Source of the DNA: Rufibacter ruber
GTDB lineage: Bacteria > Bacteroidota > Bacteroidia > Cytophagales > Hymenobacteraceae
Reading direction: 5' to 3'
Length of the DNA stretch: 64,000 nucleotides
Assembly: GCF_001647275.1 (NCBI RefSeq)
Contig: NZ_LRMM01000009.1
Span: forward strand, 1-64,000
The notes under the pieces were generated by a model. It worked only from the letters and a program-made list of their open reading frames with translations. It made no database searches and was not told where the DNA came from. This document shows positions 1-64,000 of this stretch, piece by piece; the stretch's first letter is position 1, and every line of letters starts with the position of its first letter. The translations under genes and the position numbers were made by a program.

Positions 1-70
1 TGGGGTTTTGAAGTTTAAACCTGGCTGATTTTGGACAATGTTGAGAACAGAAAACAGAAGATACGCGCTG

Positions 71-1060
71 CTATACCAGTTCGTTTTGCACCAGGTATTC
101 GGCAATCTGAACGGCGTTGGTGGCGGCGCCCTTACGCAGGTTGTCGGCCACGATCCACATATTCAAGGTTCTCTCCTGGGTTTCGTCTCTCCTGATTCTG
201 CCTACCAGCACTTCGTCTTTGCCGTGGGCATCTTTGGGCATGGGGTACTGCAGGTTGGCCACATCATCTACTACCACCACGCCTGGGGTTTCCTGCAGAA
301 GACGGTACACGTCCTCCAGGGTGAAATCCTTCTCAAACTCTACGTTCACAGACTCAGAGTGACCGCCTACCACGGGAATGCGCACGGTGGTAGCGGTTAC
401 CTTGATAGAGTCATCGCCCATGATTTTCTTGGTCTCATTGACCATCTTCATTTCTTCTTTGGTGTAGCCGTTGGCCTCAAAGACGTCAATGTGCGGGATC
501 ACGTTCAGGTCAATCTGGTAGGCATAGGCTTTCTCGCCCTCTTTGCCGGCGCGCTCATTCATGAGCTGGTCCACGGCCTTTTTGCCCGTACCCGTTACAG
601 ACTGATAGGTGCTCACCACTATGCGCTTGATCTTGAGCGCCTGGTGCAGCAGGTTCAGGGCCACCACCATCTGTATGGTGGAGCAGTTGGGGTTGGCGAT
701 GATCTTGTCTTCCTTGGTCAGCTCTTTGGCGTTGATCTCCGGAACCACCAGCTTCTTGGTAGGGTCCATGCGCCAGGCAGAGGAATTGTCCACCACGGTG
801 GTGCCGGCCTCGGCAAACTTAGGGGCCATCTCCTTGCTCACGCTTCCGCCAGCCGAGAAAATGGCAATCTGGGGCTTCTGGGCAATGGCGTCTGCCATGC
901 TCACCACCGTGTATTCCTTGCCTTTAAAGCTCATCTTCTGGCCCACTGACTTCTCAGAGGCCACTAACAACAACTCGTCTACCGGGAAGTTACGCTCCGC
1001 CAGTACTTTCAGCATTTCGCCACCCACTAACCCGGTGGCGCCTACTACAGCTACTTTCAT
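71..1060 (-). CDS. asd: Aspartate-semialdehyde dehydrogenase
   Basis: Reduces aspartyl phosphate to aspartate semialdehyde in the cytoplasm, the branch point to lysine/diaminopimelate, threonine and methionine. The 329-residue protein has the full family length. It opens with the nucleotide-binding GATGLVG loop (residues 7-13), carries the catalytic cysteine in NPNCST (Cys126) and the substrate/catalytic RIPVVGGHS segment (Arg228, His234). ATG start with no clear Shine-Dalgarno, as is usual in Bacteroidota. It is transcribed away from the plus-strand gene at 1231 and no operon partner is visible in the window. Identification is secure. Confidence 0.97.
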   Translation of the reverse strand: MKVAVVGATGLVGGEMLKVLAERNFPVDELLLVASEKSVGQKMSFKGKEYTVVSMADAIAQKPQIAIFSAGGSVSKEMAPKFAEAGTTVVDNSSAWRMDPTKKLVVPEINAKELTKEDKIIANPNCSTIQMVVALNLLHQALKIKRIVVSTYQSVTGTGKKAVDQLMNERAGKEGEKAYAYQIDLNVIPHIDVFEANGYTKEEMKMVNETKKIMGDDSIKVTATTVRIPVVGGHSESVNVEFEKDFTLEDVYRLLQETPGVVVVDDVANLQYPMPKDAHGKDEVLVGRIRRDETQERTLNMWIVADNLRKGAATNAVQIAEYLVQNELV

Positions 1061-1132
1061 GTAAGGGTGTATCTAGATAATTAACAGTTCTATTGAGGTA
1101 AACAGGCGGTTGCTGCCAATGCTTGCCAATCT

Positions 1133-1170
1133 CTGTTTTGGCGCTATTTTCTGAAAATCAGGCCAAAAAC
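1133..1170. repeat. PAL palindrome, degenerate copy 1
   Basis: Imperfect copy of the dispersed nested palindrome (arm CTGTTTT-nGGs-CTGTTTT) between the divergent genes asd and the lamin-tail gene. The right arm reads GGCCAAAAAC and the left arm CTGTTTTGGCGC, so the stem has decayed. Confidence 0.55.
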
Positions 1171-1230
1171 GCGGGAGCCGCCTCCGCAAAGGAAACCAAC
1201 TTTTTACAATAATTAAAGTAGATCTAGGAG

Positions 1231-3801
1231 ATGAGGTCACTCTTTCTCATAATTCTTATAGGAATAGCAGGAATTTGTCAACTGCGGGCGCAGGTGCAGG
1301 AGTCTTTCTCTGACGGGGACTTCACCCAAAACCCTGCCTGGGTGGGGGATATCCCCCTTTTTCAGGTGAACGCGGCGCGGCAGCTCCAGAGCAAAGGTCC
1401 GGCCGTGACGGGCACCACTTTGCAGTTGGCCACGGCTAATCAACTGGCGGTGGGCGTGCAGTGGGAATATTACGTGCAGCTGGCACTGGCCACTTCCTCT
1501 GGAAACTACGCTGAAGTGCACCTGACAGCTGACGGCCCCGAGCTGAAAGGAAGCGTGCGTGGCTATTTTGTGCGCATGGGCGGCACAGAAGATGAGGTGA
1601 GCCTGTTTCGCAAAGACGGCAGCACCGTCACCAAAATCATAAATGGCCCTGACAAAACTATTGCCGCCTCAGACAACAGATTCTGGGTGCGGGTCACCAG
1701 AACCGCTACCCATGAATGGAGGCTGGAGCTGGATGTAACCGGTACCCGGCAAAACTATGTTCTGCAGGGCACGGTGCAGGATAGCAGGTATACCACTTCG
1801 GCGTACGCCGGAGTGGTGTTCAGGTACTCACAGGCCAACGCGCAGAAGTTCTTTTTTGATGATTTCATGGTGAGAGACGTTGCGGCCCCCTCTTTCATCT
1901 CAGTGGTGCCAGAAGGCAGCCAGGCGCTGCTGCTTACGTTTTCTGAGCCGCTCAGGGAGTCTGAGGCCAGAAATCTGGCCAACTACCGGTTGAACGGTAA
2001 CCGAACGCCAGCTGCGGTTGTGTGGCAGCAGGCAACGCCGCAGCACGTGCGGTTGCGCTTTGATGAAGAGTTTGCAACAGGGAACAACGTGCTGGAGGTG
2101 CTGCGGGCGGTAGATACTGAAGGGAATATTGCCCAAAATCTTACCGGTTCTTTTGCGTTTGCCCCGCCCGCCGCCAAAGGCGATGTGGTCATTACAGAGA
2201 TCTACGCCGATATAAATCCCTTACAGGATTTGCCTGCTGCCGAGTTCATTGAGATTTACAACCGCAGCAACAAGACCTTTAACCTGCAGGGGTGGAAATA
2301 CTCAGATGCCACGGCCAACGCCGGCACGTTTCCGGCCTATCTGCTGAAACCGGAAACCTATATAATAATATGTGCTGCAGCTGACACTTCCCTGTACAAA
2401 CCCTTCGGTTCGGTGGTGGGGTTGAACATATTTCCATCGCTCAATGACAGCGGTGATGATGTGGAGTTGTTTGATGCCGCCGGGCAGTTAATTGATCTGG
2501 TGCGCTACACCTCCTCCTGGTACCGGGAGGCGGCTAAGCGGGAGGGCGGCTGGTCTTTGGAACTGATGCAGGTGAACAGCCTCTGCACTGGTGCCTCCCA
2601 ATGGAAAGCCTCTGAGAACCCGCGGGGCGGCACACCGGGGCAGCCTAACTCCCTCCGGCAGACAGATGCCGCCGCGCCCGTGTTACTGCAGGCCTTCGCC
2701 ACCGGGCCTGAAAAGATTTGGTTGCAGTTTGATGAGCCGTTAGACAGCCTGGATGCGGCAGAGGTGAGCAAATATGCCGTCTCGCCGGGGGGTGCGGTAA
2801 GCAGGGTTCAGGTAACAGGGGCTTCTCTCTCTGAGGTTGAGCTAACCCTGGCCACCCCTTTGCAGCCCGGCAGCAGATATGTGGTGACGGTGCAGGGCCT
2901 GCGGGACTGTGCTGGGAACCGGGCAGTTGCCGGGCAGCAAAGGGTGGTGGTCTTGCCGGCGTCAGCGCAGGCAGGTGATGTGGTAGTGAATGAGATCCTG
3001 TTTAACCCCAGAACGGGTGGCGTTGATTTTGTGGAGCTGGTAAACAGAAGCGGCAAGGTGGTAAGCCTGCAGAACTGGCGGCTGGCCAACAGGGAGGCTG
3101 GGGGTGTGGCAAATGAGCGGGTGATCACGGCCCAGCCGCTGTTGCTGGAGCCGGGGCAGTACCTGGTGCTGACTTCTTCGCCCGAAGTCCTGCTGCGGGA
3201 ATACCCGGCCGGGAACGCAGAGAGGTTCTGGGGAATGGGATCGCTCCCGTCTTATCCAGATGCCGCCGGTACGGTGGTGCTCCTGTTGCCAGACAGAGCC
3301 GTGGCAGATGAGGTGGGCTACCAAAGTTCCCAGCACTTCAGGCTGATCAGTGATGCCGAAGGGGTTTCGTTGGAGCGTATCTCGGTCACCGGCCCCTCGG
3401 TTGCGGCAAATTTCCATTCGGCGGCCACGCCAGTAGGCGCCACTCCCGGTTATGAGAACTCGCAAGCCCAACGTGTTGCCGCTACGGGCAAGTTGACCCT
3501 TACCCCCAAGACGTTCACCCCAGACGGTGACGGGCAGGATGATGCCCTTCTGCTGCAGTTTAACCTTCCGCAGCCCGGTTTTGCCGCTACCGTTACCATT
3601 TTTGATGCCCACGGCAGGCTGGTGCGGAAACTGGCGGGCAATACTTTGCTGGGCGCAGAAACGCTGCTGCAGTGGGACGGCCTCACTGACACCGGGGGCA
3701 AAGCTGCTGTTGGGTACTATGTGGTGCTGGTGGAGCTGTTCAACCTGCAGGGAGGCAGGGAGGTGCTGAAAGAAACCGCCGTGGTGGGTGGCCGTTTTTG
3801 A
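1231..3801 (+). CDS. Secreted lamin-tail-domain protein with Ig-like repeats and gliding-type C-terminus
   Basis: An 856-residue exported protein. A signal peptide (residues 1-20, ending LRAQ) leads a laminin-G/concanavalin-like N-terminal region (about 22-215). Then two repeats of an Ig-like module plus a lamin-tail domain follow: Ig 217-315, LTD 316-468 (GDVVITEIY... EFIEIYNRS), Ig 480-580, LTD 580-740 (GDVVVNEILF... DFVELVNRS). The C-terminus (753-856) has the TFTPDGDG start and GYYVVLVEL end of FlgD/CHU-type Ig domains that often sit at the end of surface or secreted Bacteroidota proteins. LTD proteins of this layout are thought to be cell-surface or extracellular and are sometimes linked to nucleases or adhesion. 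No catalytic motif is seen here. AGGAG directly abuts the chosen ATG, so the start is not certain. A PAL palindrome overlaps the stop codon. Confidence 0.8.
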   Translation: MRSLFLIILIGIAGICQLRAQVQESFSDGDFTQNPAWVGDIPLFQVNAARQLQSKGPAVTGTTLQLATANQLAVGVQWEYYVQLALATSSGNYAEVHLTADGPELKGSVRGYFVRMGGTEDEVSLFRKDGSTVTKIINGPDKTIAASDNRFWVRVTRTATHEWRLELDVTGTRQNYVLQGTVQDSRYTTSAYAGVVFRYSQANAQKFFFDDFMVRDVAAPSFISVVPEGSQALLLTFSEPLRESEARNLANYRLNGNRTPAAVVWQQATPQHVRLRFDEEFATGNNVLEVLRAVDTEGNIAQNLTGSFAFAPPAAKGDVVITEIYADINPLQDLPAAEFIEIYNRSNKTFNLQGWKYSDATANAGTFPAYLLKPETYIIICAAADTSLYKPFGSVVGLNIFPSLNDSGDDVELFDAAGQLIDLVRYTSSWYREAAKREGGWSLELMQVNSLCTGASQWKASENPRGGTPGQPNSLRQTDAAAPVLLQAFATGPEKIWLQFDEPLDSLDAAEVSKYAVSPGGAVSRVQVTGASLSEVELTLATPLQPGSRYVVTVQGLRDCAGNRAVAGQQRVVVLPASAQAGDVVVNEILFNPRTGGVDFVELVNRSGKVVSLQNWRLANREAGGVANERVITAQPLLLEPGQYLVLTSSPEVLLREYPAGNAERFWGMGSLPSYPDAAGTVVLLLPDRAVADEVGYQSSQHFRLISDAEGVSLERISVTGPSVAANFHSAATPVGATPGYENSQAQRVAATGKLTLTPKTFTPDGDGQDDALLLQFNLPQPGFAATVTIFDAHGRLVRKLAGNTLLGAETLLQWDGLTDTGGKAAVGYYVVLVELFNLQGGREVLKETAVVGGRF

Positions 3802-3831
3802 CCTGTTTTCAGAAAAACAGGCCAAAAACAG
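3793..3831. repeat. PAL palindrome copy 2, overlapping a stop codon
   Basis: Nested palindrome; the right arm AAAACAGGCCAAAAACAG is intact and the left arm is slightly decayed. The TGA stop of the lamin-tail gene (3799-3801) lies inside the left arm. Confidence 0.8.
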
Positions 3832-3850
3832 AAAGCTGCGCTTGGGGCTG

Positions 3851-3882
3851 TTTGAAATCACCTTTCCTTTTCAGAATCTTTG
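3851..3882 (+). promoter_or_regulatory. Candidate Bacteroidota promoter of the TSUP permease gene
   Basis: TTTG at 3851-3854, then 20 bases, then AATCTTTG at 3875-3882, one mismatch from TAnnTTTG. If used, transcription would begin near 3889. This argues that the TTG at 3880 is part of the -7 box and that translation starts at the GTG at 3919. Confidence 0.45.
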
Positions 3883-3918
3883 TGGCCTAACCGCCCGCTC
3901 TGGGTTAATATTTGCGCC

Positions 3919-4674
3919 GTGGAGATTGTGTACCTGTGCCTGTTTGCCTTCTTGGCAGGTTTGATTGATTCTGTTGTAGGTGGGGGAGGCCTCATTCAAC
4001 TGCCCGCCCTTTTTGTGTTTCTGCCCCACGTGCCTATTCCCACGGTCTTTGGTACCGGTAAGCTTTCCAGCATAGCCGGCACTACCGTTTCTATGTGGCG
4101 GTACGCGCGCAACGTGGAGATTAACTGGCGCGCCCTGCTGCCGGCCGCGGTAACCGCCTTTGTCTTCTCCTTTCTGGGGGCCCGCGCCCTCAGCCACTTT
4201 GACGCCGACCTGCTGCGGCCCCTGATTCTGGTTCTTCTGATCTCGGTGGCTGTTTACACCTTTTTTCGGAAAGACTTCGGGGCGATTCACTCCCCCAAGC
4301 TCCCGCCCGGCAAGGAGCTGTGGTACGGGGTGGCAGTAGGGCTGGTGATTGGGTTCTATGACGGTTTCTTTGGCCCCGGTACCGGTAGTTTTCTCATGTT
4401 CATTTTTGTAGGCGTTTTCGGGTTTAACTTTCTGGCGGCTTCGGCCTCTGCCAAAGTGGTGAATGTGGCCACCAATCTTTCGGCGTTGCTCTATTTTGGG
4501 TACAAAGGGTACATCCTGTACCATATTGGAATTCCCATGGCCGTGAGCAGTGTCTTGGGCTCCATGGTGGGGACCCGTATTGCGTTGGCGAAAGGCTCTG
4601 GGTTTGTGAGAAAGCTGTTTCTGGTGGTGGTGGCGGCCATTATTCTCAAGTTTGCCTATGATACGTTTTCATAA
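3919..4674 (+). CDS. TSUP-family (TauE/SafE) membrane permease
   Basis: A polytopic inner-membrane protein of the TauE/SafE family, which exports or imports sulfite, sulfonates or related organic anions. The substrate cannot be read from the sequence. From the GTG at 3919 it has 251 residues and about eight hydrophobic segments. The family hallmark glycine-rich motif near the N-terminus (AGLIDSVVGGGGLIQLPAL) recurs in the second half as GFYDGFFGPGTGSF, the usual internal repeat. An upstream in-frame TTG (3880) would add 13 residues but overlaps a likely -7 promoter box. The gene stands alone between two PAL palindromes. Confidence 0.85.
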   Translation: MEIVYLCLFAFLAGLIDSVVGGGGLIQLPALFVFLPHVPIPTVFGTGKLSSIAGTTVSMWRYARNVEINWRALLPAAVTAFVFSFLGARALSHFDADLLRPLILVLLISVAVYTFFRKDFGAIHSPKLPPGKELWYGVAVGLVIGFYDGFFGPGTGSFLMFIFVGVFGFNFLAASASAKVVNVATNLSALLYFGYKGYILYHIGIPMAVSSVLGSMVGTRIALAKGSGFVRKLFLVVVAAIILKFAYDTFS

Positions 4675-4678
4675 TGCG

Positions 4679-4718
4679 CTGTTTTAGGCCTGTTTTTGGG
4701 AAAACAGGCCTAAAACAG
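4679..4718. repeat. PAL palindrome copy 3 (perfect 18-bp stem)
   Basis: Left arm CTGTTTTAGGCCTGTTTT, four-base loop, right arm AAAACAGGCCTAAAACAG: a perfect stem. It lies 5 bases after the TSUP stop codon. There is no T-tract after the stem, so it is not a classic intrinsic terminator. Confidence 0.9.
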
Positions 4719-4823
4719 CTACTCAATTGTGAGTATTCTTTTGCCGCCTGTTTGAAAGTTTCTGATTTATACAGAAGTTAGCATGTTGAGAAATTTAATT
4801 AAGACAGACAACAAAAAATCAGA

Positions 4824-5927
4824 ATGAGAAAATCTCTACTTAAAAAAGTGTTATGGGCTCTACCCGTGGTGGGGCTTTTTCTAGCCTTGCCCTCTGCGCA
4901 GGCGCAGGATGAGGTGGGTGATTTTATCAGGGCTAACCAGAGCGATGCCAACAAGTTAATCAAAGCCTATGCAGATCCTGTGGGGAAGGCTTTGGGCCAC
5001 AGCCTGAACGGAGGCTGGTTCAACTCAGGCAAAGCCATGGGGTTGGGCCGCTTTGACATCCGTATTTTTGGTACGGCCACCTTTGCCCCAGATGAAGCCA
5101 AGACCTTTGACCTGGCTACCCTTGGTCTGAGTGACCAGGTAGTGGTTTCTGGTAAGTCCACTACTGCGCCCACGTTCTTCGGGCGTGATGAAGACGGCCC
5201 TGAATTGACCATTTATGCCAAGACAAGAACACCTGCCGGGGTAGAAATAAAACAGGAGGTTGCCAGTTTCAACTCGCCTCCGGGTTCTGGGATAGATATA
5301 TTGCCTTTCCCTATTGCGCAGCTAAGCGTAGGCCTTATCAAAGACACAGAGATTGCCGTCCGCTTTGTGCCGAATACCAAATTTGATGATTTTGAGGCCG
5401 GCCTCTGGGGGGTGGGTTTGAAGCACGGCATCAAACAGTGGATTCCGGTACTAAGCAAAGTGCCTGGTTTTGACATAACGGTGTTTGGCGGCTATACCAA
5501 TCTTAAAAGTGCCTACCGCGGCATAGAGGTAACCCCTGAGGCTGCTGACAACCCTTCTGCTGCGCAGAGCGCCCCGGGCTACTATGATGGCCAGGGCATT
5601 GAACTGACCACTAAAGCCTGGACAGCCAGTCTGGTTGCCTCCAAAACATTAAGTGTGATCACCGGCTATGCCGGGATGAAGTATAGCAACGTGCAGACTG
5701 ATTTGACAGCGGTGGGAAGGTATCCGGTTCCTTCTATCAGGTCTACGCCTCCTTACCAAAGGTACGTAGAAGATATCACTGAGCCCATTGATGTTTCCAT
5801 GAAAGACAGTCAGTTTGGGCTGAATGCTGGCCTGCGTTTGAAACTGGCGTTCTTTTCAATCTACGGAGAGTACACTTTTGCAAAATACTCTACCGCTATG
5901 GCTGGGATAGGCTTCGGCTGGAATTAA
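4824..5927 (+). CDS. Outer-membrane beta-barrel protein (DUF6588-like)
   Basis: A 367-residue protein with a clear signal peptide (residues 1-27, cleavage after AQAQ). After a helical start (FIRANQSDANKLIKAY), the protein is rich in alternating-hydrophobic strands and glycines, ending in GIGFGWN, typical of an outer-membrane barrel. It resembles the uncharacterised DUF6588 family of Bacteroidota by its start (FI..NQSDANKLI..Y..P.G..LG..LN.GW) and its repeated strand pattern; that family name is from memory. Function unknown. It is followed by a strong intrinsic terminator and so looks monocistronic. Confidence 0.65.
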   Translation: MRKSLLKKVLWALPVVGLFLALPSAQAQDEVGDFIRANQSDANKLIKAYADPVGKALGHSLNGGWFNSGKAMGLGRFDIRIFGTATFAPDEAKTFDLATLGLSDQVVVSGKSTTAPTFFGRDEDGPELTIYAKTRTPAGVEIKQEVASFNSPPGSGIDILPFPIAQLSVGLIKDTEIAVRFVPNTKFDDFEAGLWGVGLKHGIKQWIPVLSKVPGFDITVFGGYTNLKSAYRGIEVTPEAADNPSAAQSAPGYYDGQGIELTTKAWTASLVASKTLSVITGYAGMKYSNVQTDLTAVGRYPVPSIRSTPPYQRYVEDITEPIDVSMKDSQFGLNAGLRLKLAFFSIYGEYTFAKYSTAMAGIGFGWN

Positions 5928-5938
5928 AAAGTTAGGTT

Positions 5939-5992
5939 CCCAAACAGAAGAGCCCCCTGCTTTACATAAGCAGGGGGCTCTTCCTGTTTGGG
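5939..5992 (+). terminator. Strong hairpin terminator
   Basis: Long near-perfect hairpin beginning CCCAAACAG, with core arms AGAGCCCCCTGCTT and AAGCAGGGGGCTCT around the loop TACAT, ending CTGTTTGGG. It starts 11 bases after the stop codon of the barrel protein gene. Confidence 0.85.
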
Positions 5993-6193
5993 AGTGGAGA
6001 TATTTGGTGATTGTGTAAGTATAGAGTTGCTGTCTTGTGAATAGTGTAAAGTTATTTAATTATTGTTGTCATATTTTAAATATAAGCTAAACAAACTTTA
6101 TTAAAAATAATAATAAGTCATAGAAGCGGGATGAAGGGTTACGTAGTCGGCTGAATAAAGTTGCTTGTTCTGTGAAAAATTAAATGTTAAGAC

Positions 6194-6224
6194 TTTGTTA
6201 ATATTGAGCCGGTGCTTATATTTG
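6194..6224 (+). promoter_or_regulatory. Perfect Bacteroidota promoter for the susC operon
   Basis: TTTG at 6194-6197, 19-base spacer, TATATTTG at 6217-6224, exactly matching TTTG-N17-23-TAnnTTTG. Predicted start near 6231 gives a leader of about 35 bases before the ATG at 6266. The rest of the 5993-6193 gap is AT-rich with nothing else recognised. Confidence 0.8.
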
Positions 6225-6265
6225 GTTATTAACAATAATTATCTACAAACAAACCTTAAAACCAA

Positions 6266-9200
6266 ATGAAGAAAGCTTTACTATTCAGCTTCGTGTTTGT
6301 GTTAGCGCTTGTGGGGCAGGCGTGGGCGCAGAACCGAACTGTAACAGGACGAGTGACTGACGCGCAATCAGGAGAGGGAATGCCTGGTGTGACAGTTCAA
6401 CTCAAAGGTACCAGTACCGCATCTCCAACAGATGTGAATGGTAGCTACTCTATCAACGTGCCATCTGCGGGTGGAACCCTGGTGTTCTCCTTTATAGGGT
6501 ATACCAATCAAGAAGTGGCAGTTGGTTCTCAGTCAACTGTGAATGTGCGCCTGGCGGCAGATAACCGCCAAATCTCAGAGATTGTTGTAACCGGTTATGG
6601 TGTGCAGGAAAAGCGGGAAGTGGCTGGTTCAATTGCGCAAGTATCAGGTGCTTCTTTTGAAAATCAACCAATAGCTTCGCTTGACAAAGCCCTTCAAGGA
6701 AGAGCTGCCGGGGTGGTGGTTCAATCAGCCAACGGTTTGCCAGGGGGAGCTATTAATGTGCAGATTCGTGGAGTTGGATCTATCAACGCTAGTACTACTC
6801 CGCTTTATATTGTTGACGGTGTGCAGCTGAACGTGTCAGATCGTGCCTCATTTACCCAGTCAAATCCATTGGCTTCAATCAATACCAATGATATAGAGTC
6901 TATTGAAGTAATTAAAGATGCAGCAACGGCTGCTGTTTATGGTTCTCAGGCGGCTAATGGAGTTGTTATAATTACTACTAAGAGAGGTAAGGCTGGTAGG
7001 ACTAAATTTACAGCAAATGTTTATGGAGGTGTGTCAGAGCCTCTTAAATACTTTGATGTGCTAAATACACAGCAACTTTATACCCAGAAAATAGAAGCTT
7101 ATTCTAACTACGGATATAGCTTAGCAAATGCTAGAATTTTGGCTCGTAGAGATTTTGGGCTTGCGGACGCCGCCCCAGATACAGAAATTTCTGCTCTACC
7201 TACCTATGATTGGCAGCGTGAGGTTTTTCGTACTGGAAAAGTAAGGAATTATGAACTTTCAGCCAGTGGAGGGAATGAGAAAACCCTATTCTATATCTCT
7301 GGTGGTTATAATAAGCAGGAAGCGATAGCTACTAAAGCTGATTTTGAAAGGGCTACGTTACGAATGAATGTTAACCATAATGCTACGGATAAACTTTCTT
7401 TTGAGACAAACCTGAATCTGAGTACCATTTTACAAAATGCTCCTTTTACTGTTTCAGGAACATCTATTGGGGGAGGGCCTTTCGCTGCAAGCTTGATATT
7501 GCCATCTAACCCATTCAGAAAAGAAGATGGAACTTATTATGGTTTACCAGGTACAACACCTTCCTTTAGAGGTGTTTTAAATCAAAATGTTTTGGCTGTG
7601 AATGAGTTTAATGAGGCTACTCAGAGAACTAATGCGGTGATAGGTACGTTTGCTTTTGCATATAAAATTCTACCATCATTAAACTTCCGTTCTTCTTACA
7701 GCTTAGATTACAACTTGACACAAGGTTTCTCTTACCGTGACCCAAGAACTCAAGATGGCTTTGCTAGAAGAGGTTTAGCACAACAACAGTCTGATTGGAA
7801 TACCAATTTTCAAACCGTGCAGTTATTGACGTATGGTGCCCGCTTTGCAGAAGTACATAAAGTAGATGCCCAATTGGGTTTTGAATACAGAAGTGACCAA
7901 AATGAAGGTTTCTCTGCCTCAGCAGATAACTTTCCTTCCTTTGAATTTCAAAACATCAACTCAGCAGCGAACCCGGTAAGTACAGGTGGTTTCCAAACGG
8001 GTTATAAGCGTACCGCTGTGTTTGGAACCTTAGGATACGTATTTAATGGCAAATATTCTGTTAAAGGTACCTTGCGGTATGACGGTTCTTCTAGATTTGG
8101 TGCTAACAACAGATTTGGTCTATTCCCGGGTATTGCAGCAGCATGGAATATTTCTGAGGAAAGCTTTATGGAATCCTTTGACTGGGTTAATAACTTAAAG
8201 CTAAGAGCAAGCTGGGGAAGGAATGGGCGTGATGGTATAGGTAACTTTGATGCCCGGTATTTGTATAGCGGCGCGGGTGTATATGGCGGTGCATCTGGTA
8301 TAGGGCCAAGTGGCTTACCTAATCCAGATTTGAAATGGGAAGTGCGGGAAATGATTGATTTAGGTATAGATTTTGCTTTCTTGTCAAATAGGGTTTCCGG
8401 TACAATTGGTGGGTTCTTTGAAACCAATGACGATCTGTTATTCTCTCAACCACTGCCTACTACCTCTGGTTACTCATCAGTTAGAGTCAATGTTGGGGCA
8501 TTGGAGCAAAGGGGGCTTGAGTTTGAATTGAATACAGTAAATCTAGATCTAAATGGTTTCCAGTGGAAAACCAATTTTAACTATACTTTTATTCACAATG
8601 AAGTAACTAAATTGTATGGTGGACAGCAAGTGCTGCCTTCTGACCCTTCTTTGCGTGTAGGTGAGGACATTGGTACCATCTGGTCTTATTCATATGCGGG
8701 TGTTAATCCAGCTACTGGCCGCCCAATGTGGCATGATGCAAATGGTAATATAACGTATCAACCAGCAGCTTCTACTGACAGAAGAATTATTGGTAGCACG
8801 CGCCCTAAACATACGGGTGGTTTGACAAATACAGTTTCCTACAAAGGATTTGACTTGGATTTCTTGTTCCAGTATCAGTATGGAAGAAGACAATCTGATG
8901 GGCAGGTGAACTTTTTGTTGGAGAATGGTACTAGAAACCTGAACGCTTTCACTGACATCTTCAATAGAAGATGGACAACACCTGGGCAAATTACAGATGT
9001 TCCAAGACCGTACTACACAGGTGCTGAAGATCAGGGGTCTAATCACATATTAGGTTCTACCAGAACATTCCGTAAGACAGATTACATCAGATTGAAAACA
9101 GTCCAGTTTGGGTATAATTTCACAGAAGGGCTGTTGTCTAAGGTACACTTAAAGTCTGGACGCGTGTATGTGCAAGGCACCAACTTGTTCACGTATGATG

Positions 9201-9295
9201 ATCATTTGGGGTATGACCCTGAATATTTCGGTGAAGCAACTGGTATAGTTCCTCAGTCTAAAAATGTAACAGTGGGCTTGCAAATAGGCTTTTAA
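6266..9295 (+). CDS. SusC/RagA-family TonB-dependent outer-membrane receptor
   Basis: Outer-membrane transporter that, with its SusD partner, imports glycans, peptides or other oligomers using TonB energy. The protein has 1009 residues: signal peptide 1-21, carboxypeptidase-regulatory-like domain about 23-100 (GRVTDAQSGEGMPGVTV, FSFIGY), a TonB-box-like segment EIVVTGYG near 106-113, the plug domain to about 250 with the family marker NGVVIITTKRG, then a long beta-barrel ending in the aromatic VGLQIGF. It is followed after 11 bases by susD and then a lipoprotein gene. Base composition is visibly more AT-rich than the flanking genes. No degradative enzyme, ECF sigma or hybrid two-component regulator lies beside it, so the substrate cannot be inferred. 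Confidence 0.95.
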   Translation: MKKALLFSFVFVLALVGQAWAQNRTVTGRVTDAQSGEGMPGVTVQLKGTSTASPTDVNGSYSINVPSAGGTLVFSFIGYTNQEVAVGSQSTVNVRLAADNRQISEIVVTGYGVQEKREVAGSIAQVSGASFENQPIASLDKALQGRAAGVVVQSANGLPGGAINVQIRGVGSINASTTPLYIVDGVQLNVSDRASFTQSNPLASINTNDIESIEVIKDAATAAVYGSQAANGVVIITTKRGKAGRTKFTANVYGGVSEPLKYFDVLNTQQLYTQKIEAYSNYGYSLANARILARRDFGLADAAPDTEISALPTYDWQREVFRTGKVRNYELSASGGNEKTLFYISGGYNKQEAIATKADFERATLRMNVNHNATDKLSFETNLNLSTILQNAPFTVSGTSIGGGPFAASLILPSNPFRKEDGTYYGLPGTTPSFRGVLNQNVLAVNEFNEATQRTNAVIGTFAFAYKILPSLNFRSSYSLDYNLTQGFSYRDPRTQDGFARRGLAQQQSDWNTNFQTVQLLTYGARFAEVHKVDAQLGFEYRSDQNEGFSASADNFPSFEFQNINSAANPVSTGGFQTGYKRTAVFGTLGYVFNGKYSVKGTLRYDGSSRFGANNRFGLFPGIAAAWNISEESFMESFDWVNNLKLRASWGRNGRDGIGNFDARYLYSGAGVYGGASGIGPSGLPNPDLKWEVREMIDLGIDFAFLSNRVSGTIGGFFETNDDLLFSQPLPTTSGYSSVRVNVGALEQRGLEFELNTVNLDLNGFQWKTNFNYTFIHNEVTKLYGGQQVLPSDPSLRVGEDIGTIWSYSYAGVNPATGRPMWHDANGNITYQPAASTDRRIIGSTRPKHTGGLTNTVSYKGFDLDFLFQYQYGRRQSDGQVNFLLENGTRNLNAFTDIFNRRWTTPGQITDVPRPYYTGAEDQGSNHILGSTRTFRKTDYIRLKTVQFGYNFTEGLLSKVHLKSGRVYVQGTNLFTYDDHLGYDPEYFGEATGIVPQSKNVTVGLQIGF

Positions 9296-9306
9296 TTATT
9301 ATTAAA

Positions 9307-10830
9307 ATGAAGAACAGATTTTTATATAAATTAGGAGTGATAGCACTTGCGTCAAGTATGTCATTCTCTTTTGTTTCCTGTGAAGATCTAATTGATCAGG
9401 ATCCCGCTCAGTCCATAGATGCCGAAGGTGCCTTGACTGCCTCTAAAGATAATCTTAAAGCAGCGATTGTGGGGATTTACTCTCCGCTTAAGTCCACCAC
9501 AAACTATGGTAATAGACTAATTACTCTGCCTGAAGCACTTTCAGATAATGGGAGAGCTACAAACCACTCAGGGCGTTTGGTGACTGAGGCTAGAAATGCA
9601 AGAGGTTCACATTTTACGCATTACGCCAATAGCTATAGTGCAATAAATAGGGCTAATCTGGTTCTAGAAGCAATCCCAAACATGGCTGACCCAACTGTTA
9701 CTGAGGCTGAGAAAACAGCCTGGACTGGGGAGGTGAAATTTTTAAGGGCGTTGTATTATTTTGATCTAGTGCGCGCATATGCATATATTCCTGGTGCTAT
9801 AGTTGAGGCTAAAAACAGAGGAGGGGTTCCTATCATAACAACGGCAATAAGAACTGCCGAAGGGGGGATCGCTTATAAGCCAACAAGAGCGTCAATAGAT
9901 CAGGTTTATGATCTAATTTATGCTGATCTAACTGATGCAGTTGATAAACTAGGGAGCCTAGGTGCAACTAGTCGTCCTAATGTTGCCTCAAAACAAGCAG
10001 CGCAAGCACTATTCTCAAGGGTAGCACTTTACAGAAAAGACTGGAATAAAGTCATTGATATGTCTAGTGCAGTTATCACAGCAAGAGGAGGGACTTTATT
10101 AAATACAAGTAACTACCTAAATGGCTGGTCTACTGCAGTAAATCCAGAATCCTTATTTGAAGTAGAATTCAGGAATACTAATGAGAATATAGGTGTAAAT
10201 GAATCCCTTCAAGCAACATTTACAACTATGACAATAAGAGGTACAAGGGTGTCAGCAGTAGGGTTTGGTGATCTGGTGCCAACTGATCCATTGTTAGCAG
10301 CACTAGGGGTAACCCCTGTGAGAAATGCAGCAGGTACAATCACTGGAGCTACCTATTCAAGCGACATTCGTGGCCGCCTTTTTGAAGCAGGAGGAACCGG
10401 TAGATCTACTGTGAATATTGAAACAACTAAGTTCATTGGTAAAAATGGAACTGTTAATTTGGATAACGTGCCAGTTTTAAGGATTGCAGAAATGTACCTG
10501 AATAGGGCAGAGGCTTATGCTGAGCTCAATAATAATAGCTTGGCGCTTCAAGATGTTAACACATTAAGAGTAAGTAGGGGCTTGCCTGCAATTGATATTG
10601 CTGTTGTCACTGGACAAGACATCAAAAATGAAATTATGCTACAGCGAAGAATTGAGTTCGCTTTTGAAGGTCACCGGTTCTTTGATCTTAAGAGAAAAGG
10701 GCTCAATATTGTAAAACCAGCCCAACCAGGTGTGCCTACTATTTTGTTTGAAGATGATGTGATTTTGCCAGCGATTCCAATATCTGAGACAGATGGCAAT
10801 CCTGACTTTAAGCAGAACTTTGGTTATTAA
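9307..10830 (+). CDS. SusD/RagB-family outer-membrane lipoprotein
   Basis: Surface-exposed partner of SusC that captures the substrate and closes the receptor. 507 residues with a lipoprotein signal (cysteine in VSCEDL at about residue 26). The TPR-rich N-terminal half contains the usual EVKFLRALYYFDLVRAY segment. The C-terminal half contains LRIAEMYLNRAEAYAELNN and EIMLQRRIEFAFEGHRFFDLKR, which are diagnostic of the family. It starts 11 bases after susC and ends about 20 bases before the next lipoprotein gene. AT-rich like its neighbours. Confidence 0.95.
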   Translation: MKNRFLYKLGVIALASSMSFSFVSCEDLIDQDPAQSIDAEGALTASKDNLKAAIVGIYSPLKSTTNYGNRLITLPEALSDNGRATNHSGRLVTEARNARGSHFTHYANSYSAINRANLVLEAIPNMADPTVTEAEKTAWTGEVKFLRALYYFDLVRAYAYIPGAIVEAKNRGGVPIITTAIRTAEGGIAYKPTRASIDQVYDLIYADLTDAVDKLGSLGATSRPNVASKQAAQALFSRVALYRKDWNKVIDMSSAVITARGGTLLNTSNYLNGWSTAVNPESLFEVEFRNTNENIGVNESLQATFTTMTIRGTRVSAVGFGDLVPTDPLLAALGVTPVRNAAGTITGATYSSDIRGRLFEAGGTGRSTVNIETTKFIGKNGTVNLDNVPVLRIAEMYLNRAEAYAELNNNSLALQDVNTLRVSRGLPAIDIAVVTGQDIKNEIMLQRRIEFAFEGHRFFDLKRKGLNIVKPAQPGVPTILFEDDVILPAIPISETDGNPDFKQNFGY

Positions 10831-10849
10831 AAACTTGACATTTAAGAGA

Positions 10850-11374
10850 ATGAATAAATTAAATTTTCTTTTAGTTGCCATTGTGGCGTTATTCTCATTT
10901 TCATGCATTGAAAATGATGAGATAATATATGAAAAGAGTGTGGTAGAATTTGATGCGGCTACCTGGAATGCTAAATCAGTAGTTGATGGTGTCGCAAAGA
11001 ATTATACGTTATTAACCAGGAGGCCTAATTATGGTCAATTAGTTTCTACTTCAAATCCTGCTATAACCAGAGCGTCAGGAACTATTACTTTGAGGGTTAA
11101 TTTAGTTGGGCCTCACCGACCTGAACAGACAGAGGTTGCTTACAAAATAGTTGCTGAGGAGACTACTGCGGTTGCGGGTACTCATTATAGCCCTCTTGCG
11201 GGAAAAGTAACTATACCGGCAAATTCAAGTTTTGGTGAAGTTTCTATTCCAATTCTAAATCCCGGTGTTTCTTCTACTACAGCTGTAAGATTAGTCTTAG
11301 AGTTAGTAGGGAATGAAAACCTGCCAGCTAATGAAAATTATAAGCGTATAGGGATTTCTATTAATCAGCAGTAG
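10850..11374 (+). CDS. Calx-beta-like (DUF4843-type) surface lipoprotein
   Basis: A 174-residue lipoprotein (MNKLNFLLVAIVALFSFSC, cysteine 19) third in the SusC-SusD operon. The segment SGTITLRVNLVGPHRPEQT followed by AVAGTHYSPLAGKVTIPANSSFGEVSIPIL matches the Calx-beta/DUF4843 pattern seen in lipoproteins encoded next to SusCD pairs (GTHY... I.A.S..G.V.I.IL). Probably an accessory substrate-binding or structural lipoprotein; no enzymatic motif. The ATG at 10850 is preferred over an in-frame start at 10793 because the signal peptide begins there and the earlier start lies inside susD. Confidence 0.75.
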   Translation: MNKLNFLLVAIVALFSFSCIENDEIIYEKSVVEFDAATWNAKSVVDGVAKNYTLLTRRPNYGQLVSTSNPAITRASGTITLRVNLVGPHRPEQTEVAYKIVAEETTAVAGTHYSPLAGKVTIPANSSFGEVSIPILNPGVSSTTAVRLVLELVGNENLPANENYKRIGISINQQ

Positions 11375-11391
11375 TAATAAATTTTAAGCAT

Positions 11392-11428
11392 AAAAAAAGG
11401 CTCTGAATATTCTCAGAGCCTTTTTTTT
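11392..11428 (+). terminator. Intrinsic terminator of the susCD operon
   Basis: Stem GGCTCTGA / TCAGAGCC with a six-base loop, preceded by seven A and followed by eight T, 17 bases after the lipoprotein stop codon; usable from both directions. The following 390 bases up to 11820 are AT-rich non-coding sequence with only a short PAL remnant. Confidence 0.9.
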
Positions 11429-11761
11429 GTTAATAAGCATTCTTGACTATTGATTATATAATAAAATGCTGATTTTGAATCAGATAGCTTGTGAATTTGT
11501 TGTTGAAGGAAGTCGCAAAGGAATATTTATCTGTAAGCAGAAGAGAATACTTCTTCTACCTCAGTACTTTGGGGCAGCAGGTGTGTGTGGTTTGTTTAAT
11601 TGACACATGATTTTCCGCAGAAGAGGTAGCAATGATGTAACATGTCTCTAGCCCGATAGTTAAGAAAAGTTATATATCACCTTATCTAACTATCTGGACT
11701 GAGGGAAAAGGCATTATGCCATTTATGTTGTGCTAAGCAGGGCGCAACTTCCTCTTTCCGG

Positions 11762-11792
11762 CCTGTTTTAGCCAAAATAGAGCAAAAACAGG
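11762..11792. repeat. PAL palindrome, shortened copy
   Basis: CCTGTTTTAGC ... GCAAAAACAGG: outer arms of the PAL element with the inner CTGTTTT repeat lost. Sits 28 bases before the start of the next gene. Confidence 0.5.
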
Positions 11793-11820
11793 AGTGGCCG
11801 CTTTTCAGTACCTTGCTGCC

Positions 11821-12549
11821 ATGAAACCCAAAGCCATTTTCAACTGGAGCGGCGGCAAAGATTCTGCCTTGGCGCTTCACCGCGTGCAGCAACAAGACCA
11901 GTACCAACTGTGCGGCCTGTTGACGACGATGAGCCAGGCGCACCAGCGGGTCACCATGCACGGTGTGCGTCAGGAGCTCATGCAGGCGCAGGTCAGAGCG
12001 GTGGGGCTGCCCTGGAGGCCGATTTACCTGCCAGAGAACAACAGCATGCCCGTGTACAACCAGCAGATGCAGCAGGAGTGGCAGCAATTGAAAGGAGAGG
12101 GTATCACGCACGCCGTATTTGGAGATATTTATCTGGAGGACCTGCGGCAGTACCGCGAAGAGCAGTTGCAGGCGGTAGGAGTGACGGCGTTGTTTCCGCT
12201 GTGGCAGGAAAAGCCTGAGAGTATTCTGGAGGAGTTCTGGCGGGCGGGGTTCAAAGCCAAGGTAGTATGTGTGAACGCGAAGCTCCTGGACGCCTCTTTT
12301 GCGGGTCGGGAACTGGATGAACGGTTAGTGAAAGACCTTCCGGCGGGTGTAGATCCCTGCGGGGAAAACGGCGAATTCCATTCGTTTGTCTATGACGGGC
12401 CTAACTTCCGGCACCCGGTGCCAGTGCAGGTGGGGGAGGTGGTATTCAAAAGCTACGCCCCTGTTTCTAACCAAGATGATTGTTTTGTTTCGGTGCCGCC
12501 GCCCTCCTATGATACCGGTTTCTGGTTCTGTGATTTGCAAAGGAGGTAA
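11821..12549 (+). CDS. ATP-pyrophosphatase of the Dph6/diphthine-ammonia-ligase family
   Basis: A 242-residue member of the adenine-nucleotide alpha-hydrolase superfamily related to eukaryotic Dph6. The PP-loop SGGKDS at residues 10-15 binds ATP, and HGVRQELMQAQ, FGDIYLEDLRQYRE and DPCGENGEFHSFVYDGP are the conserved blocks of the family. Bacteria lack diphthamide, so the bacterial substrate is unknown; an amide-forming or B12-related role has been suggested for relatives. The ATG at 11821 is chosen because it places the PP-loop at the usual distance from the N-terminus. Stands alone. Confidence 0.85.
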   Translation: MKPKAIFNWSGGKDSALALHRVQQQDQYQLCGLLTTMSQAHQRVTMHGVRQELMQAQVRAVGLPWRPIYLPENNSMPVYNQQMQQEWQQLKGEGITHAVFGDIYLEDLRQYREEQLQAVGVTALFPLWQEKPESILEEFWRAGFKAKVVCVNAKLLDASFAGRELDERLVKDLPAGVDPCGENGEFHSFVYDGPNFRHPVPVQVGEVVFKSYAPVSNQDDCFVSVPPPSYDTGFWFCDLQRR

Positions 12550-12769
12550 GAGCCGGCATTGTGAAACAGAAAGCGGTTTTTTGTGGCTGTAAAGCCATGC
12601 CAGGCCCGTATGGCACCCCTGAAAGGGTAAAGATTCTCAGACTAATAGAGTTGAGTCAACTTGCAAAAGTGGATCTGAAGCTGCTGTCTGAGGTTTCTGG
12701 TGCACAACCAAGGCGTACCCCGTAGGCAACGCGGGCGGGTGCAGGGGCCATGGTGCCCCGCCTGTTTTT

Positions 12770-12806
12770 CTGTTTTTGGCCTGTTTTTCTGAAAACAGGC
12801 CAAAAA
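12770..12806. repeat. PAL palindrome copy with adjacent GGGGCC hairpin
   Basis: CTGTTTTTGGCCTGTTTT / AAAACAGGCCAAAAA stem, 31 bases upstream of the acyltransferase gene. A separate short palindrome (GGGGCCATGGTGCCCC) lies just before it at 12743-12758. Confidence 0.8.
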
Positions 12807-12837
12807 TGCGTAGCTTTCTCTGCTAATTGGAGAGTCT

Positions 12838-14223
12838 ATGCTGTATTTCCTGCTCAGGGTATTGTTAACGGCTGCGTCGCGCATCTATTTCAGGCGTATT
12901 GCCGTGCAGAATAAACAGTTGCTGCCAGGCAAAGGACCGGTGATTGTGGTGTCAAACCACCCCAACACATTCATGGACCCGGTAATCACCGCCAGCCTCA
13001 TGAAGCAGAACATCTACTTTCTGGCTAAGAGCAGTTTCTTTAAACCCGGCTGGCAAGCCTGGCTGTTCCACCGGCTGTTCATGATCCCGGTGTACCGCCG
13101 GGAAGACGTGGGGGGCAATGTGAAAGCCCAGAATGACGCCACTTTTGCCAAGTGCTATGAGTTCCTGAGCGGCGGCGGAACCTTAATGGTTTTCCCGGAG
13201 GGCAACAGCTTTATGCAGCGCCGCCTGCGGCCCATTAAAACCGGTACTGCCCGCATTGGGCTGGGGGCCGAAGCCCAGCATGGCTTTAACCTGGGGGTGC
13301 GCATTGTGCCGGTGGGCATTAACTATGAAGAAGGTTCGCGGTTCAGGAGCGAGGTATTTGTGAAAGTAGGGGAGCCCATTGTTCTAAAAAGCTTTCAGGA
13401 AGCCTATGAGCAAGACGCCTTCAAAGCCGCCCAAACCCTCACTGACCTGCTTAAGGAGCGCATGGAGGAACTGGTGATCCATACTGAGACCGATGAGGAA
13501 GATGCCCTGGCTGCCCAGGTGGAGGCCGTGTACCAGAAGACACTGGTAGATGAGCTGGATCTGGCGCCCACAGAGCCGGAGGAGAAATTTCTGGTGACCA
13601 AAGGCATTGTGCAGAGCATTCAATACTTTGAGGCGCGACAGCCCGAGCGGGTGCACCAGCTGCGTACCGAACTGAACGATTACCTGCAGCACCTCAAAAG
13701 TATTGGGCTGCAGCCCGAAGCTTTGAAAGCGACCCCCAAAACCAGCCGGGTGGCATGGGGAACCGTGCAAACGCTGGTGTACCTGGTGCTGGGTTTGCCG
13801 GTTTACCTGTTTGGGCTGGTGCACAACTACCTGCCGTATATTCTGCCAGCCAAAATTGCACGTGCGCTCACCAAAGATATTGAGTTTCACGCGCCCATGA
13901 TGATGAGCATTGGCATATTCACCTTTCCGCTGTTCTACGCCTTGGTAGGGTGGGGAGGGCACCACTGGTGGGGGCTCTCTGGCTGGGAGCTGGTAGCGTA
14001 TCTGGTGGCGCTTCCCCTGACCGGCTTTTTTGTGCTGCACTACTGGCACCGTATTCAAGTGGCACGCAGGCATTGGATTTTTTTTACATTGTTCTATAAA
14101 CGCTCTGTTGTTTTGCAGCACTTGCTAGCCCAAAGACAGAAGCTCATGGCAGATCTGGAAGGCGCGCGGGGGGAGTTTATGGCCTCTTTTTCTGAAAATA
14201 GCCCCAAAATAGGGCCCGTGTAA
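12838..14223 (+). CDS. PlsC-like glycerophospholipid acyltransferase
   Basis: Membrane acyltransferase of the LPLAT/PlsC superfamily, expected to transfer an acyl chain to a glycerol-phosphate or lysophospholipid. 461 residues: catalytic block NHPNTFMD near residue 38 (HX5D spacing, as in the GPAT/DHAPAT-like branch rather than strict HX4D), the FPEGNSF block near 119-125 and VPVGINYE near 157-164. A C-terminal region (about 305-410) holds three or four hydrophobic segments, longer than bacterial PlsC (about 250 residues). The last 15 codons (FMASFSENSPKIGPV) are encoded by a decayed PAL palindrome, so the repeat seems to have supplied the C-terminus. Confidence 0.8.
   Translation: MLYFLLRVLLTAASRIYFRRIAVQNKQLLPGKGPVIVVSNHPNTFMDPVITASLMKQNIYFLAKSSFFKPGWQAWLFHRLFMIPVYRREDVGGNVKAQNDATFAKCYEFLSGGGTLMVFPEGNSFMQRRLRPIKTGTARIGLGAEAQHGFNLGVRIVPVGINYEEGSRFRSEVFVKVGEPIVLKSFQEAYEQDAFKAAQTLTDLLKERMEELVIHTETDEEDALAAQVEAVYQKTLVDELDLAPTEPEEKFLVTKGIVQSIQYFEARQPERVHQLRTELNDYLQHLKSIGLQPEALKATPKTSRVAWGTVQTLVYLVLGLPVYLFGLVHNYLPYILPAKIARALTKDIEFHAPMMMSIGIFTFPLFYALVGWGGHHWWGLSGWELVAYLVALPLTGFFVLHYWHRIQVARRHWIFFTLFYKRSVVLQHLLAQRQKLMADLEGARGEFMASFSENSPKIGPV
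14181..14210. repeat. PAL remnant inside the end of a coding sequence
   Basis: GGCCTCTTTTTCTGAAAA followed by TAGCCCCAAAAT: a decayed PAL copy read in frame as the C-terminus of the acyltransferase. Confidence 0.45.
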
Positions 14224-14364
14224 ATCAGCTACGCTACTGTTGCCGGAGAAAGAAAAAAATAGTTAAATTGAACATTTCCGGAAAGGTAGCTGTTGGCGAG
14301 AAAAGAAGGGCATTTTACGAGGTTGCTTTTCTATAGGTTTCAAAGAATTTAACTTTTTTTTCTG

Positions 14365-15075
14365 ATGCGCCAGCTTTCCAACTTCCTCCTCCTGTTCGTA
14401 TCCCTCGCCTTTGCCTCGTGCCAAAGCACAGATGATCCATTAAATGAAGCGCTGAACTCGCCGCTGCCCGCCTCTGCCAAATTTCTGGCACTTGGTGACT
14501 CTTATACCAAAGCCGAAGGAATAACTCCTAATGGGCGCTGGACCACGCAACTCTCCCAACTCCTGAGCCAGGAAAACATTGAGGTGGGCGAACCCCTGGT
14601 GATTGCCGAATCTGGATGGACTACCGCTGATTTGTTAAAGCGGCTACGGTCAGTGAGCATCCCTAATGACTACGGCATGGTGACGCTTCAGATTGGGGTG
14701 AACAACCAGTTTCAGGGCCGCAGTTTAGATGAGTTCAAGAATGAATTCAAGACTCTGTTGTCTATTAGCACCACCCTGGCGCAGAAGAACCCTAAAAATG
14801 TGCTGGTGCTGACCATTCCAGATTGGGGGGCCACCCCGTTTGCCGCTGGCCGTAACCGTGCCCAAATCACTGCGCAGGTCAAAGCGTTCAATGACGTGAT
14901 CAAGGCCGAAGCTGCCGCCAAGGGGGTGGCCGTGGCAGATGTGAATGACCTGTCGCTGCTGGTGCTTCAGTCTCCAGACATGCTGGCCCCAGACCAGCTG
15001 CACTACAGCAGTAAAATGTATCTCCAGTGGGCGCAGCGGGCACTGCCTTCGGCCAAAGCCATAGTAAACGAATAA
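14365..15075 (+). CDS. SGNH/GDSL hydrolase lipoprotein
   Basis: A 236-residue exported esterase-type protein. A lipoprotein signal (FASC, Cys19) is followed by block I LALGDSYTKAEG with the nucleophile Ser46, block III IGVNNQFQG and block V APDQLHYSSKMY with the Asp-x-x-His pair. Relatives are lysophospholipases, carbohydrate or short-chain esterases; this one cannot be assigned to a substrate. Likely anchored in the outer or inner membrane facing the periplasm. Monocistronic. Confidence 0.82.
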   Translation: MRQLSNFLLLFVSLAFASCQSTDDPLNEALNSPLPASAKFLALGDSYTKAEGITPNGRWTTQLSQLLSQENIEVGEPLVIAESGWTTADLLKRLRSVSIPNDYGMVTLQIGVNNQFQGRSLDEFKNEFKTLLSISTTLAQKNPKNVLVLTIPDWGATPFAAGRNRAQITAQVKAFNDVIKAEAAAKGVAVADVNDLSLLVLQSPDMLAPDQLHYSSKMYLQWAQRALPSAKAIVNE

Positions 15076-15096
15076 CTTCTTCTCCGCTTCTTCATT

Positions 15097-15126
15097 TTTG
15101 GAACGGAATATGTATAGGTGCTTTTG
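15097..15126 (+). promoter_or_regulatory. Candidate Bacteroidota promoter
   Basis: TTTG (15097-15100), 18 bases, TGCTTTTG (15119-15126; one mismatch to TAnnTTTG), about 40 bases upstream of the small secreted protein gene at 15166. Confidence 0.5.
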
Positions 15127-15165
15127 CCACCGTGGCAGACATGTTATACCCATACCGTTAGTACT

Positions 15166-15594
15166 ATGAAGTTGAGAAAAAACTACGCAAGCGTTGTGTT
15201 GATGGCCGGATTTGCTGTACTAGCTTTTGTTCCCGCCCAGGCCCAAACCAAACAAGTTGCCGCCCCGCTCCAGGGTAGGATGGTGGCCATGGCCGCCCCC
15301 GGCAAAGAGACGCCGGTCATGCGGCGGGAGACCCTCTCTGGGCTGGATCTATACCCGGTTCAAAAGAACGATGACGCGTTCATGCTTTCGTTTCAGCAGG
15401 AAATGAAGGAAGCCGGCACCCTTTATTTTACCAACGCCTCTGGCAAAGTGCTGTTTACCAAACCCATTGCAGCCGGTGACCATACCCTGGCAGAGCCCAT
15501 GAGCATTGGCAAACTTAGGGCCGGTATTTACCTGGTAGAAGTGAAAACCCCTACCACCGTGTATTGGAAGAAGGTACGGGTGAAGTTGAGATAG
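15166..15594 (+). CDS. Small secreted protein with a C-terminal sorting-like beta domain
   Basis: 142 residues with a signal peptide (cleavage near FVPAQAQ, residue 27). The mature part ends in a compact beta domain (LYFTNASGKVLF, AGDHTLAEPMSIGKLRAGIYLVEVKT, VYWKKVRVKL) that resembles the type IX secretion C-terminal or FlgD-like fold. Too short to carry a separate catalytic domain. Function unknown. The ATG at 15166 is used because the signal peptide begins there. Confidence 0.6.
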   Translation: MKLRKNYASVVLMAGFAVLAFVPAQAQTKQVAAPLQGRMVAMAAPGKETPVMRRETLSGLDLYPVQKNDDAFMLSFQQEMKEAGTLYFTNASGKVLFTKPIAAGDHTLAEPMSIGKLRAGIYLVEVKTPTTVYWKKVRVKLR

Positions 15595-15813
15595 AAGGGA
15601 AGAAAGCATGAGCATGGGGCTGTGGCGGATATTTCGGCACAGACCCATGCTTTTTTGCAGGTGATAGGAGCTCACGAACAGAAACAGGCCTGTTTTTTTT
15701 ACTTTCAACCGGTGGGGGAGGCAGCCTGTCTGCTGGGCGCTTCCGGTTCACACGTCAGCTCCTATCCAGTTGATGATGCAGAGCATGTGCTTGAATTTTG
15801 TAAAGTGGTTGGT

Positions 15814-16824
15814 TTACCAGTTGAATTCCAGCTCAATCAAATCAGAGAGGCCGTCATCACTGTCTGCCACCGCCACCGCCGTCAAACTTCTGTCTGAGGT
15901 GTTCTTCAGGACACTGATTGATTCAATTTTACCTTTGTAGGAAGTACCGTTCGCCTCAGTGATGGGGCTCACCAGGCTGGGCCTGGAGGGCTGTGAGGCA
16001 GAGGTATGGTACACGTTGAGCCAGCCTACCATGCTGCCGTACACTTCCCCGTCCAGCACGGCGTTGGGGGTTTCTTCGGCAGAGGCCGTGAACAGCAGTT
16101 TGCCGCCAAGGGCAGAGGCTACCCCAGAGAAGCCGGTTTTGATATTTTCCAGATCAGGCAGCGCCCACGTCTGCACCTTGTACGGTTTGGGGGCCGCGGC
16201 TCTGCCTTGCAGGAACGGGGAGACAGAGGCCATGATGTAAATGAGCACCGCGTTGTGCCCCTGGGGCGAAAACCGGTGCAGCAGGTACAGGTATTCCTCA
16301 TCGGCGGCCACGCCTTCAATGTTCAGGGAGGCCCCTCCTACCACCGCGGTGTCAGTGCTCAGGCTTTTGTAAAGGCTAGCGAGCGAAATAGCCTGGGGCG
16401 CGCCTGCCCCCTGGCTGGAAATAGGCACCAGATAGGCGTGGTTGCGCTTGTCAGTGGAGCCGGAGCCAAGCACCAGCAGGTACGGCTGGCCTTCCAGGGT
16501 AAGGGAGGTAATTGCCTCCAGGTCAGGCTTGACCGGCTTGGGGATACGGCCGTTCTGCAGGGCGCTAGACGCGAGTAACGCCGTTTTCTGTATAATTTCA
16601 TACTGCGCGTTCAGGCAGAAAAGGTACGGCGAGTCGTCGCCAATCACGTAGAACCGGTTGCCTACCCGCTCAATGCCAGACGCTGACGGTATGCCCTTGA
16701 GCTCCATCTTTCTGGTGATCACCGCAGACGGGGCAGGGGCAGATGACTCTGAGGGGGATTGGCAGGCGGTGATGGCAGTCATAGACAGGGACAGGGCTGA
16801 AAAGAGTACGTTAAGCTTCTTCAT
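15814..16824 (-). CDS. Lipoprotein with a beta-propeller-like fold (DUF6929-like)
   Basis: A 336-residue lipoprotein: MKKLNVLFSALSLSMTAITAC, cysteine 21. The mature protein contains GIPSASGIERVGNRFYVIGDDSPYLFCL, DLEAITSL, NIEGVAADEEYLYLLHRF and GFSGVASALGGKLLFTASAEETPNA, repeated strand blocks like those of SdiA-regulated/phytase-type esterase-like propellers and the uncharacterised DUF6929 group (name from memory). No catalytic residues can be named. The ATG at 16824 starts the signal peptide; an upstream in-frame start would add a non-signal extension. Confidence 0.6.
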   Translation of the reverse strand: MKKLNVLFSALSLSMTAITACQSPSESSAPAPSAVITRKMELKGIPSASGIERVGNRFYVIGDDSPYLFCLNAQYEIIQKTALLASSALQNGRIPKPVKPDLEAITSLTLEGQPYLLVLGSGSTDKRNHAYLVPISSQGAGAPQAISLASLYKSLSTDTAVVGGASLNIEGVAADEEYLYLLHRFSPQGHNAVLIYIMASVSPFLQGRAAAPKPYKVQTWALPDLENIKTGFSGVASALGGKLLFTASAEETPNAVLDGEVYGSMVGWLNVYHTSASQPSRPSLVSPITEANGTSYKGKIESISVLKNTSDRSLTAVAVADSDDGLSDLIELEFNW

Positions 16825-17091
16825 CTCTAGTGTTACGCAGCCGCCGGAAAGACAGCGGTAGTTAAAAGTTTGTGAATGGCCGAACAAGGCTACTGTTTAT
16901 CTTACGTGCCGTCCGAAAAAACTGCGTAGCTGTTGCGGAGATTTCTTGCCATGCAACTGCTATGACGGTAGCAAAAAACACCTCTGGCAACAAAAAACAC
17001 CTCTGGCAACCCTGTCCTGGCCCTGGGGCTTAGAAGCGATCCCACAAATGCCTTGGCTTTGCTTTACGAGTTCCGCTTCCCGGTCAATGTC

Positions 17092-17135
17092 TTCTGTTTT
17101 AGGTCTGTTTTCTGAAAAACGGCCCTAAAACAGAA
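17092..17135. repeat. PAL palindrome copy
   Basis: Outer arms TTCTGTTTTAGG / CCCTAAAACAGAA, inner arms CTGTTTT / AAAACGG with small mismatches. Lies 21 bases from the MITE-like repeat at 17157. Confidence 0.8.
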
Positions 17136-17156
17136 AAGCAAGTTGGCCTCACTCCC

Positions 17157-17324
17157 TTTAGGCAGTTTACAGTTTGCTTTTGCAGGCGAAAACCGGGGGC
17201 AAAGGATTCTTCGGTTGCGTTTTTAGAGCGGCATACCAGCGCCATGGGGCGAGGCAACCGCGAGATCAGGTACTTTTGTTACCTGTTTGCAGCGCGAAAG
17301 ACAAATGTAAACAAGCTCTTAAAA
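17157..17324. mobile_element. MITE-like element, copy 1
   Basis: About 168 bp, clearly homologous to 49532-49703 over its length (shared blocks GCAGG-GAAAAC, GGTTCTTC/GGATTCTTC, GGGGCGAGG/GGTGCGAGG, CAGCGC-AAAG-CAAATGTAAACA). Ends are imperfect inverted repeats of the type TTTAAGAGCcTGTTTACA. No open frame codes for a transposase, so it is a non-autonomous element or decayed remnant. Confidence 0.6.
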
Positions 17325-17391
17325 GACAGTTTCTATATGAAAAGACACCAACTATGCCCTTAAATGAGTTTCTCAGTGGCGGCGGAGAAAG

Positions 17392-17434
17392 TTTCTGTTT
17401 TGGGTCTGTTTTCTGAAAAACAGCCCGGAAACAG
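17392..17434. repeat. PAL palindrome copy at the uvsE stop
   Basis: TTTCTGTTTTGGGTCTGTTTT / AAAACAGCCCGGAAACAGG; ends 2 bases before the stop codon of uvsE (minus strand, 17437). Confidence 0.8.
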
Positions 17435-17436
17435 GA

Positions 17437-18330
17437 TTATACCAGTGCCAGTTCTTCCAGCACCTGCCGCGCCCTGAGGCAGCTGGCTTCCTTGTCTTTA
17501 ATTTCCAGCATAATGTCCACGTCCAGACCCTTGAGGTGGGTGAGAAACTCCCGGAACAAATCTGTATCTAGGCTGGTGGTGTGCTTGCCCTTGCGCTCAC
17601 CCATAGATTGGGAACTGTAGTCCATCATGAGTACACCGTCTGTCTCAAGGTGCCAGGTGCCGGCGGCCAGTTGCAGGGCATCGGCCATGGGTTCGCCTTG
17701 GTTCAGGCACTCATGGTGAAAATTGTCAAACAGAATGGGGATACCGGTTTCGCCGTGCAGTTCCAGGCAATCACGCAGGCTGTAGAGGCGGTCATCGTTT
17801 TCCACCACCAGGCGGGCTTTCACTTCTTCGGGCAATAGGTTTTGGTAGGTGTGAATAAAGCGTTTTAGGGCCGCGGGTTTGTCGCCGTACACGCCACCGG
17901 CGTGAATCTGCAGCTTGGCCGTGGCGTCCAGCCCCATCAGATCCATGACGCTGCCCTGGTAGACCAGTTCGGCTATACTGCTGCGCACAATGCGCTCGTC
18001 TGGCGAGTTGAGCACCACAAACTGGTCTGGGTGCATAGAGATGCGCATGCCGTGCTTCTTTATGAAATCGCCCAGCCGCCTGAAGGTTAGCTTGAAATGT
18101 TCCTGCCAGTTGTAGGTGTTCACGGCATGGCTGGCAAACGGCACCAGCCCAGAGCTCATCCGGAAGAACAGGAACCCGTGCTCCAGGTTGTACTCCAGAA
18201 TACGGCGCAGGCAGGCCAGGTTCTTCTCTACCGTTTCTACCAGCCGTTCTTCAGAATACGAGGCCAGCCGGAACGTGCCAGACGAGCTGCAGTCCAATGA
18301 CTCATTCACGCAAGGGTATCCAATCTTCAT
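17437..18330 (-). CDS. uvsE: UV damage endonuclease UvsE/UvdE
   Basis: Nicks DNA immediately 5' of UV photoproducts and other distortions, starting alternative excision repair. 297 residues, TIM-barrel endonuclease IV-like fold. Family marks are MKIGYPCVN at the start, [57 protein letters not shown] and [10 protein letters not shown], which supply the metal-binding His, Glu and Asp residues. The ATG at 18330 matches the conserved N-terminus; an upstream in-frame start adds 12 unlikely residues. Divergent from sucD, PAL copies on both sides. Confidence 0.93.
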
Positions 18331-18429
18331 GTTCCAGAGGTTTACGTACAGGTAACCATTGCCCACGGGCAGATGTTTCTGGTTAGTAAACGGCGGGGGA
18401 GAAGATGGGTTCTGCGCCGGGGGAATGGT

Positions 18430-18468
18430 GTTTTTGCTGTTTTTCTAAAAACAGGCCAAAAACAGAAA
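18430..18468. repeat. PAL palindrome, partly decayed
   Basis: GTTTTTG-CTGTTTTTCTAAAAACAGGCCAAAAACAG: the left arm has lost its GGCC, the right arm is intact. Between uvsE and the sucD promoter. Confidence 0.65.
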
Positions 18469-18501
18469 TGGGTGAACCCGGGCTATATCTCAAATTCTCC
18501 G

Positions 18502-18532
18502 TTTGCAAGCGCGGCAAAAAAGCCTATTTTTG
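18502..18532 (+). promoter_or_regulatory. Perfect Bacteroidota promoter of sucD
   Basis: TTTG (18502-18505), 19-base spacer, TATTTTTG (18525-18532). Predicted start near 18539, 41 bases before the ATG at 18580. Confidence 0.8.
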
Positions 18533-18579
18533 CGTACAGTTTAACAGAGAGCGTACATCTTTCACATAATCCACTACAC

Positions 18580-19470
18580 ATGAGTGTTTTAGTAAATAAA
18601 GATTCCAAAGTGATTGTGCAGGGCTTTACCGGCTCAGAGGGTTCTTTCCACGCACAGCAGATGATTGAGTATGGCACCAACGTGGTAGGTGGCGTAACCC
18701 CGGGCAAAGGGGGCTCTACCCACTTAGACCGTCCGGTATTCAACACCGTGGCCGAGGCCGTACAGAAAGCAGGCGCCAACGTGTCCATCATTTTCGTGCC
18801 ACCCGCATTTGCCGCTGATGCCATCATGGAAGCCGCCGATGCCGGGATTGAAGTGATTGTGGCCATCACCGAGGGAATTCCGGTGAAAGACATGGTAGCC
18901 GCTAAGAACTACATCAAAAACAAGCCGGTGACCTTGATTGGCCCCAACTGCCCAGGTGTGATCACGCCAGGCGAAGCCAAAGTAGGCATTATGCCCGGTT
19001 TCGTGTTCAAGCCCGGTAGAATCGGGATTGTGTCTAAATCCGGTACGTTGACCTATGAGGCCGCCGACCAGATTGTGAAAGCCGGTTTGGGTATTTCTAC
19101 CGCTATTGGGATTGGGGGTGACCCCATCATTGGCACGCCTACCAAAAATGCGGTGGAGCTGTTAATGGAAGACCCAGAGACCGATGCCATTGTGATGATT
19201 GGTGAGATTGGCGGGAACTATGAGGCCGTTGCCGCGGAGTACATCAGGTCAACCGGTAACAAAAAACCAGTGGTTGGTTTCATTGCGGGCCAGACTGCTC
19301 CGGCCGGACGCAGAATGGGCCACGCCGGTGCCATCATTGGCGGTGCCGATGACACTGCCGCCGCTAAAATGCGCATCATGCGCGAGAACGGCATTCACGT
19401 AGTGGATTCTCCCGCTGAAATTGGCGAGACCATGGTACGTGTGCTGAAAGGCGAAGCTGCCAACGCATAA
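18580..19470 (+). CDS. sucD: Succinate-CoA ligase (ADP-forming) subunit alpha
   Basis: Alpha subunit of succinyl-CoA synthetase, TCA cycle; binds CoA and carries the phosphohistidine. 296 residues, normal length. CoA-binding Rossmann start ([32 protein letters not shown]), GPNCPGVI, the SKSGTLTYE loop, and the active-site GHAGAI with His248. The ATG at 18580 follows a perfect promoter; a longer in-frame start would read through the promoter and the PAL repeat and is rejected. The beta subunit gene (sucC) is not in the window. Followed by an intrinsic terminator. Confidence 0.96.
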
Positions 19471-19489
19471 GCACAATATCAATCAGATA

Positions 19490-19524
19490 TAAAAAAAGGC
19501 TGTCCTGCAAAGGACAGCCTTTTC
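19490..19524 (+). terminator. Intrinsic terminator of sucD
   Basis: GGCTGTCCT / AGGACAGCC with a GCAA loop, A-run before and TTTT after, 20 bases past the sucD stop codon. It merges directly into a PAL palindrome. Confidence 0.9.
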
Positions 19525-19565
19525 TGTTTTGGGGCTGTTTTTGAGAAAACAGCCCCAAAACAGAA
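19522..19565. repeat. PAL palindrome copy (perfect arms)
   Basis: Arms TTCTGTTTTGGGGCTGTTTT and AAAACAGCCCCAAAACAGAA pair perfectly. The central bases (GGGG/CCCC) differ from other copies but are compensated. Confidence 0.9.
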
Positions 19566-19612
19566 CCTAGACGTGACGGTATGCCAAACGTGTTGCTTTG
19601 GCCATTGGCACT

Positions 19613-21286
19613 TTACTTAGAATTGGCCTGGCTCACTGAGGCAGCGGCTGGTTGGTTTTGGTGATAGGTGGAGTAGTTGACCTGCAGAGCGTCTAGGTGC
19701 TTCAGGTTCTGCCCCAGCCTCTGGGTGAAGTCAGCGTAATCTTTGGCTGCTACCGGTGTCCAGGCTACCTCGGCCAGGGCGCAGGCGCGCGGGAACGCCA
19801 TGTGCTCCACGTGCTCCTTGGTGGGGATGTATTCGGTCCAGAGGTTGGCTTGTACGCCCAGCACATGCTTGGCCTCGTCTGGGGTGAGCACCGCCGGCAC
19901 CGGATTGTACGAGTACACTTTCTCCAGCGAAGAGAAGCCGCCAATGGCCAGCGGTTCGGCCTTGCGGCCTTCTTTGGTCTGGTAGTGGTCAAAGTACAGG
20001 TGCGAGTTGGGGGTCATAATCACATCATGGCGTTCTTTGGCCGCGGCAATGCCGCCTTTCTCACCGCGCCAGCTCATAACGGTGGCGTTGGGAGCCAGAC
20101 CACCCTCCAGAATTTCGTCCCAACCAATAATGGCGCGGCCTTTGGAGTTCAGGAATTTCTCCATGCGCCTGATAAAGTAACTCTGCAGCCCGTGCTCGTC
20201 TTTGAGCCCGTGGTAGGAGATAAGCCCTTGCGCATACGCTGACTTTTTCCAGGCGTCTTTGGGCGCCTCATCGCCGCCAATGTGAATGTACTTGCTGGGG
20301 AAAATAGCCATCACCTCGGTCAGGACGTCTTCCAGGAACGTGAAGGTGTTCTCATTGGGGCAGTAAATGTCTTTGAAAACGCCCCACGTGGTGGCTACGG
20401 TGTAGGTGCTGTCTTTGCAGCCCAGCTCCGGGTAAGCGGCCAGCGCGGCGCGGGAGTGGCCGGGCATTTCAATCTCAGGAATGACGGTAATGAATCGGTC
20501 CTGGGCGTATTTTACCAGGTCTTTGAGTTCTTCCTGGGTGTAGTAGCCGCCGTGGCGCTTGCCGTCATATTTCTTCTCTTTGTCGCGGGAGTGGCCCACC
20601 AGGGTCTCGTTCCGCCAGGCGGCAATCTCCTGCAGTTTAGGGTATTTCTTGATTTCAATGCGCCAGCCCTGGTCTTCAGTAAGGTGGAAATGGAAGGTGT
20701 TGATTTTGTAAAAGGCCAGCAAGTCTATGTAGCGTTTCACGAAGTCAATGGGCTGGAAATGGCGGGCCACGTCCAGCATCATGCCCCGGTAGGCAAAGCG
20801 CGGCGCGTCTTCAATAGAAACAGCGGGCACCTCTATTTTCTTCAGACCAGCGTTCTTTTGCTCAATGGCGGCAGGCATGAGCTGGCGCAGCGTCTGGATG
20901 GCCAGAAAAGCGCCTTTGGCTGTCTTAGACGTCACCTTGATTTCTTTCTTGGTCACCTCCAGTTTGTAGCCTTCGTCATTGGTAATGCTATTGTCCAGGG
21001 CAAAGGTGATGGTGTTTTTCTTCGCGCCAGCGCTGTAGTTTAGCTTGTAACCGGCTGAATTTTCTACCAGGTTCACCAGAAAATCTGTGGCGGTTTTCAG
21101 GTCTGGCGCAGAAGAACCTAGTACAATCTGAGTCTTGGCATTCAGTTTAAAGTGGCCTTTGGCGGGGGTGAGTTTCACCGGCTTGGGAATGATGGCGTAC
21201 CGGCTGGCGTCCTGGGCGTACGCGGCCCCGGCCAGCACCAAGCAAGCCGTGAGCAGGAGGAAAAATTTAGACAAGGTTTGTTGCAT
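19613..21286 (-). CDS. Beta-N-acetylhexosaminidase, GH20
   Basis: Exported GH20 enzyme removing terminal beta-linked GlcNAc or GalNAc by substrate-assisted catalysis. 557 residues from ATG 21286: signal peptide to about residue 25 (AAYAQ), GH20b N-terminal domain about 30-155, then the catalytic TIM barrel with FHFHLTEDQGWRIEIKKYP, the catalytic pair in HIGGDEAP near residues 335-342 and the conserved IIGWDEILEGG and VMSWRG blocks. It is the most promoter-distal of fifteen co-directional genes running from glpD. In that setting it could trim GlcNAc from a glycerol-phosphate polymer, but murein or chitin fragments are also possible. Confidence 0.93.
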   Translation of the reverse strand: MQQTLSKFFLLLTACLVLAGAAYAQDASRYAIIPKPVKLTPAKGHFKLNAKTQIVLGSSAPDLKTATDFLVNLVENSAGYKLNYSAGAKKNTITFALDNSITNDEGYKLEVTKKEIKVTSKTAKGAFLAIQTLRQLMPAAIEQKNAGLKKIEVPAVSIEDAPRFAYRGMMLDVARHFQPIDFVKRYIDLLAFYKINTFHFHLTEDQGWRIEIKKYPKLQEIAAWRNETLVGHSRDKEKKYDGKRHGGYYTQEELKDLVKYAQDRFITVIPEIEMPGHSRAALAAYPELGCKDSTYTVATTWGVFKDIYCPNENTFTFLEDVLTEVMAIFPSKYIHIGGDEAPKDAWKKSAYAQGLISYHGLKDEHGLQSYFIRRMEKFLNSKGRAIIGWDEILEGGLAPNATVMSWRGEKGGIAAAKERHDVIMTPNSHLYFDHYQTKEGRKAEPLAIGGFSSLEKVYSYNPVPAVLTPDEAKHVLGVQANLWTEYIPTKEHVEHMAFPRACALAEVAWTPVAAKDYADFTQRLGQNLKHLDALQVNYSTYHQNQPAAASVSQANSK

Positions 21287-21420
21287 AGTTTGGTAGTTCT
21301 TTTTCAATATTCAATTTAAGTAACTGGCGGTGAAAGCACTGTGCCTAATTTACCAAATAATTGATGAGTTGGGCAAAAAGAGAAACAAGTGAACAGCGGA
21401 AGCTCCAGGGAAAAACAAAT

Positions 21421-21462
21421 TTCTGTTTTCGGGCTGTTTTGAGAAAAACACCGAAAACAGAA
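21421..21462. repeat. PAL palindrome copy, right arm deleted by two bases
   Basis: TTCTGTTTTCGGGCTGTTTT against AAAACACCGAAAACAGAA; the right inner arm has lost part of the GCCC. Between GH20 and the composite repeat at 21608. Confidence 0.8.
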
Positions 21463-21607
21463 AAACTTCTCATTGGAATTGCGAAATCCAAGTTGCGGTT
21501 TTCACCTCTCAAAAGTGAAACCCACCCCTGCCTCTCCCAGGAGGGGAATTGGCTGCTTGAGTAGAAAAAGCGAAGGCTCAATGTTCTCCATCTCTCCTAA
21601 AACGCTC

Positions 21608-21734
21608 TTCCGGATTTCTAATCCGGAAGCAGGTACTTCGGGGATTTGCAATCCCCGTGCCTGCGCTTTTGAACAGCACGCACCGCGGATTGCAAATCCG
21701 CAGGATACCAGATTCGGGATTGCAAATCCCGAAT
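21608..21734. repeat. Composite four-palindrome element, copy A
   Basis: Four different palindromes with a GATT-GCAA-ATC type core: TTCCGGATTTCTAATCCGGAA (21608), CGGGGATTTGCAATCCCCG (21639), GCGGATTGCAAATCCGC (21685) and TTCGGGATTGCAAATCCCGAA (21713). This order is the reverse of copies B (27863) and C (57311), so the element is inverted here. Flanking sequence (GGCTCAA ... CGCTCTTCC) is shared with copy B. A CCC-AGGAGGGG motif lies at 21536-21546. Confidence 0.85.
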
Positions 21735-21832
21735 AGCAGAACGGAGCTAATGGAATGATAGCACACCATTCTGCCTTGGTACGACAGGAAAAGTGTCCAC
21801 GGCTTCTCTAAAGCACAACGAGGGTGACGTTT

Positions 21833-22525
21833 CTACTTAAGGTAATTACCTTTTTTCAACACGTCGGCCCACTTCTGGTAGCCGGCCACGGTCAGGTGCA
21901 GGCCGTCATGGGTGTATTCTTTGACCAGACGCTTGTCACTGTCCAGGAAGTGCGGGTGTAAGTCAATCACCTCAATCTTCTCTTTCTTGGCCAGGTCTTT
22001 AATGCCTTGGTTCACGGCGGCAATATGCTCGTCTTTGTTGTAGTGGTTCTTGAACTTGTCAAAGGTATTGTTCACCGGCATGAGCGTCTGGAAGTAAATC
22101 CTGGTCTTGGGTGAACCGGCTTTGATGCGCGCCACCATTTTGCGGTGGTTGGCGGTAATTACGTGGTCCGGAATGTTGCGCGAGATGTCATTGATGCCAA
22201 TCAGGATGAACACTTTGGCGGGTTTGCCTTCAATGACTTCGTCCAGGCGCTCCAGCACGCCAAACGTGATGTCCCCCGAGATGCCGCGGTTTTTCACGTT
22301 AGACATACCCAGCAGCTCAGCCCAGTCAGTGTTGGCGGTAATGCTGTTGCCCAAAAACACAATGTCATTGGCCGCGTTTGGGTATGACTTGAATTGGGCC
22401 ACCTTCAGCTCATAGGCCGCTGGGCGGTAGGTGCTGTCCCACTTGGCAGCAGTGGTTTGGGCCTGGGCCTGAAAACCCAGCAAGAGCGCGCACAGCGCGG
22501 AAAGGAAAGTGCGTTTCAGTTTCAT
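21833..22525 (-). CDS. Secreted SGNH/GDSL esterase
   Basis: 230 residues with a signal peptide (MKLKRTFLSALCALLLGFQAQA). Block I is VFLGNSIT (Ser61), block II NRGISGDIT, block III IGINDISRN, block V YTHDGLHLTVAGY (Asp and His of the triad). This is the sialate/platelet-activating-factor acetylhydrolase-like branch, which removes acetyl or other short ester groups from sugars or lipids. In this cluster it could deacylate a decorated polymer (for example remove an ester substituent); that is inference. The ATG at 22525 starts the signal; an upstream in-frame start reads through a PAL repeat. Confidence 0.85.
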   Translation of the reverse strand: MKLKRTFLSALCALLLGFQAQAQTTAAKWDSTYRPAAYELKVAQFKSYPNAANDIVFLGNSITANTDWAELLGMSNVKNRGISGDITFGVLERLDEVIEGKPAKVFILIGINDISRNIPDHVITANHRKMVARIKAGSPKTRIYFQTLMPVNNTFDKFKNHYNKDEHIAAVNQGIKDLAKKEKIEVIDLHPHFLDSDKRLVKEYTHDGLHLTVAGYQKWADVLKKGNYLK

Positions 22526-22558
22526 ATATTTTGTTTGCGTGAGAGAAATGAATATGAA

Positions 22559-22604
22559 TTTCTGTTTTCGGGCTGTTTTCAGAAAAACAGCCCGAAAACA
22601 GAAA
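22559..22604. repeat. PAL palindrome copy (perfect arms)
   Basis: Arms TTTCTGTTTTCGGGCTGTTTT / AAAACAGCCCGAAAACAGAAA are perfectly paired. Lies between the GDPD stop (22614) and the SGNH start (22525). Confidence 0.92.
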
Positions 22605-22613
22605 ACTTTGCTA

Positions 22614-23519
22614 CTACTGGAAAAACAGGTTAGGGTAATCAGAAATGATGCCATCAACGCCCAACGCTTTCATGCGGGCAATGTCTTCCGGCGTATTCGC
22701 CGTCCAGGGAATCACTTTCATGCCCAGGGCATGGCATTGCTTCACCAGCTCGGCGGTTACCAGCTTGCGGTGCGGACTGTACACCACCGGCGTGAAGCCC
22801 AGGTCTTTGATGTTCTCTTCTACAGACTTTTGGTTATCAATGAGCAAAGACGTGCGCACCTGCGGGTGTTTCTGGTGCAGCACCTGCAACGTGCGTGGGT
22901 CAAATGACTGAATGATCACGTACGGGGTAATTTTCTTGTCTTCAATCACTTGCATGAGCGCCTTCACAAAGGCCTCTGGGGCCGGGTGTAGTTTGTTGTC
23001 TCCCGTGGCTTTTGATTTGGTCTCAATGTTGTAAAACACCTGCGGTTTACCCGTGGCTTTCAGGTAATTCTGTACTGAGTCAATCAGCTCCGCTAACCGC
23101 GGAATATAGGTTTTCACCAGCTGTTGCTCCGGAAAAAGGGAGTACGCTTTAGTCCCCAGTTCGAACGCCCGCACCTGGTCATAATTCATCTGGTAGACCA
23201 CGTACTTTTTGGCGTCTTCCTTGGGTATGTCTTCGCCTTTAGGCGTGCGGGCATACGCCGGATTGATGTGCGGGTCATGCGTTACCACCACCTGGCCGTC
23301 TTTGGTGATGTGGCAGTCCATCTCCAGGGTGGTCACGCCCAAGTCAAGGGCTTTGCGCATGGCCGGGATAGAGTTCTCCGGGAATAAGCCGCGGGCGCCG
23401 CGGTGGCCTTCGGTGCCGAAAGTCGGCAACGGCGGTAAGTTCTGGGTCACAGATTGAGAGCTTTTGCAACCGGCCAACAAGGTGGCACTGAGTAAGAGGG
23501 CAGAAAATGTTTTGTTCAT
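22614..23519 (-). CDS. glpQ: Glycerophosphodiester phosphodiesterase lipoprotein
   Basis: GDPD-family phosphodiesterase that splits glycerophosphodiesters into glycerol-3-phosphate and an alcohol; relatives also degrade teichoic acids. 301 residues, lipobox LLAGC (Cys18), so envelope-anchored. Catalytic residues are visible: GHRGARG (His39, Arg40), the metal-binding ENS Glu49, TLEMDCH (Glu66, Asp68) and VVTHDPH (His81); the C-terminal marks TANTPEDIARM and GVDGIISDYP also fit. It feeds directly into the upstream glpT/glpK/glpD functions. The symbol is by function, not proven orthology. Sixty bases separate it from the GH36 gene. Confidence 0.92.
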   Translation of the reverse strand: MNKTFSALLLSATLLAGCKSSQSVTQNLPPLPTFGTEGHRGARGLFPENSIPAMRKALDLGVTTLEMDCHITKDGQVVVTHDPHINPAYARTPKGEDIPKEDAKKYVVYQMNYDQVRAFELGTKAYSLFPEQQLVKTYIPRLAELIDSVQNYLKATGKPQVFYNIETKSKATGDNKLHPAPEAFVKALMQVIEDKKITPYVIIQSFDPRTLQVLHQKHPQVRTSLLIDNQKSVEENIKDLGFTPVVYSPHRKLVTAELVKQCHALGMKVIPWTANTPEDIARMKALGVDGIISDYPNLFFQ

Positions 23520-23579
23520 GGTGTGCTCAAGATAGCAGGTAAGAATTCTGTTCTAAAGGTTAATCTGGAGATATATAAA

Positions 23580-25745
23580 CTAAGGTTTTTCAGTGATTTC
23601 AAACACGGCGCTGGTAATGGCGGTGTTGGGCGACACGGCAATACCCACTTTCATGAGATAATCACCGGAGTAGGCTTTGCCATTGGCCGAAAACGTGGAT
23701 TTGGTGTCTGGCATGAGGTTGATTTCCTGCACCTGGTACTTCTTCTGCGGGTCCAGCCCTTGCAAACGTACCGGCGTGAAGCGGTCACGGTTACGGGTTT
23801 GCAGGTTGTAGGCGAACAGCACTGATTTGCTTTTTGCTTCGTTCACGTACATGAGCACCGCGCGCTTCTCTTCATACGGAGACACCAGCCGGTACTGGTC
23901 GCCAAACCAAATCACGTCACTCAGTCGCTTATAGTTAGCCACGGCTTGCTTGCAGTACTGCAGTTCCTTCTCATTGAACTCACTCACCTGAATGTCAAAG
24001 CCCAGCTTGCCCATCATGGCCACATCTGTGCGGTATTTCACCGGTTGCTTGCCCCAGCTGGTCACGTGCGCCGACATGGCCACCGCCGGGAAAAAGTTAG
24101 AGTAGCTCCATTGAATAAGCACGCGCTCCAGCCCGTCTGTATTGTCGCTGGGCCAGAACTCGGTGAAGTACGGCAGCGCGCCGTAGTCTACCCTGCCGCC
24201 GCCACCGGAGCAGAGCATGATGGGCAGGTGCGGGTATTTCTTGCGTATTCTGGCCAGCGTTTTGTACAAGCTATTCACGTAGTCAATAGGCAAATGCGAC
24301 TGCACCTTAAGGTTGGGTGAAAACGCGTTGGTGAACGTGCGGTTGCAGTCCCACTTAATGTAAGCGAGGCGCGGGTTCTTGGTGAGCAAATCATCTACCA
24401 GGTTAAACACGAAGTCCTGCACCTTGGGATTGGTAAGGTCCAGCACCAGTTGGTTGCGTTGGTAATGCTCGTCGCGGTTGGGCAGTTTCAAGACCCAGTC
24501 CGGGTGCTTTTCATAGAGTTCGCTTTTGGGGTTCACCATTTCGGGCTCCAGCCAGATGCCAAACTTCACGCCTTTCTGTTCGGCCTGTTCTACTAAGTAG
24601 CCAATGCCGCTGGGCAGCTTAGTTTTGTTTTCCTGCCAGTCGCCCAGCCCGGCGTTGGCCGCGTTGCGCGGATATTTGTTCCCGAACCAGCCATCGTCCA
24701 GCAAAAATAAATCCACGCCCAATTTGGCGGCGCCGTCAAACAGTTCTACCAGCTTCTTCTCATCAAAGTCAAAGTAGGTGGCTTCCCAGTTGTTGAGCAG
24801 CGTGAGGCGCGGTTTGTTGCCGTCCAGAATACCGTAGTTGCGGGCCCAACGGTGGAAACTGCGGCTGGCCTCGCCTTTGCCTTGCTGGCTGTAGGTGAAG
24901 ATAAACGCCGGGGTCACAAACGGTTGGTTAGGTGCCAAATGGTATTCAGACGCGTGCGGATTCATGCCCGCGATCACGCGTAACGAGTTCTTCTCGTCCA
25001 GCTCAAACGCGAACTGGAAATTACCAGACCATGCCAACGTACCCGCAATGACTTCGCCGTGGTTTTCGCCGGAAGGCTTGTCCAGGGAAAGCAAGAACGT
25101 GGGGCTCTGAAATTTGTGCGCGCGGGTGCCCAGTTTGCTGTCAATGACCTTGATGCCGCTGGTAAGCTGGTGCTCCTGCAACTGCATCTCGCCCGCCCAG
25201 TCGCCGTGGAACTGCGAGAGCCAGTAATTGGGTGCGTCAAAGTGCAGCATCGCCGAGGCGAAGTTGCCCAGCACCACCGGCTTCTTCTCCTTGTGTTTGA
25301 TTTCGGTCCAGGCCTTGATGATGTTTTCTTTCTGGAACGTATGGAAATGCAGAATCACCTCAACCGGGTACTTAGGGTCTTTCAGGTGAATGGCTGTTGC
25401 CGTCACGTTGGCCTCGGGTTGCTGCGTGGTGTGCCGGTCATACTTCAACTCCAAAGATGGGTTGCCGTCATTGTGCAACACCCTGATAGCCGGTTCAAAC
25501 AGGTTGTCGGTGCCCGAAGGAATGTACGCCTCATGCGCCGTGGAACTCAGCTGACCGTTGTCTTGCGCATTGGTGAGTTTGGGGCCCAGGTAACTTTGGT
25601 ACAGCTTCTGGTTCTTGCCCACAGTAAACGCCAGCGTGACTTTATCAGTCTGTACCAGGATTTGTTTGGTGGTTGGCTGCGCCTGCGCAAGTAGTCCAGA
25701 AGGCAACAGAAGCAGCAACGACCACAGGAGTAGTTTGTAGTTCAT
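23580..25745 (-). CDS. Alpha-galactosidase, GH36
   Basis: Exported GH36 enzyme removing terminal alpha-galactose. About 721 residues: signal peptide (LLLWSLLLLLPSGLLAQA), N-terminal beta-sandwich to about 320, catalytic TIM barrel with LFLLDDGWFG, FGIWLEPEMVNP, the nucleophile in YIKWDCNR (about Asp465), CSGGGGRVD and the acid/base in FWPSDNTDG (about 532), then a C-terminal beta domain. The second ATG (25745) begins the signal peptide; a start five codons earlier (25760) is also open. With neighbours it could remove alpha-Gal from teichoic-type polymers or from galactosylglycerols; plant alpha-galactosides are the plain alternative. Confidence 0.93.
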   Translation of the reverse strand: MNYKLLLWSLLLLLPSGLLAQAQPTTKQILVQTDKVTLAFTVGKNQKLYQSYLGPKLTNAQDNGQLSSTAHEAYIPSGTDNLFEPAIRVLHNDGNPSLELKYDRHTTQQPEANVTATAIHLKDPKYPVEVILHFHTFQKENIIKAWTEIKHKEKKPVVLGNFASAMLHFDAPNYWLSQFHGDWAGEMQLQEHQLTSGIKVIDSKLGTRAHKFQSPTFLLSLDKPSGENHGEVIAGTLAWSGNFQFAFELDEKNSLRVIAGMNPHASEYHLAPNQPFVTPAFIFTYSQQGKGEASRSFHRWARNYGILDGNKPRLTLLNNWEATYFDFDEKKLVELFDGAAKLGVDLFLLDDGWFGNKYPRNAANAGLGDWQENKTKLPSGIGYLVEQAEQKGVKFGIWLEPEMVNPKSELYEKHPDWVLKLPNRDEHYQRNQLVLDLTNPKVQDFVFNLVDDLLTKNPRLAYIKWDCNRTFTNAFSPNLKVQSHLPIDYVNSLYKTLARIRKKYPHLPIMLCSGGGGRVDYGALPYFTEFWPSDNTDGLERVLIQWSYSNFFPAVAMSAHVTSWGKQPVKYRTDVAMMGKLGFDIQVSEFNEKELQYCKQAVANYKRLSDVIWFGDQYRLVSPYEEKRAVLMYVNEAKSKSVLFAYNLQTRNRDRFTPVRLQGLDPQKKYQVQEINLMPDTKSTFSANGKAYSGDYLMKVGIAVSPNTAITSAVFEITEKP

Positions 25746-25848
25746 GTTTGGGTGAGACATTGAAAAATTCCGCCCGCGGGCGATGCATTATCAGGTAAAA
25801 GAGGCACGCTTTGCGGTGCATCAATTAGATAGGCAGATTTGCCCGCAC

Positions 25849-25894
25849 TTCCTGTTTTCGGGCTGTTTTCTGAAAAACAGGCCAGAAACAGGAA
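25849..25894. repeat. PAL palindrome copy
   Basis: TTCCTGTTTTCGGGCTGTTTT / AAAACAGGCCAGAAACAGGAA; outer arms pair, with two mismatches in the centre of the arm. Confidence 0.85.
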
Positions 25895-25930
25895 CTAAGC
25901 ACAAAGACAGATCCAACCATAAGTATTTTA

Positions 25931-26022
25931 TTGTCCTCCTGAAAGGATCTTGTGGGCGAACTAGAAAGGCATTTGTGAACTGCATTTACCGTTCGCTACC
26001 AAGATCCATTTCAGGAGGACAA
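25931..26022. repeat. Long two-copy hairpin repeat, copy 1
   Basis: Stem from TTGTCCTCCTGAAA-GGATCTTG-GGCGAAC to GTTCGC-CCAAGATCC-TTTCAGGAGGACAA with a loop of about 35 bases. A second copy is at 48434-48527. It fills the gap between the GH36 and metallophosphoesterase genes together with a PAL copy and another hairpin at 26034. Confidence 0.8.
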
Positions 26023-26033
26023 AAGGGAAAGTT

Positions 26034-26106
26034 ATGGCGAAGCGCCGCTTGTGCCTACGGATGCTGATTCATGATGCGTGCAGTCACAAGCGGACGCTTG
26101 CGCCAT
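26034..26106. repeat. Hairpin with CACAAGCGGACGCTTGCGCC motif
   Basis: ATGGCG-AAGCG-CCGCTTGTG pairs imperfectly with CACAAGCGGACGCTTGCGCCAT. The right half (26074-26105) recurs with three mismatches at 57591-57622. Confidence 0.65.
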
Positions 26107-26134
26107 GTAATGCCAGCAGCAACGTGAAAAGTAA

Positions 26135-27553
26135 TTACGCCGTAGCGGCCGTGGCCTCGTACTGGTTCCCGAAGCGGTCAGTGGCCACCACCCGCACTTG
26201 TTTCACCTCTGGCCCCACGTGGCTCATGAAGAGGTGCTCGGTTCTGGCGGGCTCAGCGAAGGCGCGGCGGGCGGGGAGTTTGTCCCCTTTCATGGTGCGC
26301 ACGGCCTCGGGGTCATAGCCTTTGGTGTTTTGCAGCGCGCCCATGGGTTTGCTGTCTGCGTACCACTCCACTTTCCAGGCGGGGTCCCAGTTCCAGACGT
26401 TGGCAATAAAGCGGTTCTGGCCGGTGAGTTTCTCCATGTCCAGGCTGATCTGGTGCGATTTGTCTTTGCCAGTTGACTTATAGAACCACTGCAGCTGGTT
26501 GCCGTTCACCTCATACACGCCGTAGCCGTTGGGCGTACCGTCTGTGCAGATAGCCCCTGACCACCAGGCGCCGCACACCGTGCCGTGCACGTGCTCATGC
26601 ACGCCTTCGCGCAGCATGTGGTAGTTGGTGTGCGTGTGGCCGGTCATGATGTGCACCTGATAGCCCTGCAGCAGCGCAAACAGCTCTTCGCGGTTTTTCA
26701 CGGCGTTAGAAATGGGAATGTGCGCGTTGATGATCACCAGATGGTCTTTGGGCACATGGCTCAAATCCTGCTTGATCCAGGCCAGTTGCTGTTCATTGAG
26801 GTGGCCGTCATACTCGCGCTCCTTGCCCAGGTACCGCACGTCATCCAGCACAATGTAATGCGCCTTGCCGCGGTTGAACGAGTAATACGTAGGGCCAAAG
26901 ATTTTCTGGAACGTTACGTCAGAGGTCTCGTCGCCGCCCTGGCGGTAGTCCATGTCATGGTTGCCCAGCGCCTGGAAAAACGGAATGCCAATGGCCCCCA
27001 CGGCTTTGCTGTAATCCGGGAAAAGTTTGTGGTTGTCCCAGACCAGATCGCCCACGCCAATGCCGTGCACCAGCGCGTCTTTGCCCAGGCTCTGTACCAG
27101 TTTCTGGGCATCGGGCACCGAGTCCTGCATCATGAGTTTCACGTCTGTGGCGTCTTTCACCTGCGGGTCTGCCCAGATAATGAACGAGTGTTTGCTGTCA
27201 TCCCGGCCCAACGGCTGCAGCTCAAAATCATACTTTTTGCCTTTGCCGCCAGAAATGGGCAGGTAATGCCGGGCCAGGCCTTTCTCCTGCGGGAACTCGT
27301 ACCCCGCCGGAATGGAGACAAACACAAAGCGGGCCTGCGGGTTGGCCGGCAGCTCAAACTGCCCGCGTCTGTCGGTCTTTGCCACGGTAAAACCGTCTGA
27401 TACCACTACATCGGCCAATTTCTTGCCGCGGGTTTTCACTGTGCCGGTAAGGGTTTGCTTTGCTTTTCTGGTTCTGGCAAAGACATCTGGGCCAGCCAAC
27501 ACCAGGCCTCCGGAGAACAGGGCGAGGGTCTGGAGAAAGGTTCTTCTTTTCAT
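26135..27553 (-). CDS. Calcineurin-like phosphoesterase with N- and C-terminal MetallophosN/C domains
   Basis: Exported metallophosphoesterase of 472 residues. The N-terminus MKRRTFLQTLALFSGG is a twin-arginine-like signal. Domains: transthyretin-like MetallophosN about 35-115 (LTGTVKTRGKKLADVVVSDG), calcineurin core about 125-330 with IWADPQ, VGDLVWD, LGNHDMDY and MTGHTHTNYH (metal ligands Asp, His, Asn, His), and a C-terminal domain to the end. Such enzymes cleave phosphomonoesters or phosphodiesters; this domain set is common in Bacteroidota loci for phosphorylated glycans. It may release phosphate or split a phosphodiester of the imported substrate. Repeats on both sides separate it from its neighbours. 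Confidence 0.88.
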   Translation of the reverse strand: MKRRTFLQTLALFSGGLVLAGPDVFARTRKAKQTLTGTVKTRGKKLADVVVSDGFTVAKTDRRGQFELPANPQARFVFVSIPAGYEFPQEKGLARHYLPISGGKGKKYDFELQPLGRDDSKHSFIIWADPQVKDATDVKLMMQDSVPDAQKLVQSLGKDALVHGIGVGDLVWDNHKLFPDYSKAVGAIGIPFFQALGNHDMDYRQGGDETSDVTFQKIFGPTYYSFNRGKAHYIVLDDVRYLGKEREYDGHLNEQQLAWIKQDLSHVPKDHLVIINAHIPISNAVKNREELFALLQGYQVHIMTGHTHTNYHMLREGVHEHVHGTVCGAWWSGAICTDGTPNGYGVYEVNGNQLQWFYKSTGKDKSHQISLDMEKLTGQNRFIANVWNWDPAWKVEWYADSKPMGALQNTKGYDPEAVRTMKGDKLPARRAFAEPARTEHLFMSHVGPEVKQVRVVATDRFGNQYEATAATA

Positions 27554-27596
27554 GGGGTTGCGGAAGGTACTCTTTGTTAATGATTGATTGTCTTGT

Positions 27597-27640
27597 TTCT
27601 GTTTCTGGCCTGTTTTTCAAAAAACAGGCCAGAAACAGAA
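27597..27640. repeat. PAL palindrome copy (perfect arms)
   Basis: TTCTGTTTCTGGCCTGTTTT / AAAACAGGCCAGAAACAGAA perfectly paired, including a T-to-C change in the first CTGTTTT that is compensated in the right arm. Lies 44 bases upstream of the metallophosphoesterase start. Confidence 0.92.
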
Positions 27641-27862
27641 TATAATTTTATCTCCGCCCAAAGGCGGAAGTGTTTCTTTATGCCATCTGTTTCTTTTAAG
27701 TAAATCGCTGTTTTTACTTATAAACCTAGGTTTGTGGCTTGTGCAAACTATTTGAGATTTGCAGGCAACCTACCCCTACCCCTTTGAGGAGGGGAATTTC
27801 AGATAAAGTAAACTCTGCCCTCTTCAGCTATTCTCCCGCTGTTCTTCCGCTTTTCTCCTGCT

Positions 27863-27989
27863 ATTCGGGATTTGCAATCCCGAATTTTCCTACCTGCGGA
27901 TTTGCAATCCGCGGCGCGTGCTGATGAAACGTGCAGAGACGGGGATTGCAAATCCCCGAGGTAGGTGCTTCCGGATTACAAATCCGGAA
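27863..27989. repeat. Composite four-palindrome element, copy B
   Basis: ATTCGGGATTTGCAATCCCG (27863), GCGGATTTGCAATCCGC (27896), GGGGATTGCAAATCCCC (27941), TTCCGGATTACAAATCCGGA (27969). Same order as copy C and inverse of copy A. A CCCCT-GAGGAGGGG motif precedes it at 27778-27795, as near copies A and C. Confidence 0.88.
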
Positions 27990-28148
27990 GAGCGCTTTGA
28001 GCCTTAGCCTGCGCCGTTTAAGTAGCACCTAACAGCTTGCTGTCCCAAAGAACCTTGCCGCCCCAAATAGAAATTCCCTTTAGCCAATTTGTTGCAGATA
28101 CTCCCCTCCTGGAAGAAGTTGGAGTGGCTTCACGCATAGCTTCCTCAT

Positions 28149-28194
28149 TTTCTGTTTTTGGCCTTTTTTGGCGAAAACAGGCCGAAAACAGAAA
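28149..28194. repeat. PAL palindrome copy at a stop codon
   Basis: TTTCTGTTTTTGGCC ... GGCCGAAAACAGAAA; ends 1 base before the stop codon (28196) of the oxidoreductase gene. Confidence 0.82.
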
Positions 28195-28195
28195 G

Positions 28196-29590
28196 TTACA
28201 CGCTCATGTTGATGTCCATGATTTTGCCTTTTTTGCGGCTCTCCTCGGCCATGAAGCCCATGAGGTGCGCCTCAATAGACTCGTCAATAGTAGAGGTGAG
28301 CAGCTTGGGGTTCTGCTGGCCCACCGCCTGCACAAAGTCGCGCACCAGGAGCCAGTCGCCGCCGCCGTGGCCGCTGTTCTTGTAGCCTTCCACGTCTTCG
28401 GCCTTGGGCACCAGCTTCAATTCCTTACGGGTGCGGAAGTCAGTCACCACCAGCTCGGTCATGTCGCCTACCATGTCGCCCATGGTCCCCATGATGCGGG
28501 TGCGGCGGCCGTGGTACGAGGTAAAGGCCTCCATGGAGAAGCTGGCCGTCACGCTGTCTGCAAACTGGATGCTGGCCACGTAATGGTCGGGCTGGTCGTT
28601 CTCCATGCGGTACACGCAACGGCCGTAGTTTGTGGTTTTGAGTTTTTCCATGATCACCTCGGGGTGCTTGGTTTTGTCAGCGGGAAGATCCAGCACGGCC
28701 AGGCGGCGGCGGTCTTCATAGTAATGCTTGATGGCCGAGTATGGGCACTCACGCTCCACTTTGCAGCCGTCTGTGCAGCGGGCGGTGCTGCCGGCGGGGG
28801 CATTTTCCTTCCGGAACCATTTCAAATCGCCCATGGCGGCTACCTTTAGGCTGGGTTTGCCCACTACCCACCGCATGATGTCCAGGTCATGGCAGGACTT
28901 GGCCAGAATGATTGGGGTGGTCTCTTTGGAGTTGTGCCAGTTGCCGCGCACGTAGCTGTGGGCCATGTGCAGGTGCTCAATGGGCTCAAAATGCTGTACA
29001 CTCACAATGTCGCCAATGGCGCCCTGCTGAATGAGTTCGCGCATCTTCACGAAGTACGGGGCGTAGCGCAGCACGTGGCATACGGCCACAATGCGGTTGT
29101 TTTTCTTGGCCAGTTTTAAGATATCACGGCATTCCTTCTCAGTAGGCGCAATGGGTTTTTCCAGCAGAATGTCATAGCCCATGGCCAGCGCTTTCATGCA
29201 CGGCGCATAATGCAGATTGTCTGGCGTAGAGATGATGACCGCATCTGCAAACTTGGGACGCTTGAAGACGTCTTCCCAGGTATTGAAGCGGTTCTCGTCT
29301 TTGATGTTGTGCTGCTTGGCGTATTTGTCGTTCCGGAACTGGTTGGGTTCGGCTACGCCGATGATGTCTAATTGCTCCGGGAATTTGGCGGCGTAGTTGC
29401 CGTATACCGTTCCCCGGCTGCCTGCGCCAATGGTGATGGCGGTGACGGCTTTGTTGAGCGGCTTGTGCTCCGGGTTGGGCGGAATGGAATAGGAGTATTT
29501 GTTTTCTCCCAGTTTGGCCAGCGCCTCTGTGCTGATGACGGCGGCACCAATGCTCAGGCCCAGTGATTTGAGAAGTCTGCGGCGGTTCAT
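28196..29590 (-). CDS. Gfo/Idh/MocA-family oxidoreductase with Tat signal
   Basis: A 464-residue NAD(P)-dependent sugar or cyclitol oxidoreductase exported through a twin-arginine signal (MNRRRLLKSLGLSIGAAVIS). Rossmann domain about 45-165 (ITIGAGSRGTVYG, AVIISTPDNLHY, ILLEKPIAPTEKEC with the family EKP motif). The C-terminal alpha/beta domain carries HDLDIMRW and a cysteine-rich insertion CTDGCKVERECPYS. Exported members include GH109-type enzymes that cleave glycosides by transient oxidation, using bound NAD. That, or inositol dehydrogenase activity, would fit the cluster; the sequence alone does not decide. Forty bases from the PHP phosphodiesterase gene. Confidence 0.87.
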   Translation of the reverse strand: MNRRRLLKSLGLSIGAAVISTEALAKLGENKYSYSIPPNPEHKPLNKAVTAITIGAGSRGTVYGNYAAKFPEQLDIIGVAEPNQFRNDKYAKQHNIKDENRFNTWEDVFKRPKFADAVIISTPDNLHYAPCMKALAMGYDILLEKPIAPTEKECRDILKLAKKNNRIVAVCHVLRYAPYFVKMRELIQQGAIGDIVSVQHFEPIEHLHMAHSYVRGNWHNSKETTPIILAKSCHDLDIMRWVVGKPSLKVAAMGDLKWFRKENAPAGSTARCTDGCKVERECPYSAIKHYYEDRRRLAVLDLPADKTKHPEVIMEKLKTTNYGRCVYRMENDQPDHYVASIQFADSVTASFSMEAFTSYHGRRTRIMGTMGDMVGDMTELVVTDFRTRKELKLVPKAEDVEGYKNSGHGGGDWLLVRDFVQAVGQQNPKLLTSTIDESIEAHLMGFMAEESRKKGKIMDINMSV

Positions 29591-29630
29591 GCGGTTTGTT
29601 TGTTAAGGGGGTGAGAAAGATAAGGTAAGG

Positions 29631-30911
29631 TTAGTCTGTGTCTGCGTCTTGCCCCGGGCTGTTGGTTTTCTTGTTTCCGGGAACGGTAGTCAGTTTGAAT
29701 TCTGTCTGCAGCGGCTCCTCTGGGGCTACCAGAATGTTGTCAACGGTGCATTTTACCAGCAGGGGGGCGGGGTATTCCCAGACCGCACCCAGTGTCACTT
29801 TGGTCACGGCTTCTGGTTTCAAGGTGACCGCGCCCAGCGGGTGTTTCTCCAGGTTGTAGTCTGACTTGAGTTTCACCTGGAACGGGATAGTAGAATTGTT
29901 CTTGATGTTCAGGACAATGATGGGTTCGCCTTTGCGGTTTTCCTGCACGGCCGTAATGGTGACGGCTGCTTTGAAAAACGGCTCCATCTCAGATGCACGG
30001 CCAATCACGTAGTCATCAAAATAGACGGCGGTGCGGCGGGCGTTCATGGCTTCTTTCAGGGCCGCCGGGGTTTTGCTCTGGGCAAACACCAGCGTGACCG
30101 GCCGGTGGGTCTCTTTGGTAGAGGCTGGCAGCCCGCGGTGCTCATCTGAGTTGGCGAACATGGCCAGGTTGTATTTAGCGGCTAGTTTGTGGGCTATCAC
30201 GTTGTAGCCGCCGCGGTTGGCCACCTCAACGCCTTTGAGAATGCCTTTGTCCAGCAGTTCCTGGTGGAAGTCTGTGAACAGCTCTTTACTTTTTTTGTCC
30301 CACCAGGAGTAGTTGGGGTGGTTGTAGAACACAAAGGCGTCTTGCTTTTTGGCTTCCAGGAACGGGGCCATGAGTTCTGCCCGGGTGGGGTTGTCCTTCA
30401 TCTTGAACGACTCTGTGGTTTGCTTCATGTATTTCACCGGCACCTTGTTGCCGTCTTGCATAAAGATGGCATTACAGTGGTACGGCGGTACGCGCGGCGA
30501 AATCTCCAGCCCGTTGATCACCAACAGCCCTGAAGTACCGGCAGCTTTCCTGGCGATTTCATAAGACCGGTTCATGTCTCGCTTAATGTCGTTGGGGTAC
30601 CGTTCAAAGTCTACATGCTCGGTTACTGAGATCACGTCTAACCCGTCACGTATGGCTTCCTGCGCCCGCAACGCCGGCCACACGTACCCGTCAGAAAGGA
30701 CAGTGTGCATGTGAAAATCGCCTTTGAGTGTGAGGTAGCCGGGAAGGTTGGGCAGCTTGAAAAAAGAGTTGTTGGTGCTGTCTTTCTGGGCAAGGGTAGA
30801 AAGACTGTTTAAGAGTAGAAAGCAAGCCCATAAGAAGAGAGTGAACCATTGCCTGTAAAGGGAAATGATGTTGCCAATTAAATTCACTGCTTGATATTTG
30901 CTCCCATTCAT
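29631..30911 (-). CDS. Exported PHP-domain phosphodiesterase (Sb-PDE-like)
   Basis: About 426 residues with an N-terminal membrane/signal segment (QWFTLFLWACFLLLNSLSTLAQ). The PHP metal-binding motifs are clear: GDFHMHTVLSDG, VISVTEHVDFE, FYNHPNYSWW, MFANSDEHRG. C-terminal beta-rich domain about 300-410. PHP proteins with this exported layout resemble the Sb-PDE phosphodiesterase family, so hydrolysis of a phosphodiester outside the cytoplasm is likely. Start uncertain: ATG 30911 is chosen; an ATG at 30953 is also in frame, but a possible -7 box lies between them. Second phosphodiesterase in the co-directional cluster. Confidence 0.82.
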   Translation of the reverse strand: MNGSKYQAVNLIGNIISLYRQWFTLFLWACFLLLNSLSTLAQKDSTNNSFFKLPNLPGYLTLKGDFHMHTVLSDGYVWPALRAQEAIRDGLDVISVTEHVDFERYPNDIKRDMNRSYEIARKAAGTSGLLVINGLEISPRVPPYHCNAIFMQDGNKVPVKYMKQTTESFKMKDNPTRAELMAPFLEAKKQDAFVFYNHPNYSWWDKKSKELFTDFHQELLDKGILKGVEVANRGGYNVIAHKLAAKYNLAMFANSDEHRGLPASTKETHRPVTLVFAQSKTPAALKEAMNARRTAVYFDDYVIGRASEMEPFFKAAVTITAVQENRKGEPIIVLNIKNNSTIPFQVKLKSDYNLEKHPLGAVTLKPEAVTKVTLGAVWEYPAPLLVKCTVDNILVAPEEPLQTEFKLTTVPGNKKTNSPGQDADTD

Positions 30912-30957
30912 GGGCTTTGGTTGAAAGAATGACAAAATTTTTAGTGATTTCATTGCC

Positions 30958-30993
30958 GTTTTGGTCTTGTTTTTTGGAAATTAGACTAAAAAC
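30958..30993. repeat. PAL palindrome, strongly decayed
   Basis: GTTTTGGTC-TTGTTTT ... TTAGACTAAAAAC keeps only a partial stem; between the PLD-like and PHP genes. Confidence 0.4.
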
Positions 30994-31025
30994 GTCAGAA
31001 ACAAAACTAGAGAAGCTTAAACCCT

Positions 31026-32201
31026 TTATGAACTGGGGATCTTCTTCATGTCACTATAGTAGTTGAGATAGGTATTGAAGAGCGTGGGGTGGTTCTTGAG
31101 CAGAATCATGGCTTCATTGTTGTTCCGGAGGGCATTGACTGTGAAATTATGCGAGCCGGTGACCAGCAGGTTTACTTGCGCCCCTTTCCATTGACCGGTT
31201 ATGAGCATGAACTTGGAGTGGTTGTTGGTTTGCGCCATGCTGTAGATTTTCACTAGCGCCCCTTTGCTCTTTAACCGCTGCAGTCCCGTTAGAATCTCTG
31301 GGTCTACCTTGTCTTTGGCAATAACCTCAATGGTGGCCCCTTGCTCCCTTAGCTGGATAAGTTTATCTACCACATTCAGGCGGGTGGCGGTCCAATCAGA
31401 CATGGAGACACGCACAGTGGCGGTGGCGGGTTCAGTTAAGCCTTCCAGAATCTCAATGGCAGTATCAGCCCCATAGGAAGTACCATTGCGGCGTTTTGGA
31501 AAAAAGAGTGCTGAAATACCAGCGGCTTCATCATGGTACTCGCGGTAAAAGAAGTTTTTCATGCCGCTGCCCGCTTTCTCTTTCATGTCAGTCCAGTACG
31601 AGAGATAGGCACCGTATAACCCGGCATTGGGGAAAATGAGGGCATCTTGAATTTTTTTAGAGTCACTTAAAGTAAAATTATGCGACGTCTGGAATACTAC
31701 ATTTTGCTGTTTGCCAGTAGCAGTAGTAATTTCTGAAAACAGCACAAATTTGTTATGGTTGATAGAAGATCCACTGGCATCACTGGTGATAAGAACCAAT
31801 TCAGACGTTGGCTTTAAAAAGCCCCTGAGCTGTGAGATTGTGGCTGGGTTGTCTGCGAGAGACTCATCCCGGCTAAAGTCCAGCATGAGGTGCAGTTTTA
31901 CTCCGCGGTCACTGGCTCTTTTGAGCGCGTCTGTGAGCGCCTGGTAATTAAATATAAATATGCTGAGGTGAATGTTAGCGTTTGCCGGGGCGGCGTCAAC
32001 CAGGGCTATGAGCTGGTTCATGATATCTGGCGAGGCAAGTCCGCTCCCCACTTTAGACAAGTTGGTGAAAGCGGCGGCAGGTAACTCAATGGTGAAGGGT
32101 TTGCCCGCCCCGGGGTCAACGGGCTCTGGGGAGGCATCTTCGCTGCTACTGCAGCCAGTGCATAACAAAAAGATAATGTATAGAAGCGTTATTCTTTTCA
32201 T
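31026..32201 (-). CDS. PLD-like lipoprotein with altered HKD motifs
   Basis: A 391-residue lipoprotein (LLCTGC, Cys17) of the phospholipase D superfamily. Two PLD half-domains are present: INHNKFVLFSE ... QTSHNFTLS in the first, NNHSKFMLITG ... VTGSHNFTVNALRNNNEAMI in the second. In both, the HxK pair and the downstream S/GSHNF are kept, but the Asp of HxKxxxxD is Ser or Thr. The catalytic His residues remain, so activity on a phosphodiester is possible but altered; a binding role is the alternative. Position between SusCD and phosphodiesterase genes suggests surface or periplasmic handling of a phosphodiester substrate. Confidence 0.82.
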   Translation of the reverse strand: MKRITLLYIIFLLCTGCSSSEDASPEPVDPGAGKPFTIELPAAAFTNLSKVGSGLASPDIMNQLIALVDAAPANANIHLSIFIFNYQALTDALKRASDRGVKLHLMLDFSRDESLADNPATISQLRGFLKPTSELVLITSDASGSSINHNKFVLFSEITTATGKQQNVVFQTSHNFTLSDSKKIQDALIFPNAGLYGAYLSYWTDMKEKAGSGMKNFFYREYHDEAAGISALFFPKRRNGTSYGADTAIEILEGLTEPATATVRVSMSDWTATRLNVVDKLIQLREQGATIEVIAKDKVDPEILTGLQRLKSKGALVKIYSMAQTNNHSKFMLITGQWKGAQVNLLVTGSHNFTVNALRNNNEAMILLKNHPTLFNTYLNYYSDMKKIPSS

Positions 32202-32470
32202 GGGGAACAGGTAAATATTCTAACGATCTGTTTGCATTCTGCGCTTCTGGGTATACTGGGTTTAACAGACGGCAGCGTGTGGAATTTTAATTTGAAAGCT
32301 AGTCCTATAGTTTGATGATTTTATTTCTTGGAGGTGAGGTTTGCTACAGGTACACCGGTGTGCGAAGCTCTTGGGGTTAATGTTAGGTTAGAGAAGAACA
32401 GTTTAATGACAAAAATTAGTCATTTTTCCACGAGTGAAAGTAGTATTAAAGAAAATGGACATTCTTTAAA

Positions 32471-32532
32471 TACTACCATTCCTGTTTTAGGGCTGTTTTG
32501 AGAAAAACAGCCCTAAAACAGGAATGGTAGTA
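32471..32532. repeat. PAL palindrome, extended 29-bp perfect stem
   Basis: A PAL copy (arm CTGTTTTAGGGCTGTTTT) extended outward by TACTACCATTC, giving a 29-bp perfect stem with a GAGA loop: the longest perfect palindrome in the window. 26 bases after the DUF5689 stop codon. Remaining gap 32202-32470 holds nothing else recognised. Confidence 0.95.
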
Positions 32533-32558
32533 TTGGTTAAAGCTAGAGGGGCAAGGGA

Positions 32559-33815
32559 TTAGTAGCTTTTGTAAACAGCGAAATCATCCATTCCCAAACG
32601 GCCATTGAAAACATTGGGCGGGCTACTTGCTCCCAAGCCAAGCTTCTTAATCCTGAAACGTACCGGACCTTTGATGTCCATCAGGAAAACTGCTTGTTTG
32701 GCCTGAAGGCTTTGGTTAGTTGGGTGGGCATCTGATCTTCGGCCAATCTCGGTCCAGGTGGCGCCTTGGTCAGTTGAGTACTCCAGGGCGAAGGTAGAGG
32801 AAACGTCTGTGTAATAGGAGCCATACCAAAGGGTTACCTTACTGGCGCCGTCTAGCAAGTCATAGTTCATTTGTAAATAAGCAGGGGTGGTAAGCCCCTG
32901 TTGGAAGCGAACTGCTTGTGCTCCTGAAACAATTCTATCTCTATTAGCGGTGTTGCCTAAGATAGCTTGGTTAAAGGTCCAGTTGCCAGTACGCAAGTCA
33001 ATGGCCTTTGTAGCATACGTGTTCTTTACAGATTGATCAGGGTAGTCAAAATTTTCAGGGTAACCAGGGTAAAGTGGGCCGCTTGGATCAATGATATCTG
33101 ATTCAAATCTAAGACGCAACTGCTTTTCATTTTGCACCAGCATTGGGATGCCAATATAGGTAGCATTTGGGGCAATACGGAAAGAGGCAAACGAAGCCTG
33201 TGGGTCAGTGAAGAGGGTGAAGCTATTACCAGCGCCGTCATCTAGCGTCTTGGCACCCGCCATGGTCTCGCCACTTACAGGGTAGGGTTTAGCATCAGCG
33301 GTAAGGCTCACCAGTGTGCTTTCATACTCCTGGAATTTTGAATTCAGTTGAGTGATTGAGACTGGTCTTGCGATCACAGGCCGCCCTGAGGCGACTTTAT
33401 TTATCTTGTCTGCGGTTAAACCGGTAATCTGTAAAGGACCGGTATTCCTGGTTAACGTGGCTCCTGAAAGGTCTATTACCAAAGAGTCTCCCGGTATATA
33501 GGTTGCGGCAGTAGCGGCGTCTAATGCCAAGACAACGCCCCGCATTAGCCCACGCCAACTACCCTGTATGACTACGTAACCGGCTGGCAAATTGCCTCCA
33601 GACGGGTTGGAAATCACGGTCCCAGCAGTTTTAAAGGCTCCTGTTAGCACCTCTGGCCCCAATTTCACATCAGTATCTCTGTAGACTTCCCGTACCACAT
33701 GTAATGAGGCCATTGAGTTAGGTCTTCCTATTGATGGGTTCCCATCATCTTCCAGGCAAGACGTGAATGCCAGGGCAGCCAATGCAACTGCCACTGAACC
33801 CATTAGTTTTTTCAT
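32559..33815 (-). CDS. DUF5689-domain lipoprotein of the SusCD operon
   Basis: A 418-residue lipoprotein (ALAFTSC, cysteine about residue 20) downstream of SusD. DUF5689 spans about 45-235 (SLHVVREVY, GTVISNPSGGNLPAGYVVIQG, GDSLVIDLSGATL), followed by a C-terminal jelly-roll-like segment (KTLDDGAGNS ..., GASKVTLWYGSYYTDVSSTFALEYSTDQGATWTEI) typical of sugar- or nucleic-acid-binding beta-sandwiches. Proteins of this type are surface glycan-binding candidates beside SusCD. ATG 33815 begins the signal peptide; an ATG five codons upstream (33830) is also open. 25 bases after the susD stop. Confidence 0.82.
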   Translation of the reverse strand: MKKLMGSVAVALAALAFTSCLEDDGNPSIGRPNSMASLHVVREVYRDTDVKLGPEVLTGAFKTAGTVISNPSGGNLPAGYVVIQGSWRGLMRGVVLALDAATAATYIPGDSLVIDLSGATLTRNTGPLQITGLTADKINKVASGRPVIARPVSITQLNSKFQEYESTLVSLTADAKPYPVSGETMAGAKTLDDGAGNSFTLFTDPQASFASFRIAPNATYIGIPMLVQNEKQLRLRFESDIIDPSGPLYPGYPENFDYPDQSVKNTYATKAIDLRTGNWTFNQAILGNTANRDRIVSGAQAVRFQQGLTTPAYLQMNYDLLDGASKVTLWYGSYYTDVSSTFALEYSTDQGATWTEIGRRSDAHPTNQSLQAKQAVFLMDIKGPVRFRIKKLGLGASSPPNVFNGRLGMDDFAVYKSY

Positions 33816-33840
33816 TCTGAAGTTTTTCATGACAGTTTAA

Positions 33841-35301
33841 TTATTGGTCCCACCAAACTTTGGTATTGATATCATCTGGACCACCCATGGCGGCCACGGC
33901 GGCTTGGTAATTAGCTGCGTTTAACGCTTGTACATTAATAGGGTAGCGCAGACGTGAAGGCATTTGGCCATTATTCATCAAACCAGACCCAGTTGGTAGT
34001 ATTGGGTGGCCTGTACGGCGATACTCATACCATTGCTGGAAATCTGTAAAGAAGAGCGTGTAATATTTTTGTAGATGAATAGCTTCCAGCTTTTGCTCAA
34101 ACGTTTCATTCTCATTCCATTTAACATCTTCTTTCTCTAAGTGACCTGCTGGCAGAGCTAATCCCCAGAAAGTAATTGCATTTTCTACCCCTTTATCATA
34201 GTAGGTTTTTGCTGGAGTAGTAACGTAGCCCCGCAATGCTGCCTCAGCTAATATAAACTGCACCTCAGCATAATTTAAGATATTACCCAAAAGAGGCTCG
34301 TTCTTCAACTCAATTTTAGGATAGGATTGCCTTTCTGGTGTTTGCCCTATCGGGTAACCACTCTGGATACCCATGTATGTACCTCCCGCCAAGGTGGCCC
34401 ATTTCTCTCTACGTGGGTCAGTCCATGCATTAAGGTTGTTAATGAAGAAATCTGTATAGCCTTTGTCTCCATTGAAATCAAGATCACGGTAGTTGAAGAA
34501 TTCTGAGGTCAAGGGCGGTGTGGTGGTAAACCGTAAGACAGCAGATTCAGCGTTGCTCTCCATGATTGGGTATTTCGCCTTGCTGGTTTCTACTATGTCT
34601 TTAATCTTATCTCCCACATTCATTTCTGGTCTGCCAGACACCCTCATGAGGAGACGCAGATACATTGAATTTCCAAATTTCCGCCAGGCCAGCATTGACC
34701 CGTTATATAATGGATCTAGAGGTTTGACCTCATCTGGTAAATCAGTGGTTTCAGAAAGTAGCTTGTTTGCTTCTTCCAGTTTCCGGAAAAGGTCTGTGTA
34801 GATAGCCTGCTGTTTATCAAACTTAGGGGTAAGGATGCCCTCTTTGCCTTTGTTCGCTTCAAAGTAGGGAACATCACCGTACATATCTGTGATAAGTGAG
34901 GTTACCCAGGCGTCTAAGATGAGAGACATACCCATGTAAGTTTTATAGGCTGGCTGTTGGGTAAAGGCTGCACTCTCATACATATCCCTAAAGTTGGTGA
35001 GTTGCAGGTACCAGTTACGCCACATAAAATCTGACTCACTGGGTCTGATGTTGTACCGGTGAAACTCTCTGGAGTTATTGGTGGTTACATGCACCTGCAT
35101 GAGCTCATTGCCTATCCTGAGCGCCCGGTCTAAGTTGTTAACCACCACATTGTGCAGGGCAGGAGCCAACAGTGATTCTGGAGTGGCTGCCCTTGATGTA
35201 TTGGGGTTAACGTTCATTTCATCAAAGTCCTGGTTACAGGACGGGGTGCCAGCTGCTACCGCTAGAAAGGTAGCAAAGGCTAAAATCTTTATCTTGTTCA
35301 T
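33841..35301 (-). CDS. SusD-like lipoprotein (SusD_2/RagB group)
   Basis: 486-residue outer-membrane lipoprotein (GTPSC, cysteine about residue 22). It belongs to the SusD-like group with NQDFDEMNVNPNTS at the mature N-terminus and PESLLAPALHNVV. Later marks are YAEVQFILAEAALRGY, YYDKGVENAITFWG and QKYYTLFFTDFQQWYEYRRTGHP. It pairs with the SusC 13 bases upstream. As the surface lid of the importer it would recognise the substrate of the locus. No calcium or sugar residues can be assigned by eye. Confidence 0.93.
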   Translation of the reverse strand: MNKIKILAFATFLAVAAGTPSCNQDFDEMNVNPNTSRAATPESLLAPALHNVVVNNLDRALRIGNELMQVHVTTNNSREFHRYNIRPSESDFMWRNWYLQLTNFRDMYESAAFTQQPAYKTYMGMSLILDAWVTSLITDMYGDVPYFEANKGKEGILTPKFDKQQAIYTDLFRKLEEANKLLSETTDLPDEVKPLDPLYNGSMLAWRKFGNSMYLRLLMRVSGRPEMNVGDKIKDIVETSKAKYPIMESNAESAVLRFTTTPPLTSEFFNYRDLDFNGDKGYTDFFINNLNAWTDPRREKWATLAGGTYMGIQSGYPIGQTPERQSYPKIELKNEPLLGNILNYAEVQFILAEAALRGYVTTPAKTYYDKGVENAITFWGLALPAGHLEKEDVKWNENETFEQKLEAIHLQKYYTLFFTDFQQWYEYRRTGHPILPTGSGLMNNGQMPSRLRYPINVQALNAANYQAAVAAMGGPDDINTKVWWDQ

Positions 35302-35314
35302 AAGAATCTGCTAA

Positions 35315-38300
35315 TTAAAAACTTACATTTAAGCTTACACCCATGGTTCTGGTAGAAGGGAATTGGGCAATCTCAGAACCAGAAGAGATATCCCCATCAC
35401 CTAACGTACCAAACTCAGGGTCAAATGCTGGCCAGTTGGAAAATACCAAAAGGTCACGGCCATAGATGCCTATGCTGGCATTCTGCATCTTGAGTTTCTT
35501 AGTAAGAGAAGAAGGTAAATTGTAATCTAATCTTAATTCTCTCAGTTTAATAAAGTCTGTGCTGAAGGTGTTGGCTTCTAAGTTATCTCGGTTAAAGTGT
35601 GCATAGTAGTAGTCTCTGATAACAGTGGCTACCACATCATTGGGTCTGTAGGTACCATCGCTATTGGCAATGACTCCATCACCAATTATACCGTTGTAGC
35701 GGCCAGGCAAAGTTTTTTTCAGCTTACCCTCCTCCATCAACACGGCGTGTGTCAAAGAATACCCAACCCCGCCGAACTGGGCATCAAACAAGATGTTTAA
35801 TTTAAAGCGCTTGTATCTGAATTCGTTTCCTAAACTGGCTCGCCATTTTGGAGCATAGTTTCCTAAATATATAAGGGAGTCTCCTAATACTGGATACCCA
35901 TTTTCGTAGATAATCTGCCCGTCTGGAGAGCGTTCATATCCGAAGCCGTACATGTCTCCCAGGCGTCCGCCTACGCGAGCTTCTACAGTTCCTCTGCTGC
36001 CGTACACAGTGGTGAGCACTTGAGCGTTGGTAGAGTCAGATAAGCTGACTACAGTGTTTCTGTTGGCTGCATAGGTGCCAAAGACATTCCAGGTAAAGCC
36101 TTTCAAGTTTTTGATAGGGGTTCCATTTACCTGAATCTCAATTCCTTTGTTTTCTACCTCGCCAGAGTTGGTGACAATGGATGAGTAACCCGAGGCTGGG
36201 TCAATTGGTCGGTTGAAGATCTGGTCAAAGGTGTTGTTTTTGTAAACGGCTACATCTAGGTTAAGGCGGCTCTTAAATAGTCTTAGATCTAGTCCGAACT
36301 CAAGGCTTTGTGTGCGCAGTGGCCGTAAGTCTGGATTGGGAAGTGTAGTGGGGTTGCCTAAACCTGAGGCGAAATTAACTTTTGGATTGTACGTGTAGCT
36401 GGTTAGGTAAGGCTCAACTCCTCCGCTTCCAACTTCAGCCCAGGAACCTCTCAGTTTTAGTAAGGAAATTTGACTTGGCAATACAAATGCTTCTGATAAA
36501 ACGGCACTTAAGTTAAATGATGGGTAGAAAAAAGATGGAACAGAGCGTTTCTCTTCTGTAACTGAAGTTGGAGTCACAGGGGTAACTAACGTGCTGGTCC
36601 AGTCATTTCTACCAGTAATATCTAAAAACAAGAAGTCTTTGTAGCCCACGGTAAACAATCCATATAAGCTGTTCACTCCAAACTCCTCTCTTCTTTTAAT
36701 GGGTATCAAATTTACTTTACTGTTTGCGAGTGTATAAATACCGGGATAGAGTAATTTCTCTGCTCTGTATTCATTCATGCTATACTTGTTGTTCATGGTG
36801 CTACCCCCAAACGAAACCGTGAATTCAAAGTCACTCAACTTGTTATTCTCATAACGTAACAGGAAGTCGCTATTCTGCTCATGCGTATTGATTTCCTGTT
36901 CCCGGTACATGCCATCAATGTACTTATTGGTGTTCTTTGGTCTTTGCTGAGACCTTGCTTCAGACATAAAGTCTATAGAAGATCTTACCATAAGGCTTAG
37001 TTCTTTTGTGAAGCTGTACGTAGCAGATACATTGCCTACAAAGTTGTGACGGTTAGATTTGTTAAGCATCTCATAAGCCTGTAGATAAGGATTGTCCAGA
37101 AGGTTGCTAAAGGGTTTCCATTGCTCAATTTGCTCTTTGCCTGGTACCCAATAGTTTTTGAACCAGTTGATATCCATGTTAGGGGTAAGCCCCCTAATAA
37201 AATACATAATGGTTTGGTTGTTATATCCAGTGGTAGGCAAGTTGTCACTCCAGCGGTTGGTGTAGTTGATTTTGCTGTCTAGCTTCAGCTTGTCATTAAC
37301 TTTATGGCTAACTTGAAGTGCAACGGTGTTGCGGTCATACCCGGTATTGGGCACAATCCAACTGTTCTGTGAGTTTGTGAAAGAGAGACGGGCAGAGGTA
37401 TTGGTTGTTCCCCCTGATACACTTACACTATTGGTGAAAGTCTTGGCCGTCTCAAAGAAGTCTTTGCGATTATCTGGATAAGCTCGCCATAATGTCCTTC
37501 CTGTTGGTATTTGTCTATAGGTGGCGGGATCATACTGGTAGTACATTTGCCCATTGAACTTTGGCCCCCAGGCCGAACTAGTGCTAAATGTGCTAGGGCC
37601 GTCTTCTGTGGCCCCATACGAGTAGTGCAGGTCTTGCGCGGTGGCTCCTTGCCCGTACTCGTTCTGATAATCTGGCCAGCGGTTAATGGTTGCGAAGGTA
37701 GTATTGGAGCTAAAGGTGATGCCCATTCCTTTTTGAATGGAAGAGCCTTTCTTGGTGGTGATGATGATAGCACCGTTTGCTCCCCGGGCACCGTAGAGTG
37801 CAGAGGCCCCTGGGCCTTTTAGTACAGACACGCTTTCAATGTCTTCCGGATTTATATCTGCTAAACTGCTTCCAAAATCTACTGGAGAGTCATCTGATAA
37901 GTAGGCTGAACTACCGTTTCCCGTTCTTCTACCACCACTGGAACTTGTTACAACCCCATCTACAACTATCAAAGCTTCATTATTGCCATCCAGTGAGGTT
38001 TCGCCGCGCAGAATAATTTTATTAGAGCCGGCTGGGCCACCATTAGATTTAACAAGATTTACACCCGCAACCTTGCCAGACAATGCGTCTGTCCAGTTAT
38101 TAGGCATGGTTTCAGCAATTTCGTTTCCTTGCACTGTAGTCACTGAGTAGCCTAGTGCTTTCTCCTCCCGTTCAATCCCTAGGGCAGTGACTACTACTTC
38201 ATTCAGTTGTTTTGCATCTGTAGCCAACTTAATGATGAGGTTGTCTTCTGGCTTGGTGATGACTAGTTTCTGCTGCTGATACCCTATAAATGTAAAAGAA

Positions 38301-38593
38301 ATGGTGGCACCTCTTGCTACACTCATTTGAAAGGTACCGTCTGCATTAGACATACCAATGGCTTGGTCATTCACAAAAATGGTAACACCTGGCATAGCGG
38401 AGCCATCCAGAGGGTCAACAATTTTTCCCTTTACGGGTACTTTGTCAGTTTGGGGGGACTGTTGAAAATAACCAGCCGCCGCGGCTGGAGTTGGCAACAA
38501 GTTGGTACCCATCATGAGAAGGCAGGTGCCCAATAGAATTCCCTTGCCCAGGCTTTTTCTGGAAAAAGGTGGTGGCTGTAAAAATGTTGTCAT
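35315..38593 (-). CDS. SusC/RagA-family TonB-dependent receptor
   Basis: 1092 residues. Signal peptide with a long n-region (cleavage near PAAAA, about residue 40), carboxypeptidase-regulatory domain about 52-130 (GKIVDPLDGSAMPGVTIFVND, FTFIGYQQ), TonB-box-like NEVVVTALG about 139-147, plug domain to about 290 with VLKGPGASALYGARGANGAIIITTKKG, then the barrel ending in MGVSLNVSF. It begins only 33 bases after the glpT stop codon, linking an oligomer importer to glycerol-3-phosphate uptake in one transcript. Less AT-rich than the first susC gene. Confidence 0.95.
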   Translation of the reverse strand: MTTFLQPPPFSRKSLGKGILLGTCLLMMGTNLLPTPAAAAGYFQQSPQTDKVPVKGKIVDPLDGSAMPGVTIFVNDQAIGMSNADGTFQMSVARGATISFTFIGYQQQKLVITKPEDNLIIKLATDAKQLNEVVVTALGIEREEKALGYSVTTVQGNEIAETMPNNWTDALSGKVAGVNLVKSNGGPAGSNKIILRGETSLDGNNEALIVVDGVVTSSSGGRRTGNGSSAYLSDDSPVDFGSSLADINPEDIESVSVLKGPGASALYGARGANGAIIITTKKGSSIQKGMGITFSSNTTFATINRWPDYQNEYGQGATAQDLHYSYGATEDGPSTFSTSSAWGPKFNGQMYYQYDPATYRQIPTGRTLWRAYPDNRKDFFETAKTFTNSVSVSGGTTNTSARLSFTNSQNSWIVPNTGYDRNTVALQVSHKVNDKLKLDSKINYTNRWSDNLPTTGYNNQTIMYFIRGLTPNMDINWFKNYWVPGKEQIEQWKPFSNLLDNPYLQAYEMLNKSNRHNFVGNVSATYSFTKELSLMVRSSIDFMSEARSQQRPKNTNKYIDGMYREQEINTHEQNSDFLLRYENNKLSDFEFTVSFGGSTMNNKYSMNEYRAEKLLYPGIYTLANSKVNLIPIKRREEFGVNSLYGLFTVGYKDFLFLDITGRNDWTSTLVTPVTPTSVTEEKRSVPSFFYPSFNLSAVLSEAFVLPSQISLLKLRGSWAEVGSGGVEPYLTSYTYNPKVNFASGLGNPTTLPNPDLRPLRTQSLEFGLDLRLFKSRLNLDVAVYKNNTFDQIFNRPIDPASGYSSIVTNSGEVENKGIEIQVNGTPIKNLKGFTWNVFGTYAANRNTVVSLSDSTNAQVLTTVYGSRGTVEARVGGRLGDMYGFGYERSPDGQIIYENGYPVLGDSLIYLGNYAPKWRASLGNEFRYKRFKLNILFDAQFGGVGYSLTHAVLMEEGKLKKTLPGRYNGIIGDGVIANSDGTYRPNDVVATVIRDYYYAHFNRDNLEANTFSTDFIKLRELRLDYNLPSSLTKKLKMQNASIGIYGRDLLVFSNWPAFDPEFGTLGDGDISSGSEIAQFPSTRTMGVSLNVSF

Positions 38594-38626
38594 ATAAGTA
38601 GTTTGTTGCTGTTGAAGATTTGTACT

Positions 38627-40003
38627 CTATTGAAGATTAAGGTGAAGCTTTTCTCTTTTCCAGGTGAAGGCGGTGAATAGGATGGAAAGCACGCAGGCAG
38701 CTACCAGCATGGTAAACCCTCCATCCCAGCCCCAGTGGTCAACAATGAAGCCCATGGCAATATTGGCGAACAGCGCACCTCCCAGGTAGCCGAATAAACC
38801 CGTGAGACCGGCTGCAGTGCCGGCTGCTTTTTTGGGTACCAGGTCCAGGGCCTGAACCCCTATCAGCATCACGGGGCCGTAGATCAGGAAACCAATGGAG
38901 ATCAAGGCCACATTGTCTATCCAGAGATTGCCTGCCGGGTTCTTCCAATACACCAGTACTGCAATTAAAACCAGAACCATGTAGATGATGGTGGCAGGGG
39001 CCCGGCGGCCTTTGAAAACTTTGTCACTGATCCAGCCGCAAAGCAGGGTGCCGGGAATTCCTGCGTATTCATAGGCGAAGTAGGCCCAGCCGGTCTCTTT
39101 TACTGAGAACCCTTTGGCTTCTTCCAGATATGTGGGAGCCCAGTCCAGAATGCCGTAGCGCACTAAATACACAAACGCATTCGCGAAGGCGATGTACCAA
39201 AGCACCCGGTTGTTGAAAACATACTCAAAGAAGATCTGCCTGGCCGTTAGTTCCTGCTCTTGGGCAGCAGAGTAATTGGCAGGATAATCGTTCTTATAAG
39301 CTTCAATGGTGGGCAAGCCACAAGACTGGGGCGTGTCCCGCACCAGCATATAAGCAATGGCGGCAAATACCAGGGCTACCAAACCAGGGAAATAGAACTT
39401 GCTTTCCCAGGTGCCAAAGATGGCAACTGCCGCAATAGCAATAGGGCCTACCAAACCGCCGCCTACGTTGTGGGCCACGTTCCAGATAGACATTTTGGTG
39501 CCACGTTCCTTCGTGGAAAACCAATGGACCATGACCCGGCCGCACGGAGGCCAGCCCATGCCCTGGAACCAGCCGTTCAGGAACAGTAGAATGAACATGA
39601 TGGTGATGGAACTGGTGGCGATAGGCGCTACCCCCATGAAGACCATGGTCAGCGCCGAAAGCAGAAGACCCACGCTCAGGAAGGTGCGGGCATTGCTTCG
39701 GTCAGAGACATTTCCCATCAGAAACTTACTCAGGCCGTAGGCAATAGACACGCCTGACAGGGCAAAGCCTAAGTCAGATTTGGAATACCCCTGTTCAATC
39801 AGGTCTGGCATAACCAGTGAAAAATTCTTGCGCACTAAATAATAGCCCGCATAGCCTAGAAAGATACCCAGGAAGACCTGAAGCCGCAATTGCTTGTAAA
39901 CGGGGTCAATGCGTTGCAGGGGTAACGGTTCTGCATGCGGAGCAGGGGCAAATAGTCCCTTTCGGGGTGGAGTGGCGGTTGCCTCAGAATGGTATTTGTC
40001 CAA
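38627..40003 (-). CDS. glpT: Glycerol-3-phosphate transporter (OPA-type MFS)
   Basis: Inner-membrane antiporter bringing in glycerol-3-phosphate against phosphate. 458 residues, twelve hydrophobic segments. GlpT-like marks: [81 protein letters not shown] (the organophosphate-antiporter signature), and [19 protein letters not shown]. The start is a TTG (40003); no ATG is in frame before the first membrane segment. The 168-base gap upstream to glpF could hold its own promoter. The following susC begins 33 bases downstream. Confidence 0.93.
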
Positions 40004-40171
40004 CGTTTTAATTTGTTAATTTCTTTTAAGTGAAGCTTCAGGAAATCGGCTATGGAAGAGCGGTAGAAATCAATTTAGCTTCAAAATTACACTGGTTTTC
40101 CTTCATGAAAGCACAAAGGGTATAACTTAACAAAAGGTTAACATGGCAGCCAGATTTATTCCCAATCATAG

Positions 40172-40900
40172 CTACTGTAACAACAGGTACAACAGGGCAG
40201 CTGCCGTTGCTCCTGCTATTGGGCCAAGAATTGGAACCCAGGCATAGCGCCAGTCACTGTGGCATTTGTTCTTGATAGGCAGAAGCGCATGCACAATGCG
40301 GGGGCCTAAATCACGTGCCGGATTAATAGCATAGCCAGTAGTCCCACCTAGTGAAAGTCCAATTGCCCAGACCAGAAAGGTGACAGGCAGTGCCCCCAGA
40401 GAGCCCATGCCAATAGGTGTTTTCTGATCACCCATCTCAGGGGTGGTGATGTACAGGATCACGTAAATCAAAACAAAGGTGCCTACTGCCTCGCTGAACA
40501 GGTTAGAAACCGGATGCCTGATGGCCGGACCAGTACTGAATACCGCTAACTGAGCCAATGGGTCTTCAGTGGAGTCAAAATGGGGTTTGTATAAGAGCCA
40601 CACCAGAAAAGCACCCAGAATAGCCCCTAGCATCTGAGCGGCAATGTATGGCGCCACCAGACTCCATGAAAATTTACCAACTATGGCCAGGCCAATACTA
40701 ACCGCCGGATTCAGGTGCGCGCCGCTGTAGGGACCCGCTATGACCACCCCGGCAAACACAGAAAGCGCCCAGCCGGTGGTAATGACCATCCAGCCGCTGT
40801 TATTGCCTTTGGTGCCTTTCAGGACCACATTGGCTACAACGCCCCCTCCCAGGAGTATCAGGAACATAGTGCCAATCACTTCTGCCGTGAATGCTGACAT
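40172..40900 (-). CDS. glpF: Glycerol uptake facilitator (aquaglyceroporin)
   Basis: Inner-membrane channel for glycerol diffusion. 242 residues, six membrane helices and two half-helices with NPA motifs: SGAHLNPAVSIG and GYAINPARDLGPR. The Asp after the second NPAR is the mark of glycerol facilitators rather than water-only aquaporins. The ATG at 40900 gives the conserved MSAFTAEVIGTMFLILLGGG start; an upstream in-frame start would overlap glpK. Five bases separate it from the glpK stop, so the two are cotranscribed. Confidence 0.95.
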   Translation of the reverse strand: MSAFTAEVIGTMFLILLGGGVVANVVLKGTKGNNSGWMVITTGWALSVFAGVVIAGPYSGAHLNPAVSIGLAIVGKFSWSLVAPYIAAQMLGAILGAFLVWLLYKPHFDSTEDPLAQLAVFSTGPAIRHPVSNLFSEAVGTFVLIYVILYITTPEMGDQKTPIGMGSLGALPVTFLVWAIGLSLGGTTGYAINPARDLGPRIVHALLPIKNKCHSDWRYAWVPILGPIAGATAAALLYLLLQ

Positions 40901-40905
40901 GGTTT

Positions 40906-42426
40906 TTAGGTTAAGGGGGAAACTGTTTCTACCGGAGTATCCTGCGCCCAGGCCTTGGCTGCCCGTACTGCCCGGTGCCAACCCTGTATCAAGTGCTTTG
41001 TTTCTGTGCCGGGATTGGCGTCAAAGCTATCTTTCACCTGCCACTGCTCCTGAATATCTTCCAGGCTGTCCCAGAAACCAACCGCCAGCCCTGCCAGGTA
41101 GGCGGCGCCAATTGCGGTTACCTCGGTGATGGCTGGCTTAACCACCCGGGCATTCAGAATATCTGCCTGTAATTGCATGAGCAGGCTGTTTTCCGTTGCC
41201 CCGCCGTCTACCCGTAATTCTTTGATGGCGATCTCGGCATCAGCCTCCATCGCTTTTAAGACTTCCATGGTCTGGTAGCAGATGCTCTCCAGGGCGGCAT
41301 GTGCAATGTGCGCGGAGGTGGTGCCTCTGGTCATACCCACAATGGTACCTCTGGCGTGTTGGTCCCAATGCGGGGCACCCAGACCCGCAAAGGCAGGTAC
41401 CAGGTAGACACCGTCGCTGCCAGAGACTTTTTTGGCAAGTTCTTCCACTTCAGCAGAGCTGGAGATGACGCCTAGCCCATCACGTAGCCACTGGACCACT
41501 GCACCGGCAATAAAAATGCTGCCCTCCAGGGCGTAGTGCACCTGGTCCTTGATTTTCCAGGCTACGGTAGTGACCAGCTTGTGCTTTGACAGAATGGGTT
41601 TCTCGCCAATGTTCATCAACATAAAGCAGCCGGTGCCATAGGTGTTTTTCACCATGCCGGGTTTGGTACACATCTGGCCAAAAAGGGCGGCCTGCTGGTC
41701 GCCGGCTATACCCGCTATGGGAATGCGGGTGGCGAACAGGGAAGAGGAGGTTTCCCCCACCACTTCACTAGATGATGCCACCGTAGGCAGCATACTGGCC
41801 GGGATGTCAAAGAGGGCGAGTAAATCCTGGTCCCAGGTGAGGGTGTGTATATTAAAGAGAAGCGTGCGGGATGCGTTGGTCACGTCTGTGACGTGTACCT
41901 TGCCGCCCGTCAGGTTCCAGATAAGCCAGGAGTCTACCGTCCCGAAGGCCAGGTGACCGGCTTCGGCGTCTTCTCTGGCGTTGGGCACCGTTTCCAGGAT
42001 CCACTTTACTTTGGTGGCTGAAAAATAGGCATCAATCACCAGGCCGGTTTTTTCCCGGATCATCTCCTCCAGGCCCTGCTCGTTCAGGCTGTCACAGTAA
42101 GCCGCGGTGCGCCTGTCTTGCCACACAATGGCGTTGCAGACGGCTGCCCCGGTTCTGCGGTCCCAGACCACGGTGGTTTCCCGCTGGTTAGTGATACCAA
42201 TGGCTGCTATGTCTTCCGCCTTCAGCCCCGCTTTAGAGATAGCTTCTGCGGCCACCCCCAGCTGGGTTGACCAAATCTCATTGGCATCATGCTCCACCCA
42301 CCCCGGGTTGGGGTAGATCTGGGTGAATTCTTTCTGAGCCAAAGAGACAATACTTCCCTGCTGGTTAAAGACAATGGCGCGGGAGCTGGTAGTGCCTTGG
42401 TCAAAAGAGAGTATATAGTTTGCCAT
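40906..42426 (-). CDS. glpK: Glycerol kinase
   Basis: Phosphorylates glycerol to glycerol-3-phosphate with ATP. 506 residues, full length. FGGY-family blocks are present: [16 protein letters not shown] at the start, [26 protein letters not shown], the GTGCFMLMN phosphate loop, [19 protein letters not shown] and [21 protein letters not shown]. It sits between glpD (5 bases upstream) and glpF (5 bases downstream). Confidence 0.97.
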
Positions 42427-42431
42427 AGTAG

Positions 42432-44081
42432 TTAGTTGGTTTTATAGCTCATAGCCGGGGCGGTCATTGCCTCAGCCGGGGTATAAGGCTCCAGTAGATA
42501 GTTAGACGCCAGGGAGGTGAAATCTTGTACCTGTTGCCGTTCCCATGCCGCATCCTGGCCAAGCTCCTCCGCCATGAGGCGGGCGGTTTTGGGTGCCATG
42601 TCTATGGCGGCGCGGGCGTCCAGAAACAGGATGCGCATTCTGCGGGCCAGTACATCTTCAATGGTTCTGGCCATTTCATTCTTGGTTGCCCATACCACCT
42701 CTGCGGCCGTGTTGGGGAACCGCTCGTGCAAAGGGGCCGCCAGTTCAGGGCGTTCTGCCATCATGTCCTGAATCAGGCTCTTATCTGATCCATAGATAGA
42801 GAGGTGACCTGAGGCGGCCTTACCTGTGGCATGGCCATGTATTTTCAAGGAAGAAGTCACGCATGCCTTTTGCGGGAGGGTGCCTACTTCCATGGCTTTG
42901 TCTACAGTGTCCTGGGCCATTCTGCGGTAGGTAGTCCATTTCCCGCCGGTAATGGTAATCAGGCCAGAAGGGGCAACCAGTAGTTTGTGGCTTCTGGAGA
43001 TCTCTTTGGTGCTGTTGGTGTTCTTGGTAGGCGCCGCCAAAGGCCTGAGGCCGGCAAAGACACTCAGTACATCTGCTCTGGTAGGCTTGCGCACCAGGTA
43101 CTTTCCGGCGGTTTCCAGAATAAAGTCTATTTCCTGGTCAAGGGCCTGGGGCTCCAGGCTGTTTTTGTCTAAGGGCGTATCTGTTGTGCCCACCAGCAGG
43201 TGATTGTGCCACGGAACCGCGAACAGTACCCGCCCGTCTGGGGTTTTGGGGATCATCAGGGCGTTTTCCCCTGGCAGGAATGTACTGTTAAGCACCACGT
43301 GCACACCTTGGCTGGGTCTTACCAGGGGCTGTTGGGTGGGGGCGTTCATCTGCAATACTTCGTTCACAAATACACCCGTGGCGTTTACCACCGTTTTTGC
43401 TTTCAGCAGGTATTCCTGGCCAGACTCCAGGTCTTTTGCTTTTACCCCTGCCACTTTGCCGGAGCTGTCTTTGAGGAGCTGTACCACCTGCACGTAATTT
43501 AGCAAAACCCCGCCTTGCTCGGCGCAGGTTTGGGCAAGGTTGAGGGCGAGGCGGGCGTCATCAAACTGACCGTCAAAATACTGCACACCGCCTTTCAGGC
43601 CGTTGGGCTGAATGTTGGAGAGCAGGTTGGTTACTTTTTTGCCCGAGAGGAGCCGGGTCTTGTTGAACCGGTAGCGGCCGGCCATGAGGTCATACACGGT
43701 TAGGCCCACGCCATATAGCATCTCATTCCACCAGCTGTAGTTGGGGATGACAAACGACTGAATGTTGACCAGGTGCGGGGCGTTCTGCAGGAGCAGGCCG
43801 CGCTCATACAGCGCCTCGTACACCAGCTTCACGTCACCCTGTGCCAGATACCGCACCCCGCCGTGTACCAGTTTGGTGCTTCTGCTGGAAGTTCCTTTTG
43901 CAAAGTCAGATTGCTCTAACAGTAAGGTTTTGAAACCACGCGAGGCCGCGTCTAAGGCTACTCCCAAACCAGTGGCTCCCCCTCCAATAACAATCATATC
44001 CCACTCTGTAGCCGTATTTTGCGCTTTTTTTAAAAACTGTTCTCGCTTGAAAAACTGGCCAGCTGATTCTTTCTCTTTCAC
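42432..44081 (-). CDS. glpD: FAD-dependent glycerol-3-phosphate dehydrogenase
   Basis: Oxidises glycerol-3-phosphate to dihydroxyacetone phosphate at the membrane and passes electrons to quinone. 549 residues: FAD-binding [21 protein letters not shown] (about 30-50), [59 protein letters not shown], and the DAO C-terminal domain. The start is a GTG (44081); the next ATG (WDMIVIGGG) would cut the conserved N-terminal helix. First gene of the minus-strand block, with a promoter and a TACTTTCGTTTTA motif just upstream shared with the glpR leader. Confidence 0.96.
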
Positions 44082-44113
44082 GTGGGTTGTAATTAGTAAG
44101 TTAAGGTTGCTTT

Positions 44114-44126
44114 TACTTTCGTTTTA
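44114..44126 (+). promoter_or_regulatory. Candidate GlpR operator (glpD side)
   Basis: Exact 13-mer TACTTTCGTTTTA, identical to 44523-44535. It contains the TTTCG core seen in GlpR/DeoR-type operators and touches the predicted glpD -7 box (44125-44132, minus strand), a position suited to repression. Confidence 0.5.
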
Positions 44127-44156
44127 AAATTATGTCACTCAAATAACAAAAGCAAA
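44125..44156 (-). promoter_or_regulatory. Candidate glpD promoter
   Basis: On the minus strand: TTTG (44156-44153), 20-base spacer, TAATTTTA (44132-44125; one mismatch to TAnnTTTG), about 44 bases before the GTG start of glpD. Confidence 0.5.
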
Positions 44157-44495
44157 TGAAATGAATTAAAATATTTAACTGAAGCGATGTAGTTTTTGTA
44201 AAAATGCCAATAGCACCTTGTGAGGGAAAGGAAAACTGTAAGAATACAGGAGGGGGCCAGGGGGAAAGATAGGTTTAGTTTACCTCAGGAGAAGCCGGGC
44301 TTGTAGGGTGGAACAAGGCAGTGGTAGAGTAAAAGTGAATGAAAAGCTAGCAATAGTTAGCTTTCTAACTGCGTGTATTTTATCTTGAGGTGAAGCTTTT
44401 AAAGGTAGAGAGAAGGGAGGCCTTCTAAGATGAGGGAGCTTCCAGGCATGCAGCTGGCGCTGCTGCTGTTGGTTCAGATGGTGAATTCCTCTACA

Positions 44496-44530
44496 TTTGT
44501 TAAGGGCAATGCCAGGGGTAGATACTTTCG
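44496..44530 (+). promoter_or_regulatory. Candidate glpR promoter
   Basis: TTTG (44496-44499), 23-base spacer, TACTTTCG (44523-44530; one mismatch to TAnnTTTG). The -7 box lies inside the second 13-mer, so GlpR could repress itself. Confidence 0.45.
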
Positions 44531-44535
44531 TTTTA
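44523..44535 (+). promoter_or_regulatory. Candidate GlpR operator (glpR side)
   Basis: Second exact TACTTTCGTTTTA, 16 bases before the glpR ATG, overlapping the predicted -7 box. Confidence 0.5.
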
Positions 44536-44551
44536 TTTTGTTAGCGCTACT

Positions 44552-45322
44552 ATGATTAGTATAACTGAAAGACATCAACATATAATTAATAAACTACAGC
44601 AGGAGGGGCAGGTGAATGTATTAGACCTTTGTGACCAGCTGAGCGTCTCATCTGTCACCATTAGAAAAGACCTCAAGCTGCTGGAAGACAAAGGGCTGCT
44701 GTTCAGGACCCACGGGGGAGCCACCCAGAACAACCCCTATACCATTGACAGGCCGGTAAATGAAAAGGAGCATCTGCAGATCAGTGAAAAGACCCGGATA
44801 GGCATTGCCGCGGCCAAACTGATTGAACCCAATGACTCCATCCTGATTGCCTCTGGCACCACGGTCATGGCGCTGGCCAAAAGCATTCAGCCGCATGCCC
44901 TGAAAAACCTGACTGTTATCACCTCAGCCCTGAACGTGGCGCTGGAACTGCTGCGGCACCCCGAGGTGGAGGTGATGCAGCTGGGCGGGCTGTTAAGGCG
45001 CAGCTCCTCTTCTGTCACCGGGCCCTACTCAGAGAGCATTCTGGCAGATTTCTCCTGCAGCAAGCTGTTTCTGGGGGTAGACGGGATTGACCTGGAGTTT
45101 GGCCTGACCACCACCAATGTCATGGAGGCGCACCTGAACCGGCAGATGATCAACATTTCCCAGAAGGCCATTGTGCTGGCAGACTCCTCTAAATTTGGGA
45201 AGCGCGGTTTTGGGCGCATCTGCGGCTTTGAAGACATTGACCAGATCATTACAGACAAAGGCATTTCTGAGCACACCCTCAACTCCCTGCAGGGAATGGG
45301 GGTGAAGGTGACAATCGTATAG
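44552..45322 (+). CDS. glpR: DeoR/GlpR-family transcriptional repressor
   Basis: 256 residues. N-terminal DeoR helix-turn-helix (about 6-57: ITERHQHIINKLQQEG, VSSVTIRKDLKLLEDKGLLFRTHGGA) and a sugar-phosphate-sensing DeoRC domain (ILIASGTTVMALAKSI, GGLLRRSSSSVTGP, FLGVDGIDLEFGLTT, VLADSSKFGKRGF). Divergent from glpD, it most likely represses the glpDKF block and perhaps glpT-susCD, with release by glycerol-3-phosphate. A member of the wider DeoR family responding to another sugar phosphate cannot be excluded, but position strongly favours glycerol-3-phosphate. Confidence 0.88.
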   Translation: MISITERHQHIINKLQQEGQVNVLDLCDQLSVSSVTIRKDLKLLEDKGLLFRTHGGATQNNPYTIDRPVNEKEHLQISEKTRIGIAAAKLIEPNDSILIASGTTVMALAKSIQPHALKNLTVITSALNVALELLRHPEVEVMQLGGLLRRSSSSVTGPYSESILADFSCSKLFLGVDGIDLEFGLTTTNVMEAHLNRQMINISQKAIVLADSSKFGKRGFGRICGFEDIDQIITDKGISEHTLNSLQGMGVKVTIV

Positions 45323-45334
45323 CTGTTTCAGATT

Positions 45335-45375
45335 CCTGTTTTTGGGCTGTTTTCTGAAAAACAGCCCGAAAACAG
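45335..45375. repeat. PAL palindrome between convergent glpR and oxyR
   Basis: CCTGTTTTTGGGCTGTTTT / AAAACAGCCCGAAAACAG; 12 bases after the glpR stop and 2 bases before the oxyR stop (45378). One uncompensated T/G pair in the outer arm. Confidence 0.88.
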
Positions 45376-45377
45376 CC

Positions 45378-46313
45378 CTATTTAATTTTGACTACCCGCA
45401 CCGGGTGCCGCTCCAGAAGGTCTTTGGGAACGTGGGCCACTATTTCGTCCCGCAGAGACTCAATCATCTTCTTCTTCAGGAAACTGCGGTGCACCACCAG
45501 GCTCACCTCGCGCAGCGGCTGCGGCTCAGCAAACGGCCGCACCATGGCTTTGCGGTCTTGCGGGAGTTCCTGCACAGACAGCTCGGGCAGCAGGGTCATG
45601 CCGCTCTGGGTCTCCACAATGCGCTTGAGGGTTTCCAGGGAGCCGCTCTCATAGTCCAGGTGTACGTTGCGGGTGTTTTTGGCGCGGTTGCAGAGCTGCA
45701 GCACCTGGCTCCTGAAGCAGTGGCCGTCATTGAGCAGCCACAGGTCACTGGGGTCAATTGACTCTGAGGTGATCTTCTCCTGCCTGGACAGCGGGTGGTC
45801 TGGGTGCAGGTACCCCACAAACGCCTCATAGAACAGCGGAATCTCCAGAATGGTCTTGTCATGCAGCGGCGTCACCAGCAGCCCCACGTCCAGCAGCTCC
45901 AGCTTGAGTTTCTCCACAATGCTGGTGGTCACCATCTCCTGGATAGACACGTGCACCTTGGGGTATTTCTGAATGAAGTCAGTGATGAAGAGCGGCACCA
46001 GGTACGGCGCCAGTGTAGGGATCACCCCCAGGCGCAGCTCCCCGGCAATGCCGTCGCGCTGCACCTGCACCAGCTCCTCAATCTTCTTAAACTCGGCCAC
46101 GGCTATGCGCGCCTGCGCAATCACATCTTTGCCCAGCTCAGTGGGGCGCACCGGCACACGGCTGCGGTCAAAGACCTGCACGCCCAGTTCGTCTTCCAGC
46201 TTCTGCAGCTGCATGCTCAGGGTGGGCTGGGTGACAAAACATTTCTCAGCCGCGGTGGCGAAGTGGCGGTACGTGTCAACGGCCAGCAGATATTCCAGTT
46301 GGGTCAGGGTCAT
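45378..46313 (-). CDS. oxyR: Peroxide-sensing LysR-type regulator OxyR
   Basis: 311 residues. N-terminal winged HTH (MTLTQLEYLLAVDTYRHFATAAEKCFVTQPTLSMQLQKLE) and LysR substrate domain. The redox cysteines sit in DGHCFRSQVLQLC as Cys199 and Cys208, the same numbers and spacing as in the E. coli protein, so disulfide-based peroxide sensing is expected. The ATG at 46313 gives the conserved start; a longer frame would read through a PAL repeat. It is divergent from dps-ahpC, whose promoter carries a LysR-type palindrome. Confidence 0.93.
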   Translation of the reverse strand: MTLTQLEYLLAVDTYRHFATAAEKCFVTQPTLSMQLQKLEDELGVQVFDRSRVPVRPTELGKDVIAQARIAVAEFKKIEELVQVQRDGIAGELRLGVIPTLAPYLVPLFITDFIQKYPKVHVSIQEMVTTSIVEKLKLELLDVGLLVTPLHDKTILEIPLFYEAFVGYLHPDHPLSRQEKITSESIDPSDLWLLNDGHCFRSQVLQLCNRAKNTRNVHLDYESGSLETLKRIVETQSGMTLLPELSVQELPQDRKAMVRPFAEPQPLREVSLVVHRSFLKKKMIESLRDEIVAHVPKDLLERHPVRVVKIK

Positions 46314-46338
46314 AGGTTCAATGAGTGAAGGGGTAAGT

Positions 46339-46393
46339 GGTGTTTTCTGTTTTGGCCTGTTTTCCCAAAAACAGGCCCAAAACAGAAAACACC
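46339..46393. repeat. PAL palindrome copy, extended, in the oxyR leader
   Basis: Outer arms extended to GGTGTTTTCTGTTTT / AAAACAGAAAACACC, with one extra G in the right arm; begins 25 bases upstream of the oxyR start. A weaker hairpin (GGGCTCCT / AGGAGCCC) follows at 46505-46540. The rest of 46394-46708 holds nothing recognised. Confidence 0.88.
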
Positions 46394-46708
46394 TGATAGG
46401 CGGTGTGGGAAATGAGGGGGAAAGTGTGGCCATTATACTGAACGTGGTCAATGTTTTCGTTTATCGCTCCGGCGCAGGCGTCTGCTGGTGCCTTTGGGTT
46501 TGGTGGGCTCCTGTTGAAAGCTGTTTCCCAAAAAGGAGCCCTAAAACGCCGCCCCTGGCCCGCACTTCATGCAAAGGGAAACTGAAAGTTATTAGCAGCC
46601 TCCATTCTTGTTCGGCTTTGCCGAAAGGGAAATGTAGCGATTTTACCATCTGTTTTGACGGGCTAACTGGTTAAGGGGCAAGAAACTGAACAAAGGTAAT
46701 AGTTTATG

Positions 46709-46733
46709 TTGATAAGGTGATAGCTATTATCAA
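46709..46733. promoter_or_regulatory. Candidate OxyR operator upstream of dps
   Basis: TTGATAA-N11-TTATCAA, a perfect 7-base inverted repeat with the spacing of a LysR-type site and a central ATAGCTAT. It ends exactly where the -33 TTTG of the dps promoter begins, the position for an activator. Confidence 0.65.
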
Positions 46734-46765
46734 TTTGAACAATAAAATCACTTCGTGCACCTTTG
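46734..46765 (+). promoter_or_regulatory. Bacteroidota promoter of dps-ahpC
   Basis: TTTG (46734-46737), 20-base spacer, CACCTTTG (46758-46765; one mismatch to TAnnTTTG), about 50 bases before the dps ATG. Confidence 0.65.
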
Positions 46766-46814
46766 TCGTATGGTAAGGCAGAGAAACTTGTAAGACCTAA
46801 CCAAACACAAGACT

Positions 46815-47291
46815 ATGGAATCACAAAACGAATTAGGATTGGAACGCAAAGACACCAAAGAACTGGCCGTAAAGCTAAACGAACTGCTGGCCAATTACCA
46901 CGTGTACTACCAGAATTTGCGCGCTTTCCACTGGAACATCAAGGGGGGGAACTTCTTCGCGCTGCACGCCAAGTTTGAGGAGCTTTACACCGCCGCCTTT
47001 GAAACCATTGACGAGATAGCCGAGCGCATCCTTACCCTTCGGCACACGCCGCTGCACAGCTTCTCAGACTTTCTGGCCACCTCTACGGTGCAGGAGCGCA
47101 AGAACCTGTCAACCGACGTAGACACCGTGGCCGCCACCGTGGAGAACATTGGCCAGATTATACAACTGGAGCGCCAGGTGCTGGCCCTGGCCGCCGAGCA
47201 TGACGACGAGGGTACCCAGGGGCTCATCTCAGATGACCTCAACACCCTGGAGAAAACCCTCTGGATGCTCAACGCCTTCCAGGCCTCCTAA
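46815..47291 (+). CDS. dps: Dps ferritin-like DNA-protection protein
   Basis: Forms a dodecamer that oxidises and stores iron, removing peroxide and protecting DNA. 158 residues. The inter-subunit ferroxidase ligands are all present with standard spacing: His39 (AFHWNI), His51 (LHAKFEE), Asp66 and Glu70 (TIDEIAER). ATG start follows a promoter with a candidate OxyR site. ahpC starts 45 bases downstream, probably on the same transcript. Confidence 0.95.
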   Translation: MESQNELGLERKDTKELAVKLNELLANYHVYYQNLRAFHWNIKGGNFFALHAKFEELYTAAFETIDEIAERILTLRHTPLHSFSDFLATSTVQERKNLSTDVDTVAATVENIGQIIQLERQVLALAAEHDDEGTQGLISDDLNTLEKTLWMLNAFQAS

Positions 47292-47336
47292 GGCCGCGCC
47301 ACTAAACCCTTTATTTTCTTTTAACTTCCTATAACC

Positions 47337-47894
47337 ATGTACCAAAACCGAGTTTTATCTGTTGGGGCGGAGTTCCCTGCGTTTTCTAAAAAAGCTGTTG
47401 TCTCTTTAGAGAAAGACCAGGAGTTCAGAACCATCACTGAGCAGGAGCACCGCGCCAATGACCAGTGGCTGGTGATGTTCTGGTGGCCCAAAGACTTCAC
47501 GTTTGTGTGCCCGACAGAAATTGCCGAATTCAACAAAAACTATGACGAGTTCCGGGACCGCGACTGCCAACTGATTGGTGCCTCCACTGACTCTGAGTTT
47601 GTGCACGCCGCCTGGCGCCGCGACCACGACGACCTGCGCGGCCTGCGTTTCCCCATGCTGGCAGACACCTCCAAATCCCTGGCCGAAGAACTGGGCATCT
47701 TAGATGCCGAGGAAAAAGTAGCCTACCGCGTAACCTACATTGTAGACCCCCAGGGTATTATTCAGTGGGTGAGCGTGAACGGCCTGAGCGTGGGCCGCAA
47801 CGTGGCCGAGGTGCTGCGCGTGCTGGACGCCCTGCAAACCGATGAACTTTGCCCCTGTAACTGGAAAAAAGGCGAAGCCACCCTTACCGTTTAA
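47337..47894 (+). CDS. ahpC: AhpC-type 2-Cys peroxiredoxin
   Basis: Reduces hydrogen peroxide and organic hydroperoxides. 185 residues. Peroxidatic cysteine in DFTFVCPTE (Cys58), resolving cysteine in the C-terminal ELCPCNW (Cys172 or 174). The CPC ending and the nearby AhpD-like gene point to the AhpC/AhpD type of recycling rather than AhpF, which is not present here. Lies behind dps under the same predicted OxyR-responsive promoter. Confidence 0.93.
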   Translation: MYQNRVLSVGAEFPAFSKKAVVSLEKDQEFRTITEQEHRANDQWLVMFWWPKDFTFVCPTEIAEFNKNYDEFRDRDCQLIGASTDSEFVHAAWRRDHDDLRGLRFPMLADTSKSLAEELGILDAEEKVAYRVTYIVDPQGIIQWVSVNGLSVGRNVAEVLRVLDALQTDELCPCNWKKGEATLTV

Positions 47895-48123
47895 TTGTTT
47901 TAAAGGGGAAGTCTGCGGGAAAGCCGGAAGTTAATGTCTGTCGCTTACCGGCCCCGCAGACAAATTAGAAGTTCGTTCTCAGTGTAGTTATTGGTTCTTA
48001 GTTTTTAGTTAGTAGGGGATAGCTTTTTCACGCAAACGGCAGATACAATGTGGGTAAAAAGCAGGTTTTCAGCGCGGTGAATTCTGCAAAGTATTTTTGC
48101 CGGTAACGCAGGAAAACGCTATT

Positions 48124-48164
48124 CCCGTTTCTGGCCTGTTTTCCGGAAAGTAGGCCAGAAACAG
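48124..48164. repeat. PAL palindrome copy
   Basis: CCCGTTTCTGGCCTGTTTT / AAGTAGGCCAGAAACAG; inner right arm changed, outer arms paired (TTTCTGGCCT / AGGCCAGAAA). Confidence 0.8.
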
Positions 48165-48238
48165 AAAAGAGCAACTAACTGAAGCAGTTTCTGAACGTTT
48201 CCAACTCCTAATTCCCCATTTAAAGTTCCTAATTCTTT

Positions 48239-48328
48239 GGGCGTGCCCCTGCGGGCCGGGCTATGCGCTGCAAGCCCTTGGGCGTCGTGCCTTGCCCTGC
48301 GGGCTTTCCGCTGCTATCCCTCACGCGG
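48239..48328. repeat. GC-rich palindromic repeat (GGGCGTGCCCCTGCGGGCC type)
   Basis: Strongly GC-rich block from GGGCGTGCCCC through CGGGCTATGCGCTGCAAGCC to CCGCTGCTATCCCTCACGC. Blocks of this sequence are familiar to me as an intergenic repeat in many Bacteroidota genomes (recollection, not checked). Single copy in this window. Confidence 0.45.
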
Positions 48329-48433
48329 GGGTATTGCCTGAAGAAAGGGAGAGGTCAGAGAAGGCAGGTAAGCAAGATTTGTTTAAATACTCTTTAGCAG
48401 AGTTCCCTTTTTCAACAGCCTGCCATCTTCCTC

Positions 48434-48527
48434 TCTGTCATCCTGAAAGGAACTTGTGGGTGAACTAGAAAAGTAGTGATGTGCAGGTATTGCCGTTCGC
48501 TACCAGGGTTCTTTCAGAATGACAAAA
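48434..48527. repeat. Long two-copy hairpin repeat, copy 2
   Basis: Homologous along its length to 25931-26022 (TCCTGAAAGGAACTTGTGGG versus TCCTGAAAGGATCTTGTGGG; both contain CCGTTCGCTACCA). Arms TGTCATCCTGAAAG and CTTTCAGAATGACA. Confidence 0.78.
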
Positions 48528-48646
48528 GAGCGTCTATGTCTAAAGCAATCAACACGTCCTACAAGTTAAACAGCAACAAAACAATCAGCACACCACTTCC
48601 CTGTCAGAATTATTCAACCATCATCCATTAACCATCAGCAATTAAA

Positions 48647-49231
48647 ATGCTTTCCGTCATACAAGAAACCCAACAAGATTTCCTGAAAGACCTGGGCCTG
48701 TCTGGCCAGGAATTTGCCCGCCTGGACCAACTGGTGCAAGGTGATTCCAAGTACCTCAAAGACCTGCGCATCAACCTGAAAACCGCGCTGCAGTCTGAGA
48801 ACGTGACCAGCAAAGAAGCCTATCTCATTGCCCTGTCGGCGGCGGTGAATGAAGAAAACAACACCTTGTCTGAGGCGTTCAAGGCGTTGGCGGCTTCTCA
48901 CGGCGCTACTGACGCTGAACTGGCTGAGGCCGTGGCCGTGACCTCGTTGCTGAGCACCAACAACATTCTCTACCGCTTCAAGCACTTCATGCACACAGAC
49001 TTCTATGAGTCTGCGCCGGCTAAGGTGAAAATGAACATCATGATGAACCCGGTGGGCGGCAAAGAGTTCTTTGAGCTGGTGAGTCTGGCAATCTCGGCCA
49101 TTAACGGCTGTGAGCGCTGCGTGACCTCGCATGAGGAAAGCGTACGCAAATTGGGCGCCTCTGAGCAGCGCATTTTTGATGCCGTGCGCATTGCCGCCGT
49201 GGTGGTGGGCGTGAGTAAGGTGATTAAGTAG
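48647..49231 (+). CDS. ahpD: AhpD-like carboxymuconolactone decarboxylase-family protein
   Basis: 194 residues of the AhpD fold, all helical. The redox motif NGCERCVTSHE gives Cys155-x-x-Cys158-x3-His162, the same spacing as the AhpD active site. AhpD-type proteins reduce AhpC as disulfide reductases, so this is the likely electron donor to the peroxiredoxin upstream. Separated from ahpC by 750 bases of repeats, so it needs its own promoter. Symbol by family and context. Confidence 0.87.
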   Translation: MLSVIQETQQDFLKDLGLSGQEFARLDQLVQGDSKYLKDLRINLKTALQSENVTSKEAYLIALSAAVNEENNTLSEAFKALAASHGATDAELAEAVAVTSLLSTNNILYRFKHFMHTDFYESAPAKVKMNIMMNPVGGKEFFELVSLAISAINGCERCVTSHEESVRKLGASEQRIFDAVRIAAVVVGVSKVIK

Positions 49232-49395
49232 TACTTCCACTCTTATATAATATACCCCATTCGCCGCAAGGCAATGGGCCAGGAGAACCGCGGTGACAGA
49301 AGTCATTTGCGGTTCTCTTTTTATGTAAATACCAAAGCTGGTTTAGGGTTCTGCTGTTCCTGTGGGGGTGTCTGGTCACGCGCCTGCTTGTCTGA

Positions 49396-49435
49396 CCGTT
49401 TTGGGGCTACTTTTCTAAAAACAGGCCAGAAACAG
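49396..49435. repeat. PAL palindrome, decayed
   Basis: CCGTTTTGGGGCTACTTTT / AAAACAGGCCAGAAACAG; several stem mismatches. In the 588-base gap before the glycosyltransferase operon. Confidence 0.6.
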
Positions 49436-49531
49436 AAAACTCAGCGGCGCAGGCAGACCCTTGCGCCAGAATTCAGGAACATTCAAAACAGCTTTATCTC
49501 TTTTAAAGACGCAAACAAACTTTAAGTTCAT

Positions 49532-49703
49532 CTTTAAGAGCATGTGTACAGTTTGGTTTTTGCAGGTGAAAACGGGGAGCGAAAGGTTCTTCTATTCCGT
49601 TGTTTGAGCAGCGTAGCAGGGCTTTGGTGCGAGGTAACCGCCAGGTCAGTTTCTTTTGATGCCCGTTAGCAGCGCAAAAGGCAAATGTAAACAGGTTCTA
49701 AAT
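49532..49703. mobile_element. MITE-like element, copy 2
   Basis: About 172 bp, homologous to 17157-17324. Left end CTTTAAGAGCATGTGTACAG and right end TGTAAACAGGTTCTAAA are imperfect inverted repeats. Non-coding. It lies directly upstream of the glycosyltransferase operon. Confidence 0.6.
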
Positions 49704-49819
49704 TGGATTATATGAATTGATATGTTGATTCTAATTAGGATATAATTGTGAACCAGATCCCTTTTAGTTAATTTGTTCTGCTATTCCCCCTGTGAAGATA
49801 AAGTTTGGAAGAAGACAGA

Positions 49820-50776
49820 ATGCAGGAAAATATATTTTTCTCCCTGGTGGTGGCTACGGTGGGGAGAACAAAGGAACTACAACAGTTTCTCTTGTCTGTG
49901 GCAGAATTGCCCTCTAAGAATTTTGAGGTAATTCTGGTAGACCAAAACAGTGATGACAGAGTAGCTGACCTTGTGCCGCTATTCACAGATAAGCTCCACC
50001 TGGTGCACTGCAAAATTGAGCAGAAGAATGCCAGCAAGGCCAGAAATGCGGGCGCTGCCCTGGCCACCGGAAGCTGGATTGGTTTTCCAGACGATGACTG
50101 TGAGTATACCCCTGATACCATGCAGAAAGTACAGGGGGTGATCACTGAACATGCCCCTGACGTTGTGACCGGAACCGTGCTTGATTTTGATGGCAGGCCC
50201 CTGAACCGGTTTCTGTTGAACCGCTGTAAGGTAAGTCTCCTGAATTTTATTGGTAAAGTGTCTGAACCGGCCTTATTTATCAGGAAAGAGATTTTTGAGC
50301 AGTTGGGTGGGTTTAATGAAGATTTTGGACCCGGTGGCAAATATTTTTCCTCTGAGTCTTATGAACTGGCGGTAAGGGCCCTCACCCAAAAAATAGACAT
50401 ACAGTTTGATGCCGGTATCCATATTCTCCATCCGCGGGTAATGCCACCGTTTCCAGATTCTTACCTGAAACGGGAATACGGCTATTCCTACGGATTTGGG
50501 ATGGTTCTCAGAAAGCATTTTGGCTGGTGGGCCGCAGTCTATCTGTCAAAGTATGCGCTTGCCTTCACTACAAAGCTATTCAGGTTCACGGGTACCAGGA
50601 GAGCGCATGCGTATGTGACGGCCTCTGGCCTTTGGGACGGTCTTTGGCACCGGAAACCCAAGACGGCTGGCTGTGCCAGTTTGACACCTCCGGTTTTGGC
50701 GCCGTTGGCCCCGGCGTTTAACCTGCCAAAGCCTGCGGCAGATGCTATCCCTCAAACGCAGGAGGCGGGAAGATGA
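49820..50776 (+). CDS. Family 2 glycosyltransferase
   Basis: 318-residue GT-A enzyme. The N-terminus FFSLVVATVGRTKELQQFL is the nucleotide-sugar fold start, VILVDQNSDD and the metal-binding acidic run FPDDDCEYTP (about 88-97) mark the donor site; a C-terminal amphipathic or membrane-associated stretch follows. Donor and acceptor sugars unknown. ATG 49820 is preferred to an in-frame TTG at 49805. First gene of a six-gene operon for a surface glycan; its stop overlaps the next start (ATGA). Confidence 0.85.
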   Translation: MQENIFFSLVVATVGRTKELQQFLLSVAELPSKNFEVILVDQNSDDRVADLVPLFTDKLHLVHCKIEQKNASKARNAGAALATGSWIGFPDDDCEYTPDTMQKVQGVITEHAPDVVTGTVLDFDGRPLNRFLLNRCKVSLLNFIGKVSEPALFIRKEIFEQLGGFNEDFGPGGKYFSSESYELAVRALTQKIDIQFDAGIHILHPRVMPPFPDSYLKREYGYSYGFGMVLRKHFGWWAAVYLSKYALAFTTKLFRFTGTRRAHAYVTASGLWDGLWHRKPKTAGCASLTPPVLAPLAPAFNLPKPAADAIPQTQEAGR

Positions 50777-52011
50777 GCAATATGGTTTCAGACGAAAGCC
50801 CGGAGGGGACTTGTCTCCATTATGTTGGGTTTGGCGAAACAACCGGATATGGGGTGGCGGCAAAGACCTTGGTGCAGGCGTTGAGAAAAACCGGGACAAC
50901 CGTCTTTTTTACACAAGTACAAGCTGGCCCCCCTGAAGATGGTGGGGTGGTACTAACCTCAGATTTGCCCCCCGCTGCCCGTTGCCGGTATACAATTGTG
51001 CATACGGTTCCTGAATATTATCCTTATTGGGTCCGCAAAGAAAAAGAAGCTACCCCTCCTCAATCGGTGTGGGGATATACCACCTGGGAGACAGACCGGT
51101 TGCCGTCACATTGGCCAGCGCTGTTAAACCAGATGGACGGCATTATGGTCACCAGCCACTGGAACCGGCAAGTCTTTGCCCAATGCGGGGTCACAGTGCC
51201 TATTCTGGTGCTGCCCCATGTGTCTGAGTTTGAGGGTAAGGCGGGCAGTGACTCAGAACCTTCCCAGACCCTGCACAGTCTCTTCAGAGCTGCCAAAGGG
51301 CATTTCCTGTTCTACAGCATAGGCGTCTGGAATGAGCGGAAGGCCCCCTGGGTATTAATCAAAGCGTTTCAGGAAGAATTTAAACCTGATGAGAAGGTGG
51401 CGCTGCTCCTGAAGACCGGAGTAGAAGACTGGACCAGCCCCTGCAAAAGAAGGTGGGATAGGCTGTTCAGGAAAAGATTTGGGAGGGCAGCGGTGGCCTT
51501 GAGAAAGTGTAGTGAGAAAGGTGGGGCTAAGGTGTTCCATCTGGATCAGGAACTCTCTAACCAAGCCATGGCGCGGCTGCACACCAGAGGTGATTGCTTT
51601 GTGTCACTTACCCGGGGGGAAGGGTGGGGAATGGGAGCCTATGAAGCTGCCTGGTTTGGCAAGCCAGTGATCATGACCGCATACGGTGGGGCTTTAGATT
51701 ATCTGCCGGAAGAACATGCGTATCTAGTACCTTATGAGTTAGTAGCGGTAAAGACCTCATTTGGGCAGGAATCTTACAGCTCTAATCAACGGTGGGCTGA
51801 GGTGGAGGTGCAAAAGGCCAGAGAGGTTCTGCGTGATATCTTCGAGAACCGGCAGAAAGCTTCTGAAAAGGGGGCCAAGCTACAAAGGCATCTGCAGGAG
51901 AATTTCAGTGCAACGGCCATTGCCCATAGATGCCTTCAGATTCTGAGTGGGGCAGAGCAACACGCGGTTGGGTACGCAGAGGGAGAAAAGTCTAATAACA
52001 GCAGAGAGTAG
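50773..52011 (+). CDS. Family 4 (GT-B) glycosyltransferase
   Basis: 412 residues. Retaining GT-B enzyme: CLHYVGFGETTGYGVAAKTL at the start, PHVSEFE linker, FYSIGVWNERKAPWVLIKAF (start of the donor domain) and FVSLTRGEGWGMGAYEAAWFGKPVIMTAYGGALDYL, the donor-binding E-x7-E region. Overlaps the upstream GT2 gene by four bases, which implies translational coupling. Sugar specificity cannot be read. Confidence 0.86.
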   Translation: MSNMVSDESPEGTCLHYVGFGETTGYGVAAKTLVQALRKTGTTVFFTQVQAGPPEDGGVVLTSDLPPAARCRYTIVHTVPEYYPYWVRKEKEATPPQSVWGYTTWETDRLPSHWPALLNQMDGIMVTSHWNRQVFAQCGVTVPILVLPHVSEFEGKAGSDSEPSQTLHSLFRAAKGHFLFYSIGVWNERKAPWVLIKAFQEEFKPDEKVALLLKTGVEDWTSPCKRRWDRLFRKRFGRAAVALRKCSEKGGAKVFHLDQELSNQAMARLHTRGDCFVSLTRGEGWGMGAYEAAWFGKPVIMTAYGGALDYLPEEHAYLVPYELVAVKTSFGQESYSSNQRWAEVEVQKAREVLRDIFENRQKASEKGAKLQRHLQENFSATAIAHRCLQILSGAEQHAVGYAEGEKSNNSRE

Positions 52012-52024
52012 AGAAGAAACCGCC

Positions 52025-52939
52025 ATGAGTAGAGTGCCTAAAATATACCACTTCGTGTTCGGTCTAAGACCGCAGACAGAACCTTTTCATCTTTTGTACT
52101 ATCTGTGCCTGGCTTCCTGTCTGGAGGTCAACAAGCCAGATGCTATTTACTTTCACTATAAAAACCTGCCGTACGGGCCTTGGTGGGACCTTATAAAGCC
52201 CTTCCTGACGCTGCATCAGGTAGAAGAGAATGATTTTATACGGTCGTTCCAGTATGAAGACAAACAGATAGAAACGTTTAGGTATGCCCATCTGGCTGAT
52301 ATAGTAAGGCTGGAGGTGCTCCTGAAACACGGGGGGGTATATGCTGACATGGATACTCTCTTTGTCCATGAGCTTCCCGCAGAATTTTATGAGAAGCCCT
52401 GTGTAATGGGCCGGGAAAAGGTGAACTGGCAGGAACCGGCAGCCGCCAAGGCCGGAGGGTCTCTGTGCAATGCCTGGATACTGGCAGAAAAAGACTCTTC
52501 CTTTATCAAACTATGGCTGGAAAGAACCTACCAGGAATTTGATGGCAGCTGGAGCGCACATTCTACTTTCTTGCCTTATAGGTTAAGCCAGGAGAATCCT
52601 GCGTTGATTCATGTGGAACCTGAGCGGTCGTTCTTCTTCTTTGACTGGAGCAAGAAAGGAATCAGAGATTTGTTTGAGCGCAAGGAGACAAAGCTGGAAG
52701 GGATTTACAGCATGCATCTCTGGAACCACCTCTGGTGGAGCCCCTCCAGAACAGATTTTACCTATTTCAACCATCTGCGGCTTACGCCTAATTACGTAGC
52801 GTTTGCCCCCACCACCTTTGCCTCTATTGCAAAACGGTTTTTACCCAGGCAAGTGCCTGTCTCTGTTTCTGAATATAGAAAAGAAGAACTGCGGGGCAGA
52901 TTAAGAAACATAAGGCAGTACTTACAGAATAAATTTTAA
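52025..52939 (+). CDS. DXD-type sugar-transferase (GT32-like)
   Basis: 304 residues resembling capsule or GT32-type transferases with the 'glycosyltransferase sugar-binding region containing DXD'. VPKIYHFVFG at the N-terminus, YAHLADIVRLEVLLKHGGVYADMDTLFVH with the DxD at about 108-110, then NAWILAEKDSSFIKLWLERT. ATG 52025 gives the conserved MSRVPKIYHF start; the in-frame region upstream overlaps the previous gene. Thirteen bases after the previous stop. Confidence 0.82.
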   Translation: MSRVPKIYHFVFGLRPQTEPFHLLYYLCLASCLEVNKPDAIYFHYKNLPYGPWWDLIKPFLTLHQVEENDFIRSFQYEDKQIETFRYAHLADIVRLEVLLKHGGVYADMDTLFVHELPAEFYEKPCVMGREKVNWQEPAAAKAGGSLCNAWILAEKDSSFIKLWLERTYQEFDGSWSAHSTFLPYRLSQENPALIHVEPERSFFFFDWSKKGIRDLFERKETKLEGIYSMHLWNHLWWSPSRTDFTYFNHLRLTPNYVAFAPTTFASIAKRFLPRQVPVSVSEYRKEELRGRLRNIRQYLQNKF

Positions 52940-52949
52940 CCTGCGCTAC

Positions 52950-54626
52950 ATGGCTATTGCAGTTTCATCTTTACTGGGACTTAAGGAGAAGGTAGCACTG
53001 GTATTAAACGCGGCACCAAAGGTGCTCAAACCTAAATTTTACCTTTCTACCCTGTACGTTATCCTTATCCCGCTGCTTGATCTGGCAGTGGCTTTCTGGA
53101 TGTACGCGTTACTCATGGTCCTGCAGGGGGAGGCGGTGCATGTGCTGGGCACCACGCTTAGGGCCGGTGAAATCAGCTGGGTGATTGGGGCCTTTGTAAT
53201 GATCACGGTGGTGCGGCAGGGGGTGGAGTATCTGTCCATCAGAGTGTCCAGAACACTTTCGCAGGAGATTTTCCAGTCTTTTTCAATCAGGTTGCTGGAG
53301 AAGTACCTGTCACTGCCCTGGCTCCAGTACACCCAGGAAAACAAAGCGGTAAGGGTGAAGCATTGTACGGTGACCGCGTTAGACGGTGCCTATTCTTTTC
53401 AGGTGGTGCTCAACTTGATAGGGGCCGCCATTTCCCTTCTGGTGCTAGGGATTGCTGCTTTGGTGAAAATGCCGGTGGTGGCCTTGTCAGGAGCTGGTCT
53501 TCTGGCGTTGTTTTCAGTTATCTCTAAAAAGCTGATCAAGTCTAAATTGCAGGAGGCCGTGACAGACCATGATACGTATCAGCGCAGATTCTACCAGCGA
53601 ATGCACGAGAGCCTCAGCCTGCCCAGGGAAATCAATGTGTTCGGGGTCAAAGATTATTTTCAGGGGGCGGTCTTTTCAGAGCTAAAAAGGCTTAACCATG
53701 CCAAAATAGATATGTCTGTATTGCCGCATATCCCCAGAATTGTGCTGGAGGCAATCCTTACCCTGGTATTGGCCGCCACTCTCTTGATTGTGACCTGGGT
53801 GGAGACGTACAGTTCTGGTGAACTCATTGCCAACCTGGCTACCATTGTAGTGTTGGCCCGGCGCATCATTCCCGCTATGGCGGCTTTCCTGTCTGCCTTC
53901 TCTGAATTAGATGGGAGTGTCTTCAATATAGAGGTGATAGAAAAAGAGCTGGCCCAAAAAGGCCGGCCGGAGACTTATTTGCAAAGGAGCAATTCTTTGA
54001 ATGCAGAAGAGCTGTTGCAACTCCGGCAGATCTCATTCCAATATACTGCCGGTCAACCCGTTCTGAAGGATGTTTCGCTCTCTATCTGCCAGGGAGATAG
54101 AATTGCCCTGCTGGGGGAAACCGGGCGGGGCAAGAGTACCCTGCTCATGATTTCAGCGGGGTTGATAGAGCCCACTGCTGGGGAGGTGATCATTAGCAGT
54201 ACTGGGGGGCATACTCCTAAAAGAGCCTACGTGCCGCAGGAAGTGGTTCTGCTGAGCGGCAGTGTACTGGAGAACATCTCGTTTGGCGAAGCAGCGATTG
54301 ATGAGGCCTGGGCGTGGCAGGTACTGGAGGCCGTGATGTTGAAAGAGTTGGTGTCACAGCTCCCGCAGGGTATTCTTTCGCCCATTGGAGACAACGGGGT
54401 CATGTTCTCAGGGGGGCAGCGCCAGCGGCTGGGAATTGCCCGTGCCCTGTACAAACGCCCAGACCTGCTGTTCTTAGATGAAGCAACCTCTGCCTTAGAT
54501 GAGGAAACCGAGCAGGTAGTGATGGCCAACATAAACGCATGCCTTCAAAAAGGCGCGGTGCTGTTCATTACCCACCGCAAGTCTACCGCTGAACTGTTTG
54601 CCACCTATACCGTGCATTTAACTTAG
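52950..54626 (+). CDS. ABC transporter, fused permease and ATPase (lipid/glycan exporter type)
   Basis: 558-residue half-transporter. Transmembrane domain about 35-320 with around six hydrophobic segments; nucleotide-binding domain about 340-558. Walker A is LLGETGRGKST (about 387-397), signature FSGGQRQRLGIARAL (about 486; Phe replaces the usual Leu), Walker B PDLLFLDEATSALD, and switch histidine in LFITHRKST. Like MsbA or PglK it would act as a homodimer. Within a glycosyltransferase operon it is a likely flippase for a lipid-linked oligosaccharide; this is inference from context. Confidence 0.88.
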   Translation: MAIAVSSLLGLKEKVALVLNAAPKVLKPKFYLSTLYVILIPLLDLAVAFWMYALLMVLQGEAVHVLGTTLRAGEISWVIGAFVMITVVRQGVEYLSIRVSRTLSQEIFQSFSIRLLEKYLSLPWLQYTQENKAVRVKHCTVTALDGAYSFQVVLNLIGAAISLLVLGIAALVKMPVVALSGAGLLALFSVISKKLIKSKLQEAVTDHDTYQRRFYQRMHESLSLPREINVFGVKDYFQGAVFSELKRLNHAKIDMSVLPHIPRIVLEAILTLVLAATLLIVTWVETYSSGELIANLATIVVLARRIIPAMAAFLSAFSELDGSVFNIEVIEKELAQKGRPETYLQRSNSLNAEELLQLRQISFQYTAGQPVLKDVSLSICQGDRIALLGETGRGKSTLLMISAGLIEPTAGEVIISSTGGHTPKRAYVPQEVVLLSGSVLENISFGEAAIDEAWAWQVLEAVMLKELVSQLPQGILSPIGDNGVMFSGGQRQRLGIARALYKRPDLLFLDEATSALDEETEQVVMANINACLQKGAVLFITHRKSTAELFATYTVHLT

Positions 54627-54636
54627 CAGAAGCGGT

Positions 54637-55848
54637 ATGGCAAAGGATTCACTTCTCTTTCTTAGCCCTGTTCTCCCCAATGCCAACGGCAGCGGGCGGG
54701 AAAAGAGAGCCCACCAGTGGCTGATGCTGCTGTCACAGAAATATACGGTGCAGTGGCTGGTCATTACCTATAGCCAGGAGTTGGCAGACGCGGCGCAACT
54801 ACTACCCCACACCCAGGCTGTGCTGCTGCAATACCCCAGATGGAAACGGTGGGCGCAACTGCTGCAAACAGTGTTATCTTTTCTAGTGGGGCCGGTGAAG
54901 GGGGCCTTTCTGCTGGAATGGATGCCCCTGCGGCAGCCACAGAAAGATGCGCTGCGCCCAATCTATCAGGATCAGGATTTTGCCAAAATACTGGCATTCA
55001 GGCTATACACCAGTGAGTATGCCTTCTTTCTGCAACAGCTGACCAATACCCCTTTAGTAGAGCTGGATTTAGATGACATTGAGTCTTCTACCTTTTTGAA
55101 AACCAGCCGGATCTTGTTAAAGGGGAAATTATACAAGAAGGCTTTTCTGAAATTTGTGGCGTCTCACCAGTTTCGCCTGTTTGAAAACCAATACCTGAAG
55201 AAATTTGACAAAGTGTACCTCTGCTCCCGGGAGGACCGGAAACTGCTGGAGCAACGGCTGCCAGCGGCGACGGGTGCAGTTTTCCCCAACCGGATGTATG
55301 GGAAGACCAATAGTTTTGGGAAACCTGATCAGGTGCAGCGGCTGCTCTTTGTAGGAAGCCTGGACCACTATCCTAATGAGGAGGCCGTCAGGTGGTTTAT
55401 TGAACAGGTATTGATTCCGCTACGGGAGCAGGACAGAAAGTGGGAGTTGCAGGTAGTGGGCTATGGTGTTTCAGAAAAATTGGAAGAACATTTAGTAAAC
55501 CAGCCAGGCGTGCTGTTTTCAGGGCCTGTTCCAGATCTGGGGCCTGTGTATGCGCAGGCAGGTATTGTGGTTGCTCCCTTGCACGCCGGTGGCGGTACTA
55601 AGCTAAAGGTTCTGGAGGCTATGTGGCACGGCCGTCCGGTGGTAGCAACGCAGGAAGCTGCCTATGGCCTGGGAATTGCAACCGGCACGCATTATCTATT
55701 GGCAGAGACTCCGGCAGAGTATATTCAACAATGTGTCAAACTGGCGACAGATTCAGTCGTTTACAGCCAGATAATAGCGGCCGCGGCACAAGTGGCCAAA
55801 GAAAAATTCAGTTATCACGCTGAACATCTCCCGGAAATCTGGGAATAG
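54637..55848 (+). CDS. Family 4-like glycosyltransferase
   Basis: 403 residues. N-terminal GT-B domain SLLFLSPVLPNANGSGREKRAHQWLMLL; acceptor-side DLDDIESSTFLK; donor domain RLLFVGSLDHYPNEEAVRWFIEQVLIPL and HAGGGTKLKVLEAMWHGRPVVATQEAAYGL, which is the 'glycan/sugar transferase, trehalose-like' pattern. Ten bases after the ABC gene and 21 before the next glycosyltransferase gene. Confidence 0.86.
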   Translation: MAKDSLLFLSPVLPNANGSGREKRAHQWLMLLSQKYTVQWLVITYSQELADAAQLLPHTQAVLLQYPRWKRWAQLLQTVLSFLVGPVKGAFLLEWMPLRQPQKDALRPIYQDQDFAKILAFRLYTSEYAFFLQQLTNTPLVELDLDDIESSTFLKTSRILLKGKLYKKAFLKFVASHQFRLFENQYLKKFDKVYLCSREDRKLLEQRLPAATGAVFPNRMYGKTNSFGKPDQVQRLLFVGSLDHYPNEEAVRWFIEQVLIPLREQDRKWELQVVGYGVSEKLEEHLVNQPGVLFSGPVPDLGPVYAQAGIVVAPLHAGGGTKLKVLEAMWHGRPVVATQEAAYGLGIATGTHYLLAETPAEYIQQCVKLATDSVVYSQIIAAAAQVAKEKFSYHAEHLPEIWE

Positions 55849-55869
55849 TGTAGGTTAAATCTTTACGTA

Positions 55870-56976
55870 ATGAGAATTCTGGTAGACCCTGAAATATTCT
55901 TCTTTGGTCGTTGCGGCATGGTGCGGTACTACAGCCGTCTTTGTGAGGAATTAGAGAAAAAAGGCCATCAAGTAATTGTACCTTTGGTGCGGTCTAACAG
56001 TGATTTCATAAGCGGCAAATGGCAGAAAACCAGTGTTCTGGGAGCCTTGCCTTTTGGCCGTAAATTCCTTAACAAGGTAGATGTCCTTTCTAAGAAGTGG
56101 TATTATAGGGCCATAAAGGCCCTGGAGTATGACCTAATCCTGCTTACCTCCCCCGTGTTTGAAGACGGGTTTCTGCAACACCTGCCTCCGGGGAAGCCTT
56201 TTGTGATGGTAGTGCATGACACCATGCGCTGCGTTCTGGGTCCAGACGGGTTGTTTGATCCCGCCGGCAGCAATGCTGATAGATTATCTTACCTCATCAG
56301 GAGGGCTGCTAAGGTCATCTGTATCTCTGAGACTACCCGGCAGGATACCCTGCGCCTTTCATTGGTAAACAGTACTAGCTTATGCACCATCTATACAGGA
56401 AACCTGTTGCAAGCGGGGCCTGAAGAAGCCCCGGCGGTGCCGTTGCCTGCTAAATTTCTCTTGTTTGTGGGAGACCGGACCGGGCGTAAAAATTTCAGGT
56501 TTTTCATTATGTCAGTGGCTCCGTACCTGAAGGGCCAACCAGACCTTTACCTGGTGTGCACAGGCAATGTCACTGTGTGGGAGGAAGACCTGCTGGTAAG
56601 CCTTGGCCTGAAGGGGCAGGTTCTCTTTGTAGATGCCCCTGATTCAGTGTTGCGGCAACTTTACCAGCGGGCGCTCTCCCTTGTCTATCCTTCTTTGTAT
56701 GAAGGATTCGGGCTACCTGTTTTAGAGGCTATGGCACTGGGATGCCCGGTGGTGACCTCTACCTGCGGGGCGTTGGTAGAAGTTGCAGGAGAGGCAGCGC
56801 TTTACGTTGACCCAGCCTCCAGTGATTCTATCTTGCAGGCCGTGCGGCAAGTGGTAGAGCAAGCAGAAGTACGTGCCCAGTTGCGCCAAAAAGGGCTCCG
56901 GCAAGCTGAAATTTTCACGGTAGAAAAAATGGTCTCGGGTTTTGAGGCTGTTTTTCAGAAAATAAGCCAAAACTAA
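55870..56976 (+). CDS. Family 4 glycosyltransferase (mannosyltransferase-like)
   Basis: 368 residues, last gene of the operon. RILVDPEIFFFGRCGMVRYYSRLCEEL at the start, VICISETTRQDTLR, FLLFVGDRTGRKNFRF, LYQRALSLVYPSLYEGFGLPVLEAMALGCPVVTSTCGALVEVAGEAALYVDP: the full GT4 donor site with E-x7-E. The last residues (GFEAVFQKISQN) are encoded by a PAL-like palindrome. Donor sugar unknown, with GDP-mannose-type transferases the closest by pattern. Confidence 0.88.
   Translation: MRILVDPEIFFFGRCGMVRYYSRLCEELEKKGHQVIVPLVRSNSDFISGKWQKTSVLGALPFGRKFLNKVDVLSKKWYYRAIKALEYDLILLTSPVFEDGFLQHLPPGKPFVMVVHDTMRCVLGPDGLFDPAGSNADRLSYLIRRAAKVICISETTRQDTLRLSLVNSTSLCTIYTGNLLQAGPEEAPAVPLPAKFLLFVGDRTGRKNFRFFIMSVAPYLKGQPDLYLVCTGNVTVWEEDLLVSLGLKGQVLFVDAPDSVLRQLYQRALSLVYPSLYEGFGLPVLEAMALGCPVVTSTCGALVEVAGEAALYVDPASSDSILQAVRQVVEQAEVRAQLRQKGLRQAEIFTVEKMVSGFEAVFQKISQN
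56938..56973. repeat. PAL palindrome read as a C-terminus
   Basis: GTTTTGAGGCTGTTTTTC ... AAGCCAAAAC: weak PAL stem lying within the last twelve codons of the GT4 gene and ending at its stop codon. Confidence 0.5.
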
Positions 56977-57030
56977 CCTGCTTCCACTTTGCAATTGTTT
57001 CACCTTATGAAATGTCTGCCAAAGAAAGTC

Positions 57031-57074
57031 TCCTGTTTTTGGCCTGTTTTTCAGAAAGTAGCCCGAAAACAGGA
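57031..57074. repeat. PAL palindrome copy
   Basis: TCCTGTTTTTGGCCTGTTTT / AAGTAGCCCGAAAACAGGA; outer arms paired, inner right arm altered. Confidence 0.8.
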
Positions 57075-57310
57075 CGCTTTCTTTATTGCACGTTTTATAG
57101 ACTCCTCACCTTAAAAGATCCATACCCTGCCATCCTTATAACCGCATGCTCAAAAGACCTCGCAGCGTCTTTCAGACCTGCGAGTGTCTGTGCCGATAGC
57201 CTTTGCTTTATAAATCATTTACAGTTAAGGTAAACAGTAAGCAGTAACTTATTAACCCACCGCAACCCCTCCCTGGAGGGGCTGGTTCTATATGTCTGCT
57301 CCCTCCGCAG

Positions 57311-57437
57311 TTCGGGATATACAATCCCGAATTGAAGTATCCCTCGGATTTGCCATCCGCGCTACAGGAACCAAGAGAGAAGGGGATTGGGGATTTCAAA
57401 TCCCCTCAGTATCTGCTTCCGAATTGCAAATCCGGAA
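57311..57437. repeat. Composite four-palindrome element, copy C
   Basis: TTCGGGATATACAATCCCGA (57311), CGGATTTGCCATCCG (57345), GGGGATTTCAAATCCCC (57389), TTCCGAATTGCAAATCCGGA (57417). Same order and orientation as copy B, more decayed. CCCTCC-GGAGGGG motifs flank it on both sides (57266-57283 and 57475-57489). Confidence 0.82.
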
Positions 57438-57590
57438 GAGCGGCCTCTTTTCTAGTAGAACTTAACGGCCCTGCCTCCCAGGAGGGGAGGAACAGTTAAG
57501 CGCAGGGGGCATACGCGATACGCCCGCACCAGCAATGCGTTTTCTCCTGTGTCAACATCCCCTTCGCCCCTTTCAAAGGGGAGTATCTTG

Positions 57591-57622
57591 AATGCGTGCG
57601 GACACAAGCGGACGCTTGCGCC
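57591..57622. repeat. Second copy of the CACAAGCGGACGCTTGCGCC motif
   Basis: 32 bases matching 26074-26105 with three mismatches; here the left arm of the hairpin is absent. Confidence 0.55.
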
Positions 57623-57681
57623 CGGAGAAGTAGATGTGCTGCAATTACTCTTTATGGAAGGCTAATAATTTTCCTTCCATT

Positions 57682-57725
57682 AAAAAAAAAAACGCCTCCC
57701 GTTTTTCAACAGAAGGCGTTTTTTG
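57682..57725. terminator. Bidirectional intrinsic terminator
   Basis: A-run, AACGCCT ... AGGCGTT, T-run; can stop the plus-strand glycan operon and the minus-strand rny operon. It fuses with a PAL copy at 57716. Confidence 0.75.
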
Positions 57726-57756
57726 GCCTGTTTTCCAGAAATCAGCCCCAAAACGC
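57716..57756. repeat. PAL palindrome copy
   Basis: GCGTTTTTTGGCCTGTTTT / AAATCAGCCCCAAAACGC; partly decayed, shares its left arm with the terminator. Confidence 0.65.
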
Positions 57757-57766
57757 AGCAAGTGGG

Positions 57767-57791
57767 GCTCCCCTCTCCGTGGGAGAGGGGC
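57767..57791. repeat. CCCCTCTCC/GGAGAGGGG hairpin
   Basis: Inverted repeat CTCCCCTCTCC / GGGAGAGGGGC about 15 bases from the rny stop codon, of the type found next to composite elements A, B and C. Confidence 0.6.
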
Positions 57792-57806
57792 TGGGGGTGA
57801 GGTCTC

Positions 57807-59399
57807 CTACTTCGCGTAAGAAACAGAGCGCATTTCCCTGATCACGGTAATCTTGATTTGACCCGGGTACTGCATCTCTTTCTCAATCTTCTGCGAAATG
57901 TCAAAAGACAGCTGAGCGGCCCGCTCATCAGTTACATTATCTGCGTCTACCATGACACGCAGTTCGCGGCCGGCCTGAATGGCGTAGCACTGGTTCACGC
58001 CGTCAAACGAGTGGGCGGTTTCTTCCAGTTCTTTCAGACGCTTGATGTACGACTCCATAATTTCGCGGCGGGCACCAGGGCGCGAGCCGGAGATGGCGTC
58101 ACAGGACTGAATGATAGGCGAAATCATGGCCGTCATTTCAATCTCATCATGGTGCGCGCCAATGGCGTTGCACACGTCTGGGTGCTCTTTGTACTTCTGG
58201 GCCAGCTGCATACCAATGATGGCGTGCGGCAGTTCCGGCTCCTCAGTAGTTACTTTTCCAATGTCATGGAGCAAACCAGCGCGTTTGGCGTGTTTTACGT
58301 TCAAGCCCAATTCTGCGGCCATGGTGGCGCAGAGGTTGGCTACTTCTCTGGAGTGCTGCAGCAGGTTCTGGCCGTAAGATGACCTAAAGCGCATGCGGCC
58401 CACCATCTTAATCAGTTCCGGGTGCAGGCCGTGAATGCCCAGGTCAATGGCGGTACGCTCGCCAATCTCCACAATCTCCTCCTCAATGCTTTTACGGGTC
58501 TTGGCCACCACTTCCTCAATGCGGGCCGGGTGAATACGGCCATCGGCTACCAGGCGGTGTAAAGAAAGGCGCGCAATCTCGCGGCGTACCGGGTCAAATC
58601 CTGAGATGATAATCGCCTCTGGCGTGTCATCTACAATGATCTCTACACCCGTAGCGGCTTCTAGGGCTCTGATGTTACGTCCTTCCCGACCGATGATTTT
58701 GCCTTTGATATCATCAGACTCAATATTGAAGATAGAGACGCAGTTCTCAATGGCATGCTCGGCGGCGGTACGCTGAATAGTCTCAATCACTACCTTTTTG
58801 GCTTCTTTGGTAGCGGTGAGCTTAGCCTCGGCCACAATGTCTTTGATGTAAGAAGAGGCGCGGGTAGAGGCTTCAGATTTCAGGTTCTCCACCAGCTGCT
58901 CGCGGGCTTCATCGGCAGAAAGGTTGGCGATGCGCTCCAGGCGGCTCAGGATTTCGTGGTGGTCCTGCTCCACTTTGGCCAGCTTGTCTTTGTACTGGGC
59001 CTCCAGGTCTTCTTTGCGCTTGTTAAAGCCCTCTAGCTGCTGGTTCAGTTTGTTCTGGAGAACGTCTGTGTCCTGCTCTTTTTTCTTGAGGTCTTCCAGC
59101 TGCTTGTTAATCTGCTGCTCACGCTGCTTAACCTTGGCCTCGTTCTGGATGATGATGTTCTTCTTGTGGTTGGCCTGCTCCTCGTGCTCGGCTTTCAGCT
59201 TCAGGAAATGCTCCTTGGCTTCCAGCATCTTGTCTTTCTTCTGGGTCTCGGCTTTGGCTTCCGCTTCGCGGATAATGAGTCTGGCGCGTTCTTTGGCCTG
59301 TTCTTCCTGCTCTTTAAAGAGCTTCATGAGCAGCACGCGGCCGGCGTAGAAGCCTACGCCTACGCCTATGACGGCTGCTAGAATGATATAAATAGTCAT
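57807..59399 (-). CDS. rny: Ribonuclease Y
   Basis: Membrane-anchored endoribonuclease starting mRNA decay. 530 residues: N-terminal membrane helix (about 2-18), long charged coiled coil about 25-190, KH domain with [25 protein letters not shown] about 230-290, HD domain with [21 protein letters not shown] and [11 protein letters not shown] about 345-440 (metal-binding His-Asp), and the conserved C-terminus [18 protein letters not shown]. Full length. It follows zapA with a gap of 56 bases. Confidence 0.97.
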
Positions 59400-59455
59400 G
59401 ACTACAACATTAAAGGGTTATGTTATAGCAATGACACTGTGCCAATGGGGGCGGC

Positions 59456-59746
59456 TTAGCCGAGCTGCAGAGAAGAGAGCAGTTGGTTTAAGGACGAGAG
59501 TTTCTGTTCCAACGTGTGTTGGGTTTCCAGCGCGGCGTCCTCCGTCTTTATCTTGTCGGCGGCGGTTTCCAGGGCAATCATGGCCAACAGGTCTTGCTTG
59601 TCATGAATCCCGAACTGCTCTCTGAACATCTTCAGGCGCTCGTTCAGGTATTTGCCGGCCAGCCGTAGCCGTTCTTCCTCGTCCTCGTTTACCCGCATCG
59701 GATATTCGCGGTCGGCTATCTTGATTCGTATAGATAACTCACTCAT
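59456..59746 (-). CDS. zapA: Cell division protein ZapA
   Basis: 96 residues. Binds FtsZ and bundles protofilaments at the division ring. Typical start LSIRIKIADREYPMRVNEDEEERLRLAGKYLNERL, then the long C-terminal coiled coil (KLSSLNQLLSSLQ). Sits between the coiled-coil gene (170 bases upstream, nothing recognised in that gap) and rny. Confidence 0.92.
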   Translation of the reverse strand: MSELSIRIKIADREYPMRVNEDEEERLRLAGKYLNERLKMFREQFGIHDKQDLLAMIALETAADKIKTEDAALETQHTLEQKLSSLNQLLSSLQLG

Positions 59747-59916
59747 GTCCAGATGCTCTTAAATGCTGCCGTGGCGCGTTTGTTTGTTAGAAGGTGCAAA
59801 GTGCGTAAAAGTAAAGCTAGCCGCATTCTGTTCCTTTAGGTTCTCTCAACTGTATTGTAGCGCGCCGGGGCGCGGCAAGGTGAAATTATCTATAACGCAA
59901 CCAGGCAAGCCGTTTT

Positions 59917-60213
59917 CTATTCTCTCAAATAAGCGATGCACTTGTCAATTTCGCGCAGGTACTCGTTTATTTTCAGCTTCAGCTCCGTTGAACTGGCAGT
60001 GTCTACTGCTATGGTTTGTACAATTTTAGTAATATTATCTTGATTCTGAAAATTTTTTATCTCCTCTTCGCGTTCCTGAATCACCTGTTGCAACCGCTCA
60101 ATTTCCTGGTGCGCGGCCCGCAGCCGTTCCTGCCCCGCCTGGTACTGCTGTACCAACTGGTGCACTTTGCCCTCAATACTCTGTATCTGCTGTAGGTAGC
60201 TTGGGTTGGCCAT
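59917..60213 (-). CDS. Small coiled-coil protein, possibly a ZapB-like division factor
   Basis: 98 residues, nearly all heptad-patterned helix (IEGKVHQLVQQYQAGQERLRAAHQEIERLQQVIQEREEEIKNF) with a C-terminal segment LKLKINEYLREIDKCIAYL. No enzymatic motif. It starts one base after the pheT stop codon and precedes zapA, an arrangement I recall as common in Bacteroidota. Partner of ZapA is a reasonable guess by size, coiled coil and position, but not shown by sequence. Confidence 0.7.
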   Translation of the reverse strand: MANPSYLQQIQSIEGKVHQLVQQYQAGQERLRAAHQEIERLQQVIQEREEEIKNFQNQDNITKIVQTIAVDTASSTELKLKINEYLREIDKCIAYLRE

Positions 60214-60214
60214 C

Positions 60215-62083
60215 TTACTTCCTGATTACGGCTCCTAACTGGTGCTCAAACTGTTGCATGAGACGGCTCATGGTTGCGTCAATCACTTTATCGGTGAGGG
60301 TCTGGTTCTTGTCCTGCAAGGTGAAGCTGATGGCGATGGCTTTTTTGCCGGCCTCAATCTTATCGCCTTCATACACGTCAAACACGTTCACGTCTTGCAA
60401 GATTTTCCGCTCTACGCGCTGGGCCACCTGCTTGATTTGGTCAAAGGTCACGGCCTTGTCCAGCACCAAACTCAGGTCACGGCGCACCTCCGGAAACTTA
60501 GACAGCTCCTCAAACACCAGTTTGGCTTTGTAGTTGCGCAGCAGGTAATCCCAGTTCAGTTCAGCGTACCAGACTTGCTCTTTCACGTCAATCTGTTTGC
60601 ACACGTTGTCTTTCAGCAACCCGATATGACCTAATACCACATCGCCTTTCTGATACGTGACGCCGCCGGCTAAATAAGCATGCTCGGTTGGTTTGGTGGT
60701 ATAGTTCAGCTGACGGCAAAGCGTTAACACCTGCTGCACCTGCCCCGCCAAATCATGGAACGTGGCTTTGGCCGAGGGCTGCTGCCAGTTTTCAGCCGCT
60801 TTGTTTCCAGTCTGGAACAGCGCCAGATAGTTATTCTCTTTGTATTTCTCGCCGTCTTTGCGGTACACTTTGCCAATCTCAAACACCTTGAGGTCGCGCT
60901 GGCGGCGGTTGATGTTGTGGCGCAGCACTTCCAACCCTGAATACACCAAGGTCAGGCGCATGGCGTCTAAATCTTCTGAATTATAGTTCAGAATGGGCAC
61001 CAGCTCGGCGGGTGTATTGCCCTCGGTGTCTTGGTAGTAGTTGGAATTGGTGAGCGAGTTGGTAATGATTTCCAGGAAACCATTGGCGGCCAAGGCGTCA
61101 GCCACGTGCTTGGTAATCACCTCGGGGTCTGGGTTCGGGAACTGCGCCAGGTAGCTGGCCGCCAAATTCTCGCTCAGCGTGATGTTGTTGTAACCGTAGA
61201 TGCGCAATACTTCCTCCACCACATCGGCTTCACGGGTCACATCTACTTTGAACGGCGGAATTGTTAATAACAGCTCTTCAGCGGTTTCCTCGGCTATTTC
61301 AATGCCTAAGTCCATCAGGATTTCCTTGATTCTAGCTTCGCCGATGTGCTGACCAATCAGTTGGTGCACCTTCGCGTAGCTCACTTTTATTTGCGTAGGC
61401 TGCACCGGCGTTGGGTACACATCTACAATCTCCGAAGAGATTTCGCCACCGGCCACTTCTTGAATCAACAAAGCCGCCCGTTTCAAGGCCGTAATCACCA
61501 TATTAGGGTCCGTGCCGCGCTCAAACCGGAACGATGAATCAGTTTTAATCCCATGTATTTGACTAGTCTTTCTAATGCCAGCAGGGGAGAAGTAAGCGCT
61601 CTCTAAGAAGATGTTCTTTGTCTCAGCAGTCACACCCGAGTTCAACCCACCGAACACACCCGCCAGTACCATCGGTTCCTCGGCGTTGCTGATGGTCAGG
61701 TCTTCGGTGCGAAGCGTGCGCTCCACGCTATCTAACGTGGTGAACTTGGTTTCTTCAGCCGCATTTTTTACGATGATTTTTCCGCCTTTAATGGTAGCGG
61801 CGTCAAAGGCGTGCAGCGGCTGGCCCAGTTCATGCAGCACGTAGTTGGTCACGTCTACCACATTATTAATAGGCGACAGGCCAATAGCTCTTAACCGCTG
61901 CTGCAACCACTTAGGCGACTCCTGTACGGTTACGCCAGAAATGGTCACGCCCGCGTAACGGGGACAAGCCTCTAGATTCTCAATCTCCACCGAAATGGGC
62001 AGGCTGGTATTGGCCACGTTGAAACCGCTCAGGTCTGGCAGTTGGTACGGGGTTTTGAGCAATGCCTGCAAGTCACGGGCCAC
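60215..62083 (-). pseudogene. pheT: Phenylalanine-tRNA ligase beta subunit, 5'-truncated
   Basis: Charges tRNA-Phe together with PheS. The open frame gives 622 residues from a GTG at 62083, against about 800 in the family. Present: B3/4 (INNVVDVTNYVLHELGQPLHAFDA), B5, the catalytic-like core and the C-terminal anticodon-binding domain (ELSKFPEVRRDLSLVLDKAVTFDQI). Missing: the N-terminal tRNA-binding (EMAP-like) and first B1 segments, about 180 residues. Homology begins in mid-gene at AASHLGVARDL, which normally follows NRADA. Immediately upstream the frame reads Glu-Ala and then a TAG. It could still be expressed as a shortened protein, but loss of the N-terminus of an essential gene points to a rearrangement, a second copy elsewhere, or an assembly error. 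Confidence 0.75.
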
Positions 62084-62425
62084 GCCCAGATGGGAGGCCG
62101 CTGCCTCCTAAACGCGAAATGGAGAAATTACTTTTTTGTTTTTGGCCTGATTTTCTGAAAATTTTAATAAATATTATTTTTTGTTCCTTGTAAATTTAAT
62201 ATACTGTCAAGGTATTTGAGTTATCCTATTTAGGTTTCTTTCGGCACCCTAAGCAGTTTAAGTAAATAGGCTCTTTCTTTGAAACATTCAGGTTTCTTTC
62301 GCTAGATTAACTTATTAATCAACTTAAATAATAAAATACATCTTCGTTCTTTCATAATGCTATTATAGAAAGGATAGGGATAAATTATTCTGATCTTTTG
62401 CCTCAAATGATCTGGAATTTGTAAA
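62084..62425. other. AT-rich gap at the pheT breakpoint
   Basis: Starts with a short inverted repeat GGAGGC-CGCT-GCCTCC (62093-62108) at the truncation point. It then has the left half of a PAL element (GTTTTTGGCCTGATTTTC, about 62138-62155) whose right arm is missing, then strongly AT-rich sequence with a direct repeat AGGTTTCTTTCG (62232 and 62290). No PheT N-terminal coding sequence is present in any frame. Confidence 0.65.
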
Positions 62426-64000
62426 CTAAAATTGAATTCTATAGCCTAAGTAGGGATAGATACCTAATTGGTAATAAATCTTGGCTTTGTTTTCCTCTAG
62501 ATCCCAGCTGTAATACAATTCATTTCTGGTATTAAGAAAGTTATCTGCTGCAGCAAATATCCAATGGGTGGTTTTGCGGGTATTTAATTGATAAGAAAAC
62601 CGGAGGTCGGCTCTAAAGTAACTTTTCAGTTGAGGAATGAAAGCATTGGCAACATCATAATGGATCTTATCTGTTGGTTCATTACGTGTTCGCTCTTCAT
62701 CAATGGGTATAAATCTTCTACCGCCTGAGTAGTTGAGCCTGACATCTAGTGAAAGCAGGTGCCTTTGGTCATTGTCTAATGCCATCTCTTTGCCAAAGAG
62801 AATATTAGAGACGTAACCCACACTGAATGCGGTGGGTCTTTTCACCTGGTCTGCACCGGTAAACCAAGACTGCATGAGAGACAAATTGGCGAGAGCGTAG
62901 AACCCATTCTTTAAAAAGCGTTCGGCGGTGAGTTCCACGCCATAATTTTGGCCGGTTCCTTTGCTTACTACACTGTCTACCGTGACAAAGCTATAGTCAG
63001 TGCCCAAGTTGAGCATGGAAAAAGCTTCATCTCCCTCGCGTTCACTTACAGGCACGCGGTAATGCTGTTGATAATAGGCTTCAGCTTTAACTCGCCAATT
63101 TGAGCTGATATTGTAATTATAACCGGCCACTAGCTGCCTGCTCCGGGTAAAATCAAGCTTATTGTAAGGCTGGCTAAATTCTGCCTTTTCAGGGGAGAAG
63201 AACCTGTATTCATAATAAACCAGGGGCTGTGTCTGGCTGTGTAACCCGGCTGAGAGATAAATGCGTTGGGCATCTGTCAGATAATATTCAGCGGAAAAAC
63301 GGGGCTCAACAGCTACTCTGTTTCCTATTGAAAAACGCTGGCTGTACAGGCCCGCCTGAATTTCAAGCCTGGGAGTGACGGAGTATTTACTCAGCAGGTA
63401 GTACTGAAACAAGTCTGCCCCTCCGTTCGCATCTAAAGGTATTTCATATACATCACGTAGGTCCTGGTAAATAATCTCCTGATTATTATAGTAGTACTGC
63501 TGCCAGGTAACTCCGCTTTTAAACAGTAATCTGTTATTAAATTTATGGGTAACATTTAAGCGGGTAACAAACTGCTGTTCATAATTCCTCAGGTAGTAAG
63601 AGAGTTTTTTTGTTTGGTTTCTAAAAGTAGCCTTACTGGTTGCCTCTACCTGACTTCCGGAGGTGGATACAATAAACTGAGAAACGGTTTTTTTAGTAAT
63701 TGGGTAGGTATGGCTTAAGCCAAAAGCATACATTCTGTTTTTAAGGGTAGGTTCTACCCTGTATCTGACCTTCCCCCACGTGGTAGTATCTGTGTCAACG
63801 TCAAACACAGTGATATTGCTGGTGCCTCCAATGCCCCAAATTGAGAATTGACCTGCTTTGGGAGTGGGCAATTCAACTTTAAAAGCCCCATCCTGGTATT
63901 GAGGCACTCCTTGGTAGCCAATGTCCAGCCCTATTTTTTCTAAGGGTCTAAACGTGAAAAGCCGCATACTTCCAAGAAACGAACCACCCCACTTTTTTAC
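62426..64000 (-). CDS. TonB-dependent receptor, barrel part (runs off the window)
   Basis: Open from the right edge of the window to 62426 (at least 524 residues). Only the beta-barrel is in view: alternating aromatic strands (YYYNNQEIIYQDLRDVYEIPL, YYEYRFFSPEKAEFSQPYNKLDFTRSRQLVAGYNY, GVELTAERFLKNGFYALANLSLMQS, RHLLSLDVRLNYSGGRRFIPID) and a terminal aromatic YLGYRIQF needed for outer-membrane insertion. The plug and signal peptide lie beyond the window. It is of the type without a SusD partner in view. Visibly AT-rich compared with rny and pheT. Confidence 0.85.
   Translation of the reverse strand, partial: VKKWGGSFLGSMRLFTFRPLEKIGLDIGYQGVPQYQDGAFKVELPTPKAGQFSIWGIGGTSNITVFDVDTDTTTWGKVRYRVEPTLKNRMYAFGLSHTYPITKKTVSQFIVSTSGSQVEATSKATFRNQTKKLSYYLRNYEQQFVTRLNVTHKFNNRLLFKSGVTWQQYYYNNQEIIYQDLRDVYEIPLDANGGADLFQYYLLSKYSVTPRLEIQAGLYSQRFSIGNRVAVEPRFSAEYYLTDAQRIYLSAGLHSQTQPLVYYEYRFFSPEKAEFSQPYNKLDFTRSRQLVAGYNYNISSNWRVKAEAYYQQHYRVPVSEREGDEAFSMLNLGTDYSFVTVDSVVSKGTGQNYGVELTAERFLKNGFYALANLSLMQSWFTGADQVKRPTAFSVGYVSNILFGKEMALDNDQRHLLSLDVRLNYSGGRRFIPIDEERTRNEPTDKIHYDVANAFIPQLKSYFRADLRFSYQLNTRKTTHWIFAAADNFLNTRNELYYSWDLEENKAKIYYQLGIYPYLGYRIQF

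Follow-up and report, generated by a model that had tools for sequence, protein, structure and literature searches.

The locus lies in a 64,000-nucleotide stretch of Rufibacter ruber DNA, called the window here. The fifteen consecutive minus-strand open reading frames (ORFs) and the divergent glpR named in the first-pass annotation were all present. The features are given below with their Pfam domains and their occurrence among 23 loci of the same family (tblastn table).

44552..45322, + strand: glpR-like regulator, DeoR family (DeoR), 22/23 loci
44117..44533, no strand: segment of the glpR-glpD gap flanked by two AAACGAAA copies, candidate operators
42432..44081, - strand: glpD, FAD-dependent glycerol-3-phosphate dehydrogenase (DAO + DAO_C), 21/23 loci, the remaining 2 stretches being cut
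40906..42426, - strand: glpK, glycerol kinase (FGGY kinase; TIGR01311 above cut-off), 17/23 loci
40172..40981, - strand: glpF-type MIP channel (MIP; subfamily TIGR00861 above cut-off), 17/23 loci
38627..40003, - strand: glpT, glycerol-3-phosphate transporter (MFS; equivalog TIGR00712 above cut-off)
35315..38593, - strand: SusC, outer-membrane TonB-dependent transporter (TonB plug + CarboxypepD_reg; TIGR04056 above cut-off), 23/23 loci
33841..35301, - strand: SusD-like surface lipoprotein (SusD-like_2, and alignment), 23/23 loci
32559..33830, - strand: DUF5689 lipoprotein (DUF5689), 15/23 loci
31026..32201, - strand: PLD-like lipoprotein (PLDc_2), 22/23 loci
29631..30953, - strand: exported phosphoesterase, accessory (PHP + DUF5001), 1/23 loci
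28196..29590, - strand: oxidoreductase with a twin-arginine-like start, accessory (Gfo/Idh/MocA), 6/23 loci
26135..27553, - strand: calcineurin-type phosphoesterase, MetalloP (MetallophosN + MetallophosC), 23/23 loci
23580..25760, - strand: alpha-galactosidase, accessory (GH36), 4/23 loci
22614..23519, - strand: GDPD lipoprotein (GDPD), 23/23 loci
21833..22525 (ORF extends to 22657), - strand: SGNH esterase (GDSL/SGNH), 23/23 loci
19613..21307, - strand: beta-N-acetylhexosaminidase, accessory (GH20), 3/23 loci

Judged by eye, the true starts of the SGNH gene and glpF are probably near 22525 and 40900, respectively.

The proteins were compared with NCBIfam models. GlpT scored 740.4 bits with the equivalog TIGR00712 (cut-off 632.55) and narrowly missed a second GlpT model, NF008433 (738.6 vs. 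748 bits), and GlpK scored 741 bits with TIGR01311 (cut-off 590). No NCBIfam equivalog cut-off was reached by GlpD (best 295 vs. 360 bits) or by GlpF, for which the MIP subfamily cut-off was passed. Another DAO-family protein of the same genome scored slightly higher than the GlpD of the locus. The regulator was barely past the cut-off of the AgaR model (262.7 vs. 260 bits) and failed the E. coli-type GlpR model PRK10906 (114.9 vs. 331 bits); since its cut-off match is AgaR, GlpR is a name given by context.

The motif AAACGAA[A/T] was found within 300 bp upstream of glpD in 17/18 loci (shuffled mean 0.86, maximum 4), upstream of glpR in 8/24 loci, and upstream of each of the other cluster genes in 0-3 loci. 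The SusC control gave 6/73 (loci L094-L165, including L103, itself glp-linked). A GlpR site ahead of every unit was therefore rejected, the motif being enriched at glpD and also seen at glpR. The gaps preceding PLD, MetalloP, GH36, and GH20 were 357, 642, 374, and 525 bp long and each contained a palindrome; several transcription units are therefore likely, and the locus as read from its sequence is probably not a single transcript.

SusC scored 580 bits with TIGR04056 (cut-off 368). In each of the loci having DUF5689, its gene directly followed that of SusD, and the lipoprotein is a probable third surface component. Acidic residues follow its lipobox Cys, and sorting of the lipoproteins to the surface may tentatively be suggested. 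At least two distant SusD lineages fill one and the same slot, with the surrounding enzymes retained; the G055 SusD, whose gene was masked by a long antisense ORF, was left out of the SusD tree.

In the GDPD, all eight compared active-site residues of Bacillus subtilis GlpQ (His43, Arg44, Glu70, Asp72, His85, Glu152, Gln188, and Phe190) were retained, as His39, Arg40, Glu66, Asp68, His81, Glu166, Gln204, and Phe206, and the protein is predicted to release glycerol-3-phosphate. It scored below both NCBIfam GDPD equivalog cut-offs (PRK09454, 73 vs. 264 bits; PRK11143, 37 vs. 254 bits). MetalloP had no sequence match in PDB; its motifs D-x-Q, GD, GNHD, H, and GHTH were invariant in the alignment, and the predicted structure had a pLDDT of 78.7. 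The sole PDB match of the PLD-like protein was NucT, very weak. The PHP domain (22.7 bits) was under the Pfam cut-off of 26.4, and the PHP + DUF5001 protein matched PDB 3e38 (1.5e-58). The SGNH protein matched 6njc ("Sialate O-acetylesterase | Lysophospholipase L1", 7.5e-51) and 7pzg ("Lysophospholipase L1", 8.4e-51), with a weak NCBIfam match to lysophospholipase L1. GH36 was closest to alpha-galactosidases (PDB AgaB, 8.9e-117).

Among 200 genomes of the same family, GlpT (threshold E<=1e-120) was found in 23. Since GlpT adjoined SusC in every one of them, chance association is excluded. All 23 loci also contained GDPD, MetalloP, SGNH, and SusD, and all but one PLD; the locus thus withstood the comparison with relatives proposed in the first-pass annotation. 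Six genomes of the Pontibacter-type group (g3, 16 stretches) had glpD and glpT in the locus and neither glpK nor glpF, and the product is therefore probably intact glycerol-3-phosphate. Glycosidases were present in 6/7 loci of group g1, whereas none was found in any of the 16 g3 stretches or in that of G012; decoration removal is therefore not in the core. The earlier reading of a utilisation locus stood in that SusCD, the phosphodiesterases (GDPD, MetalloP, and PLD-like), and GlpT/GlpD form one conserved unit. It did not stand for PHP (window locus only), GH36, and GH20, which occurred in 1, 4, and 3 of the 23 loci and in none of the g3 stretches, and the cluster is therefore a glycerophosphodiester core with genus-specific decoration enzymes.

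Beyond the family, much of the gene set was found again in a different order, namely in Pedobacter, in Sphingobacterium, and at four loci of a second family. Clusters that contain SusC and SusD and have GlpT behind GDPD occurred in Pedobacter metabolipauper (L089), Sphingobacterium xlx-96 (L103), G320, G556, G864, and G913; MetalloP and SGNH were found in 4/6 of these and PLD only in G913. Among 18 GlpT loci outside the family (compared with the window's proteins, several stretches being short), 14 had no SusCD and 6 no GDPD; GlpT is therefore not always paired with SusCD.

Several known systems resemble parts of the locus. As in polysaccharide utilisation loci (PULs), SusC, SusD, and a third lipoprotein are followed by exported degradative enzymes including glycosidases, and susC and susD are adjacent. 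Unlike in PULs, it is phosphodiesterases and an esterase that are conserved among the enzymes, a DeoR-type protein is the regulator, and glycosidases are optional, so that the conserved carbohydrate-active enzymes expected of a PUL are missing. The teichoicases GlpQ and PhoD of B. subtilis likewise combine an exo-acting GDPD, with the same active-site residues, and a second phosphodiesterase from another family; here, the cell is Gram-negative with outer-membrane import, MetallophosN/C replaces PhoD, and the polymer would be foreign rather than the cell's own. The E. coli glp regulon comprises GlpQ-GlpT, GlpK-GlpF, GlpD, and GlpR. The locus shares with it a GDPD feeding GlpT, as well as GlpK, GlpF, GlpD, and a DeoR-family regulator, but its glp genes are clustered with SusCD, an esterase, and glycosidases.

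Sequence evidence establishes which genes are present and that they are conserved, as well as the GDPD catalytic residues and the identity of GlpT. We consider it likely that the locus encodes a SusCD system controlled by a GlpR-like protein, with a core that converts glycerophosphodiesters to glycerol-3-phosphate for use as carbon (and phosphorus). SusD, DUF5689, and the PLD-like lipoprotein would bind the substrate and make the first cut at the surface, and SusC would import the fragments. Substituents that block exo-cleavage would then be stripped in the periplasm by the SGNH esterase, joined in the window's genus by glycosidases; MetalloP would make internal cuts or remove phosphate, and the GDPD would release sn-glycerol-3-phosphate. 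GlpT would import this intact for oxidation by GlpD to DHAP, with GlpF and GlpK as an optional salvage of free glycerol. Glycan uptake is the best-known role of SusCD systems, to which the scavenging of phosphorus has lately been added; if the proposal is true, the glp-coupled version extends the use of this outer-membrane machinery to phosphodiester compounds as a carbon supply.

For the version in the window, the leading, if tentative, candidate for the substrate is a poly- or glycosyl-glycerol-phosphate with decorations, for example Gram-positive teichoic acid. The latter is favoured because of GH36, the GH89 of relatives, and published decorations: teichoic acids are described as bearing GlcNAc or galactose (PMC5836110), Streptomyces LTA/WTA as bearing alpha-GlcNAc (PMC3196553), and GlpQ as being obstructed by glycosyl or alanyl substituents (PMC7086022). 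The combination of alpha-galactosidase, alpha-GlcNAcase, and esterase fits decorated teichoic acid best, with phospholipid-derived glycerophosphodiesters also possible. Floridoside or galactosylglycerol, an alternative in the first-pass annotation, was rejected as the main substrate, given that the conserved enzymes are phosphodiesterases and that both glpK and glpF are missing from the locus in six relatives. A more specific proposal is plausible, though rather doubtful: a dedicated Gram-negative locus for teichoic acid utilisation, with SusCD import, stripping of alpha-Gal, alpha-GlcNAc, and ester groups, the glycerol-3-phosphate backbone as food, and decoration enzymes that are swapped from species to species according to which polymers the neighbouring bacteria carry. 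If teichoic acid is the substrate, the locus offers a concrete, testable recycling route for a phosphorus-rich Gram-positive polymer.

There is a real, if lesser, chance that the substrates are phospholipid head-group diesters from dead cells (glycerophosphocholine, -ethanolamine, -glycerol, or -inositol). SGNH and the PLD-like protein would then act on lysolipids and the GDPD would free glycerol-3-phosphate. GDPD families do act on such diesters, the g3 loci have no glycosidase in their core, and both the PDB and NCBIfam matches of SGNH include lysophospholipase L1 (besides sialate O-acetylesterase in PDB). SusCD usually serves larger ligands, however, and no role would be left for the embedded GH36/GH89 or the adjoining GH20/GH116/DUF2961 in the window's genus. 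In favour of head-group diesters, lipid head groups, together with nucleic acids, are the substrates proposed for PUSI of Flavobacterium (PMC8115612).

Another reading is that GH20, and possibly GH36 too, form a separate glycan unit that lies next to the system by chance. Their low counts, the palindrome-bearing gaps before them (525 and 374 bp), and the absence of the operator motif upstream of either in the examined loci are consistent with this, but the co-directional placement of GH36 between MetalloP and GDPD, and of GH89 alpha-N-acetylglucosaminidase between PLD and MetalloP, each in 4/7 genomes of the window's genus, makes it somewhat unlikely.

SusCD-phosphodiesterase modules without glp genes were common among loci of SusD relatives: MetalloP and/or GDPD lay within 7 kb in 63/75 named loci, and ECF sigma/FecR genes adjoined 39/75 related SusCD loci, most of them with MetalloP and/or GDPD. 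Scavenging loci of this kind seem to have been rewired to give the glp version. Among the literature matches listed, no glp-coupled SusCD locus was described and only papers on phosphate utilisation systems (PUS) came near, Flavobacterium PUS (PUSI with PusCD1) being the nearest published relatives. As described in PMC8115612, PUSI likewise co-localises a SusCD pair with exported phosphodiesterases (two, of the phosphoinositide phospholipase C and cAMP phosphodiesterase types) and does not need classical PUL enzymes; it is induced by low phosphate and, unlike the window locus, has an ECF sigma gene. The window locus has GDPD, GlpT/K/F/D, and a GlpR-like regulator. That it too serves phosphorus, the glp genes merely disposing of the carbon, would agree with the ECF sigma gene of PUSI and the ECF sigma/FecR genes of the related loci, but is unlikely: no ECF/FecR match was found in the 7 glp-linked loci of the survey or the 23 family stretches, nearly all family loci have the GlpR-like gene, and the candidate operator is mainly at glpD. 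Furthermore, F. johnsoniae, which has PUS loci, is reported to use phosphoglycerol for phosphorus and not as sole carbon source (PMC8812569).

It is less probable still that Gram-negative poly(glycosylglycerol phosphate) capsules or GPI-like glycophospholipids, rather than Gram-positive teichoic acid, are the target; such capsules are described as resembling wall teichoic acids (PMC8262930) and GH36 and GH89 chemistry could suit both polymers, but the present evidence does not separate these targets from teichoic acid. An outer-membrane part for nucleic acids, with DUF5689 and the PLD-like protein in DNA capture, is very improbable, since the constant partners are GDPD and GlpT and DUF5689 is missing in 8/23 loci, even though a DUF5689 protein is listed among those essential for Riemerella natural transformation (PMC8459023) and the PLD-like protein's only, very weak PDB match is a nuclease.

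In Hymenobacter, close SusD relatives had no neighbouring glp genes; what SusD binds is therefore not necessarily tied to use as carbon. Relatives in the window's genus had added GH89, GH116, and DUF2961. GH109 is a family of NAD-dependent alpha-N-acetylgalactosaminidases; this identity was dropped for the Gfo/Idh/MocA protein, for which Pfam gave general models only and no GH109-named chain was among 60 of 72 PDB matches listed. Other copies of the Gfo/Idh/MocA gene adjoin GH89. That the two exclude each other in one slot was refuted by G048, which carries both, a long antisense ORF having masked the gene there.

The 15 minus-strand genes (19613 to 44081) and the divergent regulator (44552-45322) were all open reading frames, and the gene names of the first-pass annotation matched the Pfam and NCBIfam results. 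Curated NCBIfam cut-offs were exceeded by GlpT, GlpK, and SusC. The divergent gene called glpR belonged to the DeoR family as annotated, and the name GlpR itself was given by context only; its best curated model was AgaR (262.7 against a cut-off of 260 bits, NCBIfam), and its score with the DeoR/GlpR model PRK10906 was 114.9 bits, below the cut-off of 331. All evidence on the locus was sequence, and the functions are predicted.

Conservation was assessed in 200 evenly drawn genomes of the Hymenobacteraceae, the window's own included, with GlpT as the query (E ≤ 1e-120). GlpT was present in 23 genomes, and SusC neighbored it in all 23, so the proposed association of SusCD and phosphodiesterases with glp genes held in relatives. 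The loci came from the window's genus (g1, seven loci) and a Pontibacter-type genus (g3, 16 loci), i.e. from related genomes and not 23 independent events. Genus g1 is probably Rufibacter, because a SusD paralogue of its genome G063 groups with four named Rufibacter in the SusD tree. Genes were counted by tblastn of the window proteins on larger stretches of the 23 loci (14-40 kb, unequal reach). SusC, SusD, GDPD, the MetallophosN/C phosphoesterase (MetalloP), and the SGNH esterase were detected in 23/23 each, the PLD-like lipoprotein (PLD) in 22 (absent from G061), a glpR-like gene in 22, glpD in 21 (the other two situated at cut stretches), glpK and glpF in 17 each, DUF5689 in 15, the Gfo/Idh/MocA oxidoreductase (Gfo/Idh) in six, GH36 and GH89 in four each, GH20 in three, GH116 with DUF2961 (which we take to be GH172) in two, and PHP in one. 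FecR or ECF sigma genes were found by tblastn in none of the 23 stretches.

At the same threshold, GlpT was found in 7/395 genomes of a phylum sample, 11/395 of a class sample, and 14/390 of an order sample; the samples overlap and take in the window's genome, and 18 distinct GlpT loci lay outside the family. By comparison with the window proteins, SusCD accompanied GlpT in four of these, all from a second family, f4 (G320, G556, G864, and G913), and was not seen in the other 14. GDPD was near GlpT in the same four, weaker matches were near it in eight more (L197-L200, 36-38%; L268, L269, L271, and L272, 24-30%), and no GDPD match was found in the remaining six, four of them on contigs shorter than 12 kb. 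In L197, a 932-residue frame adjoins FecR/ECF genes. The named genomes with SusCD-GlpT coupling also included Pedobacter metabolipauper and Sphingobacterium sp. xlx-96. In the Pedobacter, Sphingobacterium, and f4 loci GlpT comes after GDPD, rather than before SusC, and the coupling therefore survives rearrangement. Neither MetalloP nor SGNH was detected in the Sphingobacterium or G556 locus, and G913 alone of this set showed PLD. Downstream of the G913 locus (L267, SusCD-PLD-MetalloP-GDPD-GlpT-SGNH) is a 2047-residue open frame (12409-18552).

The glp locus appears to be a rewired SusCD-phosphodiesterase module. From the best 80 of at least 526 SusD relatives in named genomes, the 75 loci that extended 6 kb or more downstream were assessed; MetalloP and/or GDPD lay within 7 kb in 63 and neither was found in 12, ECF-sigma or FecR genes were present in 39 and glp genes in seven, and none of the 75 combined glp with ECF/FecR. 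Five of the seven glp-linked loci are Pontibacter genomes already in the family count, and some of the remaining loci among the 75 also repeat earlier-sampled genomes. In Hymenobacter (g6), where the 200-genome search did not find GlpT, all 16 fetched loci with a close SusD held MetalloP and/or GDPD, at least 13 of them both (ORF caller). On a quick SusD tree (112 rows, with a long-branch warning), the glp label changed nine times, compared with 23.6 when labels were shuffled, and starred branches account for six of the nine changes; the glp-linked SusD proteins appear clustered, yet not as one clade. In eight g3 loci, a distant SusCD without DUF5689 occupies the same slot and the enzymes are retained. 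A paralogous locus on the window genome's contig 20 (L084) and on contig 8 of G048 (L078) contains a DeoR regulator 54% like GlpR, SusC, SusD, and DUF5689. SusD is split into two overlapping frames in L084 (contig of 7.6 kb); in L078 it is unbroken, and after it come an MFS transporter weakly resembling GlpT and, by eye, a FAD protein, an endonuclease/phosphatase-like protein, and a nucleotide-pyrophosphatase-like protein.

The nearest published kind is the Flavobacterium phosphate utilisation system (PUS), which the available part of PMC8115612 describes as SusCD with exported phosphodiesterases, induced by phosphate depletion, with an ECF sigma factor in one such system, PUSI. SusCD plus phosphodiesterases are common to both, whereas the window locus has GDPD, the whole glycerol-3-phosphate (G3P) pathway, and a GlpR-like regulator in place of ECF/FecR. 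F. johnsoniae is unable to grow on phosphoglycerol as sole carbon source (PMC8812569, in part), and this carbon use is the step that glp genes would supply. The locus also differs from a typical PUL, because its glycosidases are not conserved. Full-text searches, which reached few subscription journals, found no paper that describes SusCD coupled to glp genes.

The necessary output of the locus is probably G3P, the product of GDPD, and not free glycerol, since six g3 loci (G018, G058, G084, G098, G118, and G120) and the Pedobacter locus keep glpT and glpD without glpK and glpF. The eight B. subtilis GlpQ active-site residues compared by alignment (residues as listed in the available part of PMC7086022) are all retained in GDPD, which nevertheless scores far under the NCBIfam GDPD equivalogs.

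GH36 and GH20, annotated as parts of the system, were seen as such in g1 (4/7 and 3/7 loci) and in none of the 16 g3 loci. Decoration enzymes occurred in g1 only among the family loci, including GH89 between PLD and MetalloP (4/7) and GH116 with DUF2961 (2/7); G012, also g1, had none. The closest relatives of GH36 were two alpha-galactosidases, AgaB and AgaA. Gfo/Idh had 17 matches (E ≤ 1e-100) across 16/200 genomes, and six of these matches fell within glp clusters. It may plausibly be linked to alpha-GlcNAc, because 5/11 copies outside glp clusters lie within 1.5 kb of GH89-type genes (own contig 89, G037, G057, G074, and G132). The copy on own contig 89 belongs to a second alpha-GlcNAc-type locus (L246), where it shares 83% with the Gfo/Idh of the window and is accompanied by two GH89-like genes and a regulator resembling the ROK family by eye. 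Relatives of the window PHP-DUF5001 protein (50-53%) were found in five g3 genomes (L213 in G108, L215 in G102, L214, L216, and L217). All five lie in SusC loci, and four of the stretches also contain ECF/FecR genes; L213 has as neighbors a xylose-isomerase-like TIM barrel and a phosphodiester glycosidase of the NAGPA type.

A teichoic acid is tentatively proposed as the window's substrate, at somewhat less than an even chance. According to the parts available of PMC7086022, GlpQ is stopped by glycosylated or alanylated glycerol-phosphate units, and B. subtilis has a second, endo-acting phosphodiesterase. LTA decorations are GlcNAc in B. subtilis and galactose in Listeria (PMC5836110, in part), and alpha-GlcNAc occurs on Streptomyces LTA/WTA (PMC3196553, in part). 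A decorated teichoic-type polymer would need GH36, GH89, and an esterase beside the phosphodiesterases. Wall teichoic acid would fit the GlpT/GlpD pathway better than LTA, a stereochemical point, because GlpQ frees G3P from it and leaves intact LTA uncleaved (PMC7086022, in part). Small diesters derived from phospholipids are a possible substrate at only slightly lower odds, and the loci in which no glycosidase was found (the 16 of g3 and G012) favor them; such loci must make do with small glycerophosphodiesters or a polymer without decorations. For SGNH, ester-group removal from a polymer and lipid deacylation would both fit, as its nearest PDB relatives are named sialate O-acetylesterase and lysophospholipase L1. 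A DNA-related role of DUF5689 is conceivable, since natural transformation in Riemerella requires a DUF5689 protein (PMC8459023, in part).

Acidic residues stand shortly past the lipobox cysteine in DUF5689 (C-LEDD), SusD (C-NQDFDE), and PLD (C-SSSED), as well as in most relatives found with a simple lipobox pattern, and resemble the surface export signal described in the available part of PMC5080379; no such acidic pair follows the cysteine of GDPD (C-KSSQS). Tentatively, SusD, DUF5689, and PLD may be at the surface and GDPD periplasmic. By eye, MetalloP and Gfo/Idh start with twin-arginine-like motifs.

The motif AAACGAA[A/T], on either strand, was found within 300 bp before glpD in 17/18 loci examined (500 shuffles: mean 0.86, maximum 4), which are related and do not represent 17 independent sites. 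It was present before glpR in 8/24 loci, before every other cluster gene in 0-3 loci each, and at 6/73 SusC upstreams of L094-L165, nearly all non-glp. This concentration before glpD suggests a single control point at the operon head. The window's glpR-glpD gap has two copies close to its ends, and the candidate regulator sites in the gap are AAACGAAA. The repeats of the window were as follows.

19522-19565, 21420-21463, 22559-22604, 27597-27640, 32469-32534, and elsewhere: nearly perfect palindrome of the TTCTGTTTT-GGGCTGTTTT type, dispersed
21642-21730 and 27868-27985: REP-like inverted repeats of the GGATTTGCAATCC type, in clusters

The palindrome is found in most of the cluster's gaps, and a single pattern for its left arm matched 11 times in the 64-kb window; the GGATTTGCAATCC-type repeats (seven in the window by one pattern) are all inside two gaps of the locus. 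Several transcripts are likely, because long gaps and palindromes precede PLD, MetalloP, GH36, and GH20; control of GH36 and GH20 by the GlpR-like protein is therefore at most possible. Adjoining glpR, in G012 as well, an OxyR-like LysR gene is divergent from a Dps-like gene (45378-47291); its best NCBIfam model is OxyR, with a score under the cut-off. The pair are ordinary oxidative-stress genes outside the system, and one of the palindromes precedes the probable start of the LysR-type gene.
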